Assembly: GCA_905221615.1 (NCBI GenBank)
Contig: CAJNDT010003235.1
Location: 493,275 to 557,274, forward strand
Length of the DNA: 64,000 nt
Direction of reading: 5' to 3'
Origin: Symbiodinium sp. CCMP2592
Lineage: Eukaryota > Sar > Dinophyceae > Suessiales > Symbiodiniaceae
Shown: positions 1 to 64,000 of the stretch, piece by piece
Numbering within the stretch: the stretch's first letter is position 1
Layout of the letters: every line of letters starts with the position of its first letter
The notes under the pieces: generated by a model
Database searches by the model: none
Seen by the model: the letters and a program-made list of their open reading frames with translations, nothing else
What the model was told of the DNA's origin: nothing
Made by a program: the position numbers and the translations under genes

Positions 1-66
1 GCTAGAAGCAATGCGTCTACAAAGCTAATGATTTAGCACACCCCTCAATGGGAGTTGAAGCGGGTC

Positions 67-93
67 CTTGTAGACACCGCGGCTGCCCATGAC
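67..93 (-). CDS. Arylsulfatase exon 29 (VMGSRGVYK)
   Basis: Encodes VMGSRGVYK, matching the family's EMFGNRxIYHDGW region. Acceptor GCAG|G; donor probably AAG|GACCC. The remaining C-terminal exons lie left of the window. Confidence 0.75.
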
Positions 94-3000
94 CTGCAAA
101 CACGTCAATGCTGCGAAGGTGTATCACCCTTTTACATATTACAGTGCTGTCGTTTTGAGCTGCTGACTAACGTCGTCCGTGCTGAAAGTAGCGAGACCGC
201 CATGACTGCTCTGCCGCTGACGCTGCTACGCGAAATTGTGGCAGCCTAGATTCATATAGGGGCCTTGAAAACTAGAATAGGGTTTTGGGTCCCATTATAC
301 CACAATTAAAACAAGGACACTCCCCCCCCTCCCCCCCTCCAAAAAAAAAGAAAACAAGCATTGGTAATTATTAAGCCCCCTAATACAGAACCCGAATATA
401 GATCCCTGTAATGTTTAAGCACCCGTATGAGATGAAGTTCTTTCACAAAAAAACAGGTCTCCGGCCGGTCCTCGAAGTATTGGGTGCTCTTCCGTCCCAC
501 TGCAGAGGCATTGTTCCTGGGCAGTGCACCCAAAAGAAACGGAGGGCGACATTCCCACGAAGGCTGCGAAACCCTGAAGCCCCTAAACCCTAAATCCCTG
601 CACCCTAAACCCCTAAACCCCTAACCCCTAAACCTTAAAACCCTAAATCCTAAACCGGTAAACCCTAAACCCTAAACCCATCATTTCGTCTGAGTTCCAG
701 GTGTACATCATGGAGACGCCATCAAGAGGCATCCTCGGCTCCAAGGATAGGATTAGGGTTTAGGGCTTAGGGCTTTAGGGTTTAGGGATAGGGGCTTTAC
801 TGTACTTAGACTCCCGGTAAAAGTTGGAATTTCAGCTGTTTCTTAAGGATTAAAGGAACAAAATATTAGAAGATCTTTATAAGTACCCCTGAGGACTACG
901 GGGTTTGGGATCCTTGGGCTCGAAGGATAAGAATAAGATGGGGTTTGGGGTTTGGGGTGCAGGGCTTCCAGGATCAGGGCTTCAACTTCTTTGTCCAGTG
1001 TCCTAGGGGAACTAGACTTTGGGATGATCTCGGGGTCCTGATACCACCAAAATGTTGCAGGATAGCTACTCTACCACTACGCCAGGGACAAGAATATTTA
1101 GACTAGGGCCCTGGTGTATGTTATGACGTAACAGATTTAGGTCTGAAAGGCTTGAGTTGCTCAGGGTTGGTGAGTATGGGGTTGAAGTCAGATCTCAACG
1201 ACTTTAATGTGCAGAGGCCAGGCCAGGATAGGGGCCTTGGTCTTTGAATTGGGTTTGGGAGTACCTGGACCCTACGGAACCTTCCTTTTTAGGGCCCCCG
1301 TAATATGATTTCTTTATATAAGTTCCTAAAAAGGAAGGTTGGGTTAAGGTATAGTATAAGTTTATGTAAGTAGCATGGTCTTCCCCAGAGCCACATACTA
1401 GTCTCTCGGGCCCCATGCTATAGTCAAGCCATCTTCAAGTTCCAGAAACCATAACCTCAAGCGTGAGGCAAAGAAAGGACTCTGAGAATTGACAAAATCC
1501 CAAACCCCAAGGCCGCAAACAGTACTTTGAGGTTCATGGGTTCTTTTAAGTCGGGTTATAAGAGGGTAACTGTACTTATAACCCATATAGGGGGACTTAC
1601 AACCCCACTTAGAACTACCCCTAAACCCTATAGAACCCGTCAAGGAACCCTTACAGGAACCCCATAACCCTAAACCCAAAACCCTGGAAGTTTCTAGAGT
1701 AGCAAGGTCCAGTAAGCGCAGCTCCGTCACTGGGCCGTGCCTTCCACATGCTCTGGCACCTTGATACCAATCGCCTGATGGATGGCAAATGGGATCAAAT
1801 GGTCCTAGGTACTGTTATGGGGGATACTTCCCAAGGGTTTAAGGTTCCGTTAGGGGGTTTAGGGTTCCTTTACGAGGCTTAGGGTTCCTTTATGAAAATT
1901 CTGACTTCCCCAAATCGTAAAAGTAATTCCTGATATAGAAATCCTACATTCTACCATGTAGGTACTTTGGACCCTTTTGGGGGAGTCTCATGTGGATTTA
2001 GCTTCGGCTTGGGGTTTAGGGCTTAGGCCTTATTAGCGCTGAGGGTTTAGAGTTTAGGCTCTAAGGTTAGAATATAAGGTTCCAAAATAAGGCTTCAGGT
2101 TAAGGGCTTAGGGTTTTGGGTTGAGGGTGCAGTATAAGGTTCCAAGAATCAACCGTCCGGCACCCATAATAACCGGTACCTACACTTCCAGATCCTATCC
2201 ATTAAACTACATACCCGAAAATGGGGGTAGCGTATGACCCGACCCCATATGTATGGTGCCCATCTTGGACTAGTGAGGTGGTCTTTGGGAGGTCTAGCGA
2301 ACTTGAGGGTTGCTTCTCACACCCAAAGCCAGCCCAGCACCATACGCAGGATCTAAAATCACCTGAGGCTTGAGGAACCCATCTGCAAAGCAGTCAAGCC
2401 CTAAATCACCCGAAATGCCAAACTAGGTGCCGATGTCAAGAACCCCCAAAATTATTTATAGCCAGGGATCTATACTACCACCAATAAGGGAAAGAAAAAA
2501 TTACCCCAAATCGATACCTAGCATTAAACCTAGCAAAGACCAGGTTGAGTTTCGAGACCGGCGCAAAAGGTTGATTTGCTTCTGCGCGAACTTGAGTTCA
2601 ATCGAAGCCATACCCTGACATAACTTGGGTACTGTCTCCACCCTGTGACAGTCGGTATTATGTGTCATCATAAGGTCATCATTACTGTTGGCATGAATAT
2701 TAAGATTTCTTAATAATATATTTCTATTGTTTATATATATATATATATATATGCTACAGGGTAGGGTCAGAATCCAAGATATAATTTTGGGCCTTGGAGT
2801 AACCATGGAGAAAAAAGGCATAAACTCATATTTCATTCTGGCTCCTTTAGGCAAGAGGTGCAAAAGAAGCATTAAACCATTGCAGCAAGCTTCGAACTGT
2901 GGTGTTCCCCTTGTGGAATGGTTGGGTGCCGTGGGCTGCATGTTGAGGCTTCAAGTTTCAGCGGGGGGCGGGGCGAGAGACCGCACGGCGTGCGACCATA

Positions 3001-6000
3001 TGTAGGGTCCATAAACACTAGAACAGGGTCTTGGAACATATCCTACCTAGGATGCCCAGTAACCTAGGAATAAAACGGGCTCCCTTTTTGGTATTGGGCA
3101 CCTTACTAAGGAATCTGGGACTACAAAAAGGGAATCTACCATACTGGAAGAAGCACGATAAAGGGATATCATATCACCGCCACAAGCTCAGACATCCACT
3201 TGTTGCTCCAGCTCCTACACCCTAAACGTACACCCCAAGGCCCCAAACCTAATCCGCGACACCGAAACCCCCGAACCCTCTTCTTCAACAACCGGGCCCC
3301 AAAAAGTTCAAACTTTCTAAGATAGAGCTAATATATACGGCCAAAAAGTTTAAAGTTCCCCCGTTCGCTATCTAAGCAAACAAAATCGCCGAACCTTAAA
3401 GCCTGTAAGACTCTGGAAACCGTGGAGACTGTCTGTAAAAGCCACTCGAGGCTCGTTTCCGTAAATCTAGACACCTGAACTCTACAGTAGAAGCCCAAAA
3501 GTTAGAAACCCCAGAGCCTCCATCCTTAAGAGTAATGTATAGGGAATCCCAGCACTATTTGGCCTTAATCCAGTTTCCAACTTTCCAGGGTTTGCCCTAG
3601 ATCCCCAAAACCTCACCTCTAAAGGGACCCTTACGTTCTACAGGGGTTCTATAGGGTTCCTTTAAAGGGATCTACAAGGGTTCCTGTAAGGGATCGACCT
3701 TAGATCCCCAACTTTATGGGTTTTGCTGTAAGACCCCTCATCCTCTAGGCCCCTCAACCCTGGGGTGTAGGGTTTAGGGAATTTAGGGGTTAGCTAGGGC
3801 TTAGGGTTCCTTAAAGGGATCTATAGGGATTTCTTTCAAGGGATCCATAAGGGATCTATAGGTCTGTAGGGTTTAGGGTTTAGGGGTTTAGGGTTTGTTT
3901 ATGATTTAGGGGTTTAGGGTCTCGGGTTTAAAACCTTCAAACCCTGCCTCGTAGATTGTTGGCACGATGTCGCAGACATGGTGGAATTGGGATCGCGGAG
4001 TTGAATCCTAGCGCGGCTTCTGCTTCAAGTAGGTCCCACTGAGCCAAAACGTTTAGGGATTCAGGGGTAGGGGGTTCAGGATTTAGTAATTTGGGGATTA
4101 GGTTTCAAGGGTCAGTTCCGCCTAAGTGTTTCAGAGGTTAGGCTTCGGCACTTCAAGCACCGCTCGATCTACCCATCCTTATTACACCACATCTAGAAAT
4201 CCTAAAGCTCAAACCTCAATCCAAATCCTAAACCCCTGAACCGTTCTTTAGCCTCAAACCCTAAGCCACTCAGCCCTGCGTTGATATGGAAGCTTTCAAA
4301 AATAGGGGGCCCGAATGTAGTACCCTAAATAGTAGGATCCTCATTATAAGGACCCCAAAATACTGTAAGGTACCCAAAATTTTCGGAAACCCTAAACCCT
4401 AAACCCTGTATAGAACCCTTAGAGATCCCTTTACGGAGCCTGTATAGATCCCTTTAAGGTACCCCTACTTTTCGGAAACTCCCCCAAAATGGCATCACTC
4501 TACACCAGGAGCTTTGCAGCGAAAAAAAGGCCCCGGTCTGAGCTCATCTCTGACTTCCCAGAGGCTCCAATATCCCTTAATTAAGGGTTTAGGGTTTAGG
4601 GTTTAGGGTTTAGGGGATTCTAACATCCCTTAATTAAGGGTTTAGGGTTTAGGGTTTAGGGTTTAGGGTTCTTTGCTCCTAGGATCCCTTAATTAAGGAA
4701 TCTACCTTAAATTACAAGCGGACCCCTTATATGATTTAAGGAATCTCCCTTAATCAAGGGATATACCTTAACTATTATAATAGGATCTCTTATATGATTT
4801 AAGGAATATTCCTTAATTAAGGGATGTTGGAGTCTCTGAGAATTCACCAACCGTGTCCCAAGCATCGAGAAGGAGTTTTTCGGGTTAGAGGCTAATACTA
4901 AAGGTTCAAAGTTCAGGCTGTACCTTAACCTACCCAAACAAGGACCCCTTGCCTTAACCCCAAATGACCCACCTTTTAAAGACATATATAAAGAATCATA
5001 TTAGAAAACCCTAAGAAGGGCAGGTTCCTTAGGGTTCCGGTAGAGGCCACATGCCACATACCTGCAAGGCCTGGAGCTTGCTCTGGCGGGTTCTATAGTA
5101 ACCACCCTCCCTTACTAGACCAGAGAAACCTAGGAATATATGAGAAGGGTGCCCCTTTTTGGTTTAAATGGTGTTAAGGGAACCTGAAGCCTAAAAAAAG
5201 GGAATAAGGGCTTACTCCGGGTCTTCGGAGAATATGACAATGGCCCCAAACCCCGGAGTTGTAAACCCCAAACCCTAAGGCCCAAACCCTCATTCCTCCT
5301 AAACCTGGAAGACGATACTTGGAGGGTCGGGGGACTTAGTCACTGTTTATTTTAGGGACTTATAAGTACCATAACCCCAACTAGGGTCCCTTTTAGGGTA
5401 CTTTTAAGTCTACGTACTACCTACTTACTAAGTCCCCCGACCCTCCAAGTAGCTCTTCCTGAGCTAAAGCAGCATTCGTCCCAAGACGATGGTATGGTTA
5501 CATTAACGAAGCCTTGGCGAATAATGTTGGTAGTTGTTCAAGCACCTATAATATCACCCCATAAAAATCCGAGAAGGACCCCAGCTTTATCTTACGACCC
5601 AGGGTCATGCTTGATGACGTTTGGCCAGGACATAACCAGCGGAGTTCCTCGGCGAATGGACTCTATGGGGGTTTGGGGGTCAAAGGGTTTAGTGCATAGA
5701 GCTTAGGCAGTTTAAGGTCAGGGTTTAGGGCTCAAGGGGTCAAGGGTTAAGGGGCTTAGTGTTTAGGGCTTTGGAGGTTTAGCGGTTTAGGGTCAAGTAC
5801 AGGGGTGTAGGGCTTTGGGGTTTGGGGTTTGGGGTTATCCTATGGGCCGCACAAACTATATAACTTCTTCACGCTGCAGACTGATGCTTCTCTTTCCAAG
5901 TTGGGTTGGATGTTGTTGAGGCTTTTCTAGATTCTAAGGCCCCTAACCCGAAAGCCTGATCCATAAACAAAACCCCAAACCCTAAACCCTTCAACCCTGA

Positions 6001-9000
6001 ACCCTAGCGCCTAAGAGCCCCCAAACACACATCCTCCAACCTGATTGGCCCACCCTGAGCCGCCAGCAGGCAAGCCTACACTCCTAAACGCACCAAAAAC
6101 CTCACGTGCTCTTGGACTCTGAACCTCAAACCCCCAACTACAATCCTCGAGGCCAAAATCTCCACAGACACCTCTAAAACCTAAGGCCCTGAACACTGCC
6201 ATAAGAACTCGCAACCCTGATTGTTTACAATCAAGCTTAGCCCCTCCAACCCCTGAAGCCTGAAACCCATAAAGCCATCTCTTCCACAGCTTGCCGAGGC
6301 TCTTGTGCCGCCGAAGTGAGCAGCGACCAACTTTGTGCTCCTCGACGCTAGGAGGTGTAAGGATTCGGGGGGTAAGGCTTGGGGTTTAGGAACTCGGGTT
6401 TGGCGGGTATTTCTGGGATGCAGGGCTGAGAAGGGGGCCTGGGGGTTTTGAGTTGAGCCTTCAAGGCTTGTGGTGGCGAGGTCCGGCTTTTGGGTGACTG
6501 TACATGGAGGTTCAGGGGTAGTTATAAGAGGGGTTACAAGTCCCCTAATATAGGTTCTAAGTATAGTTACCCTACTTCTAACCCTACTTATAAGTACCCA
6601 ATGAACCTCCAAGTGCCGGAGCAGCCAACACCCGAAGCGAACAAAACTGCACAAGCAAACAAAGGAAAAGCTTTTGCCAGGGAGACTATTTCGAATTCTT
6701 CGCCCTACGATCATTCGCGACTCTCATTAGTAAGATTATGATCATTATGAACATGGTGATTAATTCTTCTTATTATTATTATCAGTCGTGACTATCATGA
6801 TTAAGATTATGGTCACATTCATGACTATCCTGTTTATGATGATGATCATTATGACTGTGGTGATTATGATTACTAGTAGCGCTGCCATTATATATTCGGG
6901 CCTCTGGGTAGGGTATAGGGGCTGAGGGTGAAGAACTTAGGGTGCAGGGTCTTAGGGTTTGAGTCTTCAGGCTAAGAGCTTTCGGGTTTAGGGTTTAGGT
7001 TGGGTCTAAGGCCTCAACGGGACAGAAGAGGCGGCCAAAACGAAAAGAACAGGCTCTGTGTTTGAAGCTGACTGCAGGCAAAAATGAAGCGCAATATCGG
7101 GACCTGGATATTTACCGCTAAAGTCCTACAGACCCTACCACAACGGACCCACCCTCCAATCGAACTCTTATAGAAGGCCTTAAGGTGCCATTCGGTACCC
7201 TGCAAGATACACTCCAAGGTATCCTTAAAGGTACCCTAAACTACACTTCAAGGTAGCCTGAAAGGTACCCTAACCCTCCTTAAACGTACCCTTAGAGGTA
7301 CATGTCAAGGTTCCCTGAAAGGTACCCTTCTTGAAGGATCCCTTAAAGGTACCCTTCAACCCTAAACCCTAAACCCCTAAACTCTAAACCCCGAACCCTA
7401 AGCCCCCGCAAGGATCCCTTAAGGGCCCCCCACCCCCTCGAGCTGAGTGGCTTGAACGGCGTGTCCAGAGCCCATGCCCAGGAGCTATGGTACATGTTGT
7501 CCACGTGCCTTTTTGGGCTTTAGGGTTTTTAGGGTTTATAGGGTTTATAGGGTTTATAGGGCTTATAGGGCTTTTAGGGCTTATTGGGTTTATAGGGTTT
7601 ATAGGGTTTATAAGGTTTATTGGGTTTATAGGGTTTATTGGGTTTATAGGGTTTATAGGGTTTAGCATTTTGGGGGTCTGGTCGTTTGAGGGCTTTAGGG
7701 CTTCAGGTTTGCGGCTGTCAGGGCTAGGGACTCTGCGTTGTCTTCTGCTGTGCCTAAGTGTCTACCGGGACCCCAAGGAACCTACCTTTTTTAGGGTTCC
7801 CTAATATGAATTCTTGCTATAAGTCCCTAAACAGGTAGGTTATTTGGGGTTAAGGTCGGGTTTAGAGAATTCTTTCTGGTTCAAGTCCTGATGTCGTTTG
7901 TGCGGTTTTGTGCAGCTTTGGGCGGGTTTGGGCAGGTTTTGGGTGGGTTTTGCTGTTTGCTTCCGCTCGGTTGATATTAGTTCCGTGGCTGCTTTGGCGG
8001 GGATGCGGCTGCTACGGAACGAAATTGCAAGGGAGCGAGCCGGAAACTGATTCCCGGAAACACACCCCCGGCCCGGAAACTCAATCCCAGTCCGGGATAC
8101 AGAATTCCGGAAGCATGCCAGCCCACCACCAAGACCAATTTGATTTTGGAATCTGTTGGCGTTGGGCATCAAAGCCGCAAACCCCAAGCGCTCCACAGAC
8201 AAACACACATTTGCCCTCATAAAAAGTATGTACATATACATATACATATATATATATATACATACGAAATTTGAGCCCCTTTGGGTGATCCTACAAACCC
8301 GACTTAGCCATGCAGCTCGAACCACTACAGTCGGTTGCTCACGCCACTACACCCACACCCGAAAACCGTCGTGCCTTAAGGGCACACACAGCATCCGATC
8401 CTATTTCTGAGCTAATTGTGGCCGCTGTAGTAACACGCCAGTGAAACCTTACGAAACAATTATTCTGAAGAAGCTGGAAGATCGCACCAGGAGTTTACGG
8501 GTCTAGGGCTTCAGGGCTTAGGGCTTGAATTTGGTTTAGCATTTGGGGGTCTGGTCGTTTTGGGGCTTCAGGGCTCAGGGTTTACGACTTTCATGGTGAA
8601 GAACAATGCGTTGTCTTCTGCGTTGTGCCTACTTGTCTACCTGGACCCTGAGGAACCTACCTTCTTTAGGTTCCCTACTTTGATTTCTTGACATAAATCC
8701 TTGAAAAGGTAGGTTATTTGGGGTTACGGTAGCCATGATGCTTGGAGCCCAGAGCATCCAGTCCGCCGAAATCCCGGTTCAAGACCTGCACCAACAGGGG
8801 ACACCAGGCTGATATGCGGTTCCTTTTTGGGTTTAGGGTTTCTTTGTGCTTCGGGGAAGCCCCTAAACTCAAACACGCGTGACCAAACATCCGAAACCGC
8901 AGGCTAGGCACAACAGCTGCCTGATTTGCAATCCGGTTGCTGATAACTACCCCTGGGCCTTCGAATTGTCAGCATTTTGGCCTCGAGGGCTGTGTTTTTT

Positions 9001-12000
9001 AAGCGAAAGGGCCTGAAGTGTTGTTAAGTGCCAAGTTGATTTCGGAATATATTATCATATGAGAGTTTCCGAAAATAGGGGACCCTAACATAATACCCTA
9101 AACAGTAGGATCCTTATTATAAGGACCCCTAAATAAGGTACCCCTATTTTCAGAAACCCCCATATAAATCGAGGCAGGGCGCTGTTGGGTTTGAGGTTTG
9201 GGCCCGGGCTTCGTGGGCTTGGCTAAATGCTCCCTGTACAGTTGAATAAAGCCCTATAACGAAACCCTATAAAACGCCATAAAGCCATACAAACCCCTTC
9301 GGACCCTGCATGAACACCTACGTATAGCGACCTGTAAAAAACACCTAAACATTCAGAAACCCCTAAAGCACCCCAAGTACTTCGGGTAACTTCACAAAGC
9401 TGTTAACCCTAAACCCTAAACCATAAAAAATGAACCCTAAACCCTAAACCCTTGAAGTCCTCGATTTGAAGCTCCGCAGTGCTTGGCAGCCCGTTCTCTG
9501 CGATGAGCTCGTCGATGGTGCCTTTGGCGCTTTGACGGTTTGGGTTTAGTTTTTAGGATTCAGGGCTTAGTTTTAGGGTTAAGGGTTTCGGAGCTTTCAA
9601 GGTGTACTTGGCGGTTCAGGGGTGGTTATAAGTGGGGTTATAAGTCGCCTTGTATGGGTCATAAGTTATAAGTATAGTTACCCTGCTTATAATAACACTT
9701 TGAACCTCCAAGTAGAGTTTTAACGTCTGAGGGATTAAGTTCAGGGTCTGGGCTTTGGGGTCCAAGTTTAGTCTTTTCGGGTCTTTCATGTTTAAGGCTT
9801 TGTAAGACCTTTTAGGGCTTTGGAGGTTAGTAATTTAGATGCGCTCGGGTTTCAGTCAAGGGCTTCAGGGTTTGAGGTTTGGGGTGAGGGTTTAGGGTCG
9901 CGGGTGCCTGGGGTGTAGGGTGTCGGGCTTATTGCGTTAAGGCGGGCGATTTAGCAGGTTGGGTGGTTGATTTGGGGTGTGATGTTTGGTAAACCCCTGA
10001 CCCTAAACCCTAAAGCCCTAAACGCTAGTCCCTAAACCCTAAACCGTTTGGGGCTGCAGGTTCACAGGTCGCCCTAAAGGAGCACACAAGCTAAAGTAGC
10101 CAGAGACCTGGTTCGTTATGTATACAGCCAAGTAGGGCAATTCTAAGCGTAATGTAGACCTGGATGAATAACACCTTTTCTTAAAAGGCCCTGGTATGAA
10201 GATCCGCAATAAAACGCCTTTATCAGATAGGAGTTAAGGAAATTCTTACCCCAAACCATAAACCCCTCAACTCTAAACCCCCAATACCCCCAAAACCCTA
10301 AACACTGCACCGCCTAACCCCTAAACCCCTAAACCCTATAGACCTATAGATCCCTTACGGATCCCTTGAAAGGAATCTCTATAGATCCCTTTAAGGAACT
10401 CTAAGCCCTCAACCCCCTGAGCCCGCTTTGGAGTGAGACGTGGGCTGAAGGGTCGCCGGGGCTTGGGCTTTAGGGCTCTTAGGGTTTAGGGTGAGGGATT
10501 TCGGGTTCAGGGCATTGAAGCTTTAGGGCGTTATATAGGGTTTTTTTTATAGTGCAATGATATAGGGTTTAGGAATTAGGGTTTAGGGCTTACGGGTTAG
10601 GCTTTAGGCTTTCGGGCCATAAGGTTTGGGGTTTAGGGTTGGGGGTTTTCTCGTTTTGGACGGCTCCTTTTCGGTCTGCATGGGGTTTAGGGTTTAGACT
10701 TTAGGGATTGGGGTCCCGGGTTAAATTGAAGGTTGCGTTGTTCGATTCCAGCGGGCGTTTCTTGAGAACTACCGGCTTGAAGCACGGCTTAGTCTCAGGC
10801 GAATAGTTTAGAATCTCTAAACTAAACCCCTTAGAACCACAATGAAAAAATAATATTCTCTTGGGTTTTAACATGAACAACCAATCCTAAGGAGACTATA
10901 GTAAAGTGTAGTTACCAACACAAACATCGTCCGACCTATATAGCATAAGCAGTAAGCCCAAGGGGCCATGCTGACCTTCGGCAGAGGCTCCGTTGTCACC
11001 AAGGATGTAGATCACCTGGGCTTGCCCAGAAACTGATTCGATAGCAAACCTGCAATGTCAAAATCATTTAAATGAGGATCCTTGCTATAAGGTGCCCCTG
11101 CAAGAGGTCCAAAGACATACCAGAATTATTTCCTAGGGTTCCTTGTGGTAATTATACAATAAAAACCCCAAACCCAATCCATTTTTCCATTCGCTGCGGT
11201 AGAGCTCAATTCCAGCGCTCGCCTATGCATATAAATTCTGGTGAAACTCATCCGCCTGGAGTGCGAAAACCGAAACTCTTGAACTCGAAGCCCGTTGCTC
11301 TAAGCCACTCCCGAGCCGGACCGAGGGCATTACAAACGCCAGGGCAGATGAAGTGACAGGGCCGACTGGCGGCGGCAGAGTTATTCAGGGCCTTGTACTG
11401 GGGAACGATTTGTATGACTGTGGGAAACCAGGTGCCCCTGTACTAAAAATAACGGCCGACACCCCCTCCAAAACCCTGAACCTTGAATCCGAAATTCTTC
11501 TAGTCGCAAGTCGTAAGAAACCCAGCGCCGTATCATTACGAATTATTCAGATCCCTCTGTTAGCCCCCTTTATAGAACCTGAAAAGAGCCCTGATGGAGC
11601 TCTTTCAGGCCCCTCTGCCTCTGTGAAACCCGAGCACCAAAACTTTAAGAATAAGAAAGCTCCCAACTTTAAAAACTACACCCTACGCCCGAAACCCTAA
11701 ACTAAGAAAACCCTTAACCCTAAACCCCTAAGCCCCTAAACCCTACAGATCCCCTCATGGATCCATTTAAAGGAAAGCCCTATGGATCCTTTTAAACCCT
11801 TGTAAATCTTAGACCCTCCATAACCCTGGAAAATCCGGCAGCCCAGCAGCCAAAGTGTTGTTGAAAAGCCCTTGGCGCTCCAGCTCCTGAAGCTTCCCGG
11901 GACGCGGGGGTGGGGGGGGGTTTAGGACCTAGGGTTTTAGGGTTTAGGGCCTATAGGGTTCTAGGGTTTAGGGGTTAGGATGTTAGAGCTTAGAGTCTAG

Positions 12001-15000
12001 AGGTTAGGTTTTTGTAGATTTTTGCAGGCTTCAAGGGCTTAAGGGCCTAAGGGTTTCAGGGCTTAAGAGTCTGGAGTCTACATGTTTAAGGGCTTAGGGC
12101 TTAAGTTTAGGGTTTAGGGTGACAGGGTTGCAGGGCTTAGGGGCCTAGGGGCTTAACTTAGGGGTTTATGTAAGGGTTTCCGAAAATTAGGGGTACCTTA
12201 TTTAGGGGTCCTTAGTCCTTCTAATAAGGATCCTACTGTTTAGGGTACTCGCCTTCGGAAACTCCCATGTAAGGGTTTAGGGAGCGTGGAAGCGAAGGGT
12301 TGTCATTGTTGTTTTCGAAGAGGGCTCATTGCTTGCCTTTGGTTAGTAGGGAATGGAGGAATGGCAGTAATAGTCGTTATAATTGTACCCCATTCCCTAC
12401 TAACCCAAGATAAGATTGAGGCTTTGATCAGGGTCTGGCCAGTGTGTGTTACATGCTGTTCTCCACGGGTTTTAAGAAGGCTTCGCCGGGCTCTCTTACC
12501 TTAGACCCGAAATGTAAACCCGAAATCGTGGATATGGTTTGGTAAAGTTTTGTATGCTGCTGTATTGACTTGTGCAGAATTTCTGAGGCCTTAAACCCTC
12601 AAACCTGAACCCTTGGCTACTTAAGATCGAGGCTCCAGCGTTCCAGGTTTAGGGTGTAAGGTTATAGGGTTTGGGTTTAAGGTTTAGGGTTTGGGGGTTG
12701 TGGTTTGGGCTTGCGTGCTACCTTGAAGGAAGCCAGTACACATGCATCCCACACCACACTCTGGAAAAAAGTCATGTTGTCATGCCTCCCATCTAGGTGG
12801 CCCAAGCACCGCTCCAGACCTGACTGCCTTGCGACATCAAACTAACGAGTAGCGCCCGTCGGATCCATGCCAAGTCTTGCCGGCTGTTGCCACTTCCCCA
12901 GAGGCACGAAACTGATTCGCGCTCCCACGCCATATCATCTAAGCTCAGACGGACCGCCGCGGCGTGGACATTCGGTGCGAGGAACATCAGGCGAGCCTTG
13001 ACCGCTACGACTCGAATCGAGCCTGTCTGCAGGCTTTCTTGCGCTTCTTCTAGTCAGTCAAGTAGTTGGCGAGATTCTTGGATGCGCCGACGAACATCCA
13101 CTGTGCCGATGTTGTTTGGCACCTGGTACTGTTCTCCCCTTCCGGATATTTCACTTGGACGTCCTTAGTTTTCAGCAAGTCGCAAAACTCCGGTGTAGGC
13201 ACCGACTGCTCCACTACTAGTGGGTCGGCTGTAGTGCCTCACTGAGGCAATAAACTCTTCATACTGCCCACATGGAATGTCTGCCTCTTGAAGGCCCAAT
13301 ACTCCAGTTACTCTAACTCATCAGGGGGGTCGGTTGGAGGGGGGTACGTGGCCTGAATACCTATCATAAGGTCTTAATGAGTACCCCCCCTCCCCCTACC
13401 CCCCTAAGGATCCCTGTGGCTTACGCGACCTGATGGCTCTTACTAAGCCGTGAACCTCGCCTTCAACCAGAACAGCCCGAAAGCTGCAGCTGCATTACAG
13501 CAAACACAAAAAGTTGGAAAACGGATTAAGGGCAAATAGTGCTGGGATTCCCTAAACCATAGTCTTAAGGATTGAGGCTATTGGGTTTCAACTCTTGGGC
13601 TTCTACTATAGCAGTCCTCGATGACCTTGCCATCCTGCGTATCCGTATGCTCGAGATAGCCGGCATACACCTGCAGCAGACAAACAACTGATATCCTAAA
13701 ACTAAAAGTATCCCTGATAGTACCCTTTTTTGTATCCCTTACAGTAACAACCCTCATCATCGTAGCCCTTGTAGTAGCCCTTAGTCGTAGCCTGAAGGTA
13801 ACCCCCCACAACTCTCCAGGAGTAGCAGTTTGCTAAGCATTCGATTATCCCAAACTGACTGTCTAAACCCAGAAAATCCAAATCCTAAGCCCTACATCTT
13901 AGGGTTTAGGATTTAGGATTTAGGGTTTAGGGCTAAACCCTGAACCCCTAAACCCCGAATCCAATCCTAACCCACAGCTCCTAAAGCCTACACCCCACCG
14001 AACCCCAAACTCATCAATCCGAACCCCAAACTCCTAGATTGATACCGTAATGTATATAGGGGCCTCAATAAGGCTAATGATTAGAATAGGGGCTGGGGGC
14101 ATGTTGCACTATGCTCATAATAAGGAACCCTCAAACCTCAAAACCCTGTTCTAGTTATTACGGCCCCTCATGGAGAACCCTATTATTGATCCCCTATAGA
14201 CCCCTTTTAAAGGAACCCCACTCAGATCATTAAGGCCCCTACGTTAACACTTCCTCATTCAACGGCCCAGCCTCAACGAGACGCAGCTGGAAGGCCTTCT
14301 CTGATTCGGGGATGTCCTCCCACCTAGAAGGCTTCATGGGATGGCTTTAGACTTAGGTTTTAGGGTTTTAGGGTTTGCGGGTTAGGGTTTAGGGTTTAGC
14401 GTTTAGGGCTTAAGGCTTCAGGGGCTTAAGGGCTAGGATCGTTGAATGAGAGGGGCTGTTATTGCTAAAAGGTCCTCCCATAAAAAGCTAACGACATGTA
14501 CTGCCATGTCGTGCTAGGTCGGTGGGGCCACTACTTCGAGGAAACAAGGACCCTAAACTCTAAACCCGACTAAGGCAATAATAGAGTTAATCACCAGACA
14601 AACAGCTTCAACCGTAGCCAACACCCCGCAAAGAAAAGAGTCATTGCGGCAGAAGCACTTCTGCATTGTGGGATCAATGGCCGTCAGCTCCTGGTAAGCT
14701 CCAAGTTGTTACTGCTTCGCTCTTGGGTTTCAGCTTGGGGGCTTAGGGTTGAGAGTTTGTTGGTTTGAGGGTTTAGGGGTTTTAGGGTCTAGGGGTTGAG
14801 AGTTTAGAGTTCGGGGTTTAAGGGCCCAGGGCCGAAAATTTAGGGTTTGGGGGCTTCAGGCTTTGGAGTTTAGGGCTGAGGGTTTGCGGCCTCAATGGTT
14901 CAGAGTGGGGTGTTTTGGCGTCCACGACACGAAGCCCTTTACATTCATGTCCGGCACTTTGGGGAAAGTCAGTTTAGCCTCCGGAGTTTGGTGCAGTGAA

Positions 15001-18000
15001 CAACTCACGTAACATTAAAGTCCGCTTGTAGAAGAACTGGGTGCAAGGGAGACCCTGAATTGGGTTGGCTTACAGGCCCCTAAGAGTACTGGCGAAAACG
15101 AACCTCTAAAAGAAGATAGACAAAAGAATATCATTGCGACCGAACCGATACCGGGCAAACCGGAAGGCTGAACTTCAAACGCATCCCCACATCGGACCAA
15201 CCAGGACTTGAACAATCATACAAGCAGTAATTACTTGTAGCTTAATTACAACCGTATTAAAAACAACAGCGATAATAATAGTCATAGCAATAGTAGTGAT
15301 TTTGATCAAAAGGGCCTGAATGATCGGAACCTGATAGACATCCTTACTACCGGAGGGAACTTGACGCGCATTGGCAAGCGGACCAAAATGGCCCAGCACC
15401 TAGACAAAACAAGTTTGTTGAGTAGCCCACGGAAGGGTCAAAGCGACAACCCTGAATTCTAAACCGTGATCGTTACACCACGAAACCCTCAACTGCAGCA
15501 GTGTAGGGTTTAGGGTTTATATACTCTATACTGAACTTAGACCCCTCGCAAAAATTGAATTTTAGCTGCTTCTTAGCGGTTATAATCACCAAAGATACAA
15601 AATACTTCTGAATACCCCTAGCAAAAATTGTATTGTTAGAGGTTTCTTAGGGATTATATTAACCAAAATCAAAAAAAATCTAAGTACCCCTAAGTACTAG
15701 CACCTACACCCTTGCAAACCCATCGCTTCTCGGCTACTAGTACCGACTCCAGACGGCCTTGACAAAGGAATGAAGGCCCCAAAGGAACCCTTTAACGAAC
15801 CCCCTAAAGAACCCTTTAAGGAACCCCCCAAGGTTGAAAAAAATATTGAACCAAACGGGAAAAGCTTGTGAAGCCGATCTCAAACAACATCCTGATCAAC
15901 TCCGAAGGCCCTCTTACGTGTCCCGTAAGTCAGGGAACCAGAGGTTAACCTGTGGAATTTTTTTTTGCAGGGATTATAGTACCCCAAGGGGTTCAAGGTT
16001 ACCTACCCTAAATAGTAACCCCGGAAGAAGGCGAAGGTTACCTATTCTTCGACTAAGACCTTCAAAAGAAACAGGCAGTTTGGTGCAGCCGAGGCGCTGT
16101 GGAGCTGGGAATCCATCCCATCGCCTTCCTTAGAGCTTAGGGTTTAAGGCTTGGGGCCGTTAATTAGGGTTTAAGGCTTAGGGTTTAGGGTTTGGGGTTT
16201 AGGGCTTACGGTTCAGGGTTTGGGGTTTAGGGCCGTCGAAGTTTCGGGTTAAGGCAATTGTTGAGTTGAAAAATAGGTGGCAACAGTGTCAATCTAGGCC
16301 AAATGGTCTATTTCGACATTGTACGTAAGCTCTGTGGAGATTGGTGTGCGGAGTTTGTGTGGGGCTTCACGGTTTAGGGTAATGTTTAGGTTTTAAGTGT
16401 CCTTCAGGTGGGAAGACCCCTTCGCTTGTGCTCTTTGTCAAGGAAGGTGGGTGTAGTGTAAGTCTTTTCTGAAGCATCTTAACATGTTTCTCCGGTGTTG
16501 AATTCGGGAATGCTTAGGCTGTGGGATGTAAGGCTCAAGTCTGTTTCGGGTGTAGGAGCGCAGACCCGTTGAAGTTAAGGTTAAATGCAGACCGGACCCT
16601 TGGATGGGACACCCAATCGGCTCCTGCAAAGCCTGAGGCCGGCTTCGAAGTGCTCGCTTTCCCTTCAAGGTCAACACAGCAAAATGCTCTTTGGATGTCT
16701 TACCCAAAGATTCTCCAAAATCACCTCAGAACAGACATGGACAGGACATGGAGACACACTCAACAAACAATGTGTTGTCATGGCTGCAACATAAATTCCT
16801 GCTGCCAATGATGTCCTTAGCATCGGGGAGCGTGCGGATGTCTTCGGCGATCAAAATCGTAAAGAGCTGAATCAAACCTTCCCTGGGCTTCAAATGAGTA
16901 ACTCCGGCAATCACTTCTGCAACCGCAAACATGACAGCACGGAGCAATGCAACCAAGGCGGCTTCTGGAGGTTGGCAGGCAAAGCGTCCAAGAGCTTGGG
17001 CTCCAAAAGGTTTGATCTGACTGCGAATGGAGGGAAGCATGCACATCCGGGAAGGGTTCCGGATCGTCGTCTTGCTCCTCGGCATCACTGCCCGGAAGAT
17101 CCTCATCTACCGCCTCGGGCTCGCTGTCCGAGTGAAGGGAAGCCTTCGCCCGCTTCGCCTCCTCCGCTGCGGGCACCTTGCTCCGCTTCTCAGGACGTTC
17201 TCGTCCCGCCAAGGCATATTTGCCGGCGCAGATGTCCGTGCATCCGATCCATCGGAGGAGCCTTCGCCGCTAGACTTGGCCGGAGTGTCGGTTGCACCGT
17301 GACCGGCACAGGACTTCTTGGCACTGAACTCCAACTCACCCTCCAGCTATGTTGGATGTGCGCTGCCGCAGATCGGACATCACTAAAACAACCGCGGTTC
17401 ACCCTGCAGCTATGTTAGGACGCAAGCTGCCGCATATCGGACACCCCAACACAAAACGCTCTTGGACAGCACCCTCTTGCTGGTGCAGCAGGTGCGCCGC
17501 CACATATCGGAGGTTGCCGGGCTATAGAAAAGCAATTTACGATTTCATGAAGCTTTGGGGCTTTGGTTTTAAAAGGTTTTGGAGGAGGTCCTGGTTTGAG
17601 GGAGGGTTGGCGTCGGGTGTTCTCGATGGGTTCTGGATGATGGCGCAGGATGGCGGAGGGTAACAAAGCCTGACTGCATGCCCGACAACGACACATAGGT
17701 CATGGGCTCTCCACACGAAGTTTGTCCTCGAAGTGCAGCTTGCGCAGCTTGTGTTGCACCCACCCCCTGCGTTCGGCAAGCAGCCACAAGGCGGGAGTCT
17801 GTAAAATAGAAAGCACAGCCTACGGCCCTAAATTTTCAATGCTCCCTAAACTTTGGCGTTGGTGGTCCTCAGGGCATGTGGAAGAGATTCGTGGAGTGAA
17901 TGGATGGAGGAGCCGAGCAAGCAGCAAGCGTGCGAGACTCCTGTTAAACACTGGCTTCTACGTGAAAGCAGGAACCCTGAATCGCATTCCAATCGCAACC

Positions 18001-21000
18001 CTCTATGCCCACAAGCAAGCCTGCGGCGAGAGGCGTTGTGCACGCGGCGGGACACCCTAACGGGGACCCGCTTGCCACGGCCCTCCAGGGCAATGTGGCG
18101 GGTCTCCACCTGCGTCTACCGAACTTGACGCATTTAATGCTCAGGTGTCATGGCTCAGGTGCGGACAGCTCCTCGTTCCCGCGGCCCCGCTTCGAGCTGC
18201 GAAGAGGGGGCTGCTTCTTGAAGATTTTGTCCTCTTAGGTGGCCAAATCCTTCAAGTCAGACTTCGCGTCCTGCACAGGAGATGGGACCAAACACCCGTT
18301 CAGAACTGATAAGCCATGCCAAAGCAATTTCCGGTTTGCTGAGGAACACACAGTGTGAAAGGCATCGTGCGATGGGCGGCCTAGACAAGCAGTGTTGGTG
18401 CACATCAGCTGGGAGCACACGGCTGCTAGGGACTAGTGGCCAGAGGTCGGTGCAAGCTCTGCGAAATATCTGAACTGCGATGTCTTTTCGGTTGCATCCA
18501 TGAGTTCTCAGCATGCAGTTTGTTTCAAAATTCTTGTGCGAGCACACATTCGTTCCTGCAAAACCTGCTTTTGCTATCTCCAACGTACCTTTTCCTGGCA
18601 TCAAGCGGCTGGAAGGCCACTGCACTTTGCGACACTGTTCGCGCAACCACGTGCCCTTGGACACCCAGGTGTTCACCATGAGCATGCCTTTGCAGAGGCA
18701 CGAGTGTCCGGAAGCTAATTTCGGAAAACCGCGCACTTGCCATGAGAGCAAAGGCACGGCTTGTCCTGGGACACCTCGGGGGGTAAGAAACCCAGCTGCT
18801 TGGCCGCCTCGGGGCTGACTTAGCTCTGGCCATCCGTAACAGGCACCCCTTTGTGGTTCATGTCTTGCCTGGCCTCTACGTGTGCTGCCACCGCAAAGGG
18901 CTTGGTCGTGCTGGGCGATAGCAGCAAGATCAAACGCTTGTAGGCTTCTTGCACATCTGCGCAACCTCCAAAATTGCCCGCGCGCTGGGGCTGTGCCACA
19001 AGGGCGTGGCAGTGTAGTACGTCGACCCCGGTTTTTGCCCTGCGAGCAGATGCAAGACGGGATGCGCTTGTGTCTGTCCGGCTATGTGCAGCGGCTGCAA
19101 CTTCCGAGGCTTCCCTCGCAAGGTCTTCCAGTCGACCACGTATACCGTGCAGTCGAGCTCACGTGCCAGCCTGGACTCTCGGTTCAATAAGTTATGAATA
19201 AGTAACAGGAGTCCTGGTGAAACGCTTGAAAGGAGGCGGGCGTTCGGAAGAAGGGTCTACAACAGGGTCCCGGTATGTGCAGCATTCAGCATTTAGGATG
19301 TAGGATCTCGGACTGACCTCAGGGTTACCAGCGTATGACTTATACAGGATTTCAGCATGGGTTCATGTCAGGTAAAGGAGAGTTTAGGACTTAGGGTTTG
19401 GGGTTATATAACGGTTTAGTGCCGTAGGACGGCTCGGTCTAAGACCGCCTTAGGGTATGCGGGCTCAGCGTCTAGGTTTCTTCGCAACAGCTCACTAAAC
19501 CGTGTTTAGGGTTTAGGGTACGGTTTAGGGTTTAGGGTTTGGGGTACAGCGTTTGGGGTTTCTGGCTTCGGGTTTCTTGGATACAAGCTTAGACTAGAGG
19601 TGCGTTGAAGATTACACTGGAGTCGCGGTACAGTAACTAATTGTAGCACCGTTCCTGCATGAGGCCCAGGTCCTAGTATGCTAGTCCGAAACCCTAAATT
19701 ACCAACCTTGTATTGTATCTTGAACATGAGAACCCTAAACCCCAAGACCCGAGCCAGAGACCAAACCCCAATGTTTAAAGAAGAAAACCTAGTTGGTTCC
19801 TGAGGCCCCGATGGAGGAAAGGTCGGCGGGGCACGTGCAGGAATTCGGCAACCATGTGGTGCTCATTGTTGCAAGTGTTCAAGAGCAACTCCGGCCGAAA
19901 GACCTCATAACCCTAAACCCTCATAACCCTAAGCTCTAGAGCCTATACCCTCATAACCCTACACCCTAAGCCCTCATTACCCTAAACCCTAAACCCTCTA
20001 CCCTCATAACCCTAAACCCTCAGAACCCACCTTTTTTTCATGACAAATGCCGGAAACCGAGAAAAGGGCCGTAAACCCAACACCCGGAGCCGAAAGGACT
20101 CTTGGGGTTTAGGCAAGGCTTAGGAGAAAAATTAGGGGTACCTTGTTTGGGGGGTCCTTAGGATAAGGATCCTACTATTCAGGGTACTATATTAGGGGTC
20201 CCCTATTTTCGGAGACTCCCATATAGTATCTCTGAGTTCAAAGCTTCTCTGCTTTGCGGATTAGGGTTTAAGGTTTAGGGTGCTCACGACACCCTAAACC
20301 CTAAAACCCCAAAAGTAAACCCTAGACCCTAACCCTAAACCCTAAACCGTAACAAGGTTCAGGGGACCAGGTCCAAACCAAGTGTCTGCTTTTGGAAGGT
20401 GATGTTGCGGAGCTTCTCCCAGCCCATGTCGAACTTGCCCTTGTACTTGTCGGCCCACTCGCCTGGTGAAGTGGAACGGTCATTCGGAAGCATGAACTAT
20501 GAGTAGAAGCTACGGCACATTCAAAAGGAAACGATACCAAAAGCCCAAACCCCCAAATCCTAAAACCCTTCAAGCCTTATTGCCAAGGACATTACGAAGA
20601 AATGGGACCCAAACTCTAGACCCTCAACTCTAAGCCCTTAAATCCCTGTAAACAGAAGGGCTGATGGTTGGGATATCCCTAAACCCTAGCCCCAAAACCG
20701 TAAAGCCTATCGGGTCTAGGGTTTGGGGTCAAGGGTCCCTAAACCCGTACACTCTAGGACTCTACAGTAGGGGTTTAGGGTTTAGGGCTAGGGCCCTAAA
20801 CCCTAAACCGTGAAGATCTAGAAATTAGGCGAATCCTTGTCCACGTCACTGTGGACGTGGTGAGGACCGTGCGTTCCGCCAGGGGCGAAGTAGATAAAGA
20901 AAGGCCTCGTCTGAGCTCTACGGGGGTCTTTAAAGACCGGGTTGGTGTAGGATTTAGGGTTCGGAAAACCCGAAAACTCTGAAATCCCAAACTCTTAAAA

Positions 21001-23209
21001 CCGTACGGTTCAGGGTATACAGGGTGTGGTTTCTGTTTAAGTTGTGATGACGTCCGTTTGTCTGGCTCAAAACTTGACCTGAAAGCTCAGACAGCATCGG
21101 AGGCGGGTTCGGGGTTTAGGGCCCAGCGTTTAGGTTTGAGGGTTTAGGGGTGTAGCGCTGTCTCCTAGCACGGCTTGATAGGGCTTAGAGTTTTTCTTTT
21201 TGACTATGTTGACGGCCCTTTCTTCTGAACGCGCCAGCCCTATTCGGGCTCATAGCTGTGAACCACGTAGAGTTTCGGGCCTAGGGTTTGGGTTTCAACT
21301 ACGTTTTGGATGCTTTTGCAGGTTGGTTGGTTGGCTTGGACGTTTAGGCGGGCCAGTACCTCGCAGTTAAGCAAATCAGGAATACTTTTTACTGCTAGGT
21401 CGTACCCCCAAGGCCGAAACTGAACTCCGAAACAACAACTACACCCCGAACTCCTAAACAACCCCTAAACCCTAATCCATAGCGCCACTTCTTCTAGACC
21501 CAAGAGTAGCCTAGGAATAAAAAGGGTGCCCTTTTTGGTTTAAAGGGGCTTATAAGGGAACCTGAACCCTAAAAAAGGGAATAAGGGCCTACTCTAGGTC
21601 CTAGTCTTTGGCTAGGTTCAAGATGGAGAACCAAGATCCGAACACCCAGGGAACATTGCGCAAGTCAGCCCCAAAACTATTTAGGAGTTTCCGATAATAG
21701 GGGACCCTAACACAATACCCTAAATAGTAGTATCCTTAATAATGAGGACCCCAAAATACCGTACCCCTACGTTTCGGACACTCCCATTTAGAGTATGCCC
21801 CCTTGGGAAACCCTAAACCCCTAAACCCTAGACCCTGAACCTTGCTCACTGACAGGCTGATTCCTTCATTGACTGACGTTGAATAGGGCGCGGTACTATA
21901 GGGGCCTTAACAATGAGACTAAGGCTCCCTTGAAGGGGTCCTGTAAAGGGGCCTATAGGGGATCAGGGGCCTAAATGATCAGAATAGGGTGTTGGGACAT
22001 ATTTTCCTATAGCTGTAATAAGGAACCCTAGGAAAAAGATTGGTAATTTTTAAGGCCCCTGTAGAAGGCATTAAGATGCCATATTACCGGGTTGACAACC
22101 TGGAGCCTGCATGTACAAAGAAAGAACTAAACATATACAGAAGATCTTTACATGTCCTAGTCAATGGCTGGCATAGAACCAGAATCTAAGTTTCTAGTTC
22201 GTAATGGGCTTAAGTACCCATAGAAATGCAACCTGTTACCCAACTATGACAAAGATTCCCCTTTTTTAAGCTTCCTCTAGGGTGTAGGGTTTAGGGCTCA
22301 GGGGCTATGCAGGGTAGGCGGCCGATCCGGTGTCAAAGCGCGGTTGTTGCGGATGAACTTGATGGCTTGGTCAGCGAGATCCTCCCATGGAAGGGCTTTG
22401 GTTTGGGGTTAGGGTGTAGGGTAAAGGCTTTGGGTTCAAAAGTTTAGGGTCTAGGTGGGGTTCTAGAGAGTCAAGGTTTGAGAGTTGTCGTTTTGGGGAA
22501 TCTTGGCCACGGGCTAGGGTCAACCCCTTGTGAAGGCTATACAACTTCCAGAGCAACGGTTTTCTGTCAGGCCTCCACAACTGGACTCGGGTTTGGGAGC
22601 CTGTTTCCTCAAAAAACAATGGAACCCCAGGAAAATCTTGCGAAGTTTTCATACTAAACCCTAAAGCCTAAACCCACCTTTGAGAATTGTCCCCTTTGCT
22701 GATGCTTCCGGGATGAAGTCTGGTGGTCACAAGCCATCAAAACCAAATCCCTGCAAGCTCTGCAGTTTACCTCAAAACAATCTCCTTATACATACGTACA
22801 TACATACATACAGAGACCTATAATATATATATATATATAGATATATACACACAAAATAATATATATATGTACACACACATGTGTATGCGTGTGTGCATGT
22901 GTGTGTATGTATGTGTATGTATGTGTATGTATCTGTATGTTTGTGTATGTATGTGTATGTATGTGTATGTATGTGTATGTATGTGTATGTATGTGTATGT
23001 ATGTGTATGTATGTGTATGTATGTGTATGACTGTGTATGTATGTGTATGTATGTATGTATGTATGTATGTATGTGTGTATGTATGCATGTAGGCATATAT
23101 GTATGTCAATGTAACTGCGTAAGTATGTATGTTTAAGTATGTGTATGTATGTGCGTATGCATATTTCCATGTATGTGTGTAGGCATGTATGTACGCATAT
23201 ATGCATATA

Positions 23210-23246
<37 letters not shown>

Positions 23247-26200
23247 ATGCATGCATGCATGTGTGTAGGTAGGTAGATATGTGCATATGTATGTGTATGT
23301 GTATATGTACCTAAACTCAAGCTTCAAGCTCTGCAGTGAAACACGAACCCTTGGTTTCCTAAGCCCAGTGTCTTTTACAATCTAAGGGGTCTATACGGGT
23401 TCTTTGGGGAATACAAAAAGTTCCACAAGCAAGGGGCCTTACCAATTAGACTAAGGCTTTTGTCAGTCCTAGGTTCGGTCAGAAGCCTCAGTCACGTGAC
23501 CTGGTGTGCACGCCACTGCTGCAGTCATCTCAAACTCCTTCATGTGGGAGCTTCATATGTTACAATACGGCGCACTCCAAAATGTAGTGCTCGCAAACAT
23601 TCTTATACAGGTATTCTATTGGCTAAAATATAGACCCAAAAAACTGCTCTATTTATCAAGGCTTAAAACCCTTATAACTTATAACATGGAAGCTTTGAGC
23701 TCTACGATCTCTCAAAGAACCAGAACAAAAACCCTTCCCTTAGCCCTTCAACGAACCCAAGAATCCCCAAGGAGGCCTTGCAGACCCTAATCTTCATAAA
23801 CCCTAAACCCTAAGGGCCCCAAAACCCCGAACCCTAAGTTTAAGACCCCAAACCATCAACCCAAGAATCCCCAAGGAGGCCCTTCCGACTCTAAACTTTC
23901 ACCTGAAACCCTGCATCCTAAACCCTGAAGTCCTAAACCCTGCTATAGCCTAGAAGACCCCAAAACCCTAAGTTAAAGACCCCGAAGCCCTAAAGCCGAC
24001 GACCCGAAGATCTTCAACCCTAAACCCTCAACCCTAAGACCCTAAGATCCTAAGATCCTAAGCCCTAAAGCCTAAGACCCTAAGATCCTAAGCCCTAAAG
24101 CCTAAGACCCTAAGATCCTAAGCCCTAAAGCCTAAGACCCTAAGATCCTAAGCCCTAAAGCCTAAGACCCTAAGATCCTAAGCCCTAAAGCCGCATCATA
24201 GTCTTGAGCCTCAGTGAGGTGATAGCCCTGCTCCGCAGTGTAGGGAGGCTCGATCCTCGCGACTGTTGATGATAAAAATCCTGCACTACTCTAAGGACCC
24301 TAAACTATGGGAATTATGGTATAGTCCTTATTATGGGTAATGCAGGATTTCTATCATCAACCGTAGGGTTTGGAGGTTTAGGGATTAGGGTGACCGGGAC
24401 TCAGGGCCTTTAGAGGTTTAGGGTTTAGGGCTTAGGGGGGATTAGTGTTTGAGGTTTTGGGTTCGGGGTTTAGGGTTTGGGGTTCAGGGGGGATCAGGGC
24501 TGGAGGTTGGGGGTATAGGGCTTTAGGGCTTGGGGTGGTTTCGGGTTTGCTGCTGAGGGCTTAAGTCTTGGGATTTGCCGTTTAGGTCGTTGTGCTTTAG
24601 ATGAAGCTTCTGGAGGAAGTGGCCAAGAAAGGAAACAAAACCCAGTACGGAAAAAGCCTAGACATCATGCCTTAGCATCAGAATGCCCTATAAGTGATAA
24701 TAAAACAAAACCTCTGAACCCTTTACATATCATAAGGAACCCCCCCAAAAGAGTATAGGTAGTCAGTAATCATTAAGGCCCCTGTATTAACCTCTAACCT
24801 CTGACCCCTTTTACGTCGACCGAGTGGCGGGTTGGTGTTCTCGAACAGCCGTGGCTCGTACTGTGACGTCTCACCGGCGATGAAGCCGTAGAAGTAGCTG
24901 AAACCAAGCCCTGGTTTAGGGTTCTGGGGTTTAGGGTGGCTGCAAAGCAAGCCCTGCCCCAGATCGACAAGGTTTTGAGAGTATAGGGTTTCATACAGGG
25001 AAAGCTCTTGCTCATTAGTGGAGTCTCCAAAGGCATCTCCGCATCTAACGTGAGAATGAAGATCCTGGAAAATGTCAGCCCCCAAAACCCTAAGCTCAAG
25101 GCCTAGAAATACGCAACCCTGTAGAACTCAAGGCGCAACTAAAATCCTGAATCCTCACCCTGCTAATATAGAAGAAGAAGCTTTGTGGGTTGCTTTGTAC
25201 AAATATATAAAAAGGGTAGTTCGGTCGCTCTCTAAATTGGTGTCCCTTTTGCAGGGTCTTGTTTATACGGGTGCAGTACTGTCTTGGCGACCTAGGGTTT
25301 CCCTGAATTAAAGAACTACCGAATTATTGAGATTTAGGGTTTAGGGTTATTGAGGCCTCCATAGTACTATACTGAACTTAGAACCCTAGCAAAAATTCAT
25401 TTTAGCAATTTCTTAGGGATTATAATAACCAAAAATTAAAAACTATTTCTAAGTACCCCTAAGAGTAGTCTCCGGCCTGTCGGATATTGGTCGAAGGGGC
25501 CGGTCTTAAACAGATTGTTGACCTGGGAGCGCTCTTGGGTTTTGGGTGAATTTATGGGTTTGGTGTTCAGGGCTTAGGGTTTAGGGTTTAGGGTTTAGGG
25601 TTTAGGGTTCAGAGTTTAGGGTTTAGGGTTTCGGGATTTGGGGTGTATATGACCTCTAATGGTTTAGGTGAGGATTGTCCTTCTGCGCTGGTTCTGGATT
25701 TTGTTCAAGCTTAGCGCCAAGGGGTGGCTTGATGTAGGGCAAAAGATCCGCAAGGTTGCTTACCTTCTTGCCGGATGTTGAAAAGTCTGTTTGCAAGAAA
25801 AGCTTGGCCGGGCTACCGCTGGTTGTCCAGGCCGGCCCCCCCTCAAGCACCAGAACAACAGGCGGTGCTACTTCCAATTCAAACCAGCACGACGGAACTC
25901 CTGGCATTGATAGACACGTTGAGCATGAGATTCGCCAGTTCTCGGGAGCAGTTTCAAGTTTCAAGCAGTCTGGGATGGTGCAAACCATGGGCGGTTACTA
26001 TACAGTTGGTTGAGGACTGAGGTAAAAGCAACCGGGGTGTTGCTTGAAATGATTACGTAAGCTACCGCAATGAAGCAGCCAAATTATCTGCTGTAGGTCA
26101 ATACCCATTACGGTAGCTTGTATAGGTTAAATTCCTCAATCAGAATTCTTCAGCCCTCAATAGCAGCTGGAGAAAGCCCTCTAAAGCTCTTCTGAAGCGT

Positions 26201-29200
26201 TTGCGAAACCTCAAAGAGCCCTTGCAACGCCCTTGTTTGAGATCTTGTCTCATCGGCTTCCAGAGAAAAGCCCGCTACCCCAAATCAAAACCTAGACCCT
26301 CCATCTACCCTCTATTAGACACTACATGCCCCTTATTTGGGACCATATACCCCTATTTGAGGGTACAAGGAGGGTCCTGGAAAGGGCCAAAGAAACCGAC
26401 TGGGAGATCCAGGATTCCACTGCAGCTTCAGTACCCTGAAGCTCGCAGGATTTTGCCCTAAACCCCCAAATCTCTAAAACCCTACACCCTGAACCCCCAA
26501 AGCCCTGGGACTCCAAAAGCCTCATATAGTATCGGAGCCTCATATAGTATAGGGGCTTTAATTTTATTTAAAATAAGGTTCCGGGGGTATCTCGTACCAG
26601 ACTTCTGGAGGGACTACAAGGGAACACTCTTGTTGATTCTCCCGACGCCGATATTCTGTTGATTGCCGAAAGCCCAGAGACTCCAATATCCCTTAATTAA
26701 GGATTATACCTTAAAATATAATAGGATCCCTTATATATGATTTACTACCGAGGCAGCACACTGGGGTGTTGTGCCACTTTCCGAAGGCCGCCGTATCCTT
26801 CGTGCGCGCGACCAGAGGAGAGAATTCTACTAGGTGAAAGATTAGGGCCTTAAGAATTCAATAGGGTTTCAATATTCTATTGGGTGAAGGAATAGCGCCT
26901 TTAGAATTCAATAGGGTTTCAATGAGGAAGCTTTAAAGCCTCACCAAACACAAACGACAAAGGTTTGGATGCAGACGACGCTGGAAGAGCACGACTTGGC
27001 CGCAGAATGTAGGGCCTATGGAGGCAAGATAGGAATAGATATCATGGTCGTCATGGTCTGTTCATACGAGCAACATTTCTCGCATGCGATTATCACGGCA
27101 GGAGCCTCATCGGAAAAGGGGCACATAGCCGGGAAGCCAAAGCGGATGAGCGACACTGAAGATTTCAACCGCTTTTTTCAGGCGTTTACACCGGTTTTTG
27201 AGGGCTTTATGGGGTTTCACCCGGTTTCAGAGCGCTTACAATAGCTTCACAAGGTTCTAGACGAGCCTCCTTCTTGTTACCAGTGGATTAGGTACTGCCC
27301 CCTTACAGTAAGAGTTTATAATAGGGCTACTTTTAAGATCCTAATCTATCTATATTCTGAATATTATTCAACAATTACTGAGTGGGGGCCGTACCCAACC
27401 AGTGGACACTGAGCGTCTTGAAGAGACCGGAAGCTTCAAAAATCGCCAGCTTTTATGGCTTCCTGTAGAGTTCCCCTTAGCCCGATTCCAACGCCGTGGG
27501 GACGCGCATCGGCCCTCACCCTCGTGTTCGTGAGCAGGGTCTTATGATCAGAAAATCAGGTAACAAAAAAAGAAACCTTAAACCCTACTTGGAGGTTCAT
27601 GGGTAGTTATAAGTAGGGTTACCAGTAGGGTAACTATACTTATAACCTTGTTGGGGGACTTATAACCGCATTTATAGCTACCCCTGAACCTCCCAGTAAG
27701 TCTCACTTTAAATCTGCAGAAAGCTGTGGTCCCGTGTAGGCTTGCACTGGAAAGTTTGGCGGTTCGGGCTAAAGCATGTTCTGCAAATCTATATCTGCGA
27801 CTTTGGGGTTTAGGGCTTAGGGTTGCATTCCGAGTCAACCCGTCTTCGAATGCGCGGAATGCTGCTCAAATGCAGACGGGCATCATAGCCGTATCCAGAC
27901 AGCACCTGTGACAGCCACGGACACTTTCGAGCATCTATGGGTCGGAAGCTATGCCCGCTGATAAAAACATGATATCGAACAGAGATTGGAATCTAATATA
28001 GGGGCCAAGATCCTCTATACACCCTTTAAAGGACCCCTTACAGGAACCCCTATTATAATTTTTAAGGCCCTTAAGATAAGATGGCGCATGCGCTTTGTCG
28101 ATATCAAGCCTGTCGCCCTGACCGGCCAATTACCCTTTGGCGCCCGCGTTTCTAGAGGCGGTCTCTTCAACATCAAACAAACTTGGGGTTATGGGGTTCC
28201 TTTAAAGGTTATTGTAAGGGTTCCTGTAAGGGTTCCTTTACGGGTTCTGTAGGGTTTAGGAGTAGTTATAAGTTGGGTTATACGTCCCTAATATGCAACT
28301 TATAAACCCTACTTATAAGCACCAATGAACCGCCAAGAACTGCTGGATTCTCAGGAGTCTTTGGTCTCTTAAGGCGCCAACCTGAGAAGCAAGCGAGAAT
28401 AGGGTGTAAAGTGGAAGACTATGGAGAAGGAGCAACCCCAAACCCGCGCCCCGAACAAACAACTCCTAAACCTAAACCCAACACCTGGTCAAGGATCCCT
28501 TCCTGGCAACTAGGATTTCGGGTTCAGGGGTGACTGATTACAGAAACCCCATGGTAACTGAAGCCTAGGGAATGCTAAGCAGAAACCCACGATGAATCAA
28601 AACATGTTCCTGTGCTGGGGAATTCTGGGTAGGGAGCACCAACAGAAAACATCCCACGACGATTTGTGGTCTTGTAGTAGCATCGACAACGACGAAAGCG
28701 GCAGCTGTAGCAGGGACTTTTGGGCCGACGTATCAGTGACGGGCTTTGGGTTTGGGGCTTTACGGGTTTAAAGTTTATGGCGCATACTTCTTGGCAGTAC
28801 ATAGGGACTCTGATATAGAACCCGCAAGAAGCTGGACCCTGATTAAGAGTACTTGGAGGATCATGGGACTTAGCATAACCATGAGACTTAGTAGAAGGCG
28901 AAACCTTGTTACTGAATCCCATGTGCGTCTAAGTATACGTAACCCCTACACCCGAGACCCGAAACCCGAACCCCTGAACCCTAAACCCTAATGCGCCGTA
29001 AACCCTAAGCAAGCCACCCCTTCTGCTGTGCAACCCTGATAGGAGGCCAAAAAGGGTGGTTTAAGATTCTTGGGGTAGGGATTCCTTAATATGAACCCTG
29101 TTATGGGAACCCTAATCCCTACTAAACCCCCATAGGCTAAAACCCCTCTTGGCCTCCTACATTATAGAACCCCTTAGAGTATACCCTTATAGATCCCTTA

Positions 29201-32200
29201 TAGTCCCCTTAGAGTAGTCCTTATAGGAACCCTTTAAAGGGAACCCTTTTTGGCCTCCTATGAAACCCGGACTATTGAAGTGCCGGCTCTTGCGGCCAAG
29301 GCCTTTGCCACCGTCGCCGCGGACTTTGGGATTGTTCCGGTGTAGCCAGGAAAGCCTGGAGAAGGGATTGCATAAGGCGAGTATAGATGGATTTAGGGTT
29401 CAAGGTCTAGGAGAGATCTGTGAATAGATGGATTTAGAGTTCAACTTTGGGGAGAAATCTGTGAATAGATGGATCTAGGGTTCAAGGTTTAGGAGCTATG
29501 TGTGAATCCTGCGAATATGCGCTCGCGCGTGTGGCGGATGCCCAAGTTCGGGTGTTGCAAAGCACGGGACCGACCGTCTGTGCGGGATCCTAAGTTGCCA
29601 CTTGCTTATCAAAGCGGGTTCACGGAAGGCTCATCTGTATTGCGGGTCTTTTCAGGGTGCCCCTTAACCCTGAATAATCTGCCTTTTTCAGGACTTATAC
29701 AAGGAAATCATAATAAGGAACCCTAAAAAGGTATGTTGTTCAGGGTTAAGGTACGTAGGACAATGGTTCGGATTTAGGATTCTTGATTGTTTGAGATTCG
29801 TGGTCATGGGGGCTTCAGCATGCGATGCCATGGCAGGATGTTGTAAGAATCCGCAACTTCAACTCCCCCTAAAGGCGCTTCGACGAGGAAAAGTTTCGGT
29901 CTCCTTCCCTCTCACCTCAGCCAGTACTGACATATGGGTGGTTGTCAAAATTAGGGTCCCTTGTTGGCTGCCCTAAATATTAGGTGCCGTATCATAATAG
30001 GGACCCAAAAAGGTACCATAATCTTGACAACCGCCAATATACATGATTATAAATGGCATCGCATGTCATCCCTACACCCCAAACCCTACACCCCTAAAGC
30101 TCGGACCCTAAACACTAGACATCCCCAAACCCCAAACCCCAAACCCTACACCCCTAAAGCTCGGACCCTAAACCCTGAACCCAAAAACCCTCAAAATCCC
30201 ACACCCTAGACCACCTAGGATACCCAGTAACCTACGAAAAAAAAGGCCTCTCTTTTTGGTATTGGGTAACTTTATAAGGAACCTAGGACTACAAAAAGGG
30301 AATAAGGGTACTACCGGGCATCCTAGACCACCTAATTTTCGGAAACCCTAAACCCTTTATAGAACCCTTATAGATCCCTTTAAGGAACCCTTATAGATCC
30401 CTTTAAAGAACCTAAAAGTGCCTAAAAGGAGTGCGAGAGCTCAGACAGAGCCGGCCCCAGCCTGCTGCAGCCTCCGTGATCTGCCCAGCGCCGATGTTGT
30501 GAGAATTCCTTGGGTTGACGAGTTTTTTGAGTTTAGGGTGTAGGGCAGGATTTTAGAGTTTAGGGTTTAGGGGTTAGGTTTTTATAGATTTTTAGGCCGG
30601 CAGGCTTCAAGGGCTTATAGTAAAAGCCAGAAAGTTGGAATATCATTATCGTAACCCTTTTAAGGTAAGTTATAGGGGATCCTACCATTAATCCATATTC
30701 CAACTTTCTGGAGTTCCCTTTAGGGTGTAGGGCTAAGGGTTTATAAGGCTTGAGGGTCAGGGCTTGAGGGTTTTAGGGCTTCACCCCATGTAATGCTTCG
30801 GACATTTGGGATTTACGGTTGATGATTGGCGAAGGGTCTTTTGTATACGAGTATCAGAAGGCTGTATAGGTTCTCATCGACTGGCTTTCATTAAGGGTTC
30901 CACTATGGCTTTGTGCATTGTAGTAGCTTTGTGCATGTTTGCTTGTTCTGGTGCTTGCGCTCCTCTTAGGGTTTGAGGCTTCGTTTAGAAGTTTAGGGGT
31001 TTTCCGGATTGGGGTTTCTAGGATCCTGGCTCAAGTCTTATGGCTTCCAGGGCTTCGGGTGCCTAGTTTCGGGGGGGGGGGGGGGGGGTGAGTCTTAGAA
31101 TAGTGCGAGAGTTGGAGCAAGCTGCGTGGCAGGTTTATCCAGAGAGCCTTGTAGGTTGAACTGGACCCTAGCTTTGAACATGTTGGCAGTCACTAAATGA
31201 TAAATCCTCTTTGTGCCCCTGTGCTAGGGAACTGAGACTCAATCTCCCAAAGATGCTCTCTACAGGATCTAACCGACCAATGTTTGAGGCGTTTCCCTGA
31301 ATTAGGCGCGGCAGGGTGTTGTGGATGCAAATCCCCCGCAAACTCCGAGCCCAAACACAAATCCCAAACTCAACCCCAAACGCAAAGCCCACCACCTTCA
31401 AACCCTAAACCCTGAACCCTAACCTTAGAGATCCCTTATGGATCCCTTTAACGGAACCCCTGTAGATCCCTTTAAAGGAACCCTAAGCCCTACAAACCTT
31501 CCTCGAACAAGCTTCCGGCCGGTCAGAACGGACGCCCGCGTGGGGGAGCAGATTGCGGTGGTGTGGAAGCGATTGTAGGACACACCCCGCGACGCGATCT
31601 TCGACCTGGGAAGGAAGACAGGTGGTGGTGCTGGTGGTGCTGGTGCTGCTGGTGCTGCTGGTGCTGCTGGTGCTGCTGGTGCTGCTGGTGCTGCTGGTGC
31701 TGCTGGTGCTGCTGGTGCTGGTGGTGCTGCTGGTGCTGCTGGTGCTGCTGGTGCTGCTGGTGCTGCTGGTGCTGCTGGTGCTGCTGGTGCTGCTGATGCT
31801 GCTGGTGCTGGTGGTGCTGGTGGTGCTGGTGGTGCTGGTGGTGCTGGTGGTGCTGGTGGTGCTGGTGGTGCTGGTGGTGCTGGTGGTGCTGGTGGTGCTG
31901 GTGGTGCTGGTGGTGCTGGTGGTGCTGGGGCTTTGGGCTATCCAATAATCCAATACTGTAAGACGGACAAGAATAAATGAATAAAGGCATACTGCTGCTA
32001 GTTGTTCAGACCTCTCTCTATCATGGCTCAAATGCACACAGGGCCGGAACATTATACCTAGATGCAGAGCCGTAACATTCTAATTTTTTTTTTGGGGGGG
32101 GGCCTTAAGAATCAGAATAGGGGTTTGGGGCTCATTCATACTGCAATTAAAATAAGGAACCAGCAGAACAGCATCAGTGGTAAGTGTTTGCAATTATTTA

Positions 32201-35200
32201 GGCCCCCATATGGGAGTTTCCGAAAATAGGGGACCCCAATATAGCACCCTAAATAGTAGGATCCTTATTATGAGGACCCCAAAATAAGGTACCCCTTGTT
32301 TTCGCATATTAGACTGACACTTCAGACGAACCACAGAGTCGGTGTGTGGATGGGACCGCCGAAGGTGTCGGGCGCTCCAAATCCCACATCATCGTTCCTT
32401 ACAGGGTTTAGGGTTCAGGGTTCAGGGTTTGGGGTTTGGGGCTTTAGGCTTTTTCGATTGCATTAAAGGCCGCGCAAGATGAGGGGGGCTGAGACCAAAC
32501 GTTCATAATTACTTGCAAAAGGTTTGCAGGGGTACCTCGTACGACCGTACACCAGAACTCCCCGTAATATTCGGGCTCCTAAGTTAGCTTGGGATTTTAA
32601 GTTTGGGTTCAGGTTTGAAGGAAGCGTCGTCAATCAGAGAGCTTCTGGTTGCAAGAAGGGCCCCTGAAGGAATAGCATTGCGAGTTGCTAGTTGTTCGGG
32701 CTTCCACAGGAAACAAAGGTGGGACTGCACTTCGGGTTGGTGCTCCTTGTTGTATAGAAGTGCTTGATCCGTGGCTTTCGATTTCGGTCTGTTATATAAG
32801 CCCCCGAACCCTAAGGGCCAAGACCCGAAACCCTCGCTACAAATGAAACCCTAAACTGCTACAGACACCCTAAACCTCGCTGGCCCAAAACCCAAGCAAA
32901 TAAAAGTTGAAACTTCCAGAATCGACTACCTTATAAGAACCCCGCAAGTTGAAAAGTTGAGTTTACAGCCAATGAGAACCCGTAAACCTTAAGCTGAACA
33001 CCTCGAATATAAGAGCCTGAATAGTTACCATATAGTATTCCTTAGAGTTCCTGAGTAAACTTATAGTATAATGTACCCTGGACCGACGGTGCCGGGGTTT
33101 CTTGAAGGGGTTCTGAACCGGATATTATGCGAGTTAGGGATAGGGTTTATGGGGTTTAGGGATATCAGACAGGTTTCGTATAGTGTGGGGGGACGCAACA
33201 GTTTTAACGGGGATTCTAACGATAAGGCGCTTAAGGGTTGATGCAGCTTCAACTTTACGACGTAAGGGGTGACGGGGCCTTGCATTCGGTTTCGGCTCTG
33301 TGTCGTTGATGCCCACACCCCAATGCTGCGGCTTTGGCACATAATAACCACGATGTTCGGAGCGTTCTTCTTCAGTATCTCACGCTTTTTCGGCCAGCTG
33401 TTCCTGGGACTCGACACGTGGGGGAGGTAGGGGTGTTCAACATATCGGAGTTTCGCAGCGATGACTCCTTCGCATCATAATTCCTGAACCTGTCAAGTTC
33501 GTGCTAGCGCGACATGCTCGATGTGCGCCGTCTCAATTCCGTACTGATACAGGACTTCTATTCCAAGATTGGGCCTTAGAGTTTAGGGTTTGGGGATGCT
33601 TGGGGTGTAACCTGAGCCCAAACCTAACGCGTTGATTCCGATTGCGCGTGACATTTGACATTGATACTTGGTCTCATAATAAAACCGACCATAGGCAATG
33701 GAACCCAAATTCCTGCGTTCCCAACCCAACGGCAACCCCTGGTGGTTCTATGGGAACCCTAATCCCTACTACACCCCCATAAGCTAAAACCCATTTTCGA
33801 CTCCTATCAAACAAATTTCTCCCAAAAAGGTCAGGTAGCTTGGAGTCTGCTAGAGTCGGTCCCACCACGGCCTCGGTTCAACACAGGGCTTCGGGTTTAG
33901 GGGTTTAGGGTGCAGGGTTTACACGGTTTAGGGTTTTATTCTACAGGGCTCCTGCAAGGGGCTCTGAAAAGGCCTACAAAGGGCTCTGCAAAGGGGCTAC
34001 CATATGGTCTACTGTAAGAAGATCGTATTGCAGTGGCTTTTATCTTAAACATCAGGACTTTACAACATATCTATAAAATTCTATAATCATACAGAGCGCT
34101 GACCAGCAGCATTGCGAATATTCAAGCTTCCATGTTTGGCTTCAGGATTCCGGGCTTTTGATCTCGGGTTTAGGTTAGGTGGGTTCACCCGAAACCCCAT
34201 TCAACTTGAAGCCTGACTTCCCCCAACCACCCTAATGTACTTGGAGGGTCGGGGGACTTAGTAAGTAGGTATAGTAAGTAGACATATAAGTACCCCAAAG
34301 GGGACCCTAATTGGGGTTATGGTACTTATAAGTCCCTAAAATAACCAGTTACTAGGTCCCCCGACCCTCCAAGTAGGGGCCTTAACCTGGTCCTCTTCCT
34401 CCGGCCACCAGTCCTGCTCCTCTGAGTCTGGGTCCCTGTCGTCCTTCCGTCGCATTCCCCGACTGCTCGCACTCCCTTTCTTCTGGCAAGCACGACTTGT
34501 CGGGAACGTCCTCGTCGCAGTCATTGCCGGGGAGCCGTAGCCGCTTTAGCTTCTGAATGCGTTCATGGCAGGCTAGGCGAGATGCCCTCTCTTTGCACTC
34601 CGCGCGTTTTTTTCTGGGCAAGAATATCGGCTCTCCGAAAGGCGACTTCGACGGGTTGGACATGGCGCGGAGAGAGTGTAGCACGTCACATGTAACGGAA
34701 CGGCTGAGCACCCTGCACTCAGCACCTGAAGTCCTAAACCCTATTCTGCCCTAAACGCTAATACCCTACACCTTCTCGTCTAAAGCCTAAACCCAACTGC
34801 TGAAACCCCAAGCCCTAAACCCTCATACCGTACGCCTTGCTAACCCTCAGCGCTGAGCCCTGAACCCTAATACGCTTGAGATCCCGAAACCCTCAACCCT
34901 AAATCCTAAGCCCGAAACCCTAATACCCCACACCCTGAACCCTCAAGCGAAGTCCACCCCAAACCCAACAATCCTAAAACCCCCAAACCCTGAAATCCTA
35001 AGCCCCGAAACCGAAAACCCCAAATCCCAAACCCCAAAAGCCTACGCCTTGAACCCTCATTTCAACTCCTGGGTCATAGGTTCCCCCCCTTTAGAGGAAT
35101 CCTGAAATCCTTTTAAGGGAACCCAAACACGCCTGAAACCTAATACCCTTATACCTTACACCCGAACACTGAAACCCTAATACCCTCTTGCCATCCCGAA

Positions 35201-35395
35201 ACCCTAAACCCTAAATCCTACACCCAAAGCCTGAAACCAAAATACCCTACTTCCCTAGACCTTGAACCCTCAACTCAACTCCTAGCGCATCGCGGGCACC
35301 TCGGAGGGCATCGGCGGAAAAGGAAGGTCCGCGCCAGGAAACTGCGCCATCCCAAGGCCAGCCCCGAAGAGAAGGCCCAGAGCCGGCCCAAGCAT
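67..35395 (-). CDS. Split arylsulfatase gene, 29 exons found, 3' end off window
   Basis: Arylsulfatases hydrolyse sulfate esters using a formylglycine made from the Cys of C-x-P-S/T-R. Read on the minus strand, 29 small exons give the Pseudomonas AtsA-type order: [129 protein letters not shown] and STQYFE. Candidates for all AtsA active-site positions are present: two Asp, Cys, Arg, Lys/His of GKWH, His of THGPHH, Asp-Asn of GDNG, and a Lys before HFGGTR. Exon 1 supplies a signal peptide, so the product is probably secreted or vacuolar. Found coding sequence is about 1.54 kb; the C-terminus lies beyond base 67. Donors are GC, GT or GA; almost all acceptors are AG|G. Uncertain joins are 14-15, 27-28 and the end of exon 29. 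No frame break is visible, so it looks functional. Confidence 0.87.
94..470 (-). other. Intron 28
   Basis: Holds an IR-F type inverted-repeat element (about 253-387) with a C-rich/A-rich core at 318-352. Nothing else recognised. Confidence 0.6.
471..499 (-). CDS. Arylsulfatase exon 28, 29 nt (GRKSTQYFE)
   Basis: Encodes GRKSTQYFE. Acceptor GCAG|T is the only one not followed by G. Donor GAG|GACCG (GA type). Confidence 0.8.
585..679. repeat. CCCTAAA-type telomere-like tract
   Basis: Degenerate CCCTAAA units to the left of exon 27, so they lie at the donor side of intron 27 and read TTTAGGG on the transcript strand. Confidence 0.85.
687..733 (-). CDS. Arylsulfatase exon 27 ([12 protein letters not shown])
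   Basis: Encodes [16 protein letters not shown]. Acceptor CGAG|G. The 3' end is approximate: no standard donor gives the phase exon 28 needs. Confidence 0.85.
734..1730 (-). other. Intron 26
   Basis: TTTAGGG-type tract at about 753-790, an IR-M element (1278-1347), a worn IR-B copy (about 1522-1620) and CCCTAAA-type sequence at 1668-1685. No coding sequence recognised. Confidence 0.6.
1278..1347. repeat. Inverted-repeat element, family IR-M
   Basis: Near-palindrome with arms AACCTTCCTTTTTAGG and CCTAAAAAGGAAGGTT. Related copies lie at 7779 and 8654. Confidence 0.6.
1731..1774 (-). CDS. Arylsulfatase exon 26 ([14 protein letters not shown])
   Basis: Encodes [14 protein letters not shown] plus a split Gln codon. 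Acceptor TCAG|G, donor CA|GTGAC (GT type). Confidence 0.88.
1775..3947 (-). other. Intron 25
   Basis: TTTAGGG-type tracts (about 1838-2115 and 3768-3930), a (TA)n run at 2733-2752, an IR-H element (3042-3150) and runs of the GATCCCTTTAAAGGAACCC-like motif in reverse orientation (3650-3860). No coding sequence recognised. Confidence 0.6.
3042..3150. repeat. Inverted-repeat element, family IR-H
   Basis: Shares the CCTAGGATxCCCAGTAACCT start and a CCCTTTTTGGTATTGGG core with the copy at 30213-30326. Confidence 0.6.
3948..4007 (-). CDS. Arylsulfatase exon 25 ([15 protein letters not shown])
   Basis: Twenty codons, DSTPR followed by [15 protein letters not shown], one of the best-conserved C-terminal blocks. 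Acceptor CTAG|G, donor GAG|GCAGG (GC type). Confidence 0.93.
4288..4391. repeat. IR-A copy, degenerate
   Basis: Matches the IR-A layout (AAAATAGGGG start, TAGTAGGATCC centre, TTTTCGGAAACC end), but both termini are worn and no target duplication is clear. Confidence 0.55.
4565..4835. repeat. TTAATTAA palindromes with TTTAGGG arrays (IR-J)
   Basis: CCCTTAATTAAGG occurs repeatedly; two copies run straight into TTTAGGG arrays (about 4584-4613 and 4637-4670). Arms TCCAATATCCCTTAATTAAG and its inverse near 4825 suggest nested insertion. A related piece is at 26682-26746. Confidence 0.7.
5111..5222. repeat. Inverted-repeat element, family IR-I
   Basis: Arms begin near TACTAGACC and end near TTACTCCGGGTC, around a GGGTGCCCCTTTTTGG core. 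A second copy is at 21494-21604. Confidence 0.55.
5316..5451. repeat. Inverted-repeat element, family IR-C
   Basis: Arms TACTTGGAGGGTCGGGGGAC and the exact inverse at 5432-5451. Flanking TA is consistent with a TA target duplication. It is the reverse-orientation relative of 34238-34375. Confidence 0.85.
5607..5647 (-). CDS. Arylsulfatase exon 24 ([13 protein letters not shown])
   Basis: Encodes [13 protein letters not shown]. Acceptor CGAG|G. The donor is taken as CAT|GACCC (GA type) because it keeps phase with exon 25. Confidence 0.85.
5648..6299 (-). other. Intron 23
   Basis: TTTAGGG-type sequence next to exon 24 (5681-5835) and CCCTAAA-type sequence on the other side (5972-6020). Otherwise nothing recognised. 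Confidence 0.55.
6300..6340 (-). CDS. Arylsulfatase exon 23 ([13 protein letters not shown])
   Basis: Encodes [13 protein letters not shown], with a Lys in the position of the substrate-binding Lys of AtsA. Acceptor CGAG|G, donor near AGA|GCC; the join to exon 24 can slide by one G. Confidence 0.9.
6341..7451 (-). other. Intron 22
   Basis: IR-B element at 6501-6615, an AT-rich GATTATGATCATTATGA-like stretch (6740-6880), tandem AAGGTACCCT-like units (7195-7350) and a CCCTAAA tract (7355-7405). Confidence 0.6.
6501..6615. repeat. Inverted-repeat element, family IR-B
   Basis: Left arm TACATGGAGGTTCAGGGGTA, right arm TACCCAATGAACCTCCAAGT; the interior repeats ACTTATAA-type words. Related copies are at 9604 and 27586. 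Confidence 0.75.
7452..7508 (-). CDS. Arylsulfatase exon 22 ([15 protein letters not shown])
   Basis: Encodes [18 protein letters not shown]. Acceptor AAAG|G, donor AA|GCCAC (GC type). The split Lys codon completes with exon 23. Confidence 0.92.
7517..7665. repeat. Telomere-like variant array (GGGTTTATA)n
   Basis: About 16 units of GGGTTTATA and close variants, beginning nine bases from the acceptor of exon 22. Long hydrophobic frames here are only repeat translation. Confidence 0.9.
7779..7841. repeat. Inverted-repeat element, family IR-M
   Basis: Arms AACCTACCTTTTTTAGGG and AGTCCCTAAACAGGTAGGTT. Confidence 0.6.
8654..8715. repeat. Inverted-repeat element, family IR-M
   Basis: Arms AACCTACCTTCTTTAGG and CCTTGAAAAGGTAGGTT; it sits just downstream of exon 21's donor. 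Confidence 0.6.
8742..8785 (-). CDS. Arylsulfatase exon 21 ([10 protein letters not shown])
   Basis: Encodes [14 protein letters not shown]. Acceptor GCAG|G, donor AA|GCATC (GC type); the split Lys codon completes with exon 22. Confidence 0.88.
8786..9459 (-). other. Intron 20
   Basis: TTTAGGG-type sequence near exon 21 (8828-8840), IR-A copy (9061-9161) and CCCTAAA tract next to exon 20 (9405-9450). Confidence 0.6.
9061..9161. repeat. IR-A copy with ATAT target duplication
   Basis: Starts GAGAGTTTCCGAAAATAGGG and ends CTATTTTCAGAAACCCCC. ATAT flanks both sides (9057-9060 and 9162-9165). Confidence 0.85.
9460..9521 (-). CDS. Arylsulfatase exon 20 ([15 protein letters not shown])
   Basis: Encodes [20 protein letters not shown] after a split Gly codon. 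Acceptor AAAG|G, donor GAG|GACTT (GA type). Confidence 0.9.
9522..10975 (-). other. Intron 19
   Basis: IR-B element (9604-9714), mixed TTTAGGG/CCCTAAA tracts (9540-10040 and 10260-10345), GATCCCTTTAAAGGAA-like repeats (10345-10395). No coding sequence recognised. Confidence 0.6.
9604..9714. repeat. Inverted-repeat element, family IR-B
   Basis: Arms TACTTGGCGGTTCAGGGGT and TTTGAACCTCCAAGTA; the ends read TA, consistent with a TA target site. Confidence 0.75.
10976..11015 (-). CDS. Arylsulfatase exon 19 ([13 protein letters not shown])
   Basis: Encodes [13 protein letters not shown]. The Asp-Asn of GDNG completes the metal site. Acceptor CCAG|G, donor AAG|GTCAG (GT type). Confidence 0.94.
11016..11850 (-). 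other. Intron 18
   Basis: Frames of up to 115 codons on the plus strand (11072-11700) match nothing I recognise. CCCTAAA-type sequence at 11690-11745 lies next to exon 18's donor. Confidence 0.5.
11851..11886 (-). CDS. Arylsulfatase exon 18 ([12 protein letters not shown])
   Basis: Twelve codons, [12 protein letters not shown]. It joins exon 17 (..KVIE) and exon 19 (VIYILGDNG..) in phase 0. Acceptor TCAG|G, donor TTG|GCTG (GC type). Confidence 0.88.
12172..12266. repeat. IR-A copy with ATGT target duplication
   Basis: Starts AAGGGTTTCCGAAAATTAGG, ends CCTTCGGAAACTCCC, flanked by ATGT on both sides (12168-12171, 12267-12270). Confidence 0.82.
12341..12404. repeat. Short palindromic element
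   Basis: TGGTTAGTAGGGAATGGAG and CCCATTCCCTACTAACCCA face each other around a short AT-rich core. Single copy in the window. Confidence 0.6.
12793..13320 (-). pseudogene. Worn coding relic of unknown family inside intron 17
   Basis: The minus strand keeps protein-like sequence in pieces: [20 protein letters not shown], then in another frame [19 protein letters not shown], then [19 protein letters not shown] followed by a stop and [19 protein letters not shown] to a natural-looking end near 12793. At least two frameshifts and one stop break it. Composition differs from the surrounding telomere-like repeats. I do not recognise the family; an old retrocopy dropped into the intron is the simplest reading. 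Confidence 0.4.
13617..13670 (-). CDS. Arylsulfatase exon 17 ([12 protein letters not shown])
   Basis: Eighteen codons, [18 protein letters not shown]. Acceptor GCAG|G, donor GAG|GACTG (GA type). Confidence 0.92.
13671..14271 (-). other. Intron 16
   Basis: Short opposed telomere-like tract (13860-13960) and an IR-F type element (14053-14243) ending about 30 bp from exon 16. Confidence 0.55.
14053..14243. repeat. Inverted-repeat element, family IR-F
   Basis: Begins TATATAGGGGCCTCAATAAG and ends CATTAAGGCCCCTACGTTA; the interior carries an inner AGAATAGGGG/CCCTGTTCTA pair. Confidence 0.6.
14272..14323 (-). CDS. Arylsulfatase exon 16 ([15 protein letters not shown])
   Basis: Encodes [17 protein letters not shown]. 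Acceptor CTAG|G, donor GAG|GCTGG (GC type), phase 0 into exon 17. Confidence 0.9.
14662..14690 (-). CDS. Arylsulfatase exon 15, 29 nt (ELTAIDPTM)
   Basis: Encodes ELTAIDPTM, like the LTPRDPTM stretch of relatives. Acceptor CCAG|G, donor CA|GAAGC (GA type); the split codon gives Gln before WEDIPE. Confidence 0.75.
16726..19200 (-). pseudogene. GC-rich degenerate coding region of unknown family
   Basis: This block lacks telomere-like repeats and keeps protein-like minus-strand pieces in shifting frames. At 18930-19187: [20 protein letters not shown] and [20 protein letters not shown], continuing in another frame toward 18830. At 16726-17212: an acidic stretch with [15 protein letters not shown], then [20 protein letters not shown] and [20 protein letters not shown] in the next frame. 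A 235-codon open frame spans 18257-18964. Frameshifts and stops argue against one intact gene. One or more old retrocopies inside intron 14 is an inference; unidentified exons are the alternative. Confidence 0.33.
20122..20220. repeat. IR-A copy, left end damaged
   Basis: Right end CTATTTTCGGAGACTCCC is followed by ATAT; the left terminus has lost TTTCCG and shows no matching duplication. Confidence 0.7.
20368..20462 (-). CDS. Arylsulfatase exon 14 ([14 protein letters not shown])
   Basis: Encodes [19 protein letters not shown] and then ITFQKQ. Acceptor CCAG|G. The 3' end is uncertain: a GT donor after CTG at 20368 keeps phase with exon 15, but a few residues usual here in relatives are missing, so an unseen microexon or another donor near 20386 is possible. 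Confidence 0.85.
20463..20849 (-). other. Intron 13
   Basis: Telomere-like words in both orientations; CCCTAAACCCTAAACC lies just past exon 13's donor side (about 20793-20808). Nothing else seen. Confidence 0.6.
20850..20905 (-). CDS. Arylsulfatase exon 13 ([16 protein letters not shown])
   Basis: Encodes [18 protein letters not shown] with the active-site His of THGPHH. Acceptor CGAG|G, donor CA|GTGACG (GT type); the split codon gives Ser before EWADKY. Confidence 0.94.
21494..21604. repeat. Inverted-repeat element, family IR-I
   Basis: Second copy of the 5111 element: GACCCAAGAGTAGCCTAGGA start, TACTCTAGGTC end, GGGTGCCCTTTTTGG core. Confidence 0.55.
21683..21785. repeat. IR-A copy with ATTT target duplication
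   Basis: Starts AGGAGTTTCCGATAATAGGG, ends CGTTTCGGACACTCCC, flanked by ATTT (21679-21682 and 21786-21789). Confidence 0.82.
21894..22071. repeat. Inverted-repeat element, family IR-F
   Basis: Starts ACTATAGGGGCCTTAACAAT and ends TTTTTAAGGCCCCTGTAG, with an inner GGGGTCCTGTAAAGGGGCC repeat. Confidence 0.6.
22323..22381 (-). CDS. Arylsulfatase exon 12 ([13 protein letters not shown])
   Basis: Encodes [19 protein letters not shown], the helix before the PFF strand. Acceptor GAG|G, donor CG|GCC (GC type); the split codon gives Arg before PFF. Confidence 0.9.
22865..23310. repeat. (GTGTATGTAT)n microsatellite block
   Basis: Long run of GTGTATGTAT and GTAT units, with an (AT)n core at 23214-23242 and ATGC runs at 23245-23260. 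Long Tyr/Val- and Thr/His-rich frames here are repeat translation. Confidence 0.95.
24044..24194. repeat. 30-bp tandem array
   Basis: Unit CCTAAGACCCTAAGATCCTA plus AGCCCTAAAG, about five copies, ending 16 bases from exon 11. It is a higher-order derivative of CCCTAAA-type sequence. Confidence 0.9.
24210..24255 (-). CDS. Arylsulfatase exon 11 (EQGYHLTE)
   Basis: Encodes [15 protein letters not shown]. Acceptor GAG|G, donor GAG|GCTC (GC type). The end of an inverted-repeat element lies about 10 bp upstream of the acceptor. Confidence 0.88.
24256..24813 (-). other. Intron 10
   Basis: IR-K element (24266-24361), TTTAGGG tract (24363-24540), half of an IR-F element (24722-24790). Confidence 0.6.
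24266..24361. repeat. Inverted-repeat element, family IR-K
   Basis: Arms TTGATGATAAAAATCCTGCA and TGCAGGATTTCTATCATCAA. A close copy sits at 57399-57495, 33 kb away. Confidence 0.85.
24814..24910 (-). CDS. Arylsulfatase exon 10 ([12 protein letters not shown])
   Basis: Encodes [20 protein letters not shown] and then [11 protein letters not shown]. Acceptor CCAG|GG. The donor is near CGAC|GTAAAAG; the join to exon 11 can slide by one G. Confidence 0.92.
24911..25476 (-). other. Intron 9
   Basis: TTTAGGG words next to exon 10 and again at 25332-25350, and a second copy of the AATTCATTTTAGC..TTCTTAGGGATTATAATAACC repeat (25370-25465) also seen near 15535. Confidence 0.55.
25477..25522 (-). CDS. 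Arylsulfatase exon 9 (GPFDQYPT)
   Basis: Encodes [15 protein letters not shown]. Acceptor CCCAG|G, donor ACAG|GCC (GC type). The split Gly codon completes with exon 10 to read PTGLGFSY. Confidence 0.9.
25523..26761 (-). other. Intron 8
   Basis: TTTAGGG array (25574-25632), a 110-codon minus frame (25656-25988) of unknown meaning, and an IR-J piece with TTAATTAA (26682-26746). Confidence 0.55.
25574..25632. repeat. TTTAGGG telomere-like array
   Basis: About eight TTTAGGG units, one with a C interruption, on the acceptor side of exon 9. Confidence 0.9.
26762..26797 (-). CDS. Arylsulfatase exon 8 ([12 protein letters not shown])
   Basis: Twelve codons, [12 protein letters not shown], carrying the Lys and His of GKWH that contact the substrate sulfate in the family. 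Acceptor GAAG|G, donor CCA|GTGTG. Confidence 0.92.
27279..27407. repeat. Inverted-repeat element with ACCAGTGGA direct repeats
   Basis: TAGGTACTGCCCCC and GGGGGCCGTACCCA form the arms; ACCAGTGGA occurs outside both. An 8-9 bp duplication would suit a hAT-type element, but arm and duplication are offset by two bases on the left. Confidence 0.55.
27586..27698. repeat. Inverted-repeat element, family IR-B
   Basis: Arms TACTTGGAGGTTCATGGGTA and CCCCTGAACCTCCCAGTA around ACTTATAA-rich sequence. Confidence 0.75.
27885..27905 (-). CDS. Arylsulfatase exon 7, 21-nt microexon
   Basis: Encodes only VLSGYGY. It sits between acceptor CACAG|G and donor TAT|GATG (GA type), and exactly fills the gap between exon 6 (..ATVAK) and exon 8 (DTAAFGKWH..) in phase 0 on both sides. 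Confidence 0.75.
27906..29302 (-). other. Intron 6
   Basis: A worn IR-B half (28257-28336), an IR-G element (29041-29158) and CCCTAAA words (28970-29010). No coding sequence recognised. Confidence 0.55.
29041..29158. repeat. Inverted-repeat element, family IR-G
   Basis: Arms AGGAGGCCAAAAAGGGTGGT and AACCCCTCTTGGCCTCCT. A close copy is at 41979-42095 and a partial one near 33748-33806. Confidence 0.8.
29303..29355 (-). CDS. Arylsulfatase exon 6 ([14 protein letters not shown])
   Basis: Encodes [18 protein letters not shown], a hallmark loop of AtsA-type sulfatases. Acceptor CCAG|G, donor AAG|GCC (GC type). Confidence 0.92.
29936..30035. repeat. Inverted-repeat element, family IR-Q
   Basis: Arms GGGTGGTTGTCAAAATTAGG and CCATAATCTTGACAACCGCC, with AGGGTCCC/GGGACCC inner arms and ATAT near both ends. 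Confidence 0.65.
30213..30326. repeat. Inverted-repeat element, family IR-H
   Basis: Arms ACCTAGGATACCCAGTAACC and GTACTACCGGGCATCCTAG, with a CTCTTTTTGGTATTGGG core. Confidence 0.6.
30462..30508 (-). CDS. Arylsulfatase exon 5 ([14 protein letters not shown])
   Basis: Encodes [15 protein letters not shown], the segment after the TGR of exon 4. Acceptor AAG|G, donor CAG|GCTGG (GC type). Both phases agree with the neighbouring exons. Confidence 0.9.
30509..31515 (-). other. Intron 4
   Basis: TTTAGGG words next to exon 5, IR-D element (30627-30712), a 17-G run (31073-31089) and CCCTAAA words next to exon 4 (31400-31410). Confidence 0.6.
30627..30712. repeat. Inverted-repeat element, family IR-D
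   Basis: Arms CCAGAAAGTTGGAATATCAT and ATCCATATTCCAACTTTCTGG. Nearly identical to 58382-58466. Confidence 0.85.
31516..31605 (-). CDS. Arylsulfatase exon 4 (catalytic CSPTR)
   Basis: Encodes [17 protein letters not shown] then [13 protein letters not shown]. The Cys codon at 31548-31550 is the residue converted to formylglycine; the Arg of CSPTR is also an active-site residue. Acceptor CCCAG|G follows a pyrimidine-rich tract at the end of the GCTGCTGGT minisatellite. Donor CG|GAAGC (GA type). Confidence 0.93.
31621..31925. repeat. 9-bp minisatellite (GCTGCTGGT then GCTGGTGGT)
   Basis: Left half is GCTGCTGGT units, right half GCTGGTGGT units, about 34 in all. On the transcript strand it reads CCACCAGCA-type and ends 15 bases before the acceptor of the catalytic exon. 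Long His-Gln, Thr-Ser and Leu-Val frames here are not genes. Confidence 0.95.
32101..32210. repeat. Inverted-repeat element, family IR-F
   Basis: Starts GGCCTTAAGAATCAGAATAG and ends GCAATTATTTAGGCCCCCATA, with CTCATTCATACTGCAATTAA inside. Confidence 0.6.
32212..32305. repeat. IR-A copy with ATAT duplication, right end trimmed
   Basis: Starts GGGAGTTTCCGAAAATAGGG. The right arm has lost part of GAAACTCCC, yet ATAT remains on both sides (32208-32211, 32306-32309). Only 26 bp from exon 3. Confidence 0.8.
32332..32397 (-). CDS. Arylsulfatase exon 3 (NDDVGFG metal site)
   Basis: Encodes [20 protein letters not shown], with the paired Asp residues that bind the active-site calcium in this family. 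Acceptor TAAG|G, donor TG|GTTCG (GT type). Confidence 0.88.
32398..33338 (-). other. Intron 2
   Basis: TTTAGGG/GGGTTTAGG words next to exon 3 (32402-32450) and a few at 33126-33165. Otherwise low-repeat sequence with no recognised coding. Confidence 0.5.
33339..33403 (-). CDS. Arylsulfatase exon 2 ([11 protein letters not shown])
   Basis: Acceptor CCCAG|G. Encodes [13 protein letters not shown] and then APNIVVIM, the first sulfatase beta strand. The donor is T|GCCAAAG; joining to exon 3 gives a Trp codon before NDD. The junction can slide by one G. Confidence 0.8.
34238..34375. repeat. Inverted-repeat element, family IR-C
   Basis: Arms TACTTGGAGGGTCGGGGGAC and its exact inverse, TA at both ends; the body is the reverse complement of the 5316 copy. 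Confidence 0.85.
34382..34711 (-). other. Unidentified open frame in intron 1
   Basis: A charged stretch, [20 protein letters not shown] and on to [17 protein letters not shown], then in the other frame [20 protein letters not shown] up to the IR-C element. Either an exon of another gene or a frameshifted relic; I recognise no family. Exons 1 and 2 of the sulfatase join in phase without it. Confidence 0.3.
35289..35395 (-). CDS. Arylsulfatase exon 1 (signal peptide)
   Basis: ATG at 35395-35393. Residues 1-17, [17 protein letters not shown], form a hydrophobic signal peptide followed by a Pro-rich stretch. The AG just before GATG could be a spliced-leader trans-splice acceptor. The donor is AT|GCGC (GC type); phase 2 completes an ATG codon with exon 2. 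It has no sulfatase motif of its own; the call rests on position, phase and signal peptide. Confidence 0.65.
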
Positions 35396-35400
35396 CCTAA

Positions 35401-35640
35401 CGGAGCTCTTAGGGTTTAGGGTTTAGGGGGTTTAGGGGGTTTAGGGGTTTAGGGGTTTAGGGGGTTTAGGGGGTTTAGGGGGTTTAGGGGTTTAGGGGGT
35501 TTAGGGGGTTTAGGGGGTTTAGGGGTTTAGGGGGTTTAGGGGGTTTAGGGGTTTAGGGGGTTTAGGGGGTTTAGGGGTTTAGGGGGTTAGGGGTTTAGGG
35601 GGCTAGGGGTTTAGGGGTTTAGGGGCTTAGGTGGTTATGG
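35401..35640. repeat. TTTAGGGGG-type array upstream of exon 1
   Basis: About 25 units of TTTAGGG, TTTAGGGG and TTTAGGGGG begin six bases from exon 1's start region, so CCCCCTAAA repeats precede the putative trans-splice acceptor. Continues as degenerate GGGTTTATGG units to about 35720. Confidence 0.9.
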
Positions 35641-35720
35641 GGTTTACAGGGTTTATGGGGTTTAGAGGGCTTATGCGGCTTATAGGGCGTATAGGGCTTA
35701 TAGCGGCTTATAGGGTTGAG

Positions 35721-36068
35721 GGTTTTGGGGTTTACAGGGCTCTAGGATGTAGAATTTATGGAGTCTTGGAGTCTTGAGGGTGTAGACTTCATTTGGGGCT
35801 TAGGGTTTGGTTTTGGGGGTTGAGGTTTTTGAGGCTTCCGGGTTTAGGGCTTTAGGGTTCAGGCTTGAGGGTGCTTTTGTTTGAACCCTCGTGTCTTTTA
35901 GTATAGCCAATGCCGCAGGACTACCATGTTGGTTGAGGGAGTCGGGACAATGAGAGAGAAGAACCCAAATTCTGATCAGTCACAACAGCAAGTAAAACTT
36001 GGTACTTAGAATGCCAGTGCCTATTGCAGAAGCATGCTTTAAGATTGAGGGTTTGGGTTTAGGGTTTA
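35721..36068. other. Spacer with scattered telomere-like words
   Basis: Between the array and the next exon candidate; no gene or element recognised. Confidence 0.5.
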
Positions 36069-36407
36069 GGGTTGCCCACATTCCCGCAGCCCTGCGCTAT
36101 TCGGGAAGTGCGGCGTCACATCTTCACCGTAAGGGCGCCAGCCATTTGCGTCCAAAACGACGAGCTCGTGGCGCGGAGCCTCGCCCATCTCGGACCGGAG
36201 ACTGCGGCTCCCTATGTTCTTGCGCCCCAAATCTCTGACATCCAGGAATGTGAAGGCCTGGATGAAGCTAAAGATCATCTGAAAGGCTACGGCTGGTGAG
36301 ATCTCCGGGCATGGGTTGAGCAGCTCGGTCTCCAGGACCGAGGCCCAGTAGCTGCTCCCATTTCTCCCTTCCCTCACCACCCTGTGGACCCCCAGAGACC
36401 GAAGTTC
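36069..36407 (-). CDS. Coding exon candidate of an unidentified gene
   Basis: Acceptor GTGTAG|G and 113 open codons. Reads ELRSLGVHRVVREGRNGSSY, later ETELLNPCPEISPAVAFQMI with a hydrophobic FSFIQAFTFL stretch, and HELVVLDANGWRPYGEDVTP near the end. Codon texture is protein-like and GC-rich. The stop at 36066 falls inside CCCTAAA repeats, so a GC donor near GTGG|GCAAC may end the exon earlier. It lies upstream of the sulfatase on the same strand. Family unknown. Confidence 0.5.
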
Positions 36408-37434
36408 CTACACGGCGTCATTGAGGCCTAGAAGGCTCCTTGTGTGGGCATCCGTGGTTAGTGATTGCGAACGTAATGTAGAAACCTGGTTAAGAAACCC
36501 TGGGTCTTTACTGCGGTTCCTTATATGAATCCAAACTTGATATTTTGGGATTAGAGGTCCCATACTCGGGCTCCCACATTTTGCTTTTCGGAGTTCAGGC
36601 TTACACTCCCAAGTCATACACCCCAGGCCCCAGGCACACGAAGTCCTAAACCCTGATCCCCACGCATCAAACCCCAAGCGCAGCGCTTCTCAGACTGTTG
36701 GCGTCAGCTTTGGGTTCTTCGTTGGGCGCTTTTCCGAGAGCTGTTTAGGCTTTAGGGTTTGGGCTGTGCATTTTGGGTTTAGGGTTTAGGCTTTGGGCTG
36801 TGAGTTGTGGGTTGAGCCCTGAACCCCAACTCTTGAAGGTCACAGGAAGCCCTGAACCCCAACTCCTGAAGGTCACAGGAAGCCCCCAGCTGCGGTGCCT
36901 CTGCATCATGGCTGGAGAGAAGAGGGCCAGGAAAAGTCACACTTTGTGTGCGACGGAGGGTTGGCTCACTCTGCCTCGAACCGCGGCTTTGAAAAACAGG
37001 TGTAACGGGTATTTATACCAACATGGCATGTTTTTTAAGATGTGGGGTTACCCTAAACCCTGAACCCTATACCCTGAACCCTAAAACCTAAAACCTAAAA
37101 ACCCTAAACCCAGGGTTTTTGATGGGTTTGGGGGGGCATCTCAAGGAGTCCTGGCTGTAGGGCTCTTTGAAAGGCCTGCTTCCAGGACGGGCCATTTCAT
37201 AGGGCGACATGCCTTCTTCAAGAAGTATAGTCCCCTCCCCCCCCTCCCCTGTAACCCCCTAGGGATCCCTATGATTATTGGGAAGGCGAACCAAGGTTGG
37301 AACCTACTTCAGACAAGGCCTTAATGATTAGAACCCGATGTGGGGGTATATTATTCGATGGTTATCAGGAACCCTATCGAACACTGGCAGGAATTACTCG
37401 GGCTTCTAAATGATGACTGCTTTGGGCCCTTTGG
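36408..37434. other. Repeat-rich spacer
   Basis: Telomere-like words (36755-36800, 37044-37110), a tandem GCCCTGAACCCCAACTC-type duplication (36816-36875) and half of an IR-F element (37318-37371). Confidence 0.5.
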
Positions 37435-37548
37435 CGGCACGTGTTTGGAACTGCTTTACGTCTTGCAGCAAAGCCTCACGTGTGCTTATGCTGGATTCAG
37501 CGCTGTCGGTCATGTGATTCCGGCGTTTAGTTTCAAGCTTCCAGCGTT
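37435..37548 (-). CDS. Coding exon candidate of an unidentified gene
   Basis: Acceptor GCAG|AACGC, then RWKLETKRRNHMTDSAESSI and STREALLQDVKQFQTRAAK, a charged helix-like segment open across the whole stretch. The donor is uncertain (GC options near 37435). Same strand as the sulfatase. Family unknown. Confidence 0.4.
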
Positions 37549-38370
37549 CTGCTTAGGATCACGGATCTACCGTGAGCATTTGGGGGGTTGCGGGTTCCAA
37601 ACACGTTCCCTCCTTTCGCGGCAGGGGCGGCTGAGTTAGGAACAAACATGTCAAGGCTTAATATCAAGGCCATAGCAATTTCAATAGAGTTTCGCAGTAT
37701 ACTCTGGTTCCCTTGTGTCCAAGAACGGGCACTGGTCCCACGTCTCTGGATAAGGTTGAGAGTAAAGGGCTTACTTACAGTGTACCCCTTGGTTCAAAAG
37801 AACCGAACAACCACGCAAACTATTACAGATCATGTGAAATATGTGGTCTCATGAAAGGGTATACGACTCGATCTCTGGGCACGCCCCAACCCAGAAATCC
37901 TGCGCGCAAACTCAGCATTCTAAATCGAGTGCGCACTCTTTGTCAGCTATCTTGGCTCCAGAAACTCCAAAATATTCAGATGTTCACTAGTACGCCGTCT
38001 TGGTGAATTACTTATCCGTAAACCCCCCAAAACCTGTAACCTTTAACCCTGATGTGAACCCTATGACCCAACACCCCAAATCCTAAACCCTAAACACCCC
38101 TTAGACCTGTAAACCCAAAACCTCAAACGCTCAAACCCTTACACGCCTGAAAATCTCAATCGTATGGGTTTATGCTGGTCGCAAGATTCCTCAAGGCGGT
38201 AGTGCCGGTTCAAGGTTTAGGGATTAGGGTGTACAGTGCGCGCACGGTGGGTTTCCTGAGGAATCGGAGGGCCCCTGCTTATCGCTCACCTGCGGCAGCA
38301 TACAATGTAGTCACTGCCCCAACCACTCCAATTATCCTCAAGTAGGGTTTAGGGTTCACCCCCCAAACCC
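37549..38370. other. Spacer
   Basis: CCCTAAA-type words at 38020-38130; short plus-strand frames match nothing recognised. Confidence 0.4.
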
Positions 38371-38874
38371 CTAAGCGGGGCCTTTCTTGCTCTCTGCTTC
38401 CCTTCGCAGTTGTGCACAAACGACCACATGTCTCAGCAGGTCACAACTGAGATGGATTGGTGTTGGGTGGTGCGTCCTCGCTTCCTGTGCCCGGCCGCTC
38501 GACACGAAGCAAGACTTTCCGGCAAACAACCCGGCCCTTCGCCGCGTCTGAACGTCGCTCAGAAAAAAAAGTGGAAACTTTGGTATTGCCACGCTTCTAA
38601 ACTGCCGGATCCTTGCAAAGAAGGTGGTAATCACCATGATCGCTGCTTTGTTCAGAAGCATGTCACTACAGTCCCCCCCTCCTCCTGTACCGAAAACCTT
38701 ACCCTCGCTGACCTCGAGCACACATGCAAATTGGCAGCGGCGCTCTCGGCAGTTTCGGGTTCGGTGCTTTATGCTAGGGCTTAGAATTGAAAGATTTTGG
38801 AGTCTCTGGCTGTCAGGAAACTCAGTCAGGGCTTCTCCCCCGTCTTCGGGAGGCTCTGTGCTGGTTGAGGGCAA
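38371..38874 (-). other. Open frame of 167 codons, unknown
   Basis: Opens with MPSTSTEPPEDGGEALTEF and contains CVLEVSEGKVFGTGGGGDCS and DLLRHVVVCAQLRREAESKK. The opposite strand is also open for 124 codons, so coding status is unclear. No family recognised. Confidence 0.25.
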
Positions 38875-38935
38875 AGCTCAGACCGTCGGATGCCGGCGTG
38901 GCGCTAAACTCCGCATACGATCTTGGCCTTCATAA

Positions 38936-40811
38936 TTAGAACAGGGCTTGTGAGATTTTACCAAAGGATATCTACATGTGGGTTAAACTGGCATAAATAC
39001 CATTATTATTCATCATAATTCCGCACCCTATATAATACGGTTTTGAGTTTAGGGTTTAGTCTGAGGGTGGATTTAAGGGTGATACACGCATGTGCCGTTT
39101 GAACCATGTAGCCCTAAGCTAACCCGTACACACAGCTTTATCAACCGTGGCTTTGGGCCATAAAAGTTTTACGACAAAGAATCCTTCGAGCTTCAGGGTA
39201 GGGTGGTCGTACGACGAAGTTCCTGTCCCGAGACCCTAAACCCCTCAAAACTCGTCAACCCCCCAACCCCGGAACCTAACCCTGCATTTCGGCATCATGG
39301 ATGAAGGTCACGTTGCTTCGTCGGGGCCAAGTTCAGGCGGGAGCGATTCACACAGAAGGTTGTCGGAACAGGTAGATATGTAGGGCGGTTAATGATTCGG
39401 TTAGCATCTTAGGGTCAACTTTCGTTTTTTCTCTAAAGTGACGAACCCCGGAGAATAGTAATTATTGGAAATTTCTCAGGTGTTTGTATTGTGGTTCCGT
39501 TCGTTCTCTTGGGGACGCCCCCAAAAAACAACAAGACGTTTAGCCGAAGGTGGGGGACCACGCGTACGTAGGTACTTGGGACTGGCCTTGGAGTGATCGT
39601 CAAATACTGCCTCCCAAGAAGAGGTGACCTAATGAACGCGAAACTCCATAAAACCCAACCAAACATCTTTATTAGCACGAAAGAGTCTGGTAAATCCTGT
39701 GCAAAGGTCAAGAAACCCGGCGACAGTCGGCAATGTACTTGACGGAGCATTCTGGAATCATATGACCCCCAAATGCTAAAGCCAACTGTCGAAATATGTA
39801 TTTTGACAACTGCTTCAGTAAACCTGTTTATGATCTTACATGATTTCGTATGCATGCATGCATGCATGCATGTATGAACTTATACAAACACATATACAGA
39901 AATATGCCACTATGTACTTGTGCATAATGAAAACTTGCTCAACGTACATGCTTCCTCTGGCTGCCTAAACCCGCATGCTCAAATCCTAAAACCTAGAGAA
40001 CCCATATAGAAACACTTCAAGTAACCCGGACAGGAACCCTCCAAGGAACTGTGGCGCCGCTCATGTCCCCGACTGCAGAGCCTCCCGCTGTCAGCATTAA
40101 ATCCCAAGCACTCGGATGTATTTCAGCCAAGTGCCGGAGCAAAGCAGCTGTGCGGGGTAACTCTCATTGGGGCCAGGCAATTCAGGCCCAGCACTTCACA
40201 GCTTCGCTTCATGTACTTATCCTTACGGCAGCAACAACAGATTAGCTAGGTTTGGGCATGGGGTCTTTCGCCGTTTCGACGAACAATAGGTATTGTCGAC
40301 AGAAGCAGTCGGACCCAATTTACGGTCTCGTCGTGGGGGCAAGCTTATGCAAGTGCGGCGGCCTTGTTAATTTCAACAATTTTGGGGGGATACGTAAATT
40401 GTGAAAACCCCGAAAGAAAAGATTAAGGAGTATTATTACTAAGCAAGCCTCTATGCTATGTCACACCAACAGCCGGTCACGGCGGCACGTGATCTGCGAC
40501 GGCTCAAGATGGACCATGCTGCATCCTGGAAGAAGATAGGGCGCTAAAGGTTGCCAACACAAGGATGTTTGTACGCTCTACCAAGCATCCAAAACGCCTG
40601 CCATAAGTAAGTCGGTGTAAATGTATATACATATGTGTATATATATATATATATATATATGTGTGTACCCATCCTTATGTGCATGTAAAATCTCAACAAG
40701 CAACATGTACAAAGGATAACAGACGTGTGACATGCACATGTGCAGGTCCAATGATGTCCATTGTATGTGTATGCGCGCACGTGTGTGTGTGTGAACCTAC
40801 GCACGCACCTG

Positions 40812-40891
<80 letters not shown>

Positions 40892-41089
40892 GGTCTGTCC
40901 GTTTGTCTGTCTGAGCGAATGCATGTAATTATGAAGGTAGCTGGGTCGGTAGGTAGGTAGGCAGGTACGCCTGTGGGTCTATGTGCATGTCTGTGTCCGG
41001 TCGCGGATATGGCCACGGAGCGGTATCGCTAGATGCTCTGCCCAAAGCAAGGCTTATGATCTTCAGTTGCTAGTAACACAAGTAGGTCC
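38936..41089. other. Low-information stretch with microsatellites
   Basis: (ATGC)n at 39853-39870, (TA)n at 40637-40660 and (TCTG)n at 40812-40890. Nothing else supported. Confidence 0.5.
40812..40890. repeat. (TCTG)n microsatellite
   Basis: About 19 TCTG units. Cys-Leu-Ser-Val and Arg-Gln-Thr-Asp frames over it are repeat translation. Confidence 0.95.
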
Positions 41090-41549
41090 TCAATGTCGAA
41101 TAAACATCACATAAAATCGACTAAAAATCAAATAGACAACGGATCGAAAATCAACCTCCAAGAAAACACACTTTTCGCGGTTGCCTTGCTTGGTTGCATT
41201 ATCGATGCTTTGAGCCTTGATCCCTAGATGCTCGCTCGGATCTAGGAGATCCGTCGCGCATCTGGGGAGCTTCCTGGACATGCGGCATACTCTGCAGATG
41301 GGAGTTTCCGAAAATTAGGGGTACCTTATCTTGGGGTCCTTTTAATAAGGATCCTACTATTTAGGGTACTATATTAGGGTTCCCTATTTTCGGAAACTCC
41401 CAGATGGCCTCTGCCCAATCAATGAGCTCCCAATCAAAGAACTCCCAACGCTGAGCCATGTCAGCTTTCATGGAGTTACAAAACATGAACACCGACACTC
41501 TAAAAACAAAGTACATCGCGAGCCTCATCCAGCCTTTCCCAATCGACAT
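41090..41549 (-). pseudogene. Open frame split by an IR-A element
   Basis: The right part (41403-41549) reads MSIGKGWMRLAMYFVFRVSV and on to WEFFDWELIDWAEAI; the left part (41090-41295) contains RKLPRCATDLLDPSEHLGIK and NREKCVFLEVDFRS. They are in different frames because of the 102-bp IR-A element plus its 4-bp duplication. Taking out the element and one AGAT copy makes one uninterrupted frame of about 124 codons. No family recognised; the single-frame reconstruction is the only support for coding. Confidence 0.4.
41300..41401. repeat. IR-A copy with AGAT target duplication
   Basis: Perfect ends GGGAGTTTCCGAAAAT and ATTTTCGGAAACTCCC, flanked by AGAT at 41296-41299 and 41402-41405. Confidence 0.92.
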
Positions 41550-41816
41550 ACATGGCTAGATGAGAATACCAACTCAACAGATAGCCTTTGCCCAATCAAG
41601 GAGGCTGCCTATCACTCGATGCACGGAACTGGATGGAAACGGCATAATATCAATATTGCAGTCGTTTTCAAAAACCGCCTCAATCAAGAAAGCACATGCC
41701 CGGAAACTCATGATCAACCCACCGTCAGTTAGAAAGCCTGATCCCGAAAACTCAATAATACTAAATATACCAAAAACCGCTGGGTGGTTTAAGGGAGTTA
41801 CCCTAATCTGTTTGCC

Positions 41817-41936
41817 TCAATTACCTGAAGGACCAAATGACCCTTAAAAGTAGGGGCCCTATACCCATATACTATGAATCCCTATATGGTATATGAACCT
41901 TAAACCCTTTTAGGGTTCATTTCGTCCTTAAGGTAG
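41817..41936. repeat. Palindromic element
   Basis: TTACCTGAAGGACCAAATGA and TTCATTTCGTCCTTAAGGTA face each other around a second CCCTATA/TATATGG palindrome. Confidence 0.55.
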
Positions 41937-41978
41937 AGGCAGGACCGAGCAGAGAGAGAGAAGCTGTACTGTCTTGAT

Positions 41979-42095
41979 GGGAGGCCAAAAGGGGGGTTTA
42001 AGATTCTTGGGGTAGGGATTCCTTCATATGAACCCTATTATGGGAACCCTAATCCCTGCTAAACCCCCATAGGCAAAACCCCCTTTTGGCCTCCT
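41979..42095. repeat. Inverted-repeat element, family IR-G
   Basis: Arms GGAGGCCAAAAGGGGGGTTT and AAACCCCCTTTTGGCCTCCT-like; it ends 22 bp from the exon candidate at 42117. Confidence 0.8.
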
Positions 42096-42116
42096 ATGAT
42101 GTCTTCCTGCTTGCAC

Positions 42117-42204
42117 CTCAATGAACTTCGCGGCCAAAATTCTAGCGCTTCGGCCGGTGTGGGGAGTGAGTTTGAAATATTGATATGAAATCTCCGAATA
42201 TGCC
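42117..42204 (-). CDS. Coding exon candidate of an unidentified gene
   Basis: Acceptor TGAG|G, donor GAG|GTGCAA (GT type). Encodes AYSEISYQYFKLTPHTGRSA and RILAAKFIE. Splice signals and length resemble the sulfatase exons. Family unknown. Confidence 0.4.
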
Positions 42205-43570
42205 CTCATAGTAGAATTTCAGCCGGTTTAATAAGCTCAGTCACTCAGACTTAACTTTTTACTTGAAAAGCCATAATTTTAGGCTCCAAATTCTACAAAG
42301 GAACACTACACCCTTCGATCTTGTCTTGGCAAATCTTGTTTTGGCAAATACCTATTCATGATCTAGTGCCTTGTCTTTGTCAGTGGCCATCAACCCAAAA
42401 GATCAGATCCGAGCTGTCCTTGGTGTGTGTATATATATATATGTATATGTATATATCCATCCTTTTAACCTGCATATAGTAGGCTTCTGTTCCTCGCATC
42501 TGCACAGGGACACCGTACGTACAGCTACGCTCCCCACTGACCTAAGAGGCCCTATAGACTCAATTCAACCCTGATATGTCCCCTGCACTGTATGCCCAAA
42601 GAAGAAAAAATAACAAAATCATTAACAAAACGAACATCCTTCCATTCAGAAATCGAACCTGAAAACCTGAAAAAGCCCGGAACCGAAGCCCGAAATGCAA
42701 AACTCCAAACCCCAAGCCCATGTATGCAAGGTCCTCCATTCACTTCTTCTTCGATTTGGGGCATCGGGCGTGATTCCTCTCCTGATGTGTACGGATCCCT
42801 CCGAGGGTGTAGGGTCTAGGGTGCAGGGTTGAGGGGCCGTCAACTTGTAACCAGTGGTGGAAAGTCTGAATAGCATAGCCTCAATGGGGCGGCATAGTGT
42901 TTTTTAGGGGTATGAGTTTGTATGGGCTTTCTAATGTACAAAGTAAGTTGAATGAGCAGCATGGGACCCGATGGTATCCGATGATATATTCATGTTCTGA
43001 GGATGAGGCGATAGTATCAGCTATTATTCAGACGAGGGCTGCCACGAAGGTCACTGAGGTGTAGTATAATGGTCTTAAGAATTAGAATCGGGCGGTGGGG
43101 GTCTGGGATGCTCTAACTTATAGTCAGGAACCCCAGAGAAATTGTATCGCTTGTTATTCAGGCCCGTGTATTTCGAACCTAAACCTCTAAACCCTAAAGG
43201 CTACGTCCGAAAACCTTAACTCTAAATTGTACAGCAAAGAGGAAAGCATTCTTCGAGACTACCTTCGGCCTGGGGTTTCAGCTAGTTCAACTAAGACCAC
43301 CAATGGTATCCTAACCACAAAGCCAGAAACCTTTCGACAAGCATACAAGCACCGCATCGACTACTATATAGCGCCTTAGGAACCGATACTACAGGTATTT
43401 CTGAAATTCTTGTCTGGGTTGGCCTTTAAACACCCTGAAAATATTTATATATAGGGGCGCTTCTAAACCCAAATAAGGAAAATAAGAAATGACCCAAAAT
43501 CCAACCTAGTTCTTTGAATGTATCAGACCCAAAAGCCAGTGCAAAACCTTTCGAACACACCCGAACGAGC
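42205..43570. other. Spacer
   Basis: (TA)n at 42430-42455, an IR-F type element (43072-43170), short frames with no recognised product. Confidence 0.45.
43072..43170. repeat. Inverted-repeat element, family IR-F (worn)
   Basis: GGTCTTAAGAATTAGAATCG start and TTATTCAGGCCCGTGTATT end with a GGAACCCC centre. Confidence 0.45.
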
Positions 43571-43638
43571 CTCATTCTTGAAGTAGCGGTCCAGCCACAA
43601 GACCTCGTGCCCCCCGCCGCACATGAAGTATCGGCCAC
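43571..43638 (-). CDS. Coding exon candidate of an unidentified gene
   Basis: Acceptor CAAG|G, donor GAG|GCTCG (GC type). Encodes GRYFMCGGGHEVLWLDRYF then KNE. TTTAGGG-type sequence lies on its acceptor side as for the sulfatase exons. Family unknown. Confidence 0.5.
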
Positions 43639-44146
43639 CTTGCTGATTGGATTAGGGCTTAGGGTTTAAGGTTTAGAATTTAGGGTTCAGGGTTTAGAGT
43701 TGTTGAATGTTTTCTGTTCTGTATGTGTCCCAAGGTTTCGCCGGGCTGTCTAGGAATTAGGGATTTAGGATCCATGGCATCCAGGGGATTTATGGCTTCA
43801 GCCTTGATTGATTCTCTGGGAGCTGATACCCCACGATGGAGAAAGAGCTCTGAGCTTTGCCAGGCTGACACTCCAGCTCAAAAGTACGATACTGGATTGA
43901 AGTATGCAGTAAATTATGTTACATTTCACTAAGTGATCTGATATCATAACATACTATACTACATAACTATGTTACATTTCACTAAGTGATCTGATATCAT
44001 ATCATACTTTACTACATTACAGTGCATTGTAGATTCCTGGCTTCAGGAGTGTTGTGCTCTTCTCACTCGCAGGGACTCCACACCCTGCTAACCTCTTCTT
44101 CAATAACCGGGCCCAAGACAGCTTAAACCTTCTAAGATAGACAAAT
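43639..44146. other. Spacer with 65-bp tandem duplication
   Basis: ATGTTACATTTCACTAAGTG and following bases occur twice (43916-43965 and 43970-44019). Otherwise nothing recognised. Confidence 0.55.
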
Positions 44147-44252
44147 GGGAGTTTCGGAAAATTAGGGGCACCTTATTTTGGGTCCTTACAATCAGGATCC
44201 TACTATTTAGGGTACTGTACTATTTTAGGGCCCCCTATTTTCGGAAACTCAC
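44147..44252. repeat. IR-A copy with AAAT target duplication
   Basis: Starts GGGAGTTTCGGAAAATTAGG, ends ATTTTCGGAAACTCAC, flanked by AAAT at 44143-44146 and 44253-44256. Confidence 0.88.
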
Positions 44253-44561
44253 AAATTTGTAAGGCCAAAACGTCTAAAGTTCCCCTTTTGGCTCTTTAAG
44301 GTTTGCCTCAAATCATCTTAGGTTTTTGTGGCTGCACGAAGCCGCCAGGCCTGGAAAGTCCAACCTTCCTGCCGTTAGCAACCCGAAGCACGTGTGCACA
44401 TTATGCAAGCAAAGCAAGTCTTCGTCGATACCATTACGCCGCGCTCTGATGCCTGAACTCTACTCAAACCGTTATATAGCCACTAGAAGCCCTGCAATAC
44501 GCTAAACCCCTACCAAGAGCTCAACTATAAACCCCAGACATACCCTTAAGGGACCCAAAAC

Positions 44562-44692
44562 CCTAAATCCTAAACCCTAAACCCCAAACCCCAAACCCTA
44601 AACCCTAAACCCTAGACCCTTAACCCCAAATCCTAAACCCTAAACCCAAAACCCTTAACCCCAAACCCCAAACCCTAAACCCTAAGACCAAC
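44562..44692. repeat. CCCTAAA telomere-like array
   Basis: Degenerate CCCTAAA/CCCCAAA units. It faces the TTTAGGG array at 44791 across about 100 bp. Confidence 0.85.
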
Positions 44693-44790
44693 TCCGACAC
44701 AAAGTCACCAAAGCCGGAGCCCGGCCTTTCTGTCCGCACATGTCGGGGCAGGGAGCCTCGCACGCACGAACGAAGGCGAACCTAGAGCTA

Positions 44791-44912
44791 TAGGGTTTAG
44801 GGTTTAGGGTTTAGGGTTAAGGGTTTAGGGTTTAGGGTTTAGGGTTTAGGGTTTAGGGTTTAGGGTTTAGGGTTTAGGGTTTAGGGTTTAGGGTTTAGGG
44901 TAAAGGGTTTAG
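44791..44912. repeat. TTTAGGG telomere-like array
   Basis: About 17 units, two slightly altered; the longest clean run in the window. Confidence 0.95.
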
Positions 44913-45668
44913 GGTCCCACACCCCTGATCTAGTTGAGCTTTGAAGGATTCTTGAACAGATAAGACAAGCAGATTTACAATCGGTGGGAACAAGGCCGGT
45001 CGGCGTGTACGGCTTAAGCAGGTACGTTCCGACGTCTAAGCCTAAGCCAAACTCACCGCGACCAGAACATCAGCTTCGCCGACCAGTGCTTCACGGACCC
45101 AAGGCGCAATGCACCTGCCCTTATCCGGGTATAGTCTGCAGGCTGCTCCCGCCTGTCCCGGCGCAAACACCAACAGCCACACGCAAGAGTCCACGGCTTA
45201 GGCGCAGGGCATTGTTCCAAGGACGTGACCTAAACCCTGAGCCCTAATCCCAATTTAAGACTCGAACATGAACAAACCATAACAAATCTGGATTCTTAAC
45301 CCTCAAAGCCTTTAAGCCTACACCCCTGAACCCCGCAAACTCTAAACCCTAGCACATGTACAACGAGGGACCCCTACTCATAAGAAGCCCGTGCATACCA
45401 GCCGAGGAGCATAGCACTTCGAGAGACCCTCGAAGGACCCGGCACAGAAGTACCTCGCTTCGGAGCTTTAGGGTTTAGGGTTTAGGGTTTAGGGTTTAGG
45501 GTTTAGGGTTTAGGGTAAGGCTAAGGGATTCGGGCTTAGGGTTTGCATTTCGCCTTTTGTGGATTAAGCGTCTTCAGGAAATGTGCATGGCAACAAGGCC
45601 TGCCAGTGCAAGCGCAACGGAATTCGGAAACCCCAAAGCCTCGACCCGAAACTAAGCCCTAAACCCTA
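44913..45668. other. Spacer with TTTAGGG array at 45468-45515
   Basis: An 87-codon plus frame (44984-45247) has no recognised family. The array holds about seven units. Confidence 0.5.
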
Positions 45669-45791
45669 ATGTAGGAACCTGATTTAGAAACCCTGGCCCG
45701 AGAACCCCCCAAAAAAAGTAGGGGCTCATATGAAGAACTCTAATAAAGGCCCAAGGCTTCTTAATCAGGTTCCCACATTATTATAGTACCC
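45669..45791. repeat. Left part of inverted-repeat element IR-R (copia target)
   Basis: Begins ATGTAGGAACCTGATTTAGA, the inverse of the right end at 57299-57323. Ends with TCTTAATCAGGTTCCCACAT and ATTATTATAGTACCC, where the copia element inserted. Confidence 0.8.
45787..45791. repeat. Target site duplication TACCC (left)
   Basis: TACCC abuts the left LTR and is repeated at 57170-57174; 5 bp is usual for Ty1/copia integration. Confidence 0.93.
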
Positions 45792-46144
45792 TATAGAATC
45801 CAAAGAACAGATAGGAGTCCTCAAGAGTCCCAGTTCCAGGATAAAGATGGTATACTTCTCGATTTGTGCTCGATAAAGATTGGAGATCTCCAGGCCTTCG
45901 CCGCTCACCGGTGGCCCATGAACCCTCGCACGCTCCTAACCTTTTCGCAACACAGCAACGAAAGTACGTAGGTCCTAGCAAACGTGCGATTACGCACTTG
46001 TCTAGTTGACGCTACCTTGAAAGACTTACGCTGTGTAAAAGTCGTGACCCAAGGCATACATTCCGAAGCCAAGCCTACGGGCCAAACGCAGCGAAAGACA
46101 CAAGTCTGAAAACTCAAGAGGGGTCCTAGGGGCAGAATTCTACA
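45792..46144 (-). repeat. 3' LTR
   Basis: On the coding strand it starts TGTAGAATTC and ends GGATTCTATA, a short imperfect inverted repeat instead of the usual TG..CA. No mismatch to the 5' LTR was seen. Confidence 0.95.
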
Positions 46145-46158
46145 CTCCTCCTTGCGAC
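46145..46158 (-). promoter_or_regulatory. Polypurine tract
   Basis: AAGGAGGAG lies directly before the 3' LTR on the coding strand, the expected plus-strand primer. Confidence 0.75.
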
Positions 46159-46329
46159 TTTCACGCGAGTGGAGGTTCGCACTTTACATGAATTCCGCCC
46201 GCCCCTTATTTCGGAGAAATCAATGCCTTCACCAAACAACCCCTAACCACGAACGAACGAAGAACGTGTGCCGTCAGGCAAGTGCACACGGGTCTTAGGG
46301 GGGTCTCGGGCCTAAACCTTCTAAAAACC

Positions 46330-49236
46330 CTAGGGGCGAAGGTTCGCCCTTGCAAGGCACTGCCGGCAGAAGGTGCGCTCCTGCCTGTACCCCGGTGTTC
46401 CAAGGGTCCCGCAGTCGTTGAAGAGGTGGACAACTCCGCCTCTTTGCATGGTAGTCATCACCGCTCCCGGGTTGACACCCGTGGGTGGCATCAACACCTG
46501 GTGTTGAGCATCGGGGTCCGTCTGGACTCCTTGGCTCCGCCTCGTGATCCTGCCTCCATCTAAAACCTCAGTCTGAGAGAACGTCGAGACCTGCAGCAGG
46601 GTCGTGGTTGTAGTAGATGAAGTCGCGGTAGAGTGCCCTTGGGCGCTCGGAGGCTGGGAGGCTGGTCTCCCCCTTCGCTTGATTGGCTGATCTGAGGAGG
46701 ACGGAGTAGACGAAGTCACCTCCTTGTCGAGGGCTTCTCGCACGGCCTTTTCAAGACGGTCTTTCTTCCTCAGAGCCCGGATAGAGGGCGACGGGGGTCC
46801 TCGGCAGGACCTGCTTGCAACCTTAATCCCTTCCCAAAGGCCTACTATGGCTATGATCACAACAACCAGGGCCACATAGAGCGAGAGGTCGCTCGTCACA
46901 CCTTGGAAGTCCTCCTCCTCCTCACCTTGGCCTGAGCCTGGCATGACCTGTGCAAAGGCAGTGAGCGCTGTGAGCCACTTGCTCAAGGCTCCTCCGCATC
47001 CAGACAACACCTCAACCTTCCCAACAGAAGGAGGCTCAGCTTCATCACTCAAGCCTACAAGGAGGGACAGCTCGTGAAGCCTAGGCCCTGCAAGGGGCTT
47101 CGTAAGGAGATCAGCACACTGCACGTCCCCCGGGCAGTGCTCTAAAGTCATTGAGGACCCTAGCTGCTGCGTGAGCGCGGCGGCTCTCACCTGAAGGTGT
47201 CTTGTCCTCTGACTGGACCCGCCCTCGGCGAGGGCTATAGCGGAAGTGGAATCGCACAGCAGCGCGAGGGAAGGAGGCTCATCGGTGATGTCCCGCAGGA
47301 CAGCCTGCAGCGACTGTCCATAGATGGCACCCTCACTTAGCGCCTGCAACTCTGCTTCTGCTGACGAAATCGCAATCAGCGGAAGTTTTGACGCCTTCCA
47401 TTGGATCGTCGATCCCATATACTTGATCAGGATCCCTCCCTGACTGTGTTTTCCGGTCGGCGCGAAGGAAGCGTCAGTGAAAACTTCGAGTCCCTTTTCG
47501 GCCTCTGGCACCAAGCGGAGATGCCTATCCCTTGTCAGGGAGAGGTACCTGAACACTCTTTGTGCGACGTCGCACACATGTCGCGGGCGGCCTATGGTGT
47601 GCGATGCCATGTATTGCACCACAAAAGAGACGTCGGGACGACTCTTCTGAGCTAGCCACAGGAGCTCGCCGGTGAGGCGTTGCGCCTCCCTTAGAGACGT
47701 TGGGTAACTTACGTCCTCAGGATCTTCCAAGTCACCATCTGACAGCAACTCCTTTGGGCAGGGGATGTTACTGCCTCTGCCCTGAAACCCATTCTTGGCG
47801 AGGAGCTCATCTATGTAGGACCTCTGGTCAAGCGCGAACCCGGGCTCATTTTCCAAAGGGCTTATCCCTACACCTAAGAACTTAAGGGGGTTCTGTCGGG
47901 TGGCCTCCTGGAGGGGATCCAACTCCCAGCTCAGCTGGGTGCACATTGCCTCGTAGAGGGCTTTCGCCACAGGATCGCTCGACAAGATGAGGAAGTCATC
48001 AACGTAGCACACCAAAAGTCCTTCCAGCTCACCATTGGGACCCCTTATCTTAAAGACGTTCCCTTCAGTGCTACCCTGTTCCAAGCGGTAAGGCTCAAGG
48101 TTGCCTGTCTCGGCATTGCGCAACTGGAAGGTGAGGCCTGTAAGCGCAGCATTTCTGTAGTCTGTCCACCACCTCGGACTCTCCCTCAAGCCGTACAAGG
48201 CGCGGTTTATTTCCCATATCTCCCCATCGGAGATGAGATTCAACGCCTTGAGGATTGCCGGTGGCTGCAACAGGTACCTGCGGGTGGTACCTAACGGCGC
48301 TAGCAGGAAGGCGGTATGCACGTCAGTGCCGAACGCTTTCCACCGCCTACTGGCTCCCTTCAGGAGTGCAGCGCGCAGGACGTCGCCTGCGACGCCTGCA
48401 GCATAGACGTCGCCTGTGTCGGTGTATCGGGACTCATTCCCGCACGCTACGATCCTCGCCTTCCTTCTGAAAGCCTGCTTCGGCCCATCCGGCCGGTATT
48501 TGCCGGGCTTGACCGTATACACTCCCTTAGAGTGCAGGGTGACGGCCTCGGGATCCGATAGGAGCTTCTGGGCCTCGGCTCCCTTTCTCCGGATGATGGC
48601 TCCCTTTTCCTCAAGGCACCTGAGCTCTTCAAGCAACGCGGCTCTCCACCGCTCAGCGTGCTTCCGGGCTTCGGCTGGGGAAACTGTGTAGGTGGTTTCC
48701 AGCGAGCTATCTCCAAGTGCTTCAAGCTTAGCTTCTACATCCTTGGTGTAAACCTCTATCTTGTTTACCTCCGGATCCTCATGCCCTTGATGTCCAAAGG
48801 AAGGGCGGCACTCTGATTGTGGAGCAACAGAGGCCGGAAGCAATAGCGAAGAGGGGATTAGAACCGCAGGGTCTAGCCTATACACCGGAATGGTAGGGCT
48901 GGCCGGTGGAGAACCTGGCTCACCGCTAGGCCTCATTTCATCTGAGGAACCTGTTCCCTCAGATCGGGAAGGGGAGGCGGTCGTAGGGCTCAGTGCACGG
49001 ACATACGGATGAGGGCCCCTGGAGCTGGAAGACTGAGTGGACCCCGTCGCGGGAGCCCTTCGTCCTTGGTTGCTCTCAGAGCCGTGCAGCAGCGGGATGC
49101 TCGAGAAGTCGTAGGCTCCTCCAGCCCCTTCGTACGACGCCCGGTGGCGTCGGTCCCCCCTTCGGAGAACTCTGGACATCATCTCAACATCCGCAACGGT
49201 CTGGGGAGTTTGGGAAGCCCGCATGAGGCATCTCAC
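46330..49236 (-). CDS. Copia Pol C-terminal part: RT, RNase H and tail
   Basis: The 968-codon frame continues in phase from 49321-50196 through one TAG. The reverse transcriptase has ARIVACGNESRY, GTDVHTAFLLAPLG and the catalytic YVDD at about residue 411 (47995-48006). RNase H follows from FTDASFAP (about residue 586) through SSAEAELQAL, CDSTSAIALAEGG and ADLLTKPLAG. About 230 residues follow that copia does not need. They hold a membrane-type stretch VALVVVIIAIVGLWEGI near residue 784, a basic Ser/Thr-rich linker, and a terminal Cys motif ending CGTLG..C..C, probably zinc binding. The given start is only the first Met after the TAG; the natural product would be a fused polyprotein. Confidence 0.93.
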   Translation of the reverse strand: MRCLMRASQTPQTVADVEMMSRVLRRGDRRHRASYEGAGGAYDFSSIPLLHGSESNQGRRAPATGSTQSSSSRGPHPYVRALSPTTASPSRSEGTGSSDEMRPSGEPGSPPASPTIPVYRLDPAVLIPSSLLLPASVAPQSECRPSFGHQGHEDPEVNKIEVYTKDVEAKLEALGDSSLETTYTVSPAEARKHAERWRAALLEELRCLEEKGAIIRRKGAEAQKLLSDPEAVTLHSKGVYTVKPGKYRPDGPKQAFRRKARIVACGNESRYTDTGDVYAAGVAGDVLRAALLKGASRRWKAFGTDVHTAFLLAPLGTTRRYLLQPPAILKALNLISDGEIWEINRALYGLRESPRWWTDYRNAALTGLTFQLRNAETGNLEPYRLEQGSTEGNVFKIRGPNGELEGLLVCYVDDFLILSSDPVAKALYEAMCTQLSWELDPLQEATRQNPLKFLGVGISPLENEPGFALDQRSYIDELLAKNGFQGRGSNIPCPKELLSDGDLEDPEDVSYPTSLREAQRLTGELLWLAQKSRPDVSFVVQYMASHTIGRPRHVCDVAQRVFRYLSLTRDRHLRLVPEAEKGLEVFTDASFAPTGKHSQGGILIKYMGSTIQWKASKLPLIAISSAEAELQALSEGAIYGQSLQAVLRDITDEPPSLALLCDSTSAIALAEGGSSQRTRHLQVRAAALTQQLGSSMTLEHCPGDVQCADLLTKPLAGPRLHELSLLVGLSDEAEPPSVGKVEVLSGCGGALSKWLTALTAFAQVMPGSGQGEEEEDFQGVTSDLSLYVALVVVIIAIVGLWEGIKVASRSCRGPPSPSIRALRKKDRLEKAVREALDKEVTSSTPSSSDQPIKRRGRPASQPPSAQGHSTATSSTTTTTLLQVSTFSQTEVLDGGRITRRSQGVQTDPDAQHQVLMPPTGVNPGAVMTTMQRGGVVHLFNDCGTLGTPGYRQERTFCRQCLARANLRP

Positions 49237-49320
49237 AAGGAAGAACTGATCCCCTAAGTAGTTGCCTTCCCTATCTACATCTTCCGTCGTCCTCTTTAGC
49301 CTAAACCCAATGTGGTACTC

Positions 49321-50196
49321 CTAGGGACTACGGGAGTCGGCATACAGGTCCCTGACCTGACCCAGTAGTTCTACCACAGGGACTGGTTCCTCCGGCTCGG
49401 AAGGGCCGTGGTCTCTCGGATCACCGAGATACTCTCGGAGAATCATGTCTCCATTGTGAATCCCACTCTGAATGACACCACTGGTCACTGCTGCAACAGC
49501 CAATCTCTCATGAGTTTCATTGGCCCTGAACATTGTCTGGGTGGCTTCATCAATGACGTACCCTCCTCGAAAGAACTCACCTTGAGTGGCGCGCTCCCAG
49601 TCCTCCCTTCCCCTATTTCCTCGCAAGTACCCGCGGAAGGTCTCCTCCGACACCAAGGTAAACTCATAGTGTCCCCTCCACGTGTCGGGCTCTCTTGCAA
49701 GGGGAATGGCCTCAACCTTCCTAATCTCGGGCCTATTAACCCTAAGGGCTGGCTCGCCCTCCTCTCCGGCAGTGAGGTCCCCCGGTAACACGAAACCCAA
49801 TTCCCGGAGCTTGCCCCTTTGGTCCTCACTAAGGAACTCTATCCTAGAGACCGTATACCCAACCAGGATCACCCTTCTGCCTGCCCACGGCTCGGTGAGG
49901 TGGAACTTCGATTGGGCCTGGAGGGTCTGGGGTCCCGTTGCAACATCAAGCAGTCGGCCCGCAGTGGGCTTGCCCTTGACATCCCTCAAAACATTTCCGA
50001 ACTCATTTTCCTCCCACACTGCGCCACCTTCAAACCTGGTCAAAGGCAAGATCAAGTTTGGAGTTGCCTCATTTCTGGAGTCCCGGTGTGGGGGTGCCAT
50101 CACCTCCTCTAGAACTGCCGCCGAGGAAAAGCACATGTGGGGAAAGGCTCCGGAGAAGCCTGGTAAGGCACTTGATGGCAAGCGGGTTCTCCGCAC
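49321..50196 (-). CDS. 2OG-Fe(II) dioxygenase-like domain of copia Pol
   Basis: Between IN and RT lies a double-stranded beta-helix signature. HRD at 50080-50088 (in APPHRDSRNE) fits H-x-D; PLTRFEGGAVWEENEFG fits the following strands; FHLTEPWAGRR at about 49870-49905 supplies the distal His and the 2-oxoglutarate-binding Arg. The N-terminal part of the domain (GAMCRGGISSLRRS onward) lies in the preceding frame, so a one-base shift near 50128, in CTTTTCC, cuts the domain. The frame ends at an in-frame TAG (49321-49323). After it the same frame runs on into RT. Activity and substrate are unknown; DNA base oxidation by TET/JBP relatives is only one possibility. Confidence 0.72.
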   Translation of the reverse strand: MRRTRLPSSALPGFSGAFPHMCFSSAAVLEEVMAPPHRDSRNEATPNLILPLTRFEGGAVWEENEFGNVLRDVKGKPTAGRLLDVATGPQTLQAQSKFHLTEPWAGRRVILVGYTVSRIEFLSEDQRGKLRELGFVLPGDLTAGEEGEPALRVNRPEIRKVEAIPLAREPDTWRGHYEFTLVSEETFRGYLRGNRGREDWERATQGEFFRGGYVIDEATQTMFRANETHERLAVAAVTSGVIQSGIHNGDMILREYLGDPRDHGPSEPEEPVPVVELLGQVRDLYADSRSP

Positions 50197-53100
50197 AAGA
50201 CCTTCTCAAGGAGGAGATCCCTCCTCTGCACATAGCACCACAGTAGAATGCGCGGCCCTCTTCCCCTGACGTCTGATCCCCGGTTAGGGCAGGGTGAGGG
50301 CTCTCATAAGGAAGCCGTCGCACCATCTGCTCGACCCCCTGTGTTGAGATCCCTGGTCCGAGCTCCAGCAGTGCTGACGCGAGCTCTTCAGAAGCAGCTT
50401 CCAGGGCAGGCTCTTGCTCAGGAGGCACTAACCCAAAGCTATCCTTCCTAAACCTGGCAAACTTCCGGAGCATCAGACGGCCTACAACCGGAGTGACCCC
50501 GTTAGGGTTGCAACTCATTCTCGACCTGGTGGTCTGAAAGACATTCTGGGCATACTCCTCATCATTCGGTTCCATCGTTAGGTCGGCGTCATGTGCCTCC
50601 TCCTCTACACGGGAGAGGAGGTCTCTAGAGATGGGCTGATTGGCGATCACTTCATCATAGAATCTCGCCGGAAGCTGGTCCAGGATAGGACGGGTGATGC
50701 GGGGGTTGTGACGGGGCTCGGGAGGCTCCGTTGAGCCCGCAGTGGCTCCTGCATCTGAGCCTGGTGCACGTGGTTGCACGCGGAGGGCTTCCGCCCTTTC
50801 CCTTGCTTCCCTGCGAGCACGGGCCTTAGCACCGATAGTACGAGGAAACTCATCTTCCCTCCCTATCAACCCAACTTGACCCTCAACATACCCGGCGCTT
50901 CTTGGGTTCTCGGAACGCTGGGCTGGGGCAATCAGGCCGCATTCATGGAGGAACACAGTAGCCTCGTGATCAGTCCAGCCTTCCTCAACAAGGTCTGTTC
51001 TGAAGACGTAGTTCAGATCGCCTACCTCATGGACTCCCAAATTATAGAGGCCCTGGGCTCTGGACTCAAGACTGAGCCTCACAAGGGCTCGGATGATCAC
51101 CGGATCCTGGATGGATCCCAAGCTGCGAGGGAACTGTTGCCCTGACGAGGAGGAGGATCCCAAGGATGAGATCTGACCCTCAGATATGGTGTTGGCCTCT
51201 ACATCCGTCACCTCATCCGGTTCTTCGCTCTCCTCCTCACTTTCTTCATCCTCTTCTTCTTCTGGCTCCTGCTCCCGGAGAGCAGCAAGGCGTGGCCTCG
51301 GCCTCAACCTTGGACCCTTTCCCTTTAGACGGCTAGGTGGAGGGAGTTCGGAGTCTGCGGGTCCAGGGTCTATCACTCCTACGCCTGCTCCTATCACCTC
51401 CTTTGATGATCCCGTGGGCTCCCGGCCATCGGGGCCGAAGAGTTCCGGAAACAACTCCTCCTGGCCTCCTTCCGAAAGGGACGCATCTGCAGCTACCTCC
51501 GCTGCCTCCTTTAGCTCCTCATCCCGCTGTCTTACCAAGGCCTCAGGGTCAACTAAATCATCCCTGAAATTCTTCACAACCGTGGTATTGCCATCCGGTC
51601 TGAGGATAGAGTGTCCTCCAGGCACAAGGATGGACGGGGAGAGGTATCGACCTTCGGACCAATGGTCCCAGGGCTTGAAGTTGCCAGGCAACATCGGCCT
51701 TTTGAACACTATCCTTTTCCCAAAGTGGGGGAGCGGAGTGTCTCCTATAAGGGAGGCCTGGTGTGAGGCGGCGGCATGAGACATAGCGTAGGGCCAGAAG
51801 CTTGGCTCGAGCTCGGCACTGTTCAGCAGGCAACGGGCTCTCTGCTTACACCACCCTACTATGCGTTCTGCCAGGCCATTGGCCTTTTTATCATGAGCTT
51901 CGCTCATGGTGACGCGCACTCCCATTTGGGACAACCACAGCCTCAAGCTGTCGCTCAAGAATTCCCGGCCCTGGTCGGAGTGAACATTCTTCACTGGGAA
52001 GCCTAATTTGTTTATCTCCTGAACCATGGAGTGGATGGCCGGCATGAGGGAAGGGCCCTTGCGGGAGGTCATTGGCCTAACAAACCGAAGCACGACCTGG
52101 GGAACTGGGTCCTTAAGGTTTTCTATGGCCTGTTGGAGGGTCTCCCCAGAGTGGGACTCGGCCTCCAGCTCAACGCTCACGAGAGATTCCTCAGGCCCCC
52201 TTTCGGACTGGTCCCATTCTTCCTCGCGCATCTCCTCCTCCTGCCCTTCTTGGATCGGAAGCAAAGGGTCCGACGGCGCCGGCTCGGGCTCGGCCCCCTT
52301 CAACTCACCACCAAGGTACTCATTTGCGGAAGCCAACTCAAGCGTGGTGTCCCTGAACAAATCCTTCAGGTCTTTCTTAGGATCCCATCTTCTCCGAAGG
52401 ACGTCCTCAGGCACTCTGTACGCCCCCACAAGGGCATATTTGTGCCTTGGCTGGGCTGCAACTGAGTCTTCAAAGATTCCCTTCTGGATGGGCCCCAGGA
52501 CATCTAGTGAAAGGGAGAACGAGGTTGGATGGGCCACCTTGCGGTGCTGGAGTCCTACCCCTGACCCCATAACGCAGGCCTTGCACTTCCTGTTGAACGG
52601 GAGGTGTCCGCTCTCGATGTGGCGTCTCCACCCTTCAACATCTAGCGCGGCCGCGGTCGGTACCGCTTGCTTGACACCTTGGACCTCTGGAACCTGGCCA
52701 CCTGAAGCAATTGAGGGCCTGATTAGGCGCAGTGACTCACGCACCTCTTGATCGATCCTTCTCAACTCCTCCTCGGAGACCGGTTGCGGCCGTTGTGGCT
52801 GGAAGGATTGCACGACCCTTTCCGGGAGAACGGAACGGTTCTCACATGTCTCGACCAAATCGGTCCCGCAGTTTGTGAACACAGTCACGGCTCCTCCTAT
52901 CGCAGAGGCTTGCTTTAAGTGGGCCCAACGCTGGAACTTCGGCCACCACTCATCCTTGAAGAGCTTAGCGGAGTCCGAGAGGGTCATTAAGGGAACCGTA
53001 TAACCCCTACCGGCGGAGGCCACTGCCCACAACCATGAAACCTGGACCAGAAGCTCGGATCGAGAGGCGAGGTCAGCTGACAGGCCGATGATCCTTCCAT

Positions 53101-53419
53101 GAAGGGCTGCCCAGGCAAGGGAGGCTCTCAGGGGAGATCCTGGCTCAAGGTTGTTATGGGGCTTGGACAAGTCGATGTGAAGCACTTGAGCATCGGAGCA
53201 CGCCGAGAGCACATTCTCACTGACCGCCGCTGGCTCCTTCCCGAATTGAAGGTTCACAAACCAATCCTTGGACTGCTCCAACGCTCGCCGGCGGCGCCGG
53301 GGAAGTGACAAGCCTTTCAGGGTGTGCCGGAGCTCGCGTTCCTCCCTAGGGATTGTGGTAGCTATGGACTGGAGGTGGTGGTGCTCAAAAACACCGCACG
53401 AAAGGGCTGTCTGCATCAC
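50069..53419 (-). CDS. Copia Pol integrase part
   Basis: Residues 1-250 are an element-specific region (LHIDLSKPHNNLEPGSP, TVFTNCGTDL) of unknown role. Then HIESGHLPFNRKCKAC near residue 266 is the HHCC zinc site, SLDVLGPI near 303 gives the first catalytic Asp, HSDQGREF near 479 the second, and ANGLAERIVG the Glu; Asp and Glu are 35 residues apart (DD35E). A roughly 100-residue acidic insert separates the first two. A long low-complexity tail with acidic runs follows, and the frame ends in the first part of the dioxygenase-like domain. The true frame reaches upstream to about 53460, overlapping the previous one, so a frameshift joins them. Confidence 0.93.
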   Translation of the reverse strand: MMQTALSCGVFEHHHLQSIATTIPREERELRHTLKGLSLPRRRRRALEQSKDWFVNLQFGKEPAAVSENVLSACSDAQVLHIDLSKPHNNLEPGSPLRASLAWAALHGRIIGLSADLASRSELLVQVSWLWAVASAGRGYTVPLMTLSDSAKLFKDEWWPKFQRWAHLKQASAIGGAVTVFTNCGTDLVETCENRSVLPERVVQSFQPQRPQPVSEEELRRIDQEVRESLRLIRPSIASGGQVPEVQGVKQAVPTAAALDVEGWRRHIESGHLPFNRKCKACVMGSGVGLQHRKVAHPTSFSLSLDVLGPIQKGIFEDSVAAQPRHKYALVGAYRVPEDVLRRRWDPKKDLKDLFRDTTLELASANEYLGGELKGAEPEPAPSDPLLPIQEGQEEEMREEEWDQSERGPEESLVSVELEAESHSGETLQQAIENLKDPVPQVVLRFVRPMTSRKGPSLMPAIHSMVQEINKLGFPVKNVHSDQGREFLSDSLRLWLSQMGVRVTMSEAHDKKANGLAERIVGWCKQRARCLLNSAELEPSFWPYAMSHAAASHQASLIGDTPLPHFGKRIVFKRPMLPGNFKPWDHWSEGRYLSPSILVPGGHSILRPDGNTTVVKNFRDDLVDPEALVRQRDEELKEAAEVAADASLSEGGQEELFPELFGPDGREPTGSSKEVIGAGVGVIDPGPADSELPPPSRLKGKGPRLRPRPRLAALREQEPEEEEDEESEEESEEPDEVTDVEANTISEGQISSLGSSSSSGQQFPRSLGSIQDPVIIRALVRLSLESRAQGLYNLGVHEVGDLNYVFRTDLVEEGWTDHEATVFLHECGLIAPAQRSENPRSAGYVEGQVGLIGREDEFPRTIGAKARARREARERAEALRVQPRAPGSDAGATAGSTEPPEPRHNPRITRPILDQLPARFYDEVIANQPISRDLLSRVEEEAHDADLTMEPNDEEYAQNVFQTTRSRMSCNPNGVTPVVGRLMLRKFARFRKDSFGLVPPEQEPALEAASEELASALLELGPGISTQGVEQMVRRLPYESPHPALTGDQTSGEEGRAFYCGAMCRGGISSLRRSCAENPLAIKCLTRLLRSLSPHVLFLGGSSRGGDGTPTPGLQK

Positions 53420-53451
53420 ATCTGCTCGCGTACCTTCCTCCTTAGCCCTAT

Positions 53452-54759
53452 CTACCGCCTTATAACCAGCGGCACCTTGGAAGTGAGGGCTCGGAGCACG
53501 GCCTCCGTCTCATCCACTTGCCCGCGTAGTTTCTCAAGGCGTCGCTCCTCGAGTTGTTGGATCAACTCTAGAGCACGGGCCTCGGCAAGGACTGGACACC
53601 CCTGCTTAATCTTCACCCTTAGCTTCCCAAACACCGGATGCTTGACCACTAACCGCGTAGGGGTCCAGGTGACACTACAACCCAGCAGTCGCACTAAGCT
53701 CCCGAGGGGCACTATGGGCTGCGAGGGACCATTGGTTAGGATCGTCCCACCCGGGTTTTGGAGCAAGGATTGGGTAGCTCCTCCCGCCAAAACAACCTCC
53801 GTTGCAGTGAGATCCTGGTCTCTTTCCTCGCGCGCACGAACAGCATGCGTCGCACCGCTGTCCAACAAGCCCACCTGCTCGTCAAGGTCTGCCTCCTCCA
53901 GCGGACCTTCCTCCTCCAAGGGCATGGCCAAGCTTACGATGGCCTTGATCGAAGGCTTCTCAGAAGTCTGCTGGACCTCTGGGATGGCCTGCCGAATGGC
54001 ATCCAAGTGGCTCTGAAGAGTAGCCACCGTCACAGGGGTTCCTTGAAGCACTGGAGTCGCCTTTGGCGCTGCTGCCTCCGCCCTCGGTGCAACGGGGGGA
54101 TCCCTCACCTGGCTCCCTGGCGCCTGTATGGCCTTCAAAACCTTCGCCGCATCATCCAAGAGGGCCTGGACCTGGCTCGAATTGGCGTCTTGAGCGGTTG
54201 CAACCTGGGCCGCCACTGCTGCTGCCTTAGGCCTCTCGGGTTTGTCAGCTCTTCGAGGGGGAGCTGGGTTCGGGGCCTTCGGCGGGCCTGAACCTCCTGA
54301 AGCATGCGGGCATGACGCCTTTTGGTGGCCGGTGCCACCACACGACATACACCTGGACTTCTTATCCTTACTGGGGATGTCTTGCCAATTGTGGGCGTTG
54401 CGGCACTTATCACCCCTGTTACACCCAATGCCTTGGACATAGAACCTGCAGGCACCTTGAGGGACAGTGATTGTGGTGTCTGCTGTCCGGCCTCCAGAGG
54501 ACTCTGACTTCCCAGAGCCTTTTCCTTGGGAAGCCGATGAGGCCTTTGGGTTTGCAGCTGGCACCTCAGGGACGTTCACTGCGGCTGCAGAGGGAGTCGC
54601 CTTCGGCTTCAAGGTCTGAGTCCTAGCTAGGCCTTCTACTTCAGAGAGCAAGGCCGCGTGGAGCTGGTGAACCACTGCGACGGTAGGGGCCGTCTCAGCT
54701 CTCAGGGCTGCCTTCACAAGTCCCACTCTAAACTGCACCTCAGCATTGCCCTCAAGCAC
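53452..54759 (-). CDS. Copia Gag nucleocapsid and protease
   Basis: Opens within Gag (EVQFRVGLVKAALRAE). CRFYVQGIGCNRGDKCRNAH matches C-x8-C-x5-C-x3-H exactly, a CCCH zinc finger, followed by CMSCGGTGHQKASC, a CCHC knuckle. The aspartic protease site LLDSGATHAV is near residue 299. The frame ends VPLVIRR. No Met start is needed because it continues from the upstream Gag frame; the first codon used is GTG. Confidence 0.92.
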   Translation of the reverse strand: MLEGNAEVQFRVGLVKAALRAETAPTVAVVHQLHAALLSEVEGLARTQTLKPKATPSAAAVNVPEVPAANPKASSASQGKGSGKSESSGGRTADTTITVPQGACRFYVQGIGCNRGDKCRNAHNWQDIPSKDKKSRCMSCGGTGHQKASCPHASGGSGPPKAPNPAPPRRADKPERPKAAAVAAQVATAQDANSSQVQALLDDAAKVLKAIQAPGSQVRDPPVAPRAEAAAPKATPVLQGTPVTVATLQSHLDAIRQAIPEVQQTSEKPSIKAIVSLAMPLEEEGPLEEADLDEQVGLLDSGATHAVRAREERDQDLTATEVVLAGGATQSLLQNPGGTILTNGPSQPIVPLGSLVRLLGCSVTWTPTRLVVKHPVFGKLRVKIKQGCPVLAEARALELIQQLEERRLEKLRGQVDETEAVLRALTSKVPLVIRR

Positions 54760-54803
54760 AGTCTATCACCGGGTCGGGCAACGAACCTCCAAGGGCCTCG
54801 GTC

Positions 54804-55604
54804 CTAGAGAGCCACCGTCTCCATTGGCGGAGCGCATCCAGAGCGGCCTGGGGAGTGGTAGCGGAGCTCGTGTGCTGGAGGCTGCGCAGGGCGTGCTCCC
54901 TCTCTTGTACACCTCCCGGGGCGTACAGCACATGAAGGCGGTAGAGAAGGTGAAGTGGAGACTTGTCGGCTCTGGACCAACTCTTCGCGCACCTGCTTCG
55001 GAGCTGCCGTGATCAAAAGAGCCTCCAAGCGCTTGGCGAGTCTGGACCAAACCGGGGACTTAAGCTCCGGAGTTTCCACTGGATTCAGTGAAATCCTGCC
55101 CATGGGGTCACTAGCTAAGTACCTTCGGTAAACCTCTTCGGCCTCTCGCGTGAGAAGGGCCCAGTACTGAGCACTCGTGGCTGACATGTCCTCGACCAGT
55201 GGGGCGACTAGGTGAAGCCAGTCCGAAAACGCAAGGGAGGACTCAGGTCCTAGCTCTGGAAGCTTCGGAAGCTCCGACCAAGAGTGTTTCACCTGTTCCG
55301 CCTTCCCTTCAGTCGGAGACGAACTTCCGTTCTGCTGAGACACCAAAGCCTGGAGACCTGCCAGAATGCCAGCTGCATCTGGAGAGAGACCTGACGATCC
55401 AAGTCCTTGATTGACTCCACTGGCATCCCACGCTCTCTGGAACAAGCCATGCCAAGGCCACTGTTGCTGGGCACTCGAGGCCTCAGCGGAGGAACCTGGT
55501 GGCACACCTGAAGCCTGCGGAAGTGCACCTGTGTGCAACATCTGACCTGACTGCACACCTGAAGCCTGCGGAAGTGCTCCTTGCATCGGTGGACCTGACT
55601 GCAC
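54804..55604 (-). CDS. Copia Gag, middle part
   Basis: Enters from the repeat region in a new frame after the 13-bp deletion at about 55618. ELPKLPELGPESSLAFSDWL and YWALLTREAEEVYRRYLA look like the capsid-type Gag helices. Near 54970 sense moves to another frame (SPLHLLYRLHVLYAPGGVQE), which stops at about 54754, just before the nucleocapsid frame. Confidence 0.8.
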   Translation of the reverse strand: MQSGPPMQGALPQASGVQSGQMLHTGALPQASGVPPGSSAEASSAQQQWPWHGLFQRAWDASGVNQGLGSSGLSPDAAGILAGLQALVSQQNGSSSPTEGKAEQVKHSWSELPKLPELGPESSLAFSDWLHLVAPLVEDMSATSAQYWALLTREAEEVYRRYLASDPMGRISLNPVETPELKSPVWSRLAKRLEALLITAAPKQVREELVQSRQVSTSPSLPPSCAVRPGRCTREGARPAQPPAHELRYHSPGRSGCAPPMETVAL

Positions 55605-56812
55605 ACCTGAAGCCTGCGCATCAGTGGACCTGACTGCACACCTGAAGCCTGCGGTAGTGCACCTTGCATCAGGAAGCCTGACTGCACACCTGAAGCCTGC
55701 GGAAGTGCACCTTGCATCGGCACGCCTGACTGCACACCTGAAGCCTGCGGTAGTGCACCTTGCATCGGCACGCCTGACTGCACACCTGAAGCCTGTGGTA
55801 GTGCACCTTGCATCAGCACGCCTGACTGCACACCTGAAGCCTGTGGTAGTGCACCTTGCATTGGCAAGCCTGACTGCACACCTGAAGCCTGTGGTAGTGC
55901 ACCTTGCATTGGCACCTGACCTGAATGCACACCTGCCGCTTGCATGCCTTCCGAGGTCACAGAGTGACCCGTGCCCTGAAGAAGGACCTGGGCATCTCCT
56001 GAGGCCTGCGGTCCAAGGGGATTCGTGCCAGGACTTACGGGGTTAGGGTTTCTCGGCACGAACGACGGGAACGCACCCTGCCCTAAACCAAACCACTCCA
56101 TCACCTTCGCGGCCTGATTTCCCCAACCCGCACCAGAGGATTCTACCTGTACAGGCCTTCGGCCCTCAAACAGCAGAGATCTATTCCTCAAGGCTTCATT
56201 CTCAGCTGCCAATGCTCTCATCTGAAGTGCATGCTCCCTCCGAACAAGCTCAAGCTGCCGATGAACCTCTGCCTGAATCTCCCCAGCGCTGAACCCAGAA
56301 GAGTCCGATCTGGCTGCTCCTGAAGTCATAGCGATCCCGCCTCCATACAAGTGAGGGGCTTCCCTTTCCAGTTGCGCCAGCCGGAAGTTGGCTTCCGGTC
56401 CAAACAGCTGTGGTTGTCCTTGGACCTGAATCATCTGAGCAACCTGAGCAGTGTCTTGCGGCGTCGTCCTTCCAGCTGAATAAAAAACATCCCTGCCAGA
56501 AGAACTTCCCGAATCCGCAGCAGCACCGCTCGGAGGGGCCTCTGTACTCATGCCACTGGTGGCCTGAGGCATGTCCGTCTGGCCCACTACAGGCCCTTCC
56601 ACAACGACATCCGGAACTTCGGTCTGACCCTCCTGAACTGAACCTTCAACAGCCCTTCCAGAGAAGCTCCCCGAAGTAGACGTCACTGCTGCCTGAACAG
56701 CCCCATAGCCACTCAGCAGCCCTGCATTCCCAGAGCTCTCTGCAAGTCTCTCACTTGCCTGAGCCCCTTCCATGCTCCCAGAGTTCCGCGAGGGAGCGTC
56801 TTGGGAACTCAT
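55289..56812 (-). CDS. Copia Gag, N-terminal part
   Basis: ATG at 56812-56810, four bases inside the 5' LTR and within the primer-binding site. A Ser/Gly-rich region and a probable coiled coil (EVHRQLELVRREHALQMRAL) are followed by 16-residue tandem repeats around GVQSGVPMQGALPQAS. The last 60 or so codons of the frame are out of phase after the 13-bp deletion. Confidence 0.88.
   Translation of the reverse strand: MSSQDAPSRNSGSMEGAQASERLAESSGNAGLLSGYGAVQAAVTSTSGSFSGRAVEGSVQEGQTEVPDVVVEGPVVGQTDMPQATSGMSTEAPPSGAAADSGSSSGRDVFYSAGRTTPQDTAQVAQMIQVQGQPQLFGPEANFRLAQLEREAPHLYGGGIAMTSGAARSDSSGFSAGEIQAEVHRQLELVRREHALQMRALAAENEALRNRSLLFEGRRPVQVESSGAGWGNQAAKVMEWFGLGQGAFPSFVPRNPNPVSPGTNPLGPQASGDAQVLLQGTGHSVTSEGMQAAGVHSGQVPMQGALPQASGVQSGLPMQGALPQASGVQSGVLMQGALPQASGVQSGVPMQGALPQASGVQSGVPMQGALPQASGVQSGFLMQGALPQASGVQSGPLMRRLQVCSQVHRCKEHFRRLQVCSQVRCCTQVHFRRLQVCHQVPPLRPRVPSNSGLGMACSRERGMPVESIKDLDRQVSLQMQLAFWQVSRLWCLSRTEVRLRLKGRRNR
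55495..55925 (-). repeat. 48-bp tandem repeats in gag
   Basis: About nine units of 48 bp, each coding 16 residues. The unit at about 55600-55635 lacks 13 bp between GCCTGCG and CATCAG, which shifts the frame. Confidence 0.92.
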
Positions 56813-56816
56813 AACC
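56808..56816 (-). promoter_or_regulatory. Primer-binding site, Met-tRNA anticodon-arm type
   Basis: Directly inside the 5' LTR the coding strand reads GGTTATGAG, the complement of CUCAUAACC around a CAU anticodon. Drosophila copia uses the anticodon region of initiator tRNA in the same way. The gag ATG is inside it. Confidence 0.72.
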
Positions 56817-57169
56817 TATAGAATCCAAAGAACAGATAGGAGTCCTCAAGAGTCCCAGTTCCAGGATAAAGATGGTATACTTCTCGATTTGTGCTCGATA
56901 AAGATTGGAGATCTCCAGGCCTTCGCCGCTCACCGGTGGCCCATGAACCCTCGCACGCTCCTAACCTTTTCGCAACACAGCAACGAAAGTACGTAGGTCC
57001 TAGCAAACGTGCGATTACGCACTTGTCTAGTTGACGCTACCTTGAAAGACTTACGCTGTGTAAAAGTCGTGACCCAAGGCATACATTCCGAAGCCAAGCC
57101 TACGGGCCAAACGCAGCGAAAGACACAAGTCTGAAAACTCAAGAGGGGTCCTAGGGGCAGAATTCTACA
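56817..57169 (-). repeat. 5' LTR
   Basis: 353 bp, identical to 45792-46144 by eye. It should hold the promoter; no TATA box could be assigned with confidence. Confidence 0.95.
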
Positions 57170-57174
57170 TACCC
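57170..57174. repeat. Target site duplication TACCC (right)
   Basis: Second copy of the 5-bp duplication. Confidence 0.93.
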
Positions 57175-57323
57175 TTCTAGATCCCTTCTAGTAACCCTTA
57201 TGGACCCCTTTGACCCAAAGCTTCTTAATCAGGTTCCTACATTATTATAGTACCCTTATAGATCCCTTATAGTAACCCTTATGGACCCCTTTGACCCAAA
57301 GTTTCTTAATCAGGTTCCTACAT
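57175..57323. repeat. Right part of inverted-repeat element IR-R
   Basis: Two further units of a roughly 81-bp repeat containing TTCTTAATCAGGTTCCTACA and TATTATAGTACCC, ending in the terminal inverse of 45669. Confidence 0.8.
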
Positions 57324-57398
57324 GCGACCCGAACCCCGCGACCGGCACAAGAGGTCCAAGGTACCGTTGGCGAGGGGGCTCGAAATAGACACGATACG

Positions 57399-57495
57399 GT
57401 TGATAATATAAATCCTGCATTACCTTAAGGACCCTAAACTATGGGAATTATGGTATATTCCTTACTATGGGTAATGCAGGATTTATATCATCAAC
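57399..57495. repeat. Inverted-repeat element, family IR-K
   Basis: Arms GTTGATAATATAAATCCTGC and GCAGGATTTATATCATCAAC; the centre GACCCTAAACTATGGGAATT is shared with 24266. Confidence 0.85.
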
Positions 57496-58381
57496 AGTAC
57501 GGACGAGACCAAAGGTAAGCCAAATCCAGGCTGGGACCTGCTTTTTCGGCTTTGTTTGAGTATCAAAGTAGTATAGAGAAGCAACCTAAGCTGGGGTATC
57601 GGGTATGATGCCTGTGCCTACTCAGCCCCCCCCATAAACAGCAGCCAGACTTCTAGAATCCGAAGTTTGAACGGGAAGTTCTCCCCGAACAGGGGTGCTT
57701 TGACATGTTGGTGTTCAGGGTTTATGGTGATGGGATCGAAAGGAAACTCTAAAAACTCCTCACCTACAGCAAAAGAAGGGATGAGGCCGGAGAGGGAGAG
57801 GAACCGGATTCCCAGAGGAGAGAGGCTGAAACTCGAATTTAAAACCCAATTGAAACTGAAATTCGGCCTTACGTGTAAAACAACTGCCGAGTGTAACTCT
57901 TAACCAATCTTAGGGGCCTCAATCATTCTGAGTATGCTGTCGGCGCATATTCTACGATGTTTACCTGGCCCCTGGCAGAGCCTGCGTGCGTATTGCCATG
58001 TTTGCCTGCAGCCTCTTTTGTGGTGGTCGGATACTCCAGAGAAACACAAGTTTAGTAGGGTCTTAGTGGAGATCGGGCCTCACGCTGGGGCCGCTGGCGA
58101 CGAAGCCTAATTAACAAAATCCGCTCACATACCTTGGATCCTCGCAGGAGCCACAAGATGATTCTGAAATCACGCAAAGCCCCAGCATCCCTAATGCTGA
58201 GCCTACACCGGAAGCCCTAAACCCGAAACCGTAGCTTAAAATACCGAGTGGCATCTCCGCCGAATCTTTGCAAAGGCATTTCACAGGCCTGGGCACTGAA
58301 GGATCTTCCTAGTTTGGCGTTACGACCAAGGTCTGACGAGTCAGGTCTGCTAGGTGCTCTCTTCGGGATGTCCAGTAGAAG
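57496..58381. other. Spacer, possible short exon
   Basis: A minus-strand stretch at 57975-58046 (LEYPTTTKEAAGKHGNTHAG) ends at CAG|GTAAAC and could be an exon, but nothing supports it beyond that. No other feature seen. Confidence 0.3.
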
Positions 58382-58466
58382 CCAGAAAGTTGGAATATCA
58401 TTATCGTAACCCCTTTAAGGTAAATTATAGGGGATCCTACCATTAATCCATATTCCAACTTTCTGG
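58382..58466. repeat. Inverted-repeat element, family IR-D
   Basis: Arms CCAGAAAGTTGGAATATCAT and ATTCCAACTTTCTGG; nearly identical to 30627-30712. Confidence 0.85.
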
Positions 58467-58967
58467 AGTTCCCTTTAAAGGGCGTTCGAGCATGTTCGTG
58501 AAGAATTTTTAGAAAGAAAGGCTTGCTGGGCTCAGCAACATTCACAAGTACGGAGCGTCAAGCGGGCAGCGTGAAACGAAGAGAGTACATGAGTCGGTGA
58601 GCTTTGCTACTTTGCGGCCGTCAGGTCATGAACCCCAAACCTTAAAGCCTAAATTCTTGACCCTTACCCTGAACCCCAAACCATGAATCCTAAGTCCGAA
58701 GGCATACATCTGAGAATCTAAGGCTCAGAAGACCCCCGGGGATCTGGCAGGGAAAAACACGATGCCAAAGGCTACCCCGTCCCAAACCCTCAACCGGTTT
58801 CGATTTCAACAGTCCCCGAACTTGTTCTATAGTTAGGGCTCTATATTGCGCAAAAAGGAAAATTACTTAGAAATTATCCCAAATCGATACCTAGTCAAGT
58901 ACAGCACAGACCAAAGAATCAAGAAACTCTTTGGTTGCCAAGAGCCTGAAACCTCAGCCACAGATAT
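58467..58967. other. Spacer
   Basis: A few degenerate CCCTAAA-like words (58630-58690); no gene or element recognised. Confidence 0.5.
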
Positions 58968-59069
58968 GGGAGTTTCCGAAAATTAGGGGTACCTTAGTTG
59001 GGGGTCCTTATAATGAGGATCCTACTATTTATGGTACTATATTAGGGTCCCCTATTTTCGGAAACTCCC
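58968..59069. repeat. IR-A copy with ATAT target duplication
   Basis: Perfect ends GGGAGTTTCCGAAAATTAGG and CTATTTTCGGAAACTCCC, with ATAT at 58964-58967 and 59070-59073. Confidence 0.9.
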
Positions 59070-59092
59070 ATATTGAAGCGGTTACAGGTCTT

Positions 59093-59230
59093 GGTTTTAG
59101 GGGTTTAGGGTGTTAGGGGTTTAGGGTTTAGGGGGTTAGGGTGTACCACGAATCTTTCAGTTACCCTAAACCCTAAACCTTAAACCCTAAACCCTACTGT
59201 AAACCTTAAACCCTAAACCCTAAACTTTAA
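59093..59230. repeat. Facing TTTAGGG and CCCTAAA tracts
   Basis: TTTAGGG units (59096-59140) are followed by CCCTAAA units (59162-59228), forming a loose inverted repeat with no exon recognised between. Confidence 0.8.
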
Positions 59231-61266
59231 GCCCCTGGAGCCCGAGCACAGAACGCTTGGTGCAGTATGCAGCCAGAGGCCATGACGCCATACGAGGCGT
59301 GAACTTCGGGGTGGATTACTTCCCTCACGCCGAATCCCCAAGACATCCCGAGTCCTACAGGGTTTAGGGTTTAGGGGTTTAGGTTTAGGCATTTAGGGAA
59401 CCTCAGCCCCTAAAGCTTTTACCCCAAACTCTTTCCTGGCCCCCCCCCCCCCTGCTGCATAGGACCTGCATTATCTGCGCCGTGCGAGGTCCTCGCTCTT
59501 GCGAACCCAGTATACTTATCTTGAAACCTCAATCCTGTTCCCTAAACTCCGAGCCCTGGACTCTATACCCAAAGCCCGAAATCCTAAACCCTAAACCCTA
59601 AGCCGTACACCCAAAGCTTGAATCTCTAAACTCCGACACCCTGCAAAGTACCAGGGAGAAGTGTACGACTCCTGCTTCTGCCCTTAACCCTAACCCTACA
59701 ACCCAAACCCCTAATGCAGGGCCTTAATAATGAGAATAGGGTTCCTTTCGGGGGTCCTTTAAAGGGGTCTTCCGGGGATCTATAGTAGGAGCTCTATTTT
59801 CGGGGCCTCAATCATTGTTTTGGGGCCCATTATACTATAACTATAATATGGAACCCCCAAAATAGTATAGGCAATTATTAAGGCTCCTATACTACATCCG
59901 AAACTTTGCTTTAAGAAGTGCCGAGGACCTGACCCACCCTCGGACCATTCCTCCGTCTCTTCCTTCTCCGATCACTTTTGGGTCTTTGGATGCGTTTTGG
60001 GTGCAGCAACTAGGGCCAGAGGCTAGTGCTCACAGTTCAGTAGGGGGCATGACAATTAAGATGGGTCTTGCGGTTTAGTTTAAAAGAGGGAACTGAAAAT
60101 ATGAATTCGGTGGGTAGTCCGCCCCTCAAAGTCGGGCTTACGAACAATTTAGCATGATCGCTCCGCTTTGACGAGGTGGGTAAACCTTTCCTAGTCTCAC
60201 CGGGGTTGCGCACGTCACAAACACGAGCAAGAGACTTGCAAACGTTAGAAGGCTCGGCCGTCCTCGCACCTTACATCTTCACGAGCACAATCAATATCAA
60301 GTTGGGCTGTCTGGACTAGAGAAACCCAACACCAGTCATCTTGCGTGAACTCTCTCAAGCCTGCATCGCTCAAGCAGCGTGTCCGGTGGCCTTGAGGCCC
60401 TAAACCCTAAATCCTAAATCCTTAGACCCTCAAAATCCGAAAAACATAACCCGAACCTAGGCCCCAACCCCCTAAACCCTAAACTCCTAAACCGTGAAGT
60501 CTAGACGTGAGAGCTTCACTTTCGTCAAAGATCGAAGGGACGCCAGGTAACACAATCAGGACTCCCGAAGCCCTAAACCCTGAATCCAAAACCCTAAACC
60601 CCGCAACCTTGTGAATTGTCGGGGCCCTAAAGATACAGCGGGGTAACCCCAAGAGTAAAGGGACTGGGATGGAGACAGGTAGTGACCCTGAATACACCGC
60701 CAACCCTATACCCCTAAACCCAAAACCCCAGGTGGTCCCCCAACAACCTCTAAACCCTAAACCCGTAAAAACCTATAGATCCCTTATGGATCCCTCTACA
60801 GGAACCCTTATAGATCCCTTTAAAGGAACCCTTTTAGGGACCCCAACACCCAGTGCCTCGCTAAGATGTCGGGTGGCGTCGACCTTCGGCGTAGGACCGG
60901 GCTCCCGACGGTTTTAAAGTTTAAGGCTTCTTGAAGGGGGTCCTTAGAGGGCTTCCTTTAAGGGATCTATAGGGGTTCCTTTAAACGGGATCTATAGGAT
61001 TTAGGGAGAGTTTTAGAGTTTGGGGCTTTGACAGTTAGAAAGGGGTTCCTTTAAAGGGGTTACTACAAGGGATCTATAGTAGGGTTCTATAGTATAGGGG
61101 CCGTCTTCTTTCGGAAAGCTTTGGGTCCGGAGGACACGCCTCTAGCATGATGAACTCAACAAGCACCTATTTAACCTGACAGGGTGGCGCAGAGATCTAT
61201 GGGGAAAAGCATCCATTGTATGCACTCACCCGATGGGTGTGAAGGATTGAACCGGCAGCTAGCGAG
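59231..61266. other. Repeat-rich spacer
   Basis: Telomere-like words (59360-59390, 59585-59610, 60400-60490, 60580-60770), an IR-F element (59717-59896) and GGATCTATAGGGGTTCCTTT-type repeats (60775-60835, 60930-61095). No gene recognised. Confidence 0.5.
59717..59896. repeat. Inverted-repeat element, family IR-F
   Basis: GGGCCTTAATAATGAGAATA start and GGCAATTATTAAGGCTCCTA end; the inner part GGGGCCCATTATACTATAAC is shared with other copies. Confidence 0.6.
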
Positions 61267-61879
61267 GTGCTTTGCACCTACGGCTCAAAAGCCGTCCTCA
61301 CACCGAGCAAACCCCACATGAACTACCACCGCGGGGTAAGCAAAAACTTGACCAAAGATGCCCTGTACGGTGCACGGAGAAGCTCAACATCACAAGGCCG
61401 GTGTTCCTATGAGGCTATCCAGCCAAAGATGAAAGCCCTGTCCCCGGAGCAGAAATCTACAAGCAAATAGTGTGCACTCGGGGGGCGGACAAAACAGACA
61501 TGGCAGCATACCTAGGACAGCACGGCTCCTCTAAAGCGGGTCCTAAGAGAGTAAACCGTAGCTGCCGGTACCCTCAAACGTGTGCCGCATGATCCATGCA
61601 GTGTGTACCAGGATAGGGCACGTCAGCTCGGAAGATCAGTTTAGAAGTACGCCTTCAGCTCCAACACTCGTCCGATTGCAGCGCGATCGAACCTGGAAAG
61701 CCGGTAAACCAAGATCACATCCAGTCAGCCAGTTCTGCCCAGCAAGCGATCACGTTCTTGGCAGGAAGAGGAGGCTCCATGAGCTGTATGTGCAGGCTGT
61801 CGAACGATGCGACATCGTCTCCGTTTTCGGTCAGGGACACACTGAAAGTGAAAAAGCAATAAGGTTCTTCTTCATGTGA
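61267..61879 (+). other. Plus-strand coding-like stretch, unknown
   Basis: A 67-codon frame (61267-61470) and a 99-codon frame (61580-61879, containing RKRRLHELYVQAVERCDIVS) are joined by protein-like sequence in a third frame (GADKTDMAAYLGQHGSSKAG). It ends TGTGACAATAAAAGTCACG. Perhaps a frameshifted retrocopy facing the F-box copy. No family recognised. Confidence 0.25.
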
Positions 61880-61888
61880 CAATAAAAG

Positions 61889-62544
61889 TCACGTCGGCCG
61901 GGTAGCAGGAGAAAGAAGGGCCTGTCGCTCCCTCAGAAGTGAGCGAGGATCGCTGATGTAGTCTTTTCCCAACGTCTTGAAAGCGCCGGCAGATTTCCGG
62001 ATAAGCGTCGCCGAGAGTGACATCGGTGACAAATCCATAGCTTGTCCTTCTTCTCTTACAGGAATTGGCACGAGGCTGGCAACCCGCCCCAGATCTGCGA
62101 ACACAGTTTCAGGCCACTCGGACTCGACGTACATCTACACGACTTGAGGGAACACCTCCTGATTCTTGACCCGGATTTCAATCAGAAGAGCAAATTTGTT
62201 GATGGGACAGGGCACCTCAATCTCCTCTGCGCTTTCTGTTGCTTCGTCCAGCTTGCAGCACCTCATGTAGAGTGCTCGGAAGGAACTGCCCACAAAGCCA
62301 GCTTGCACTAACTTCTGCGTGCCGCACCACCTCCTTTCAGTTAAAGGCCTCCACAAGGTATCAGAAGTCGCAGCGGCTGTGCAACTTCGGTAGAGGCAGC
62401 TTGCTTTCCCCAGTTCCGCTGGCCCCAAGAAGCTGAGACATTGCAAGCGAAGTTCGGGGAAAGCTCGAAACAGAGAACTCATGGCTCTGCATGCATTTGA
62501 CCCGCTGCAATGCCGAGCTTGAGCTTGAGCCAAAATGGCTACGG
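61889..62544 (-). pseudogene. F-box protein retrocopy with relict spliced leader
   Basis: On the minus strand a perfect dinoflagellate spliced leader (62524-62544) is followed by a 35-nt leader and ATG at 62480-62482. The product starts MSSLFRAFPELRLQCLSFLG and continues PAELGKASCLYRSCTAAATS, DTLWRPL, an F-box-like helix set that would bind Skp1. At 62135-62137 a TAG interrupts; the same frame then runs on (MYVESEWPETVFADLGRV) to a stop at 61889, about 197 codons in all. Intronless and leader-bearing, it is an mRNA copied back into DNA. No poly-A tract is visible at the 3' end. The TAG suggests decay, though a short 115-residue product is possible. Confidence 0.72.
62518..62544 (-). other. 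Relict DinoSL, full copy plus truncated second copy
   Basis: The minus strand reads CCGTAGCCATTTTGGCTCAA then G, the known 21-nt conserved leader, followed at once by another CTCAAG. The extra hexamer looks like the trimmed end of an older leader. Confidence 0.92.
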
Positions 62545-62586
62545 AGTATAGGGGCCTTAATAATTAGAATAGCCCCTATAGTAGAC
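62545..62586. repeat. Short IR-F piece beside the retrocopy
   Basis: TATAGGGGCCTTAATAATTA followed by GAATAGCCCCTATA; it abuts the 5' end of the spliced leader. Confidence 0.5.
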
Positions 62587-63424
62587 TTGCGTTTGGGGGT
62601 TGGTTTTGGGCTTGGAGTTTCGGGATTAAGGCTCCGGAGGTTTTAGAGTTTGGGGCTTAGAGTTTGGGGGTTAAATTTTTAGGGTTTAGAGTTTAGGGTT
62701 TACGGCTTAGAGTTTAGGGTTTAGGGTTTAGTTTGGGGGTAAAGGCTTTTGGGTTTAGGGTCTACGGCTGAGGGTTTAGGGCTCAAAGGGTTTAGTCTGG
62801 GGAAAATAGGGCTTGGGATTAAGGCTTTAGGGCTGCGTGGTTGTGAAGTGAAGTGTCCGTTCGATGAATGGGCGTAGACAAACCGAATCGGGGCTTGATG
62901 TGGAAATGGTACCCAACAAACCGCAGTGGCGTGACTGCGAGCATTCAGTTTATATGCCCAATCTTGACTGCAGCTCAGGCCTTAGCCCTCAACCTTAAGC
63001 CCCAAGCACAAACCTTGAACCCGATGACCGTAAGCCCTGAACCCTAAACCCCAAACCCTAAACCTTAAACCCTCAAACCCTAAACCCTATACCCCAAAAC
63101 TCCAAATCAGACGAAAAGGTTGGTGTCTACGGCGGAGGTGTTCTCAGGAAATAAGAGGATCGATGGGAATGCTTCCGAAGCAGTTGGGGAGAGCTTGGGG
63201 AGTGGGTTGGGAGGGATGTAGTTGGGAGCGGCTGAGGAGTGCGTTGGGAGCACTAAAGACGATAACTGCTGAAACCTGCACTTGGGCCCGTCCTGAAGCC
63301 GACCCGGCTTCTTGAGGAAACCCGAACCACCCTCCCGAAGACGACCCGACTACTCAGAGAAACCGAAGACGACCCCGCTACTTGCTCAAACAGAACTCGA
63401 ACCTGCGTCCGGAAGAAGGCCCAG
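62587..63424. other. Telomere-like tract and spacer
   Basis: TTTAGGG-type words (62660-62800) and CCCTAAA-type words (63030-63085); AGACGACCCG-like repeats at 63335-63390. No gene recognised. Confidence 0.55.
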
Positions 63425-63770
63425 TTTGCAGAGCGAATTTGGTGGTGGGTTGGGAGTGGGTAGGGGTGGGTGGGGAATGGGCAGGAAGTGGGACAGGGTT
63501 GGGAGAGGGTTGGGAGTGGGTTGGGAGAGGGTTGGAGAGTGTTGGGAGAGGGTTGGAGAGGGTTGGGAGAGGGTTGGAGAGGGTTGGGAGAGGGTTGGGA
63601 GAGGGTTGGGAGAGGGTTGGGAGAGGGTTGGGAGTGGGTTGGGAGTGGGTTGGGAGAGGGTTGGGAGAGGGTTGGAGAGGGTTGGGAAAGGGTTGGGAGA
63701 GGGTTGGGCGGGCTGGGAGTGGGTTGGGAGTGGGTTGGGAGTGGGTTGGGAGTGGGTTGGGAGAGGGTAT
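63425..63770. repeat. 11-bp minisatellite (GGGTTGGGAGA)n
   Basis: About 30 units of GGGTTGGGAGA/GGGTTGGGAGT. Frames of 130-170 codons across it on both strands are repeat translation. Confidence 0.95.
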
Positions 63771-64000
63771 CCTTTCTCCATGCTTACGAAGACGACCCAG
63801 AGAAAGCTGTGACCGAACACCATACTTACGAAGACGACCAAGCAAACATGCATATCCCCAAACCCTTTCTTATATAGTGAGAACACCTACTTTGTAGACA
63901 CCTACTCATTGCGCGGACCAAACCCTAACCCTAAACTCCAAACCCCTAACCTCAAACCCTAAACCCTAACCTTAACAACCCTCAAACCCCAATTCTCCGT
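63771..64000. other. Right edge with CCCTAAA words
   Basis: GAAGACGACC repeats (63787-63840) and CCCTAAA words (63920-63975). Nothing else seen. Confidence 0.5.

Follow-up and report, generated by a model that had tools for sequence, protein, structure and literature searches.

The minus strand of the analysed DNA, a stretch of 64,000 nt from Symbiodinium sp. CCMP2592 (the window), carries a real gene that is cut into tiny exons and matches the arylsulfatases. Splice-aware alignment with a profile of 22 relatives placed 31 coding exons between positions 35395 and 67. The gene is not complete in the window; its first ~525 residues, with the catalytic domain, are encoded inside and the last ~272 past the left edge. 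Considered jointly, the data make it very probable that this is a nuclear dinoflagellate gene for a secreted, bacterial-type arylsulfatase of ~800 residues, which was most likely acquired from a bacterium and then filled with introns.

Identification and structure of the gene

A six-frame motif search revealed coherent motifs on the minus strand (CSPTR at 31550-31536 and GKWH at 26782-26771) and nothing coherent on the plus strand. Comparison by tblastn with six bacterial arylsulfatases of 755–790 aa (loci L001–L006) gave a collinear minus-strand series that starts with residue 53 at 33387 and reaches residue 522 at 64, together with weaker chance hits on both strands; the order of the pieces was not forced in this search. 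The 29-residue piece around CSPTR matches plasmid-borne bacterial arylsulfatases, the identity reaching 92% within the first 24 residues of the piece.

The exons were joined by splice-aware dynamic programming (DP), which imposes order and strand and allows GT, GC or GA donors, an AG acceptor and any phase. A profile of the six bacterial proteins alone gave 29 pieces. Two of these later proved false, namely the first (34422-34393) and one of 12 nt, SHGY, at 28886-28875, and neither was kept in the second model. The second profile was built from 22 of the highest-ranking relatives (P0001–P0023 without P0019), P0001 included. Exons 1, 2, 8 and 23 were new in the 22-protein model, and exons 3, 7, 21, 22 and 24 had a changed border. 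Exon 1 was trimmed to the ATG (the DP began one codon earlier) and exon 31 to the GA donor at 67 (the DP ended one codon later, at 64). On the minus strand, this profile scored 1049, as compared with at most 24.4 in ten controls, namely six dinucleotide shuffles (19.4–24.4), the reversed profile (24.0), the plus strand of the same stretch (23.1), and the two strands of 36500-64000 (20.3 for minus and 21.8 for plus).

Exons of the gene model (a slash marks a splice border, here and below)
Exon 1, 35300..35395, minus, 96 nt coding; signal-peptide-like N-terminus (by eye), preceded by ttag/G; splice-aware DP
Exon 2, 33840..33871, minus, 32 nt; DP, found only with the dinoflagellate profile
Exon 3, 33341..33403, minus, 63 nt; tblastn and DP
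Exon 4, 32335..32397, minus, 63 nt; NDDVGFG..., metal-ligand Asp pair at 32393-32388; tblastn and DP
Exon 5, 31516..31605, minus, 90 nt; CSPTR, Cys (candidate formylglycine) codon at 31550-31548 and Arg at 31538-31536; motif search, tblastn and DP
Exon 6, 30462..30508, minus, 47 nt; bacteria-only model and DP
Exon 7, 29303..29355, minus, 53 nt; tblastn and DP
Exon 8, 27885..27905, minus, 21 nt, the smallest; VLSGYGY; DP, found only with the dinoflagellate profile
Exon 9, 26762..26797, minus, 36 nt; active-site Lys and His; motif search, tblastn and DP
Exon 10, 25477..25522, minus, 46 nt; tblastn and DP
Exon 11, 24829..24910, minus, 82 nt; tblastn and DP
Exon 12, 24210..24255, minus, 46 nt; tblastn and DP
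Exon 13, 22323..22381, minus, 59 nt; tblastn and DP
Exon 14, 20850..20905, minus, 56 nt; active-site His at 20871-20869; tblastn and DP
Exon 15, 20387..20462, minus, 76 nt; tblastn and DP
Exon 16, 16098..16128, minus, 31 nt; follows the longest intron (4258 nt); bacteria-only model and DP
Exon 17, 14659..14690, minus, 32 nt; bacteria-only model and DP
Exon 18, 14272..14323, minus, 52 nt; tblastn and DP
Exon 19, 13617..13670, minus, 54 nt; tblastn and DP
Exon 20, 11851..11886, minus, 36 nt; bacteria-only model and DP
Exon 21, 10967..11015, minus, 49 nt; active-site Asp and Asn at 10997-10992; tblastn and DP
Exon 22, 9460..9521, minus, 62 nt; tblastn and DP
Exon 23, 8742..8785, minus, 44 nt; DP, found only with the dinoflagellate profile
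Exon 24, 7452..7508, minus, 57 nt; tblastn and DP
Exon 25, 6303..6340, minus, 38 nt; active-site Lys at 6333-6331; tblastn and DP
Exon 26, 5607..5647, minus, 41 nt; tblastn and DP
Exon 27, 3948..4007, minus, 60 nt; tblastn and DP
Exon 28, 1731..1774, minus, 44 nt; bacteria-only model and DP
Exon 29, 698..733, minus, 36 nt; tblastn and DP
Exon 30, 471..516, minus, 46 nt; bacteria-only model and DP
Exon 31, 67..93, minus, 27 nt; VMGSRGVYK, ends at donor GACCCG; tblastn and DP

The joined exons comprise 1,575 nt, i.e. 525 codons without a stop and with the consistent phases that had been claimed in the original prediction. They measure 50.8 nt on average (median 47, range 21–96 nt), with 17 of the 31 below 50 nt, in accord with the predicted upper limit of 107 nt and mean of about 53 nt, and they occupy 4.46% of the span, where about 4 percent had been estimated. 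The 30 introns have a mean length of 1,125 nt (median 1,047, range 181–4,258 nt) and fall into phases 0, 1 and 2 in 13, 5 and 12 cases, respectively; the intron density in the part of the gene inside the window is 19 per kb. Thus, the proposal of a sulfatase split into tiny exons over 67..35395, which named no strand, is upheld by the alignment score, and so is the division into many exons, while the proposed count of 29 gives way to 31 in the window.

Gene ends and comparison with P0001

The best match of the gene in the protein search was P0001, a protein of 801 residues. The query was the product of the bacteria-only model, to which exon 1 and an extension of exon 3 had been added by eye; 7,998 candidates were scored, all with E <= 0.001, and the query product shares 94% identity with P0001 over its whole length. 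In the 22-protein model, 520 of the 525 residues are identical to P0001 without a gap. P0001 was itself among the 22 proteins whose profile placed exons 1, 2, 8 and 23 and adjusted further borders, so that the latter figure of 99% is not fully independent, whereas the 94% match of the query product is. P0001 is carried on contigs of at most 2,738 bases, and its coding sequence is therefore intronless there. These contigs are probably transcripts, and the gene would be expressed in Symbiodinium sp. CCMP2592; in principle, their source (labelled 'jgi') could be a retrocopy and not a transcript. Of the two refuting checks named with the original prediction, that against sulfatase profiles favoured it, and for the transcript check P0001 served as a proxy.

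At the 3' side, exon 31 ends in AAG/GACCCG, a GA donor, with 66 bases left to the window edge. Straight read-through past this exon gives DPLQLPLRGVLNH followed by a stop, whereas P0001, which reads DGWFASVFGPRIPW (DGWFASVFGP) here, has a further 272 residues. The gene had been described as complete-looking, which these data contradict. The order of motifs from the signal peptide onwards was as described, but the YFE block named as C-terminal is not so placed, about one third of the protein being encoded past the window edge.

At the other end, P0001 begins four residues earlier than the model, with MTMR ahead of the model's initial Met; here the window has TTAG/GATG. The extension in P0001 and the TTAG/G before exon 1 make an upstream exon or a trans-splice site likely. 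The pattern ATG-3-ATG-[AC] expected of an exon encoding MTMR was absent from the minus strand of 35300-64000.

Protein family and active site

The product of the first-pass model matched the Pfam family PF00884 (Sulfatase) with E = 1.4e-60 over profile positions 1–301 of 301, as anticipated for the joined protein, and gave a partial match to PF16347 just under the cut-off (28.2 vs 29.3 bits). P0001 passes both. The NCBIfam equivalog models gave matches only far below their cut-offs.

The CSPTR sequence at 31550-31536 conforms to the C-x-P-S/T-R signature, and its Cys is the candidate formylglycine residue. Alignment to 4CXK with the codons mapped showed that the active-site positions of AtsA type are intact in 10 of 10 cases, in agreement with the prediction of intact active-site candidates. 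The first bases of the codons are D32393, D32390, C31550, R31538, K26779, H26773, H20871, D10997, N10994, and K6333. The metal and sulfate ligands of AtsA are, in numbering and role, presumably D13, D14, R55, K113, H115, H211, D317, N318, and K375, and we take 4CXK (a variant with Ser for Cys) and 1HDH to be the arylsulfatase AtsA of Pseudomonas aeruginosa.

The N-terminus resembles a signal peptide by eye. The predicted product is an arylsulfatase of ~800 residues that would be secreted and would have sulfatase activity.

Splice sites

All 30 acceptors read AG/G, although the aligner required only AG. In the bacteria-only model, AG/G was present at 24 of 28 acceptors, and the other four were borders replaced in the second model. 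The donors are GC in 14 introns, GA in nine and GT in seven (47, 30 and 23%, respectively), so that 23 of the 30 (77%) are non-GT. In Table 2 of PMC10666404, GC, GA and GT account for 52.7, 18.5 and 28.8% of donors in Polarella glacialis and for 51.4, 23.8 and 24.7% in Prorocentrum cordatum, and AGG acceptors for 96.9 and 79.7%, respectively. The splice motifs of the sulfatase gene, with GC, GA and GT donors and AG/G acceptors, fit a dinoflagellate nuclear gene. A perfect 21/21-base dinoflagellate spliced leader (DinoSL) is present on the minus strand of the same DNA at 62544-62524.

The gene had been called hidden. This applies to bacterial ORF finders but not to the published dinoflagellate gene-prediction workflows, which, as described in PMC10666404 and PMC7245778, accept GC and GA donors and report such an architecture. 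Taken as an observation, the original prediction is partly confirmed, being right in substance and wrong on completeness and exon count, and its interpretation is partly supported.

Repeats and other elements of the window

The sequences outside the exons include the following elements.

63489..63768, 11-base unit TGGGAGAGGGT repeated in tandem; four ORF-list entries, from both strands, overlap the array
62544 to about 61600, minus, DinoSL, then a partial second copy (CTCAAG), then retrocopied coding sequence with in-frame stops; relatives P0121 (69%), P0122 (68%) and the Symbiodinium microadriaticum protein P0123 (61% identity, query coverage 62%)
46330..56812, minus, long open frames that contain a reverse transcriptase of copia type (RVT_2, E 1.4e-11), integrase and zinc finger matches both below cut-off, and a 48-base tandem array at 55502-55935
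35412..35734, degenerate telomere-like (TTTAGGG-type) repeat array, with 16 bases between its near end and the exon 1 start codon
About 34663..34390, minus, inside intron 1, short open frame, coding-like by eye, with no Pfam match at E 0.001
About 34380..34237, minus, inside intron 1, MITE-like inverted repeat, ACTTGGAGGGTCGGGGGAC ... and its reverse complement (by eye)
31623..31927, array of 34 copies of the 9-base TGGTGCTGC in the intron directly before the CSPTR exon, which the ORF list shows as open in two frames of the minus strand and which mimics coding sequence

The element at 62544 to about 61600 looks like a relic-DinoSL retrogene of the kind treated in PMC7245778, and that at 46330-56812 appears to be LTR-retrotransposon-like. 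The short open frame of intron 1 could be a nested exon or due to chance. Introns 1 and 26 share 138 bases at 92% identity in opposite orientation. Rfam gave no match in the window at the gathering threshold.

Relatives and origin of the gene

In the aligned part, the model is 99% identical to P0001, 82% to P0019 of Durusdinium trenchii, 81% to P0005 of Effrenium voratum and to P0006 (a 'Symbi...' transcriptome), and 75% to P0016 of Alexandrium monilatum. By eye, P0019 departs from the other relatives before VSYNRF and has an extra AKKWKKGSTE near SWPK. These departures look mis-spliced or mis-predicted and fall where the window has no intron, which may weakly indicate that species differ in where their introns lie.

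In named bacterial genomes, relatives are encoded by at least 574 of at least 595 pattern-matched stretches. The best 80 of these loci, from many phyla, share 49–59% identity with P0001. Metagenome proteins reach 69% identity to the window model (P0026) and carry precomputed PF00884 matches with or without PF16347. A viral origin was considered and rejected; two stretches in viral contigs fit the pattern and none encodes a relative.

Introns were looked for in 86 bacterial loci, comprising the best 80 from named genomes and six plasmid loci, with the nearest metagenome rows of the tree outside the count. A GKWH-bearing frame of more than 600 aa without a stop was present in 84 of the 86.

A FastTree phylogeny of 201 rows and a second tree of 95 of these rows, both without P0019, P0024, P0058 and P0070 (rearranged or partial) and the two loci lacking a frame > 600 aa, gave the same dinoflagellate split. 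In the 95-row tree, with midpoint root, a branch with support 100 separates the 24 dinoflagellate-labelled rows (the window among them) from the rest, with metagenome rows next to them; in the 201-row tree the support is 1.0. The window branches with P0001, then P0002, then P0003/P0004, and then P0005/P0006. The sequence evidence was taken to indicate a dinoflagellate host close to the Symbiodiniaceae. The other 23 rows were labelled from identity and source names: P0005, P0006 and P0016 carry a readable dinoflagellate name, eight are of transcriptome type (P0007–P0011, P0013, P0020 and P0025), and twelve were labelled without a source name.

Outside this clade, the 95-row tree shows L005 on a long branch and P0052 as a neighbour of uncertain standing, and the node just outside the dinoflagellate and P0052 group has a support of 0.10 in the 201-row tree. 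The 68-row group that holds the dinoflagellate clade contains only one of the 28 named bacterial rows, and the nearest neighbours of the clade are metagenome proteins, taken as bacterial from their contigs and company.

Given that the bacterial relatives lack introns, the gene was most likely acquired from bacteria and gained its spliceosomal introns afterwards. The simplest reading would be one transfer from a bacterium to an early dinoflagellate, with all 30 introns as later gains. An early dinoflagellate would thus have acquired an intronless sulfatase gene, which spliceosomal introns would then have filled to give 30 introns with a mean of 1,125 nt between 31 exons with a mean of 51 nt. 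The spliceosome would join these exons via GC, GA or GT donors and AG/G acceptors, and the resulting enzyme would be a secreted arylsulfatase of ~800 residues and of the bacterial formylglycine type.

Alternative explanations

A score of 1049 against 19.4–24.4 in the ten controls, and a joined product nearly identical to the independently assembled P0001, make it vanishingly improbable that short protein-like matches were strung together by chance in repeat-rich sequence, even though exons of 21–32 nt mean nothing alone and two pieces of the bacteria-only model proved false. It is also very unlikely that the locus is a decayed, unexpressed copy, with a different copy making the protein. The five residues that differ from P0001, the C-terminal third lying outside the window and the P0001 start (MTMR) not being found within it would be compatible with a pseudogene. 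However, the 31 exons are in frame with no stop in 525 codons, the ten active-site positions are intact, and 30 of 30 introns keep G[T/C/A]..AG/G, in which the aligner imposed the donor G and the AG but left the last G free. Moreover, 99% identity to P0001 would be unexpected for a long-decayed copy.

Another explanation concerns the source of the introns, which may have been inserted by introners, i.e. DNA transposons with terminal inverted repeats that leave short direct repeats, of 3–5 nt, at the junctions. Elements of this type are described in dinoflagellates (PMC7789003, PMC11453091 and PMC10666404), and dispersed repeats common to several introns were found. Direct repeats at the junctions average 2.8 nt, as compared with 2.39 nt in re-paired junctions of the same gene (permutation p = 0.007), a difference that is confounded by the AG/G proto-splice sequence and may only reflect a preference for AG/G on both sides. 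The re-paired control is the fair one; a background of random G-donor/AG/G pairs (mean 1.73) overstates the effect. The criterion in PMC7789003, as applied in PMC10666404, is inverted repeats of 8–20 nt within 30 nt of both ends. In the exact form used here (>= 8 nt), such repeats were present in none of the 30 introns, with about 1 expected from re-pairing. Within 60 nt of the ends, inverted repeats were present in four of 30 introns vs 5.8 expected; local terminal complementarity was 7.2 vs 7.4 in re-paired ends, and the best terminal matches between intron ends were telomere-like (TTTAGGG-type) sequence. With no terminal inverted repeats found, the introns are either old and eroded or not derived from the described introners. 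An origin from introners is thus unlikely, and ancient introners may perhaps have lost their terminal ends.

Spliceosomal filling of a bacterially acquired gene is the reading retained here. A stronger form of it is possible but falls short of probable, namely that a bacterial gene has gained at least 30 introns since an early dinoflagellate (about 45 if the unseen third is alike), or 19 per kb, with exons too short for classical exon definition, introns too long for classical intron definition, and 23 of 30 donors non-GT. If this is true, the gene would be a dated test case for intron spread and for unconventional splice-site recognition in dinoflagellates. Should the gene indeed be of bacterial ancestry, all its introns would be younger than the transfer, so that orthologues across dinoflagellates could date the individual gains. 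The sizes of exons and introns together would provide a sharp test of exon finding by the dinoflagellate spliceosome. With a splice-aware protein profile, it is feasible to recover from raw dinoflagellate DNA, almost to the residue, a gene with 4.5% coding sequence, exons as short as 21 nt and a majority of non-GT donors.

Comparison with known arylsulfatases and dinoflagellate genes

The window protein is homologous in sequence to AtsA (1HDH and 4CXK) and to 7ALL, and the likeness extends to the ten active-site positions; at the place of the window's Cys, 4CXK carries Ser. AtsA is distant (phmmer E about 1e-50), has 536 aa and lacks the long C-terminal part of the window's family. P. aeruginosa AtsA was therefore rejected as an orthologue, the best relatives having ~770–820 aa. 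The original assignment to AtsA-type sulfatases holds for the motifs but not for the closest relatives, which are bacterial-type and dinoflagellate proteins of the larger size.

The bacterial arylsulfatases of 755–790 aa (WP_144077176.1, WP_007014404.1 and relatives) are collinear with the window gene and share its motifs and length class. Unlike the split gene, they have uninterrupted frames in the 84 of 86 loci described above. The proteins of the dinoflagellate clade belong to the same family, with 801 aa in P0001 and 795–815 aa in the others, a comparison of protein sequences only.

Among the papers listed on dinoflagellate microexons, on arylsulfatases and genomes, and on sulfatases and sulfated polysaccharides, none showed a description of the window gene in its listing; those on microexons do not, by title and opening of the abstract, concern the structure of dinoflagellate genes. 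As reported in PMC10666404, PMC9412976 and PMC7245778, the intron-rich genes of dinoflagellates are alike in their GC, GA and GT donors and AG/G acceptors, and the introns of Suessiales, of about 0.4–1.4 kb, are similar in length to those of the window gene. From Table 2 of PMC10666404, densities of 8.6, 8.9, 9.5 and 8.0 introns per kb were computed for Polarella, S. natans, D. trenchii and C. proliferum, for which the same source gives mean exons of 105.7, 106, 98.7 and 120.4 nt, respectively. Mean exons of 101–158 nt are given for Polarella and four Symbiodiniaceae in PMC7245778, and the mean reported for Prorocentrum is 240 nt, as compared with ~51 nt in the window gene. The gene is thus about twice as finely cut as the published average, which need not make a single gene exceptional. 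By uniting exons of 51 nt, introns of 1.1 kb and a 77% share of non-GT donors in a bacterial-type gene, it makes a useful test case and is no surprise of principle. Such an intron-filled architecture is known for dinoflagellates, and it is the density of its introns that stands out.
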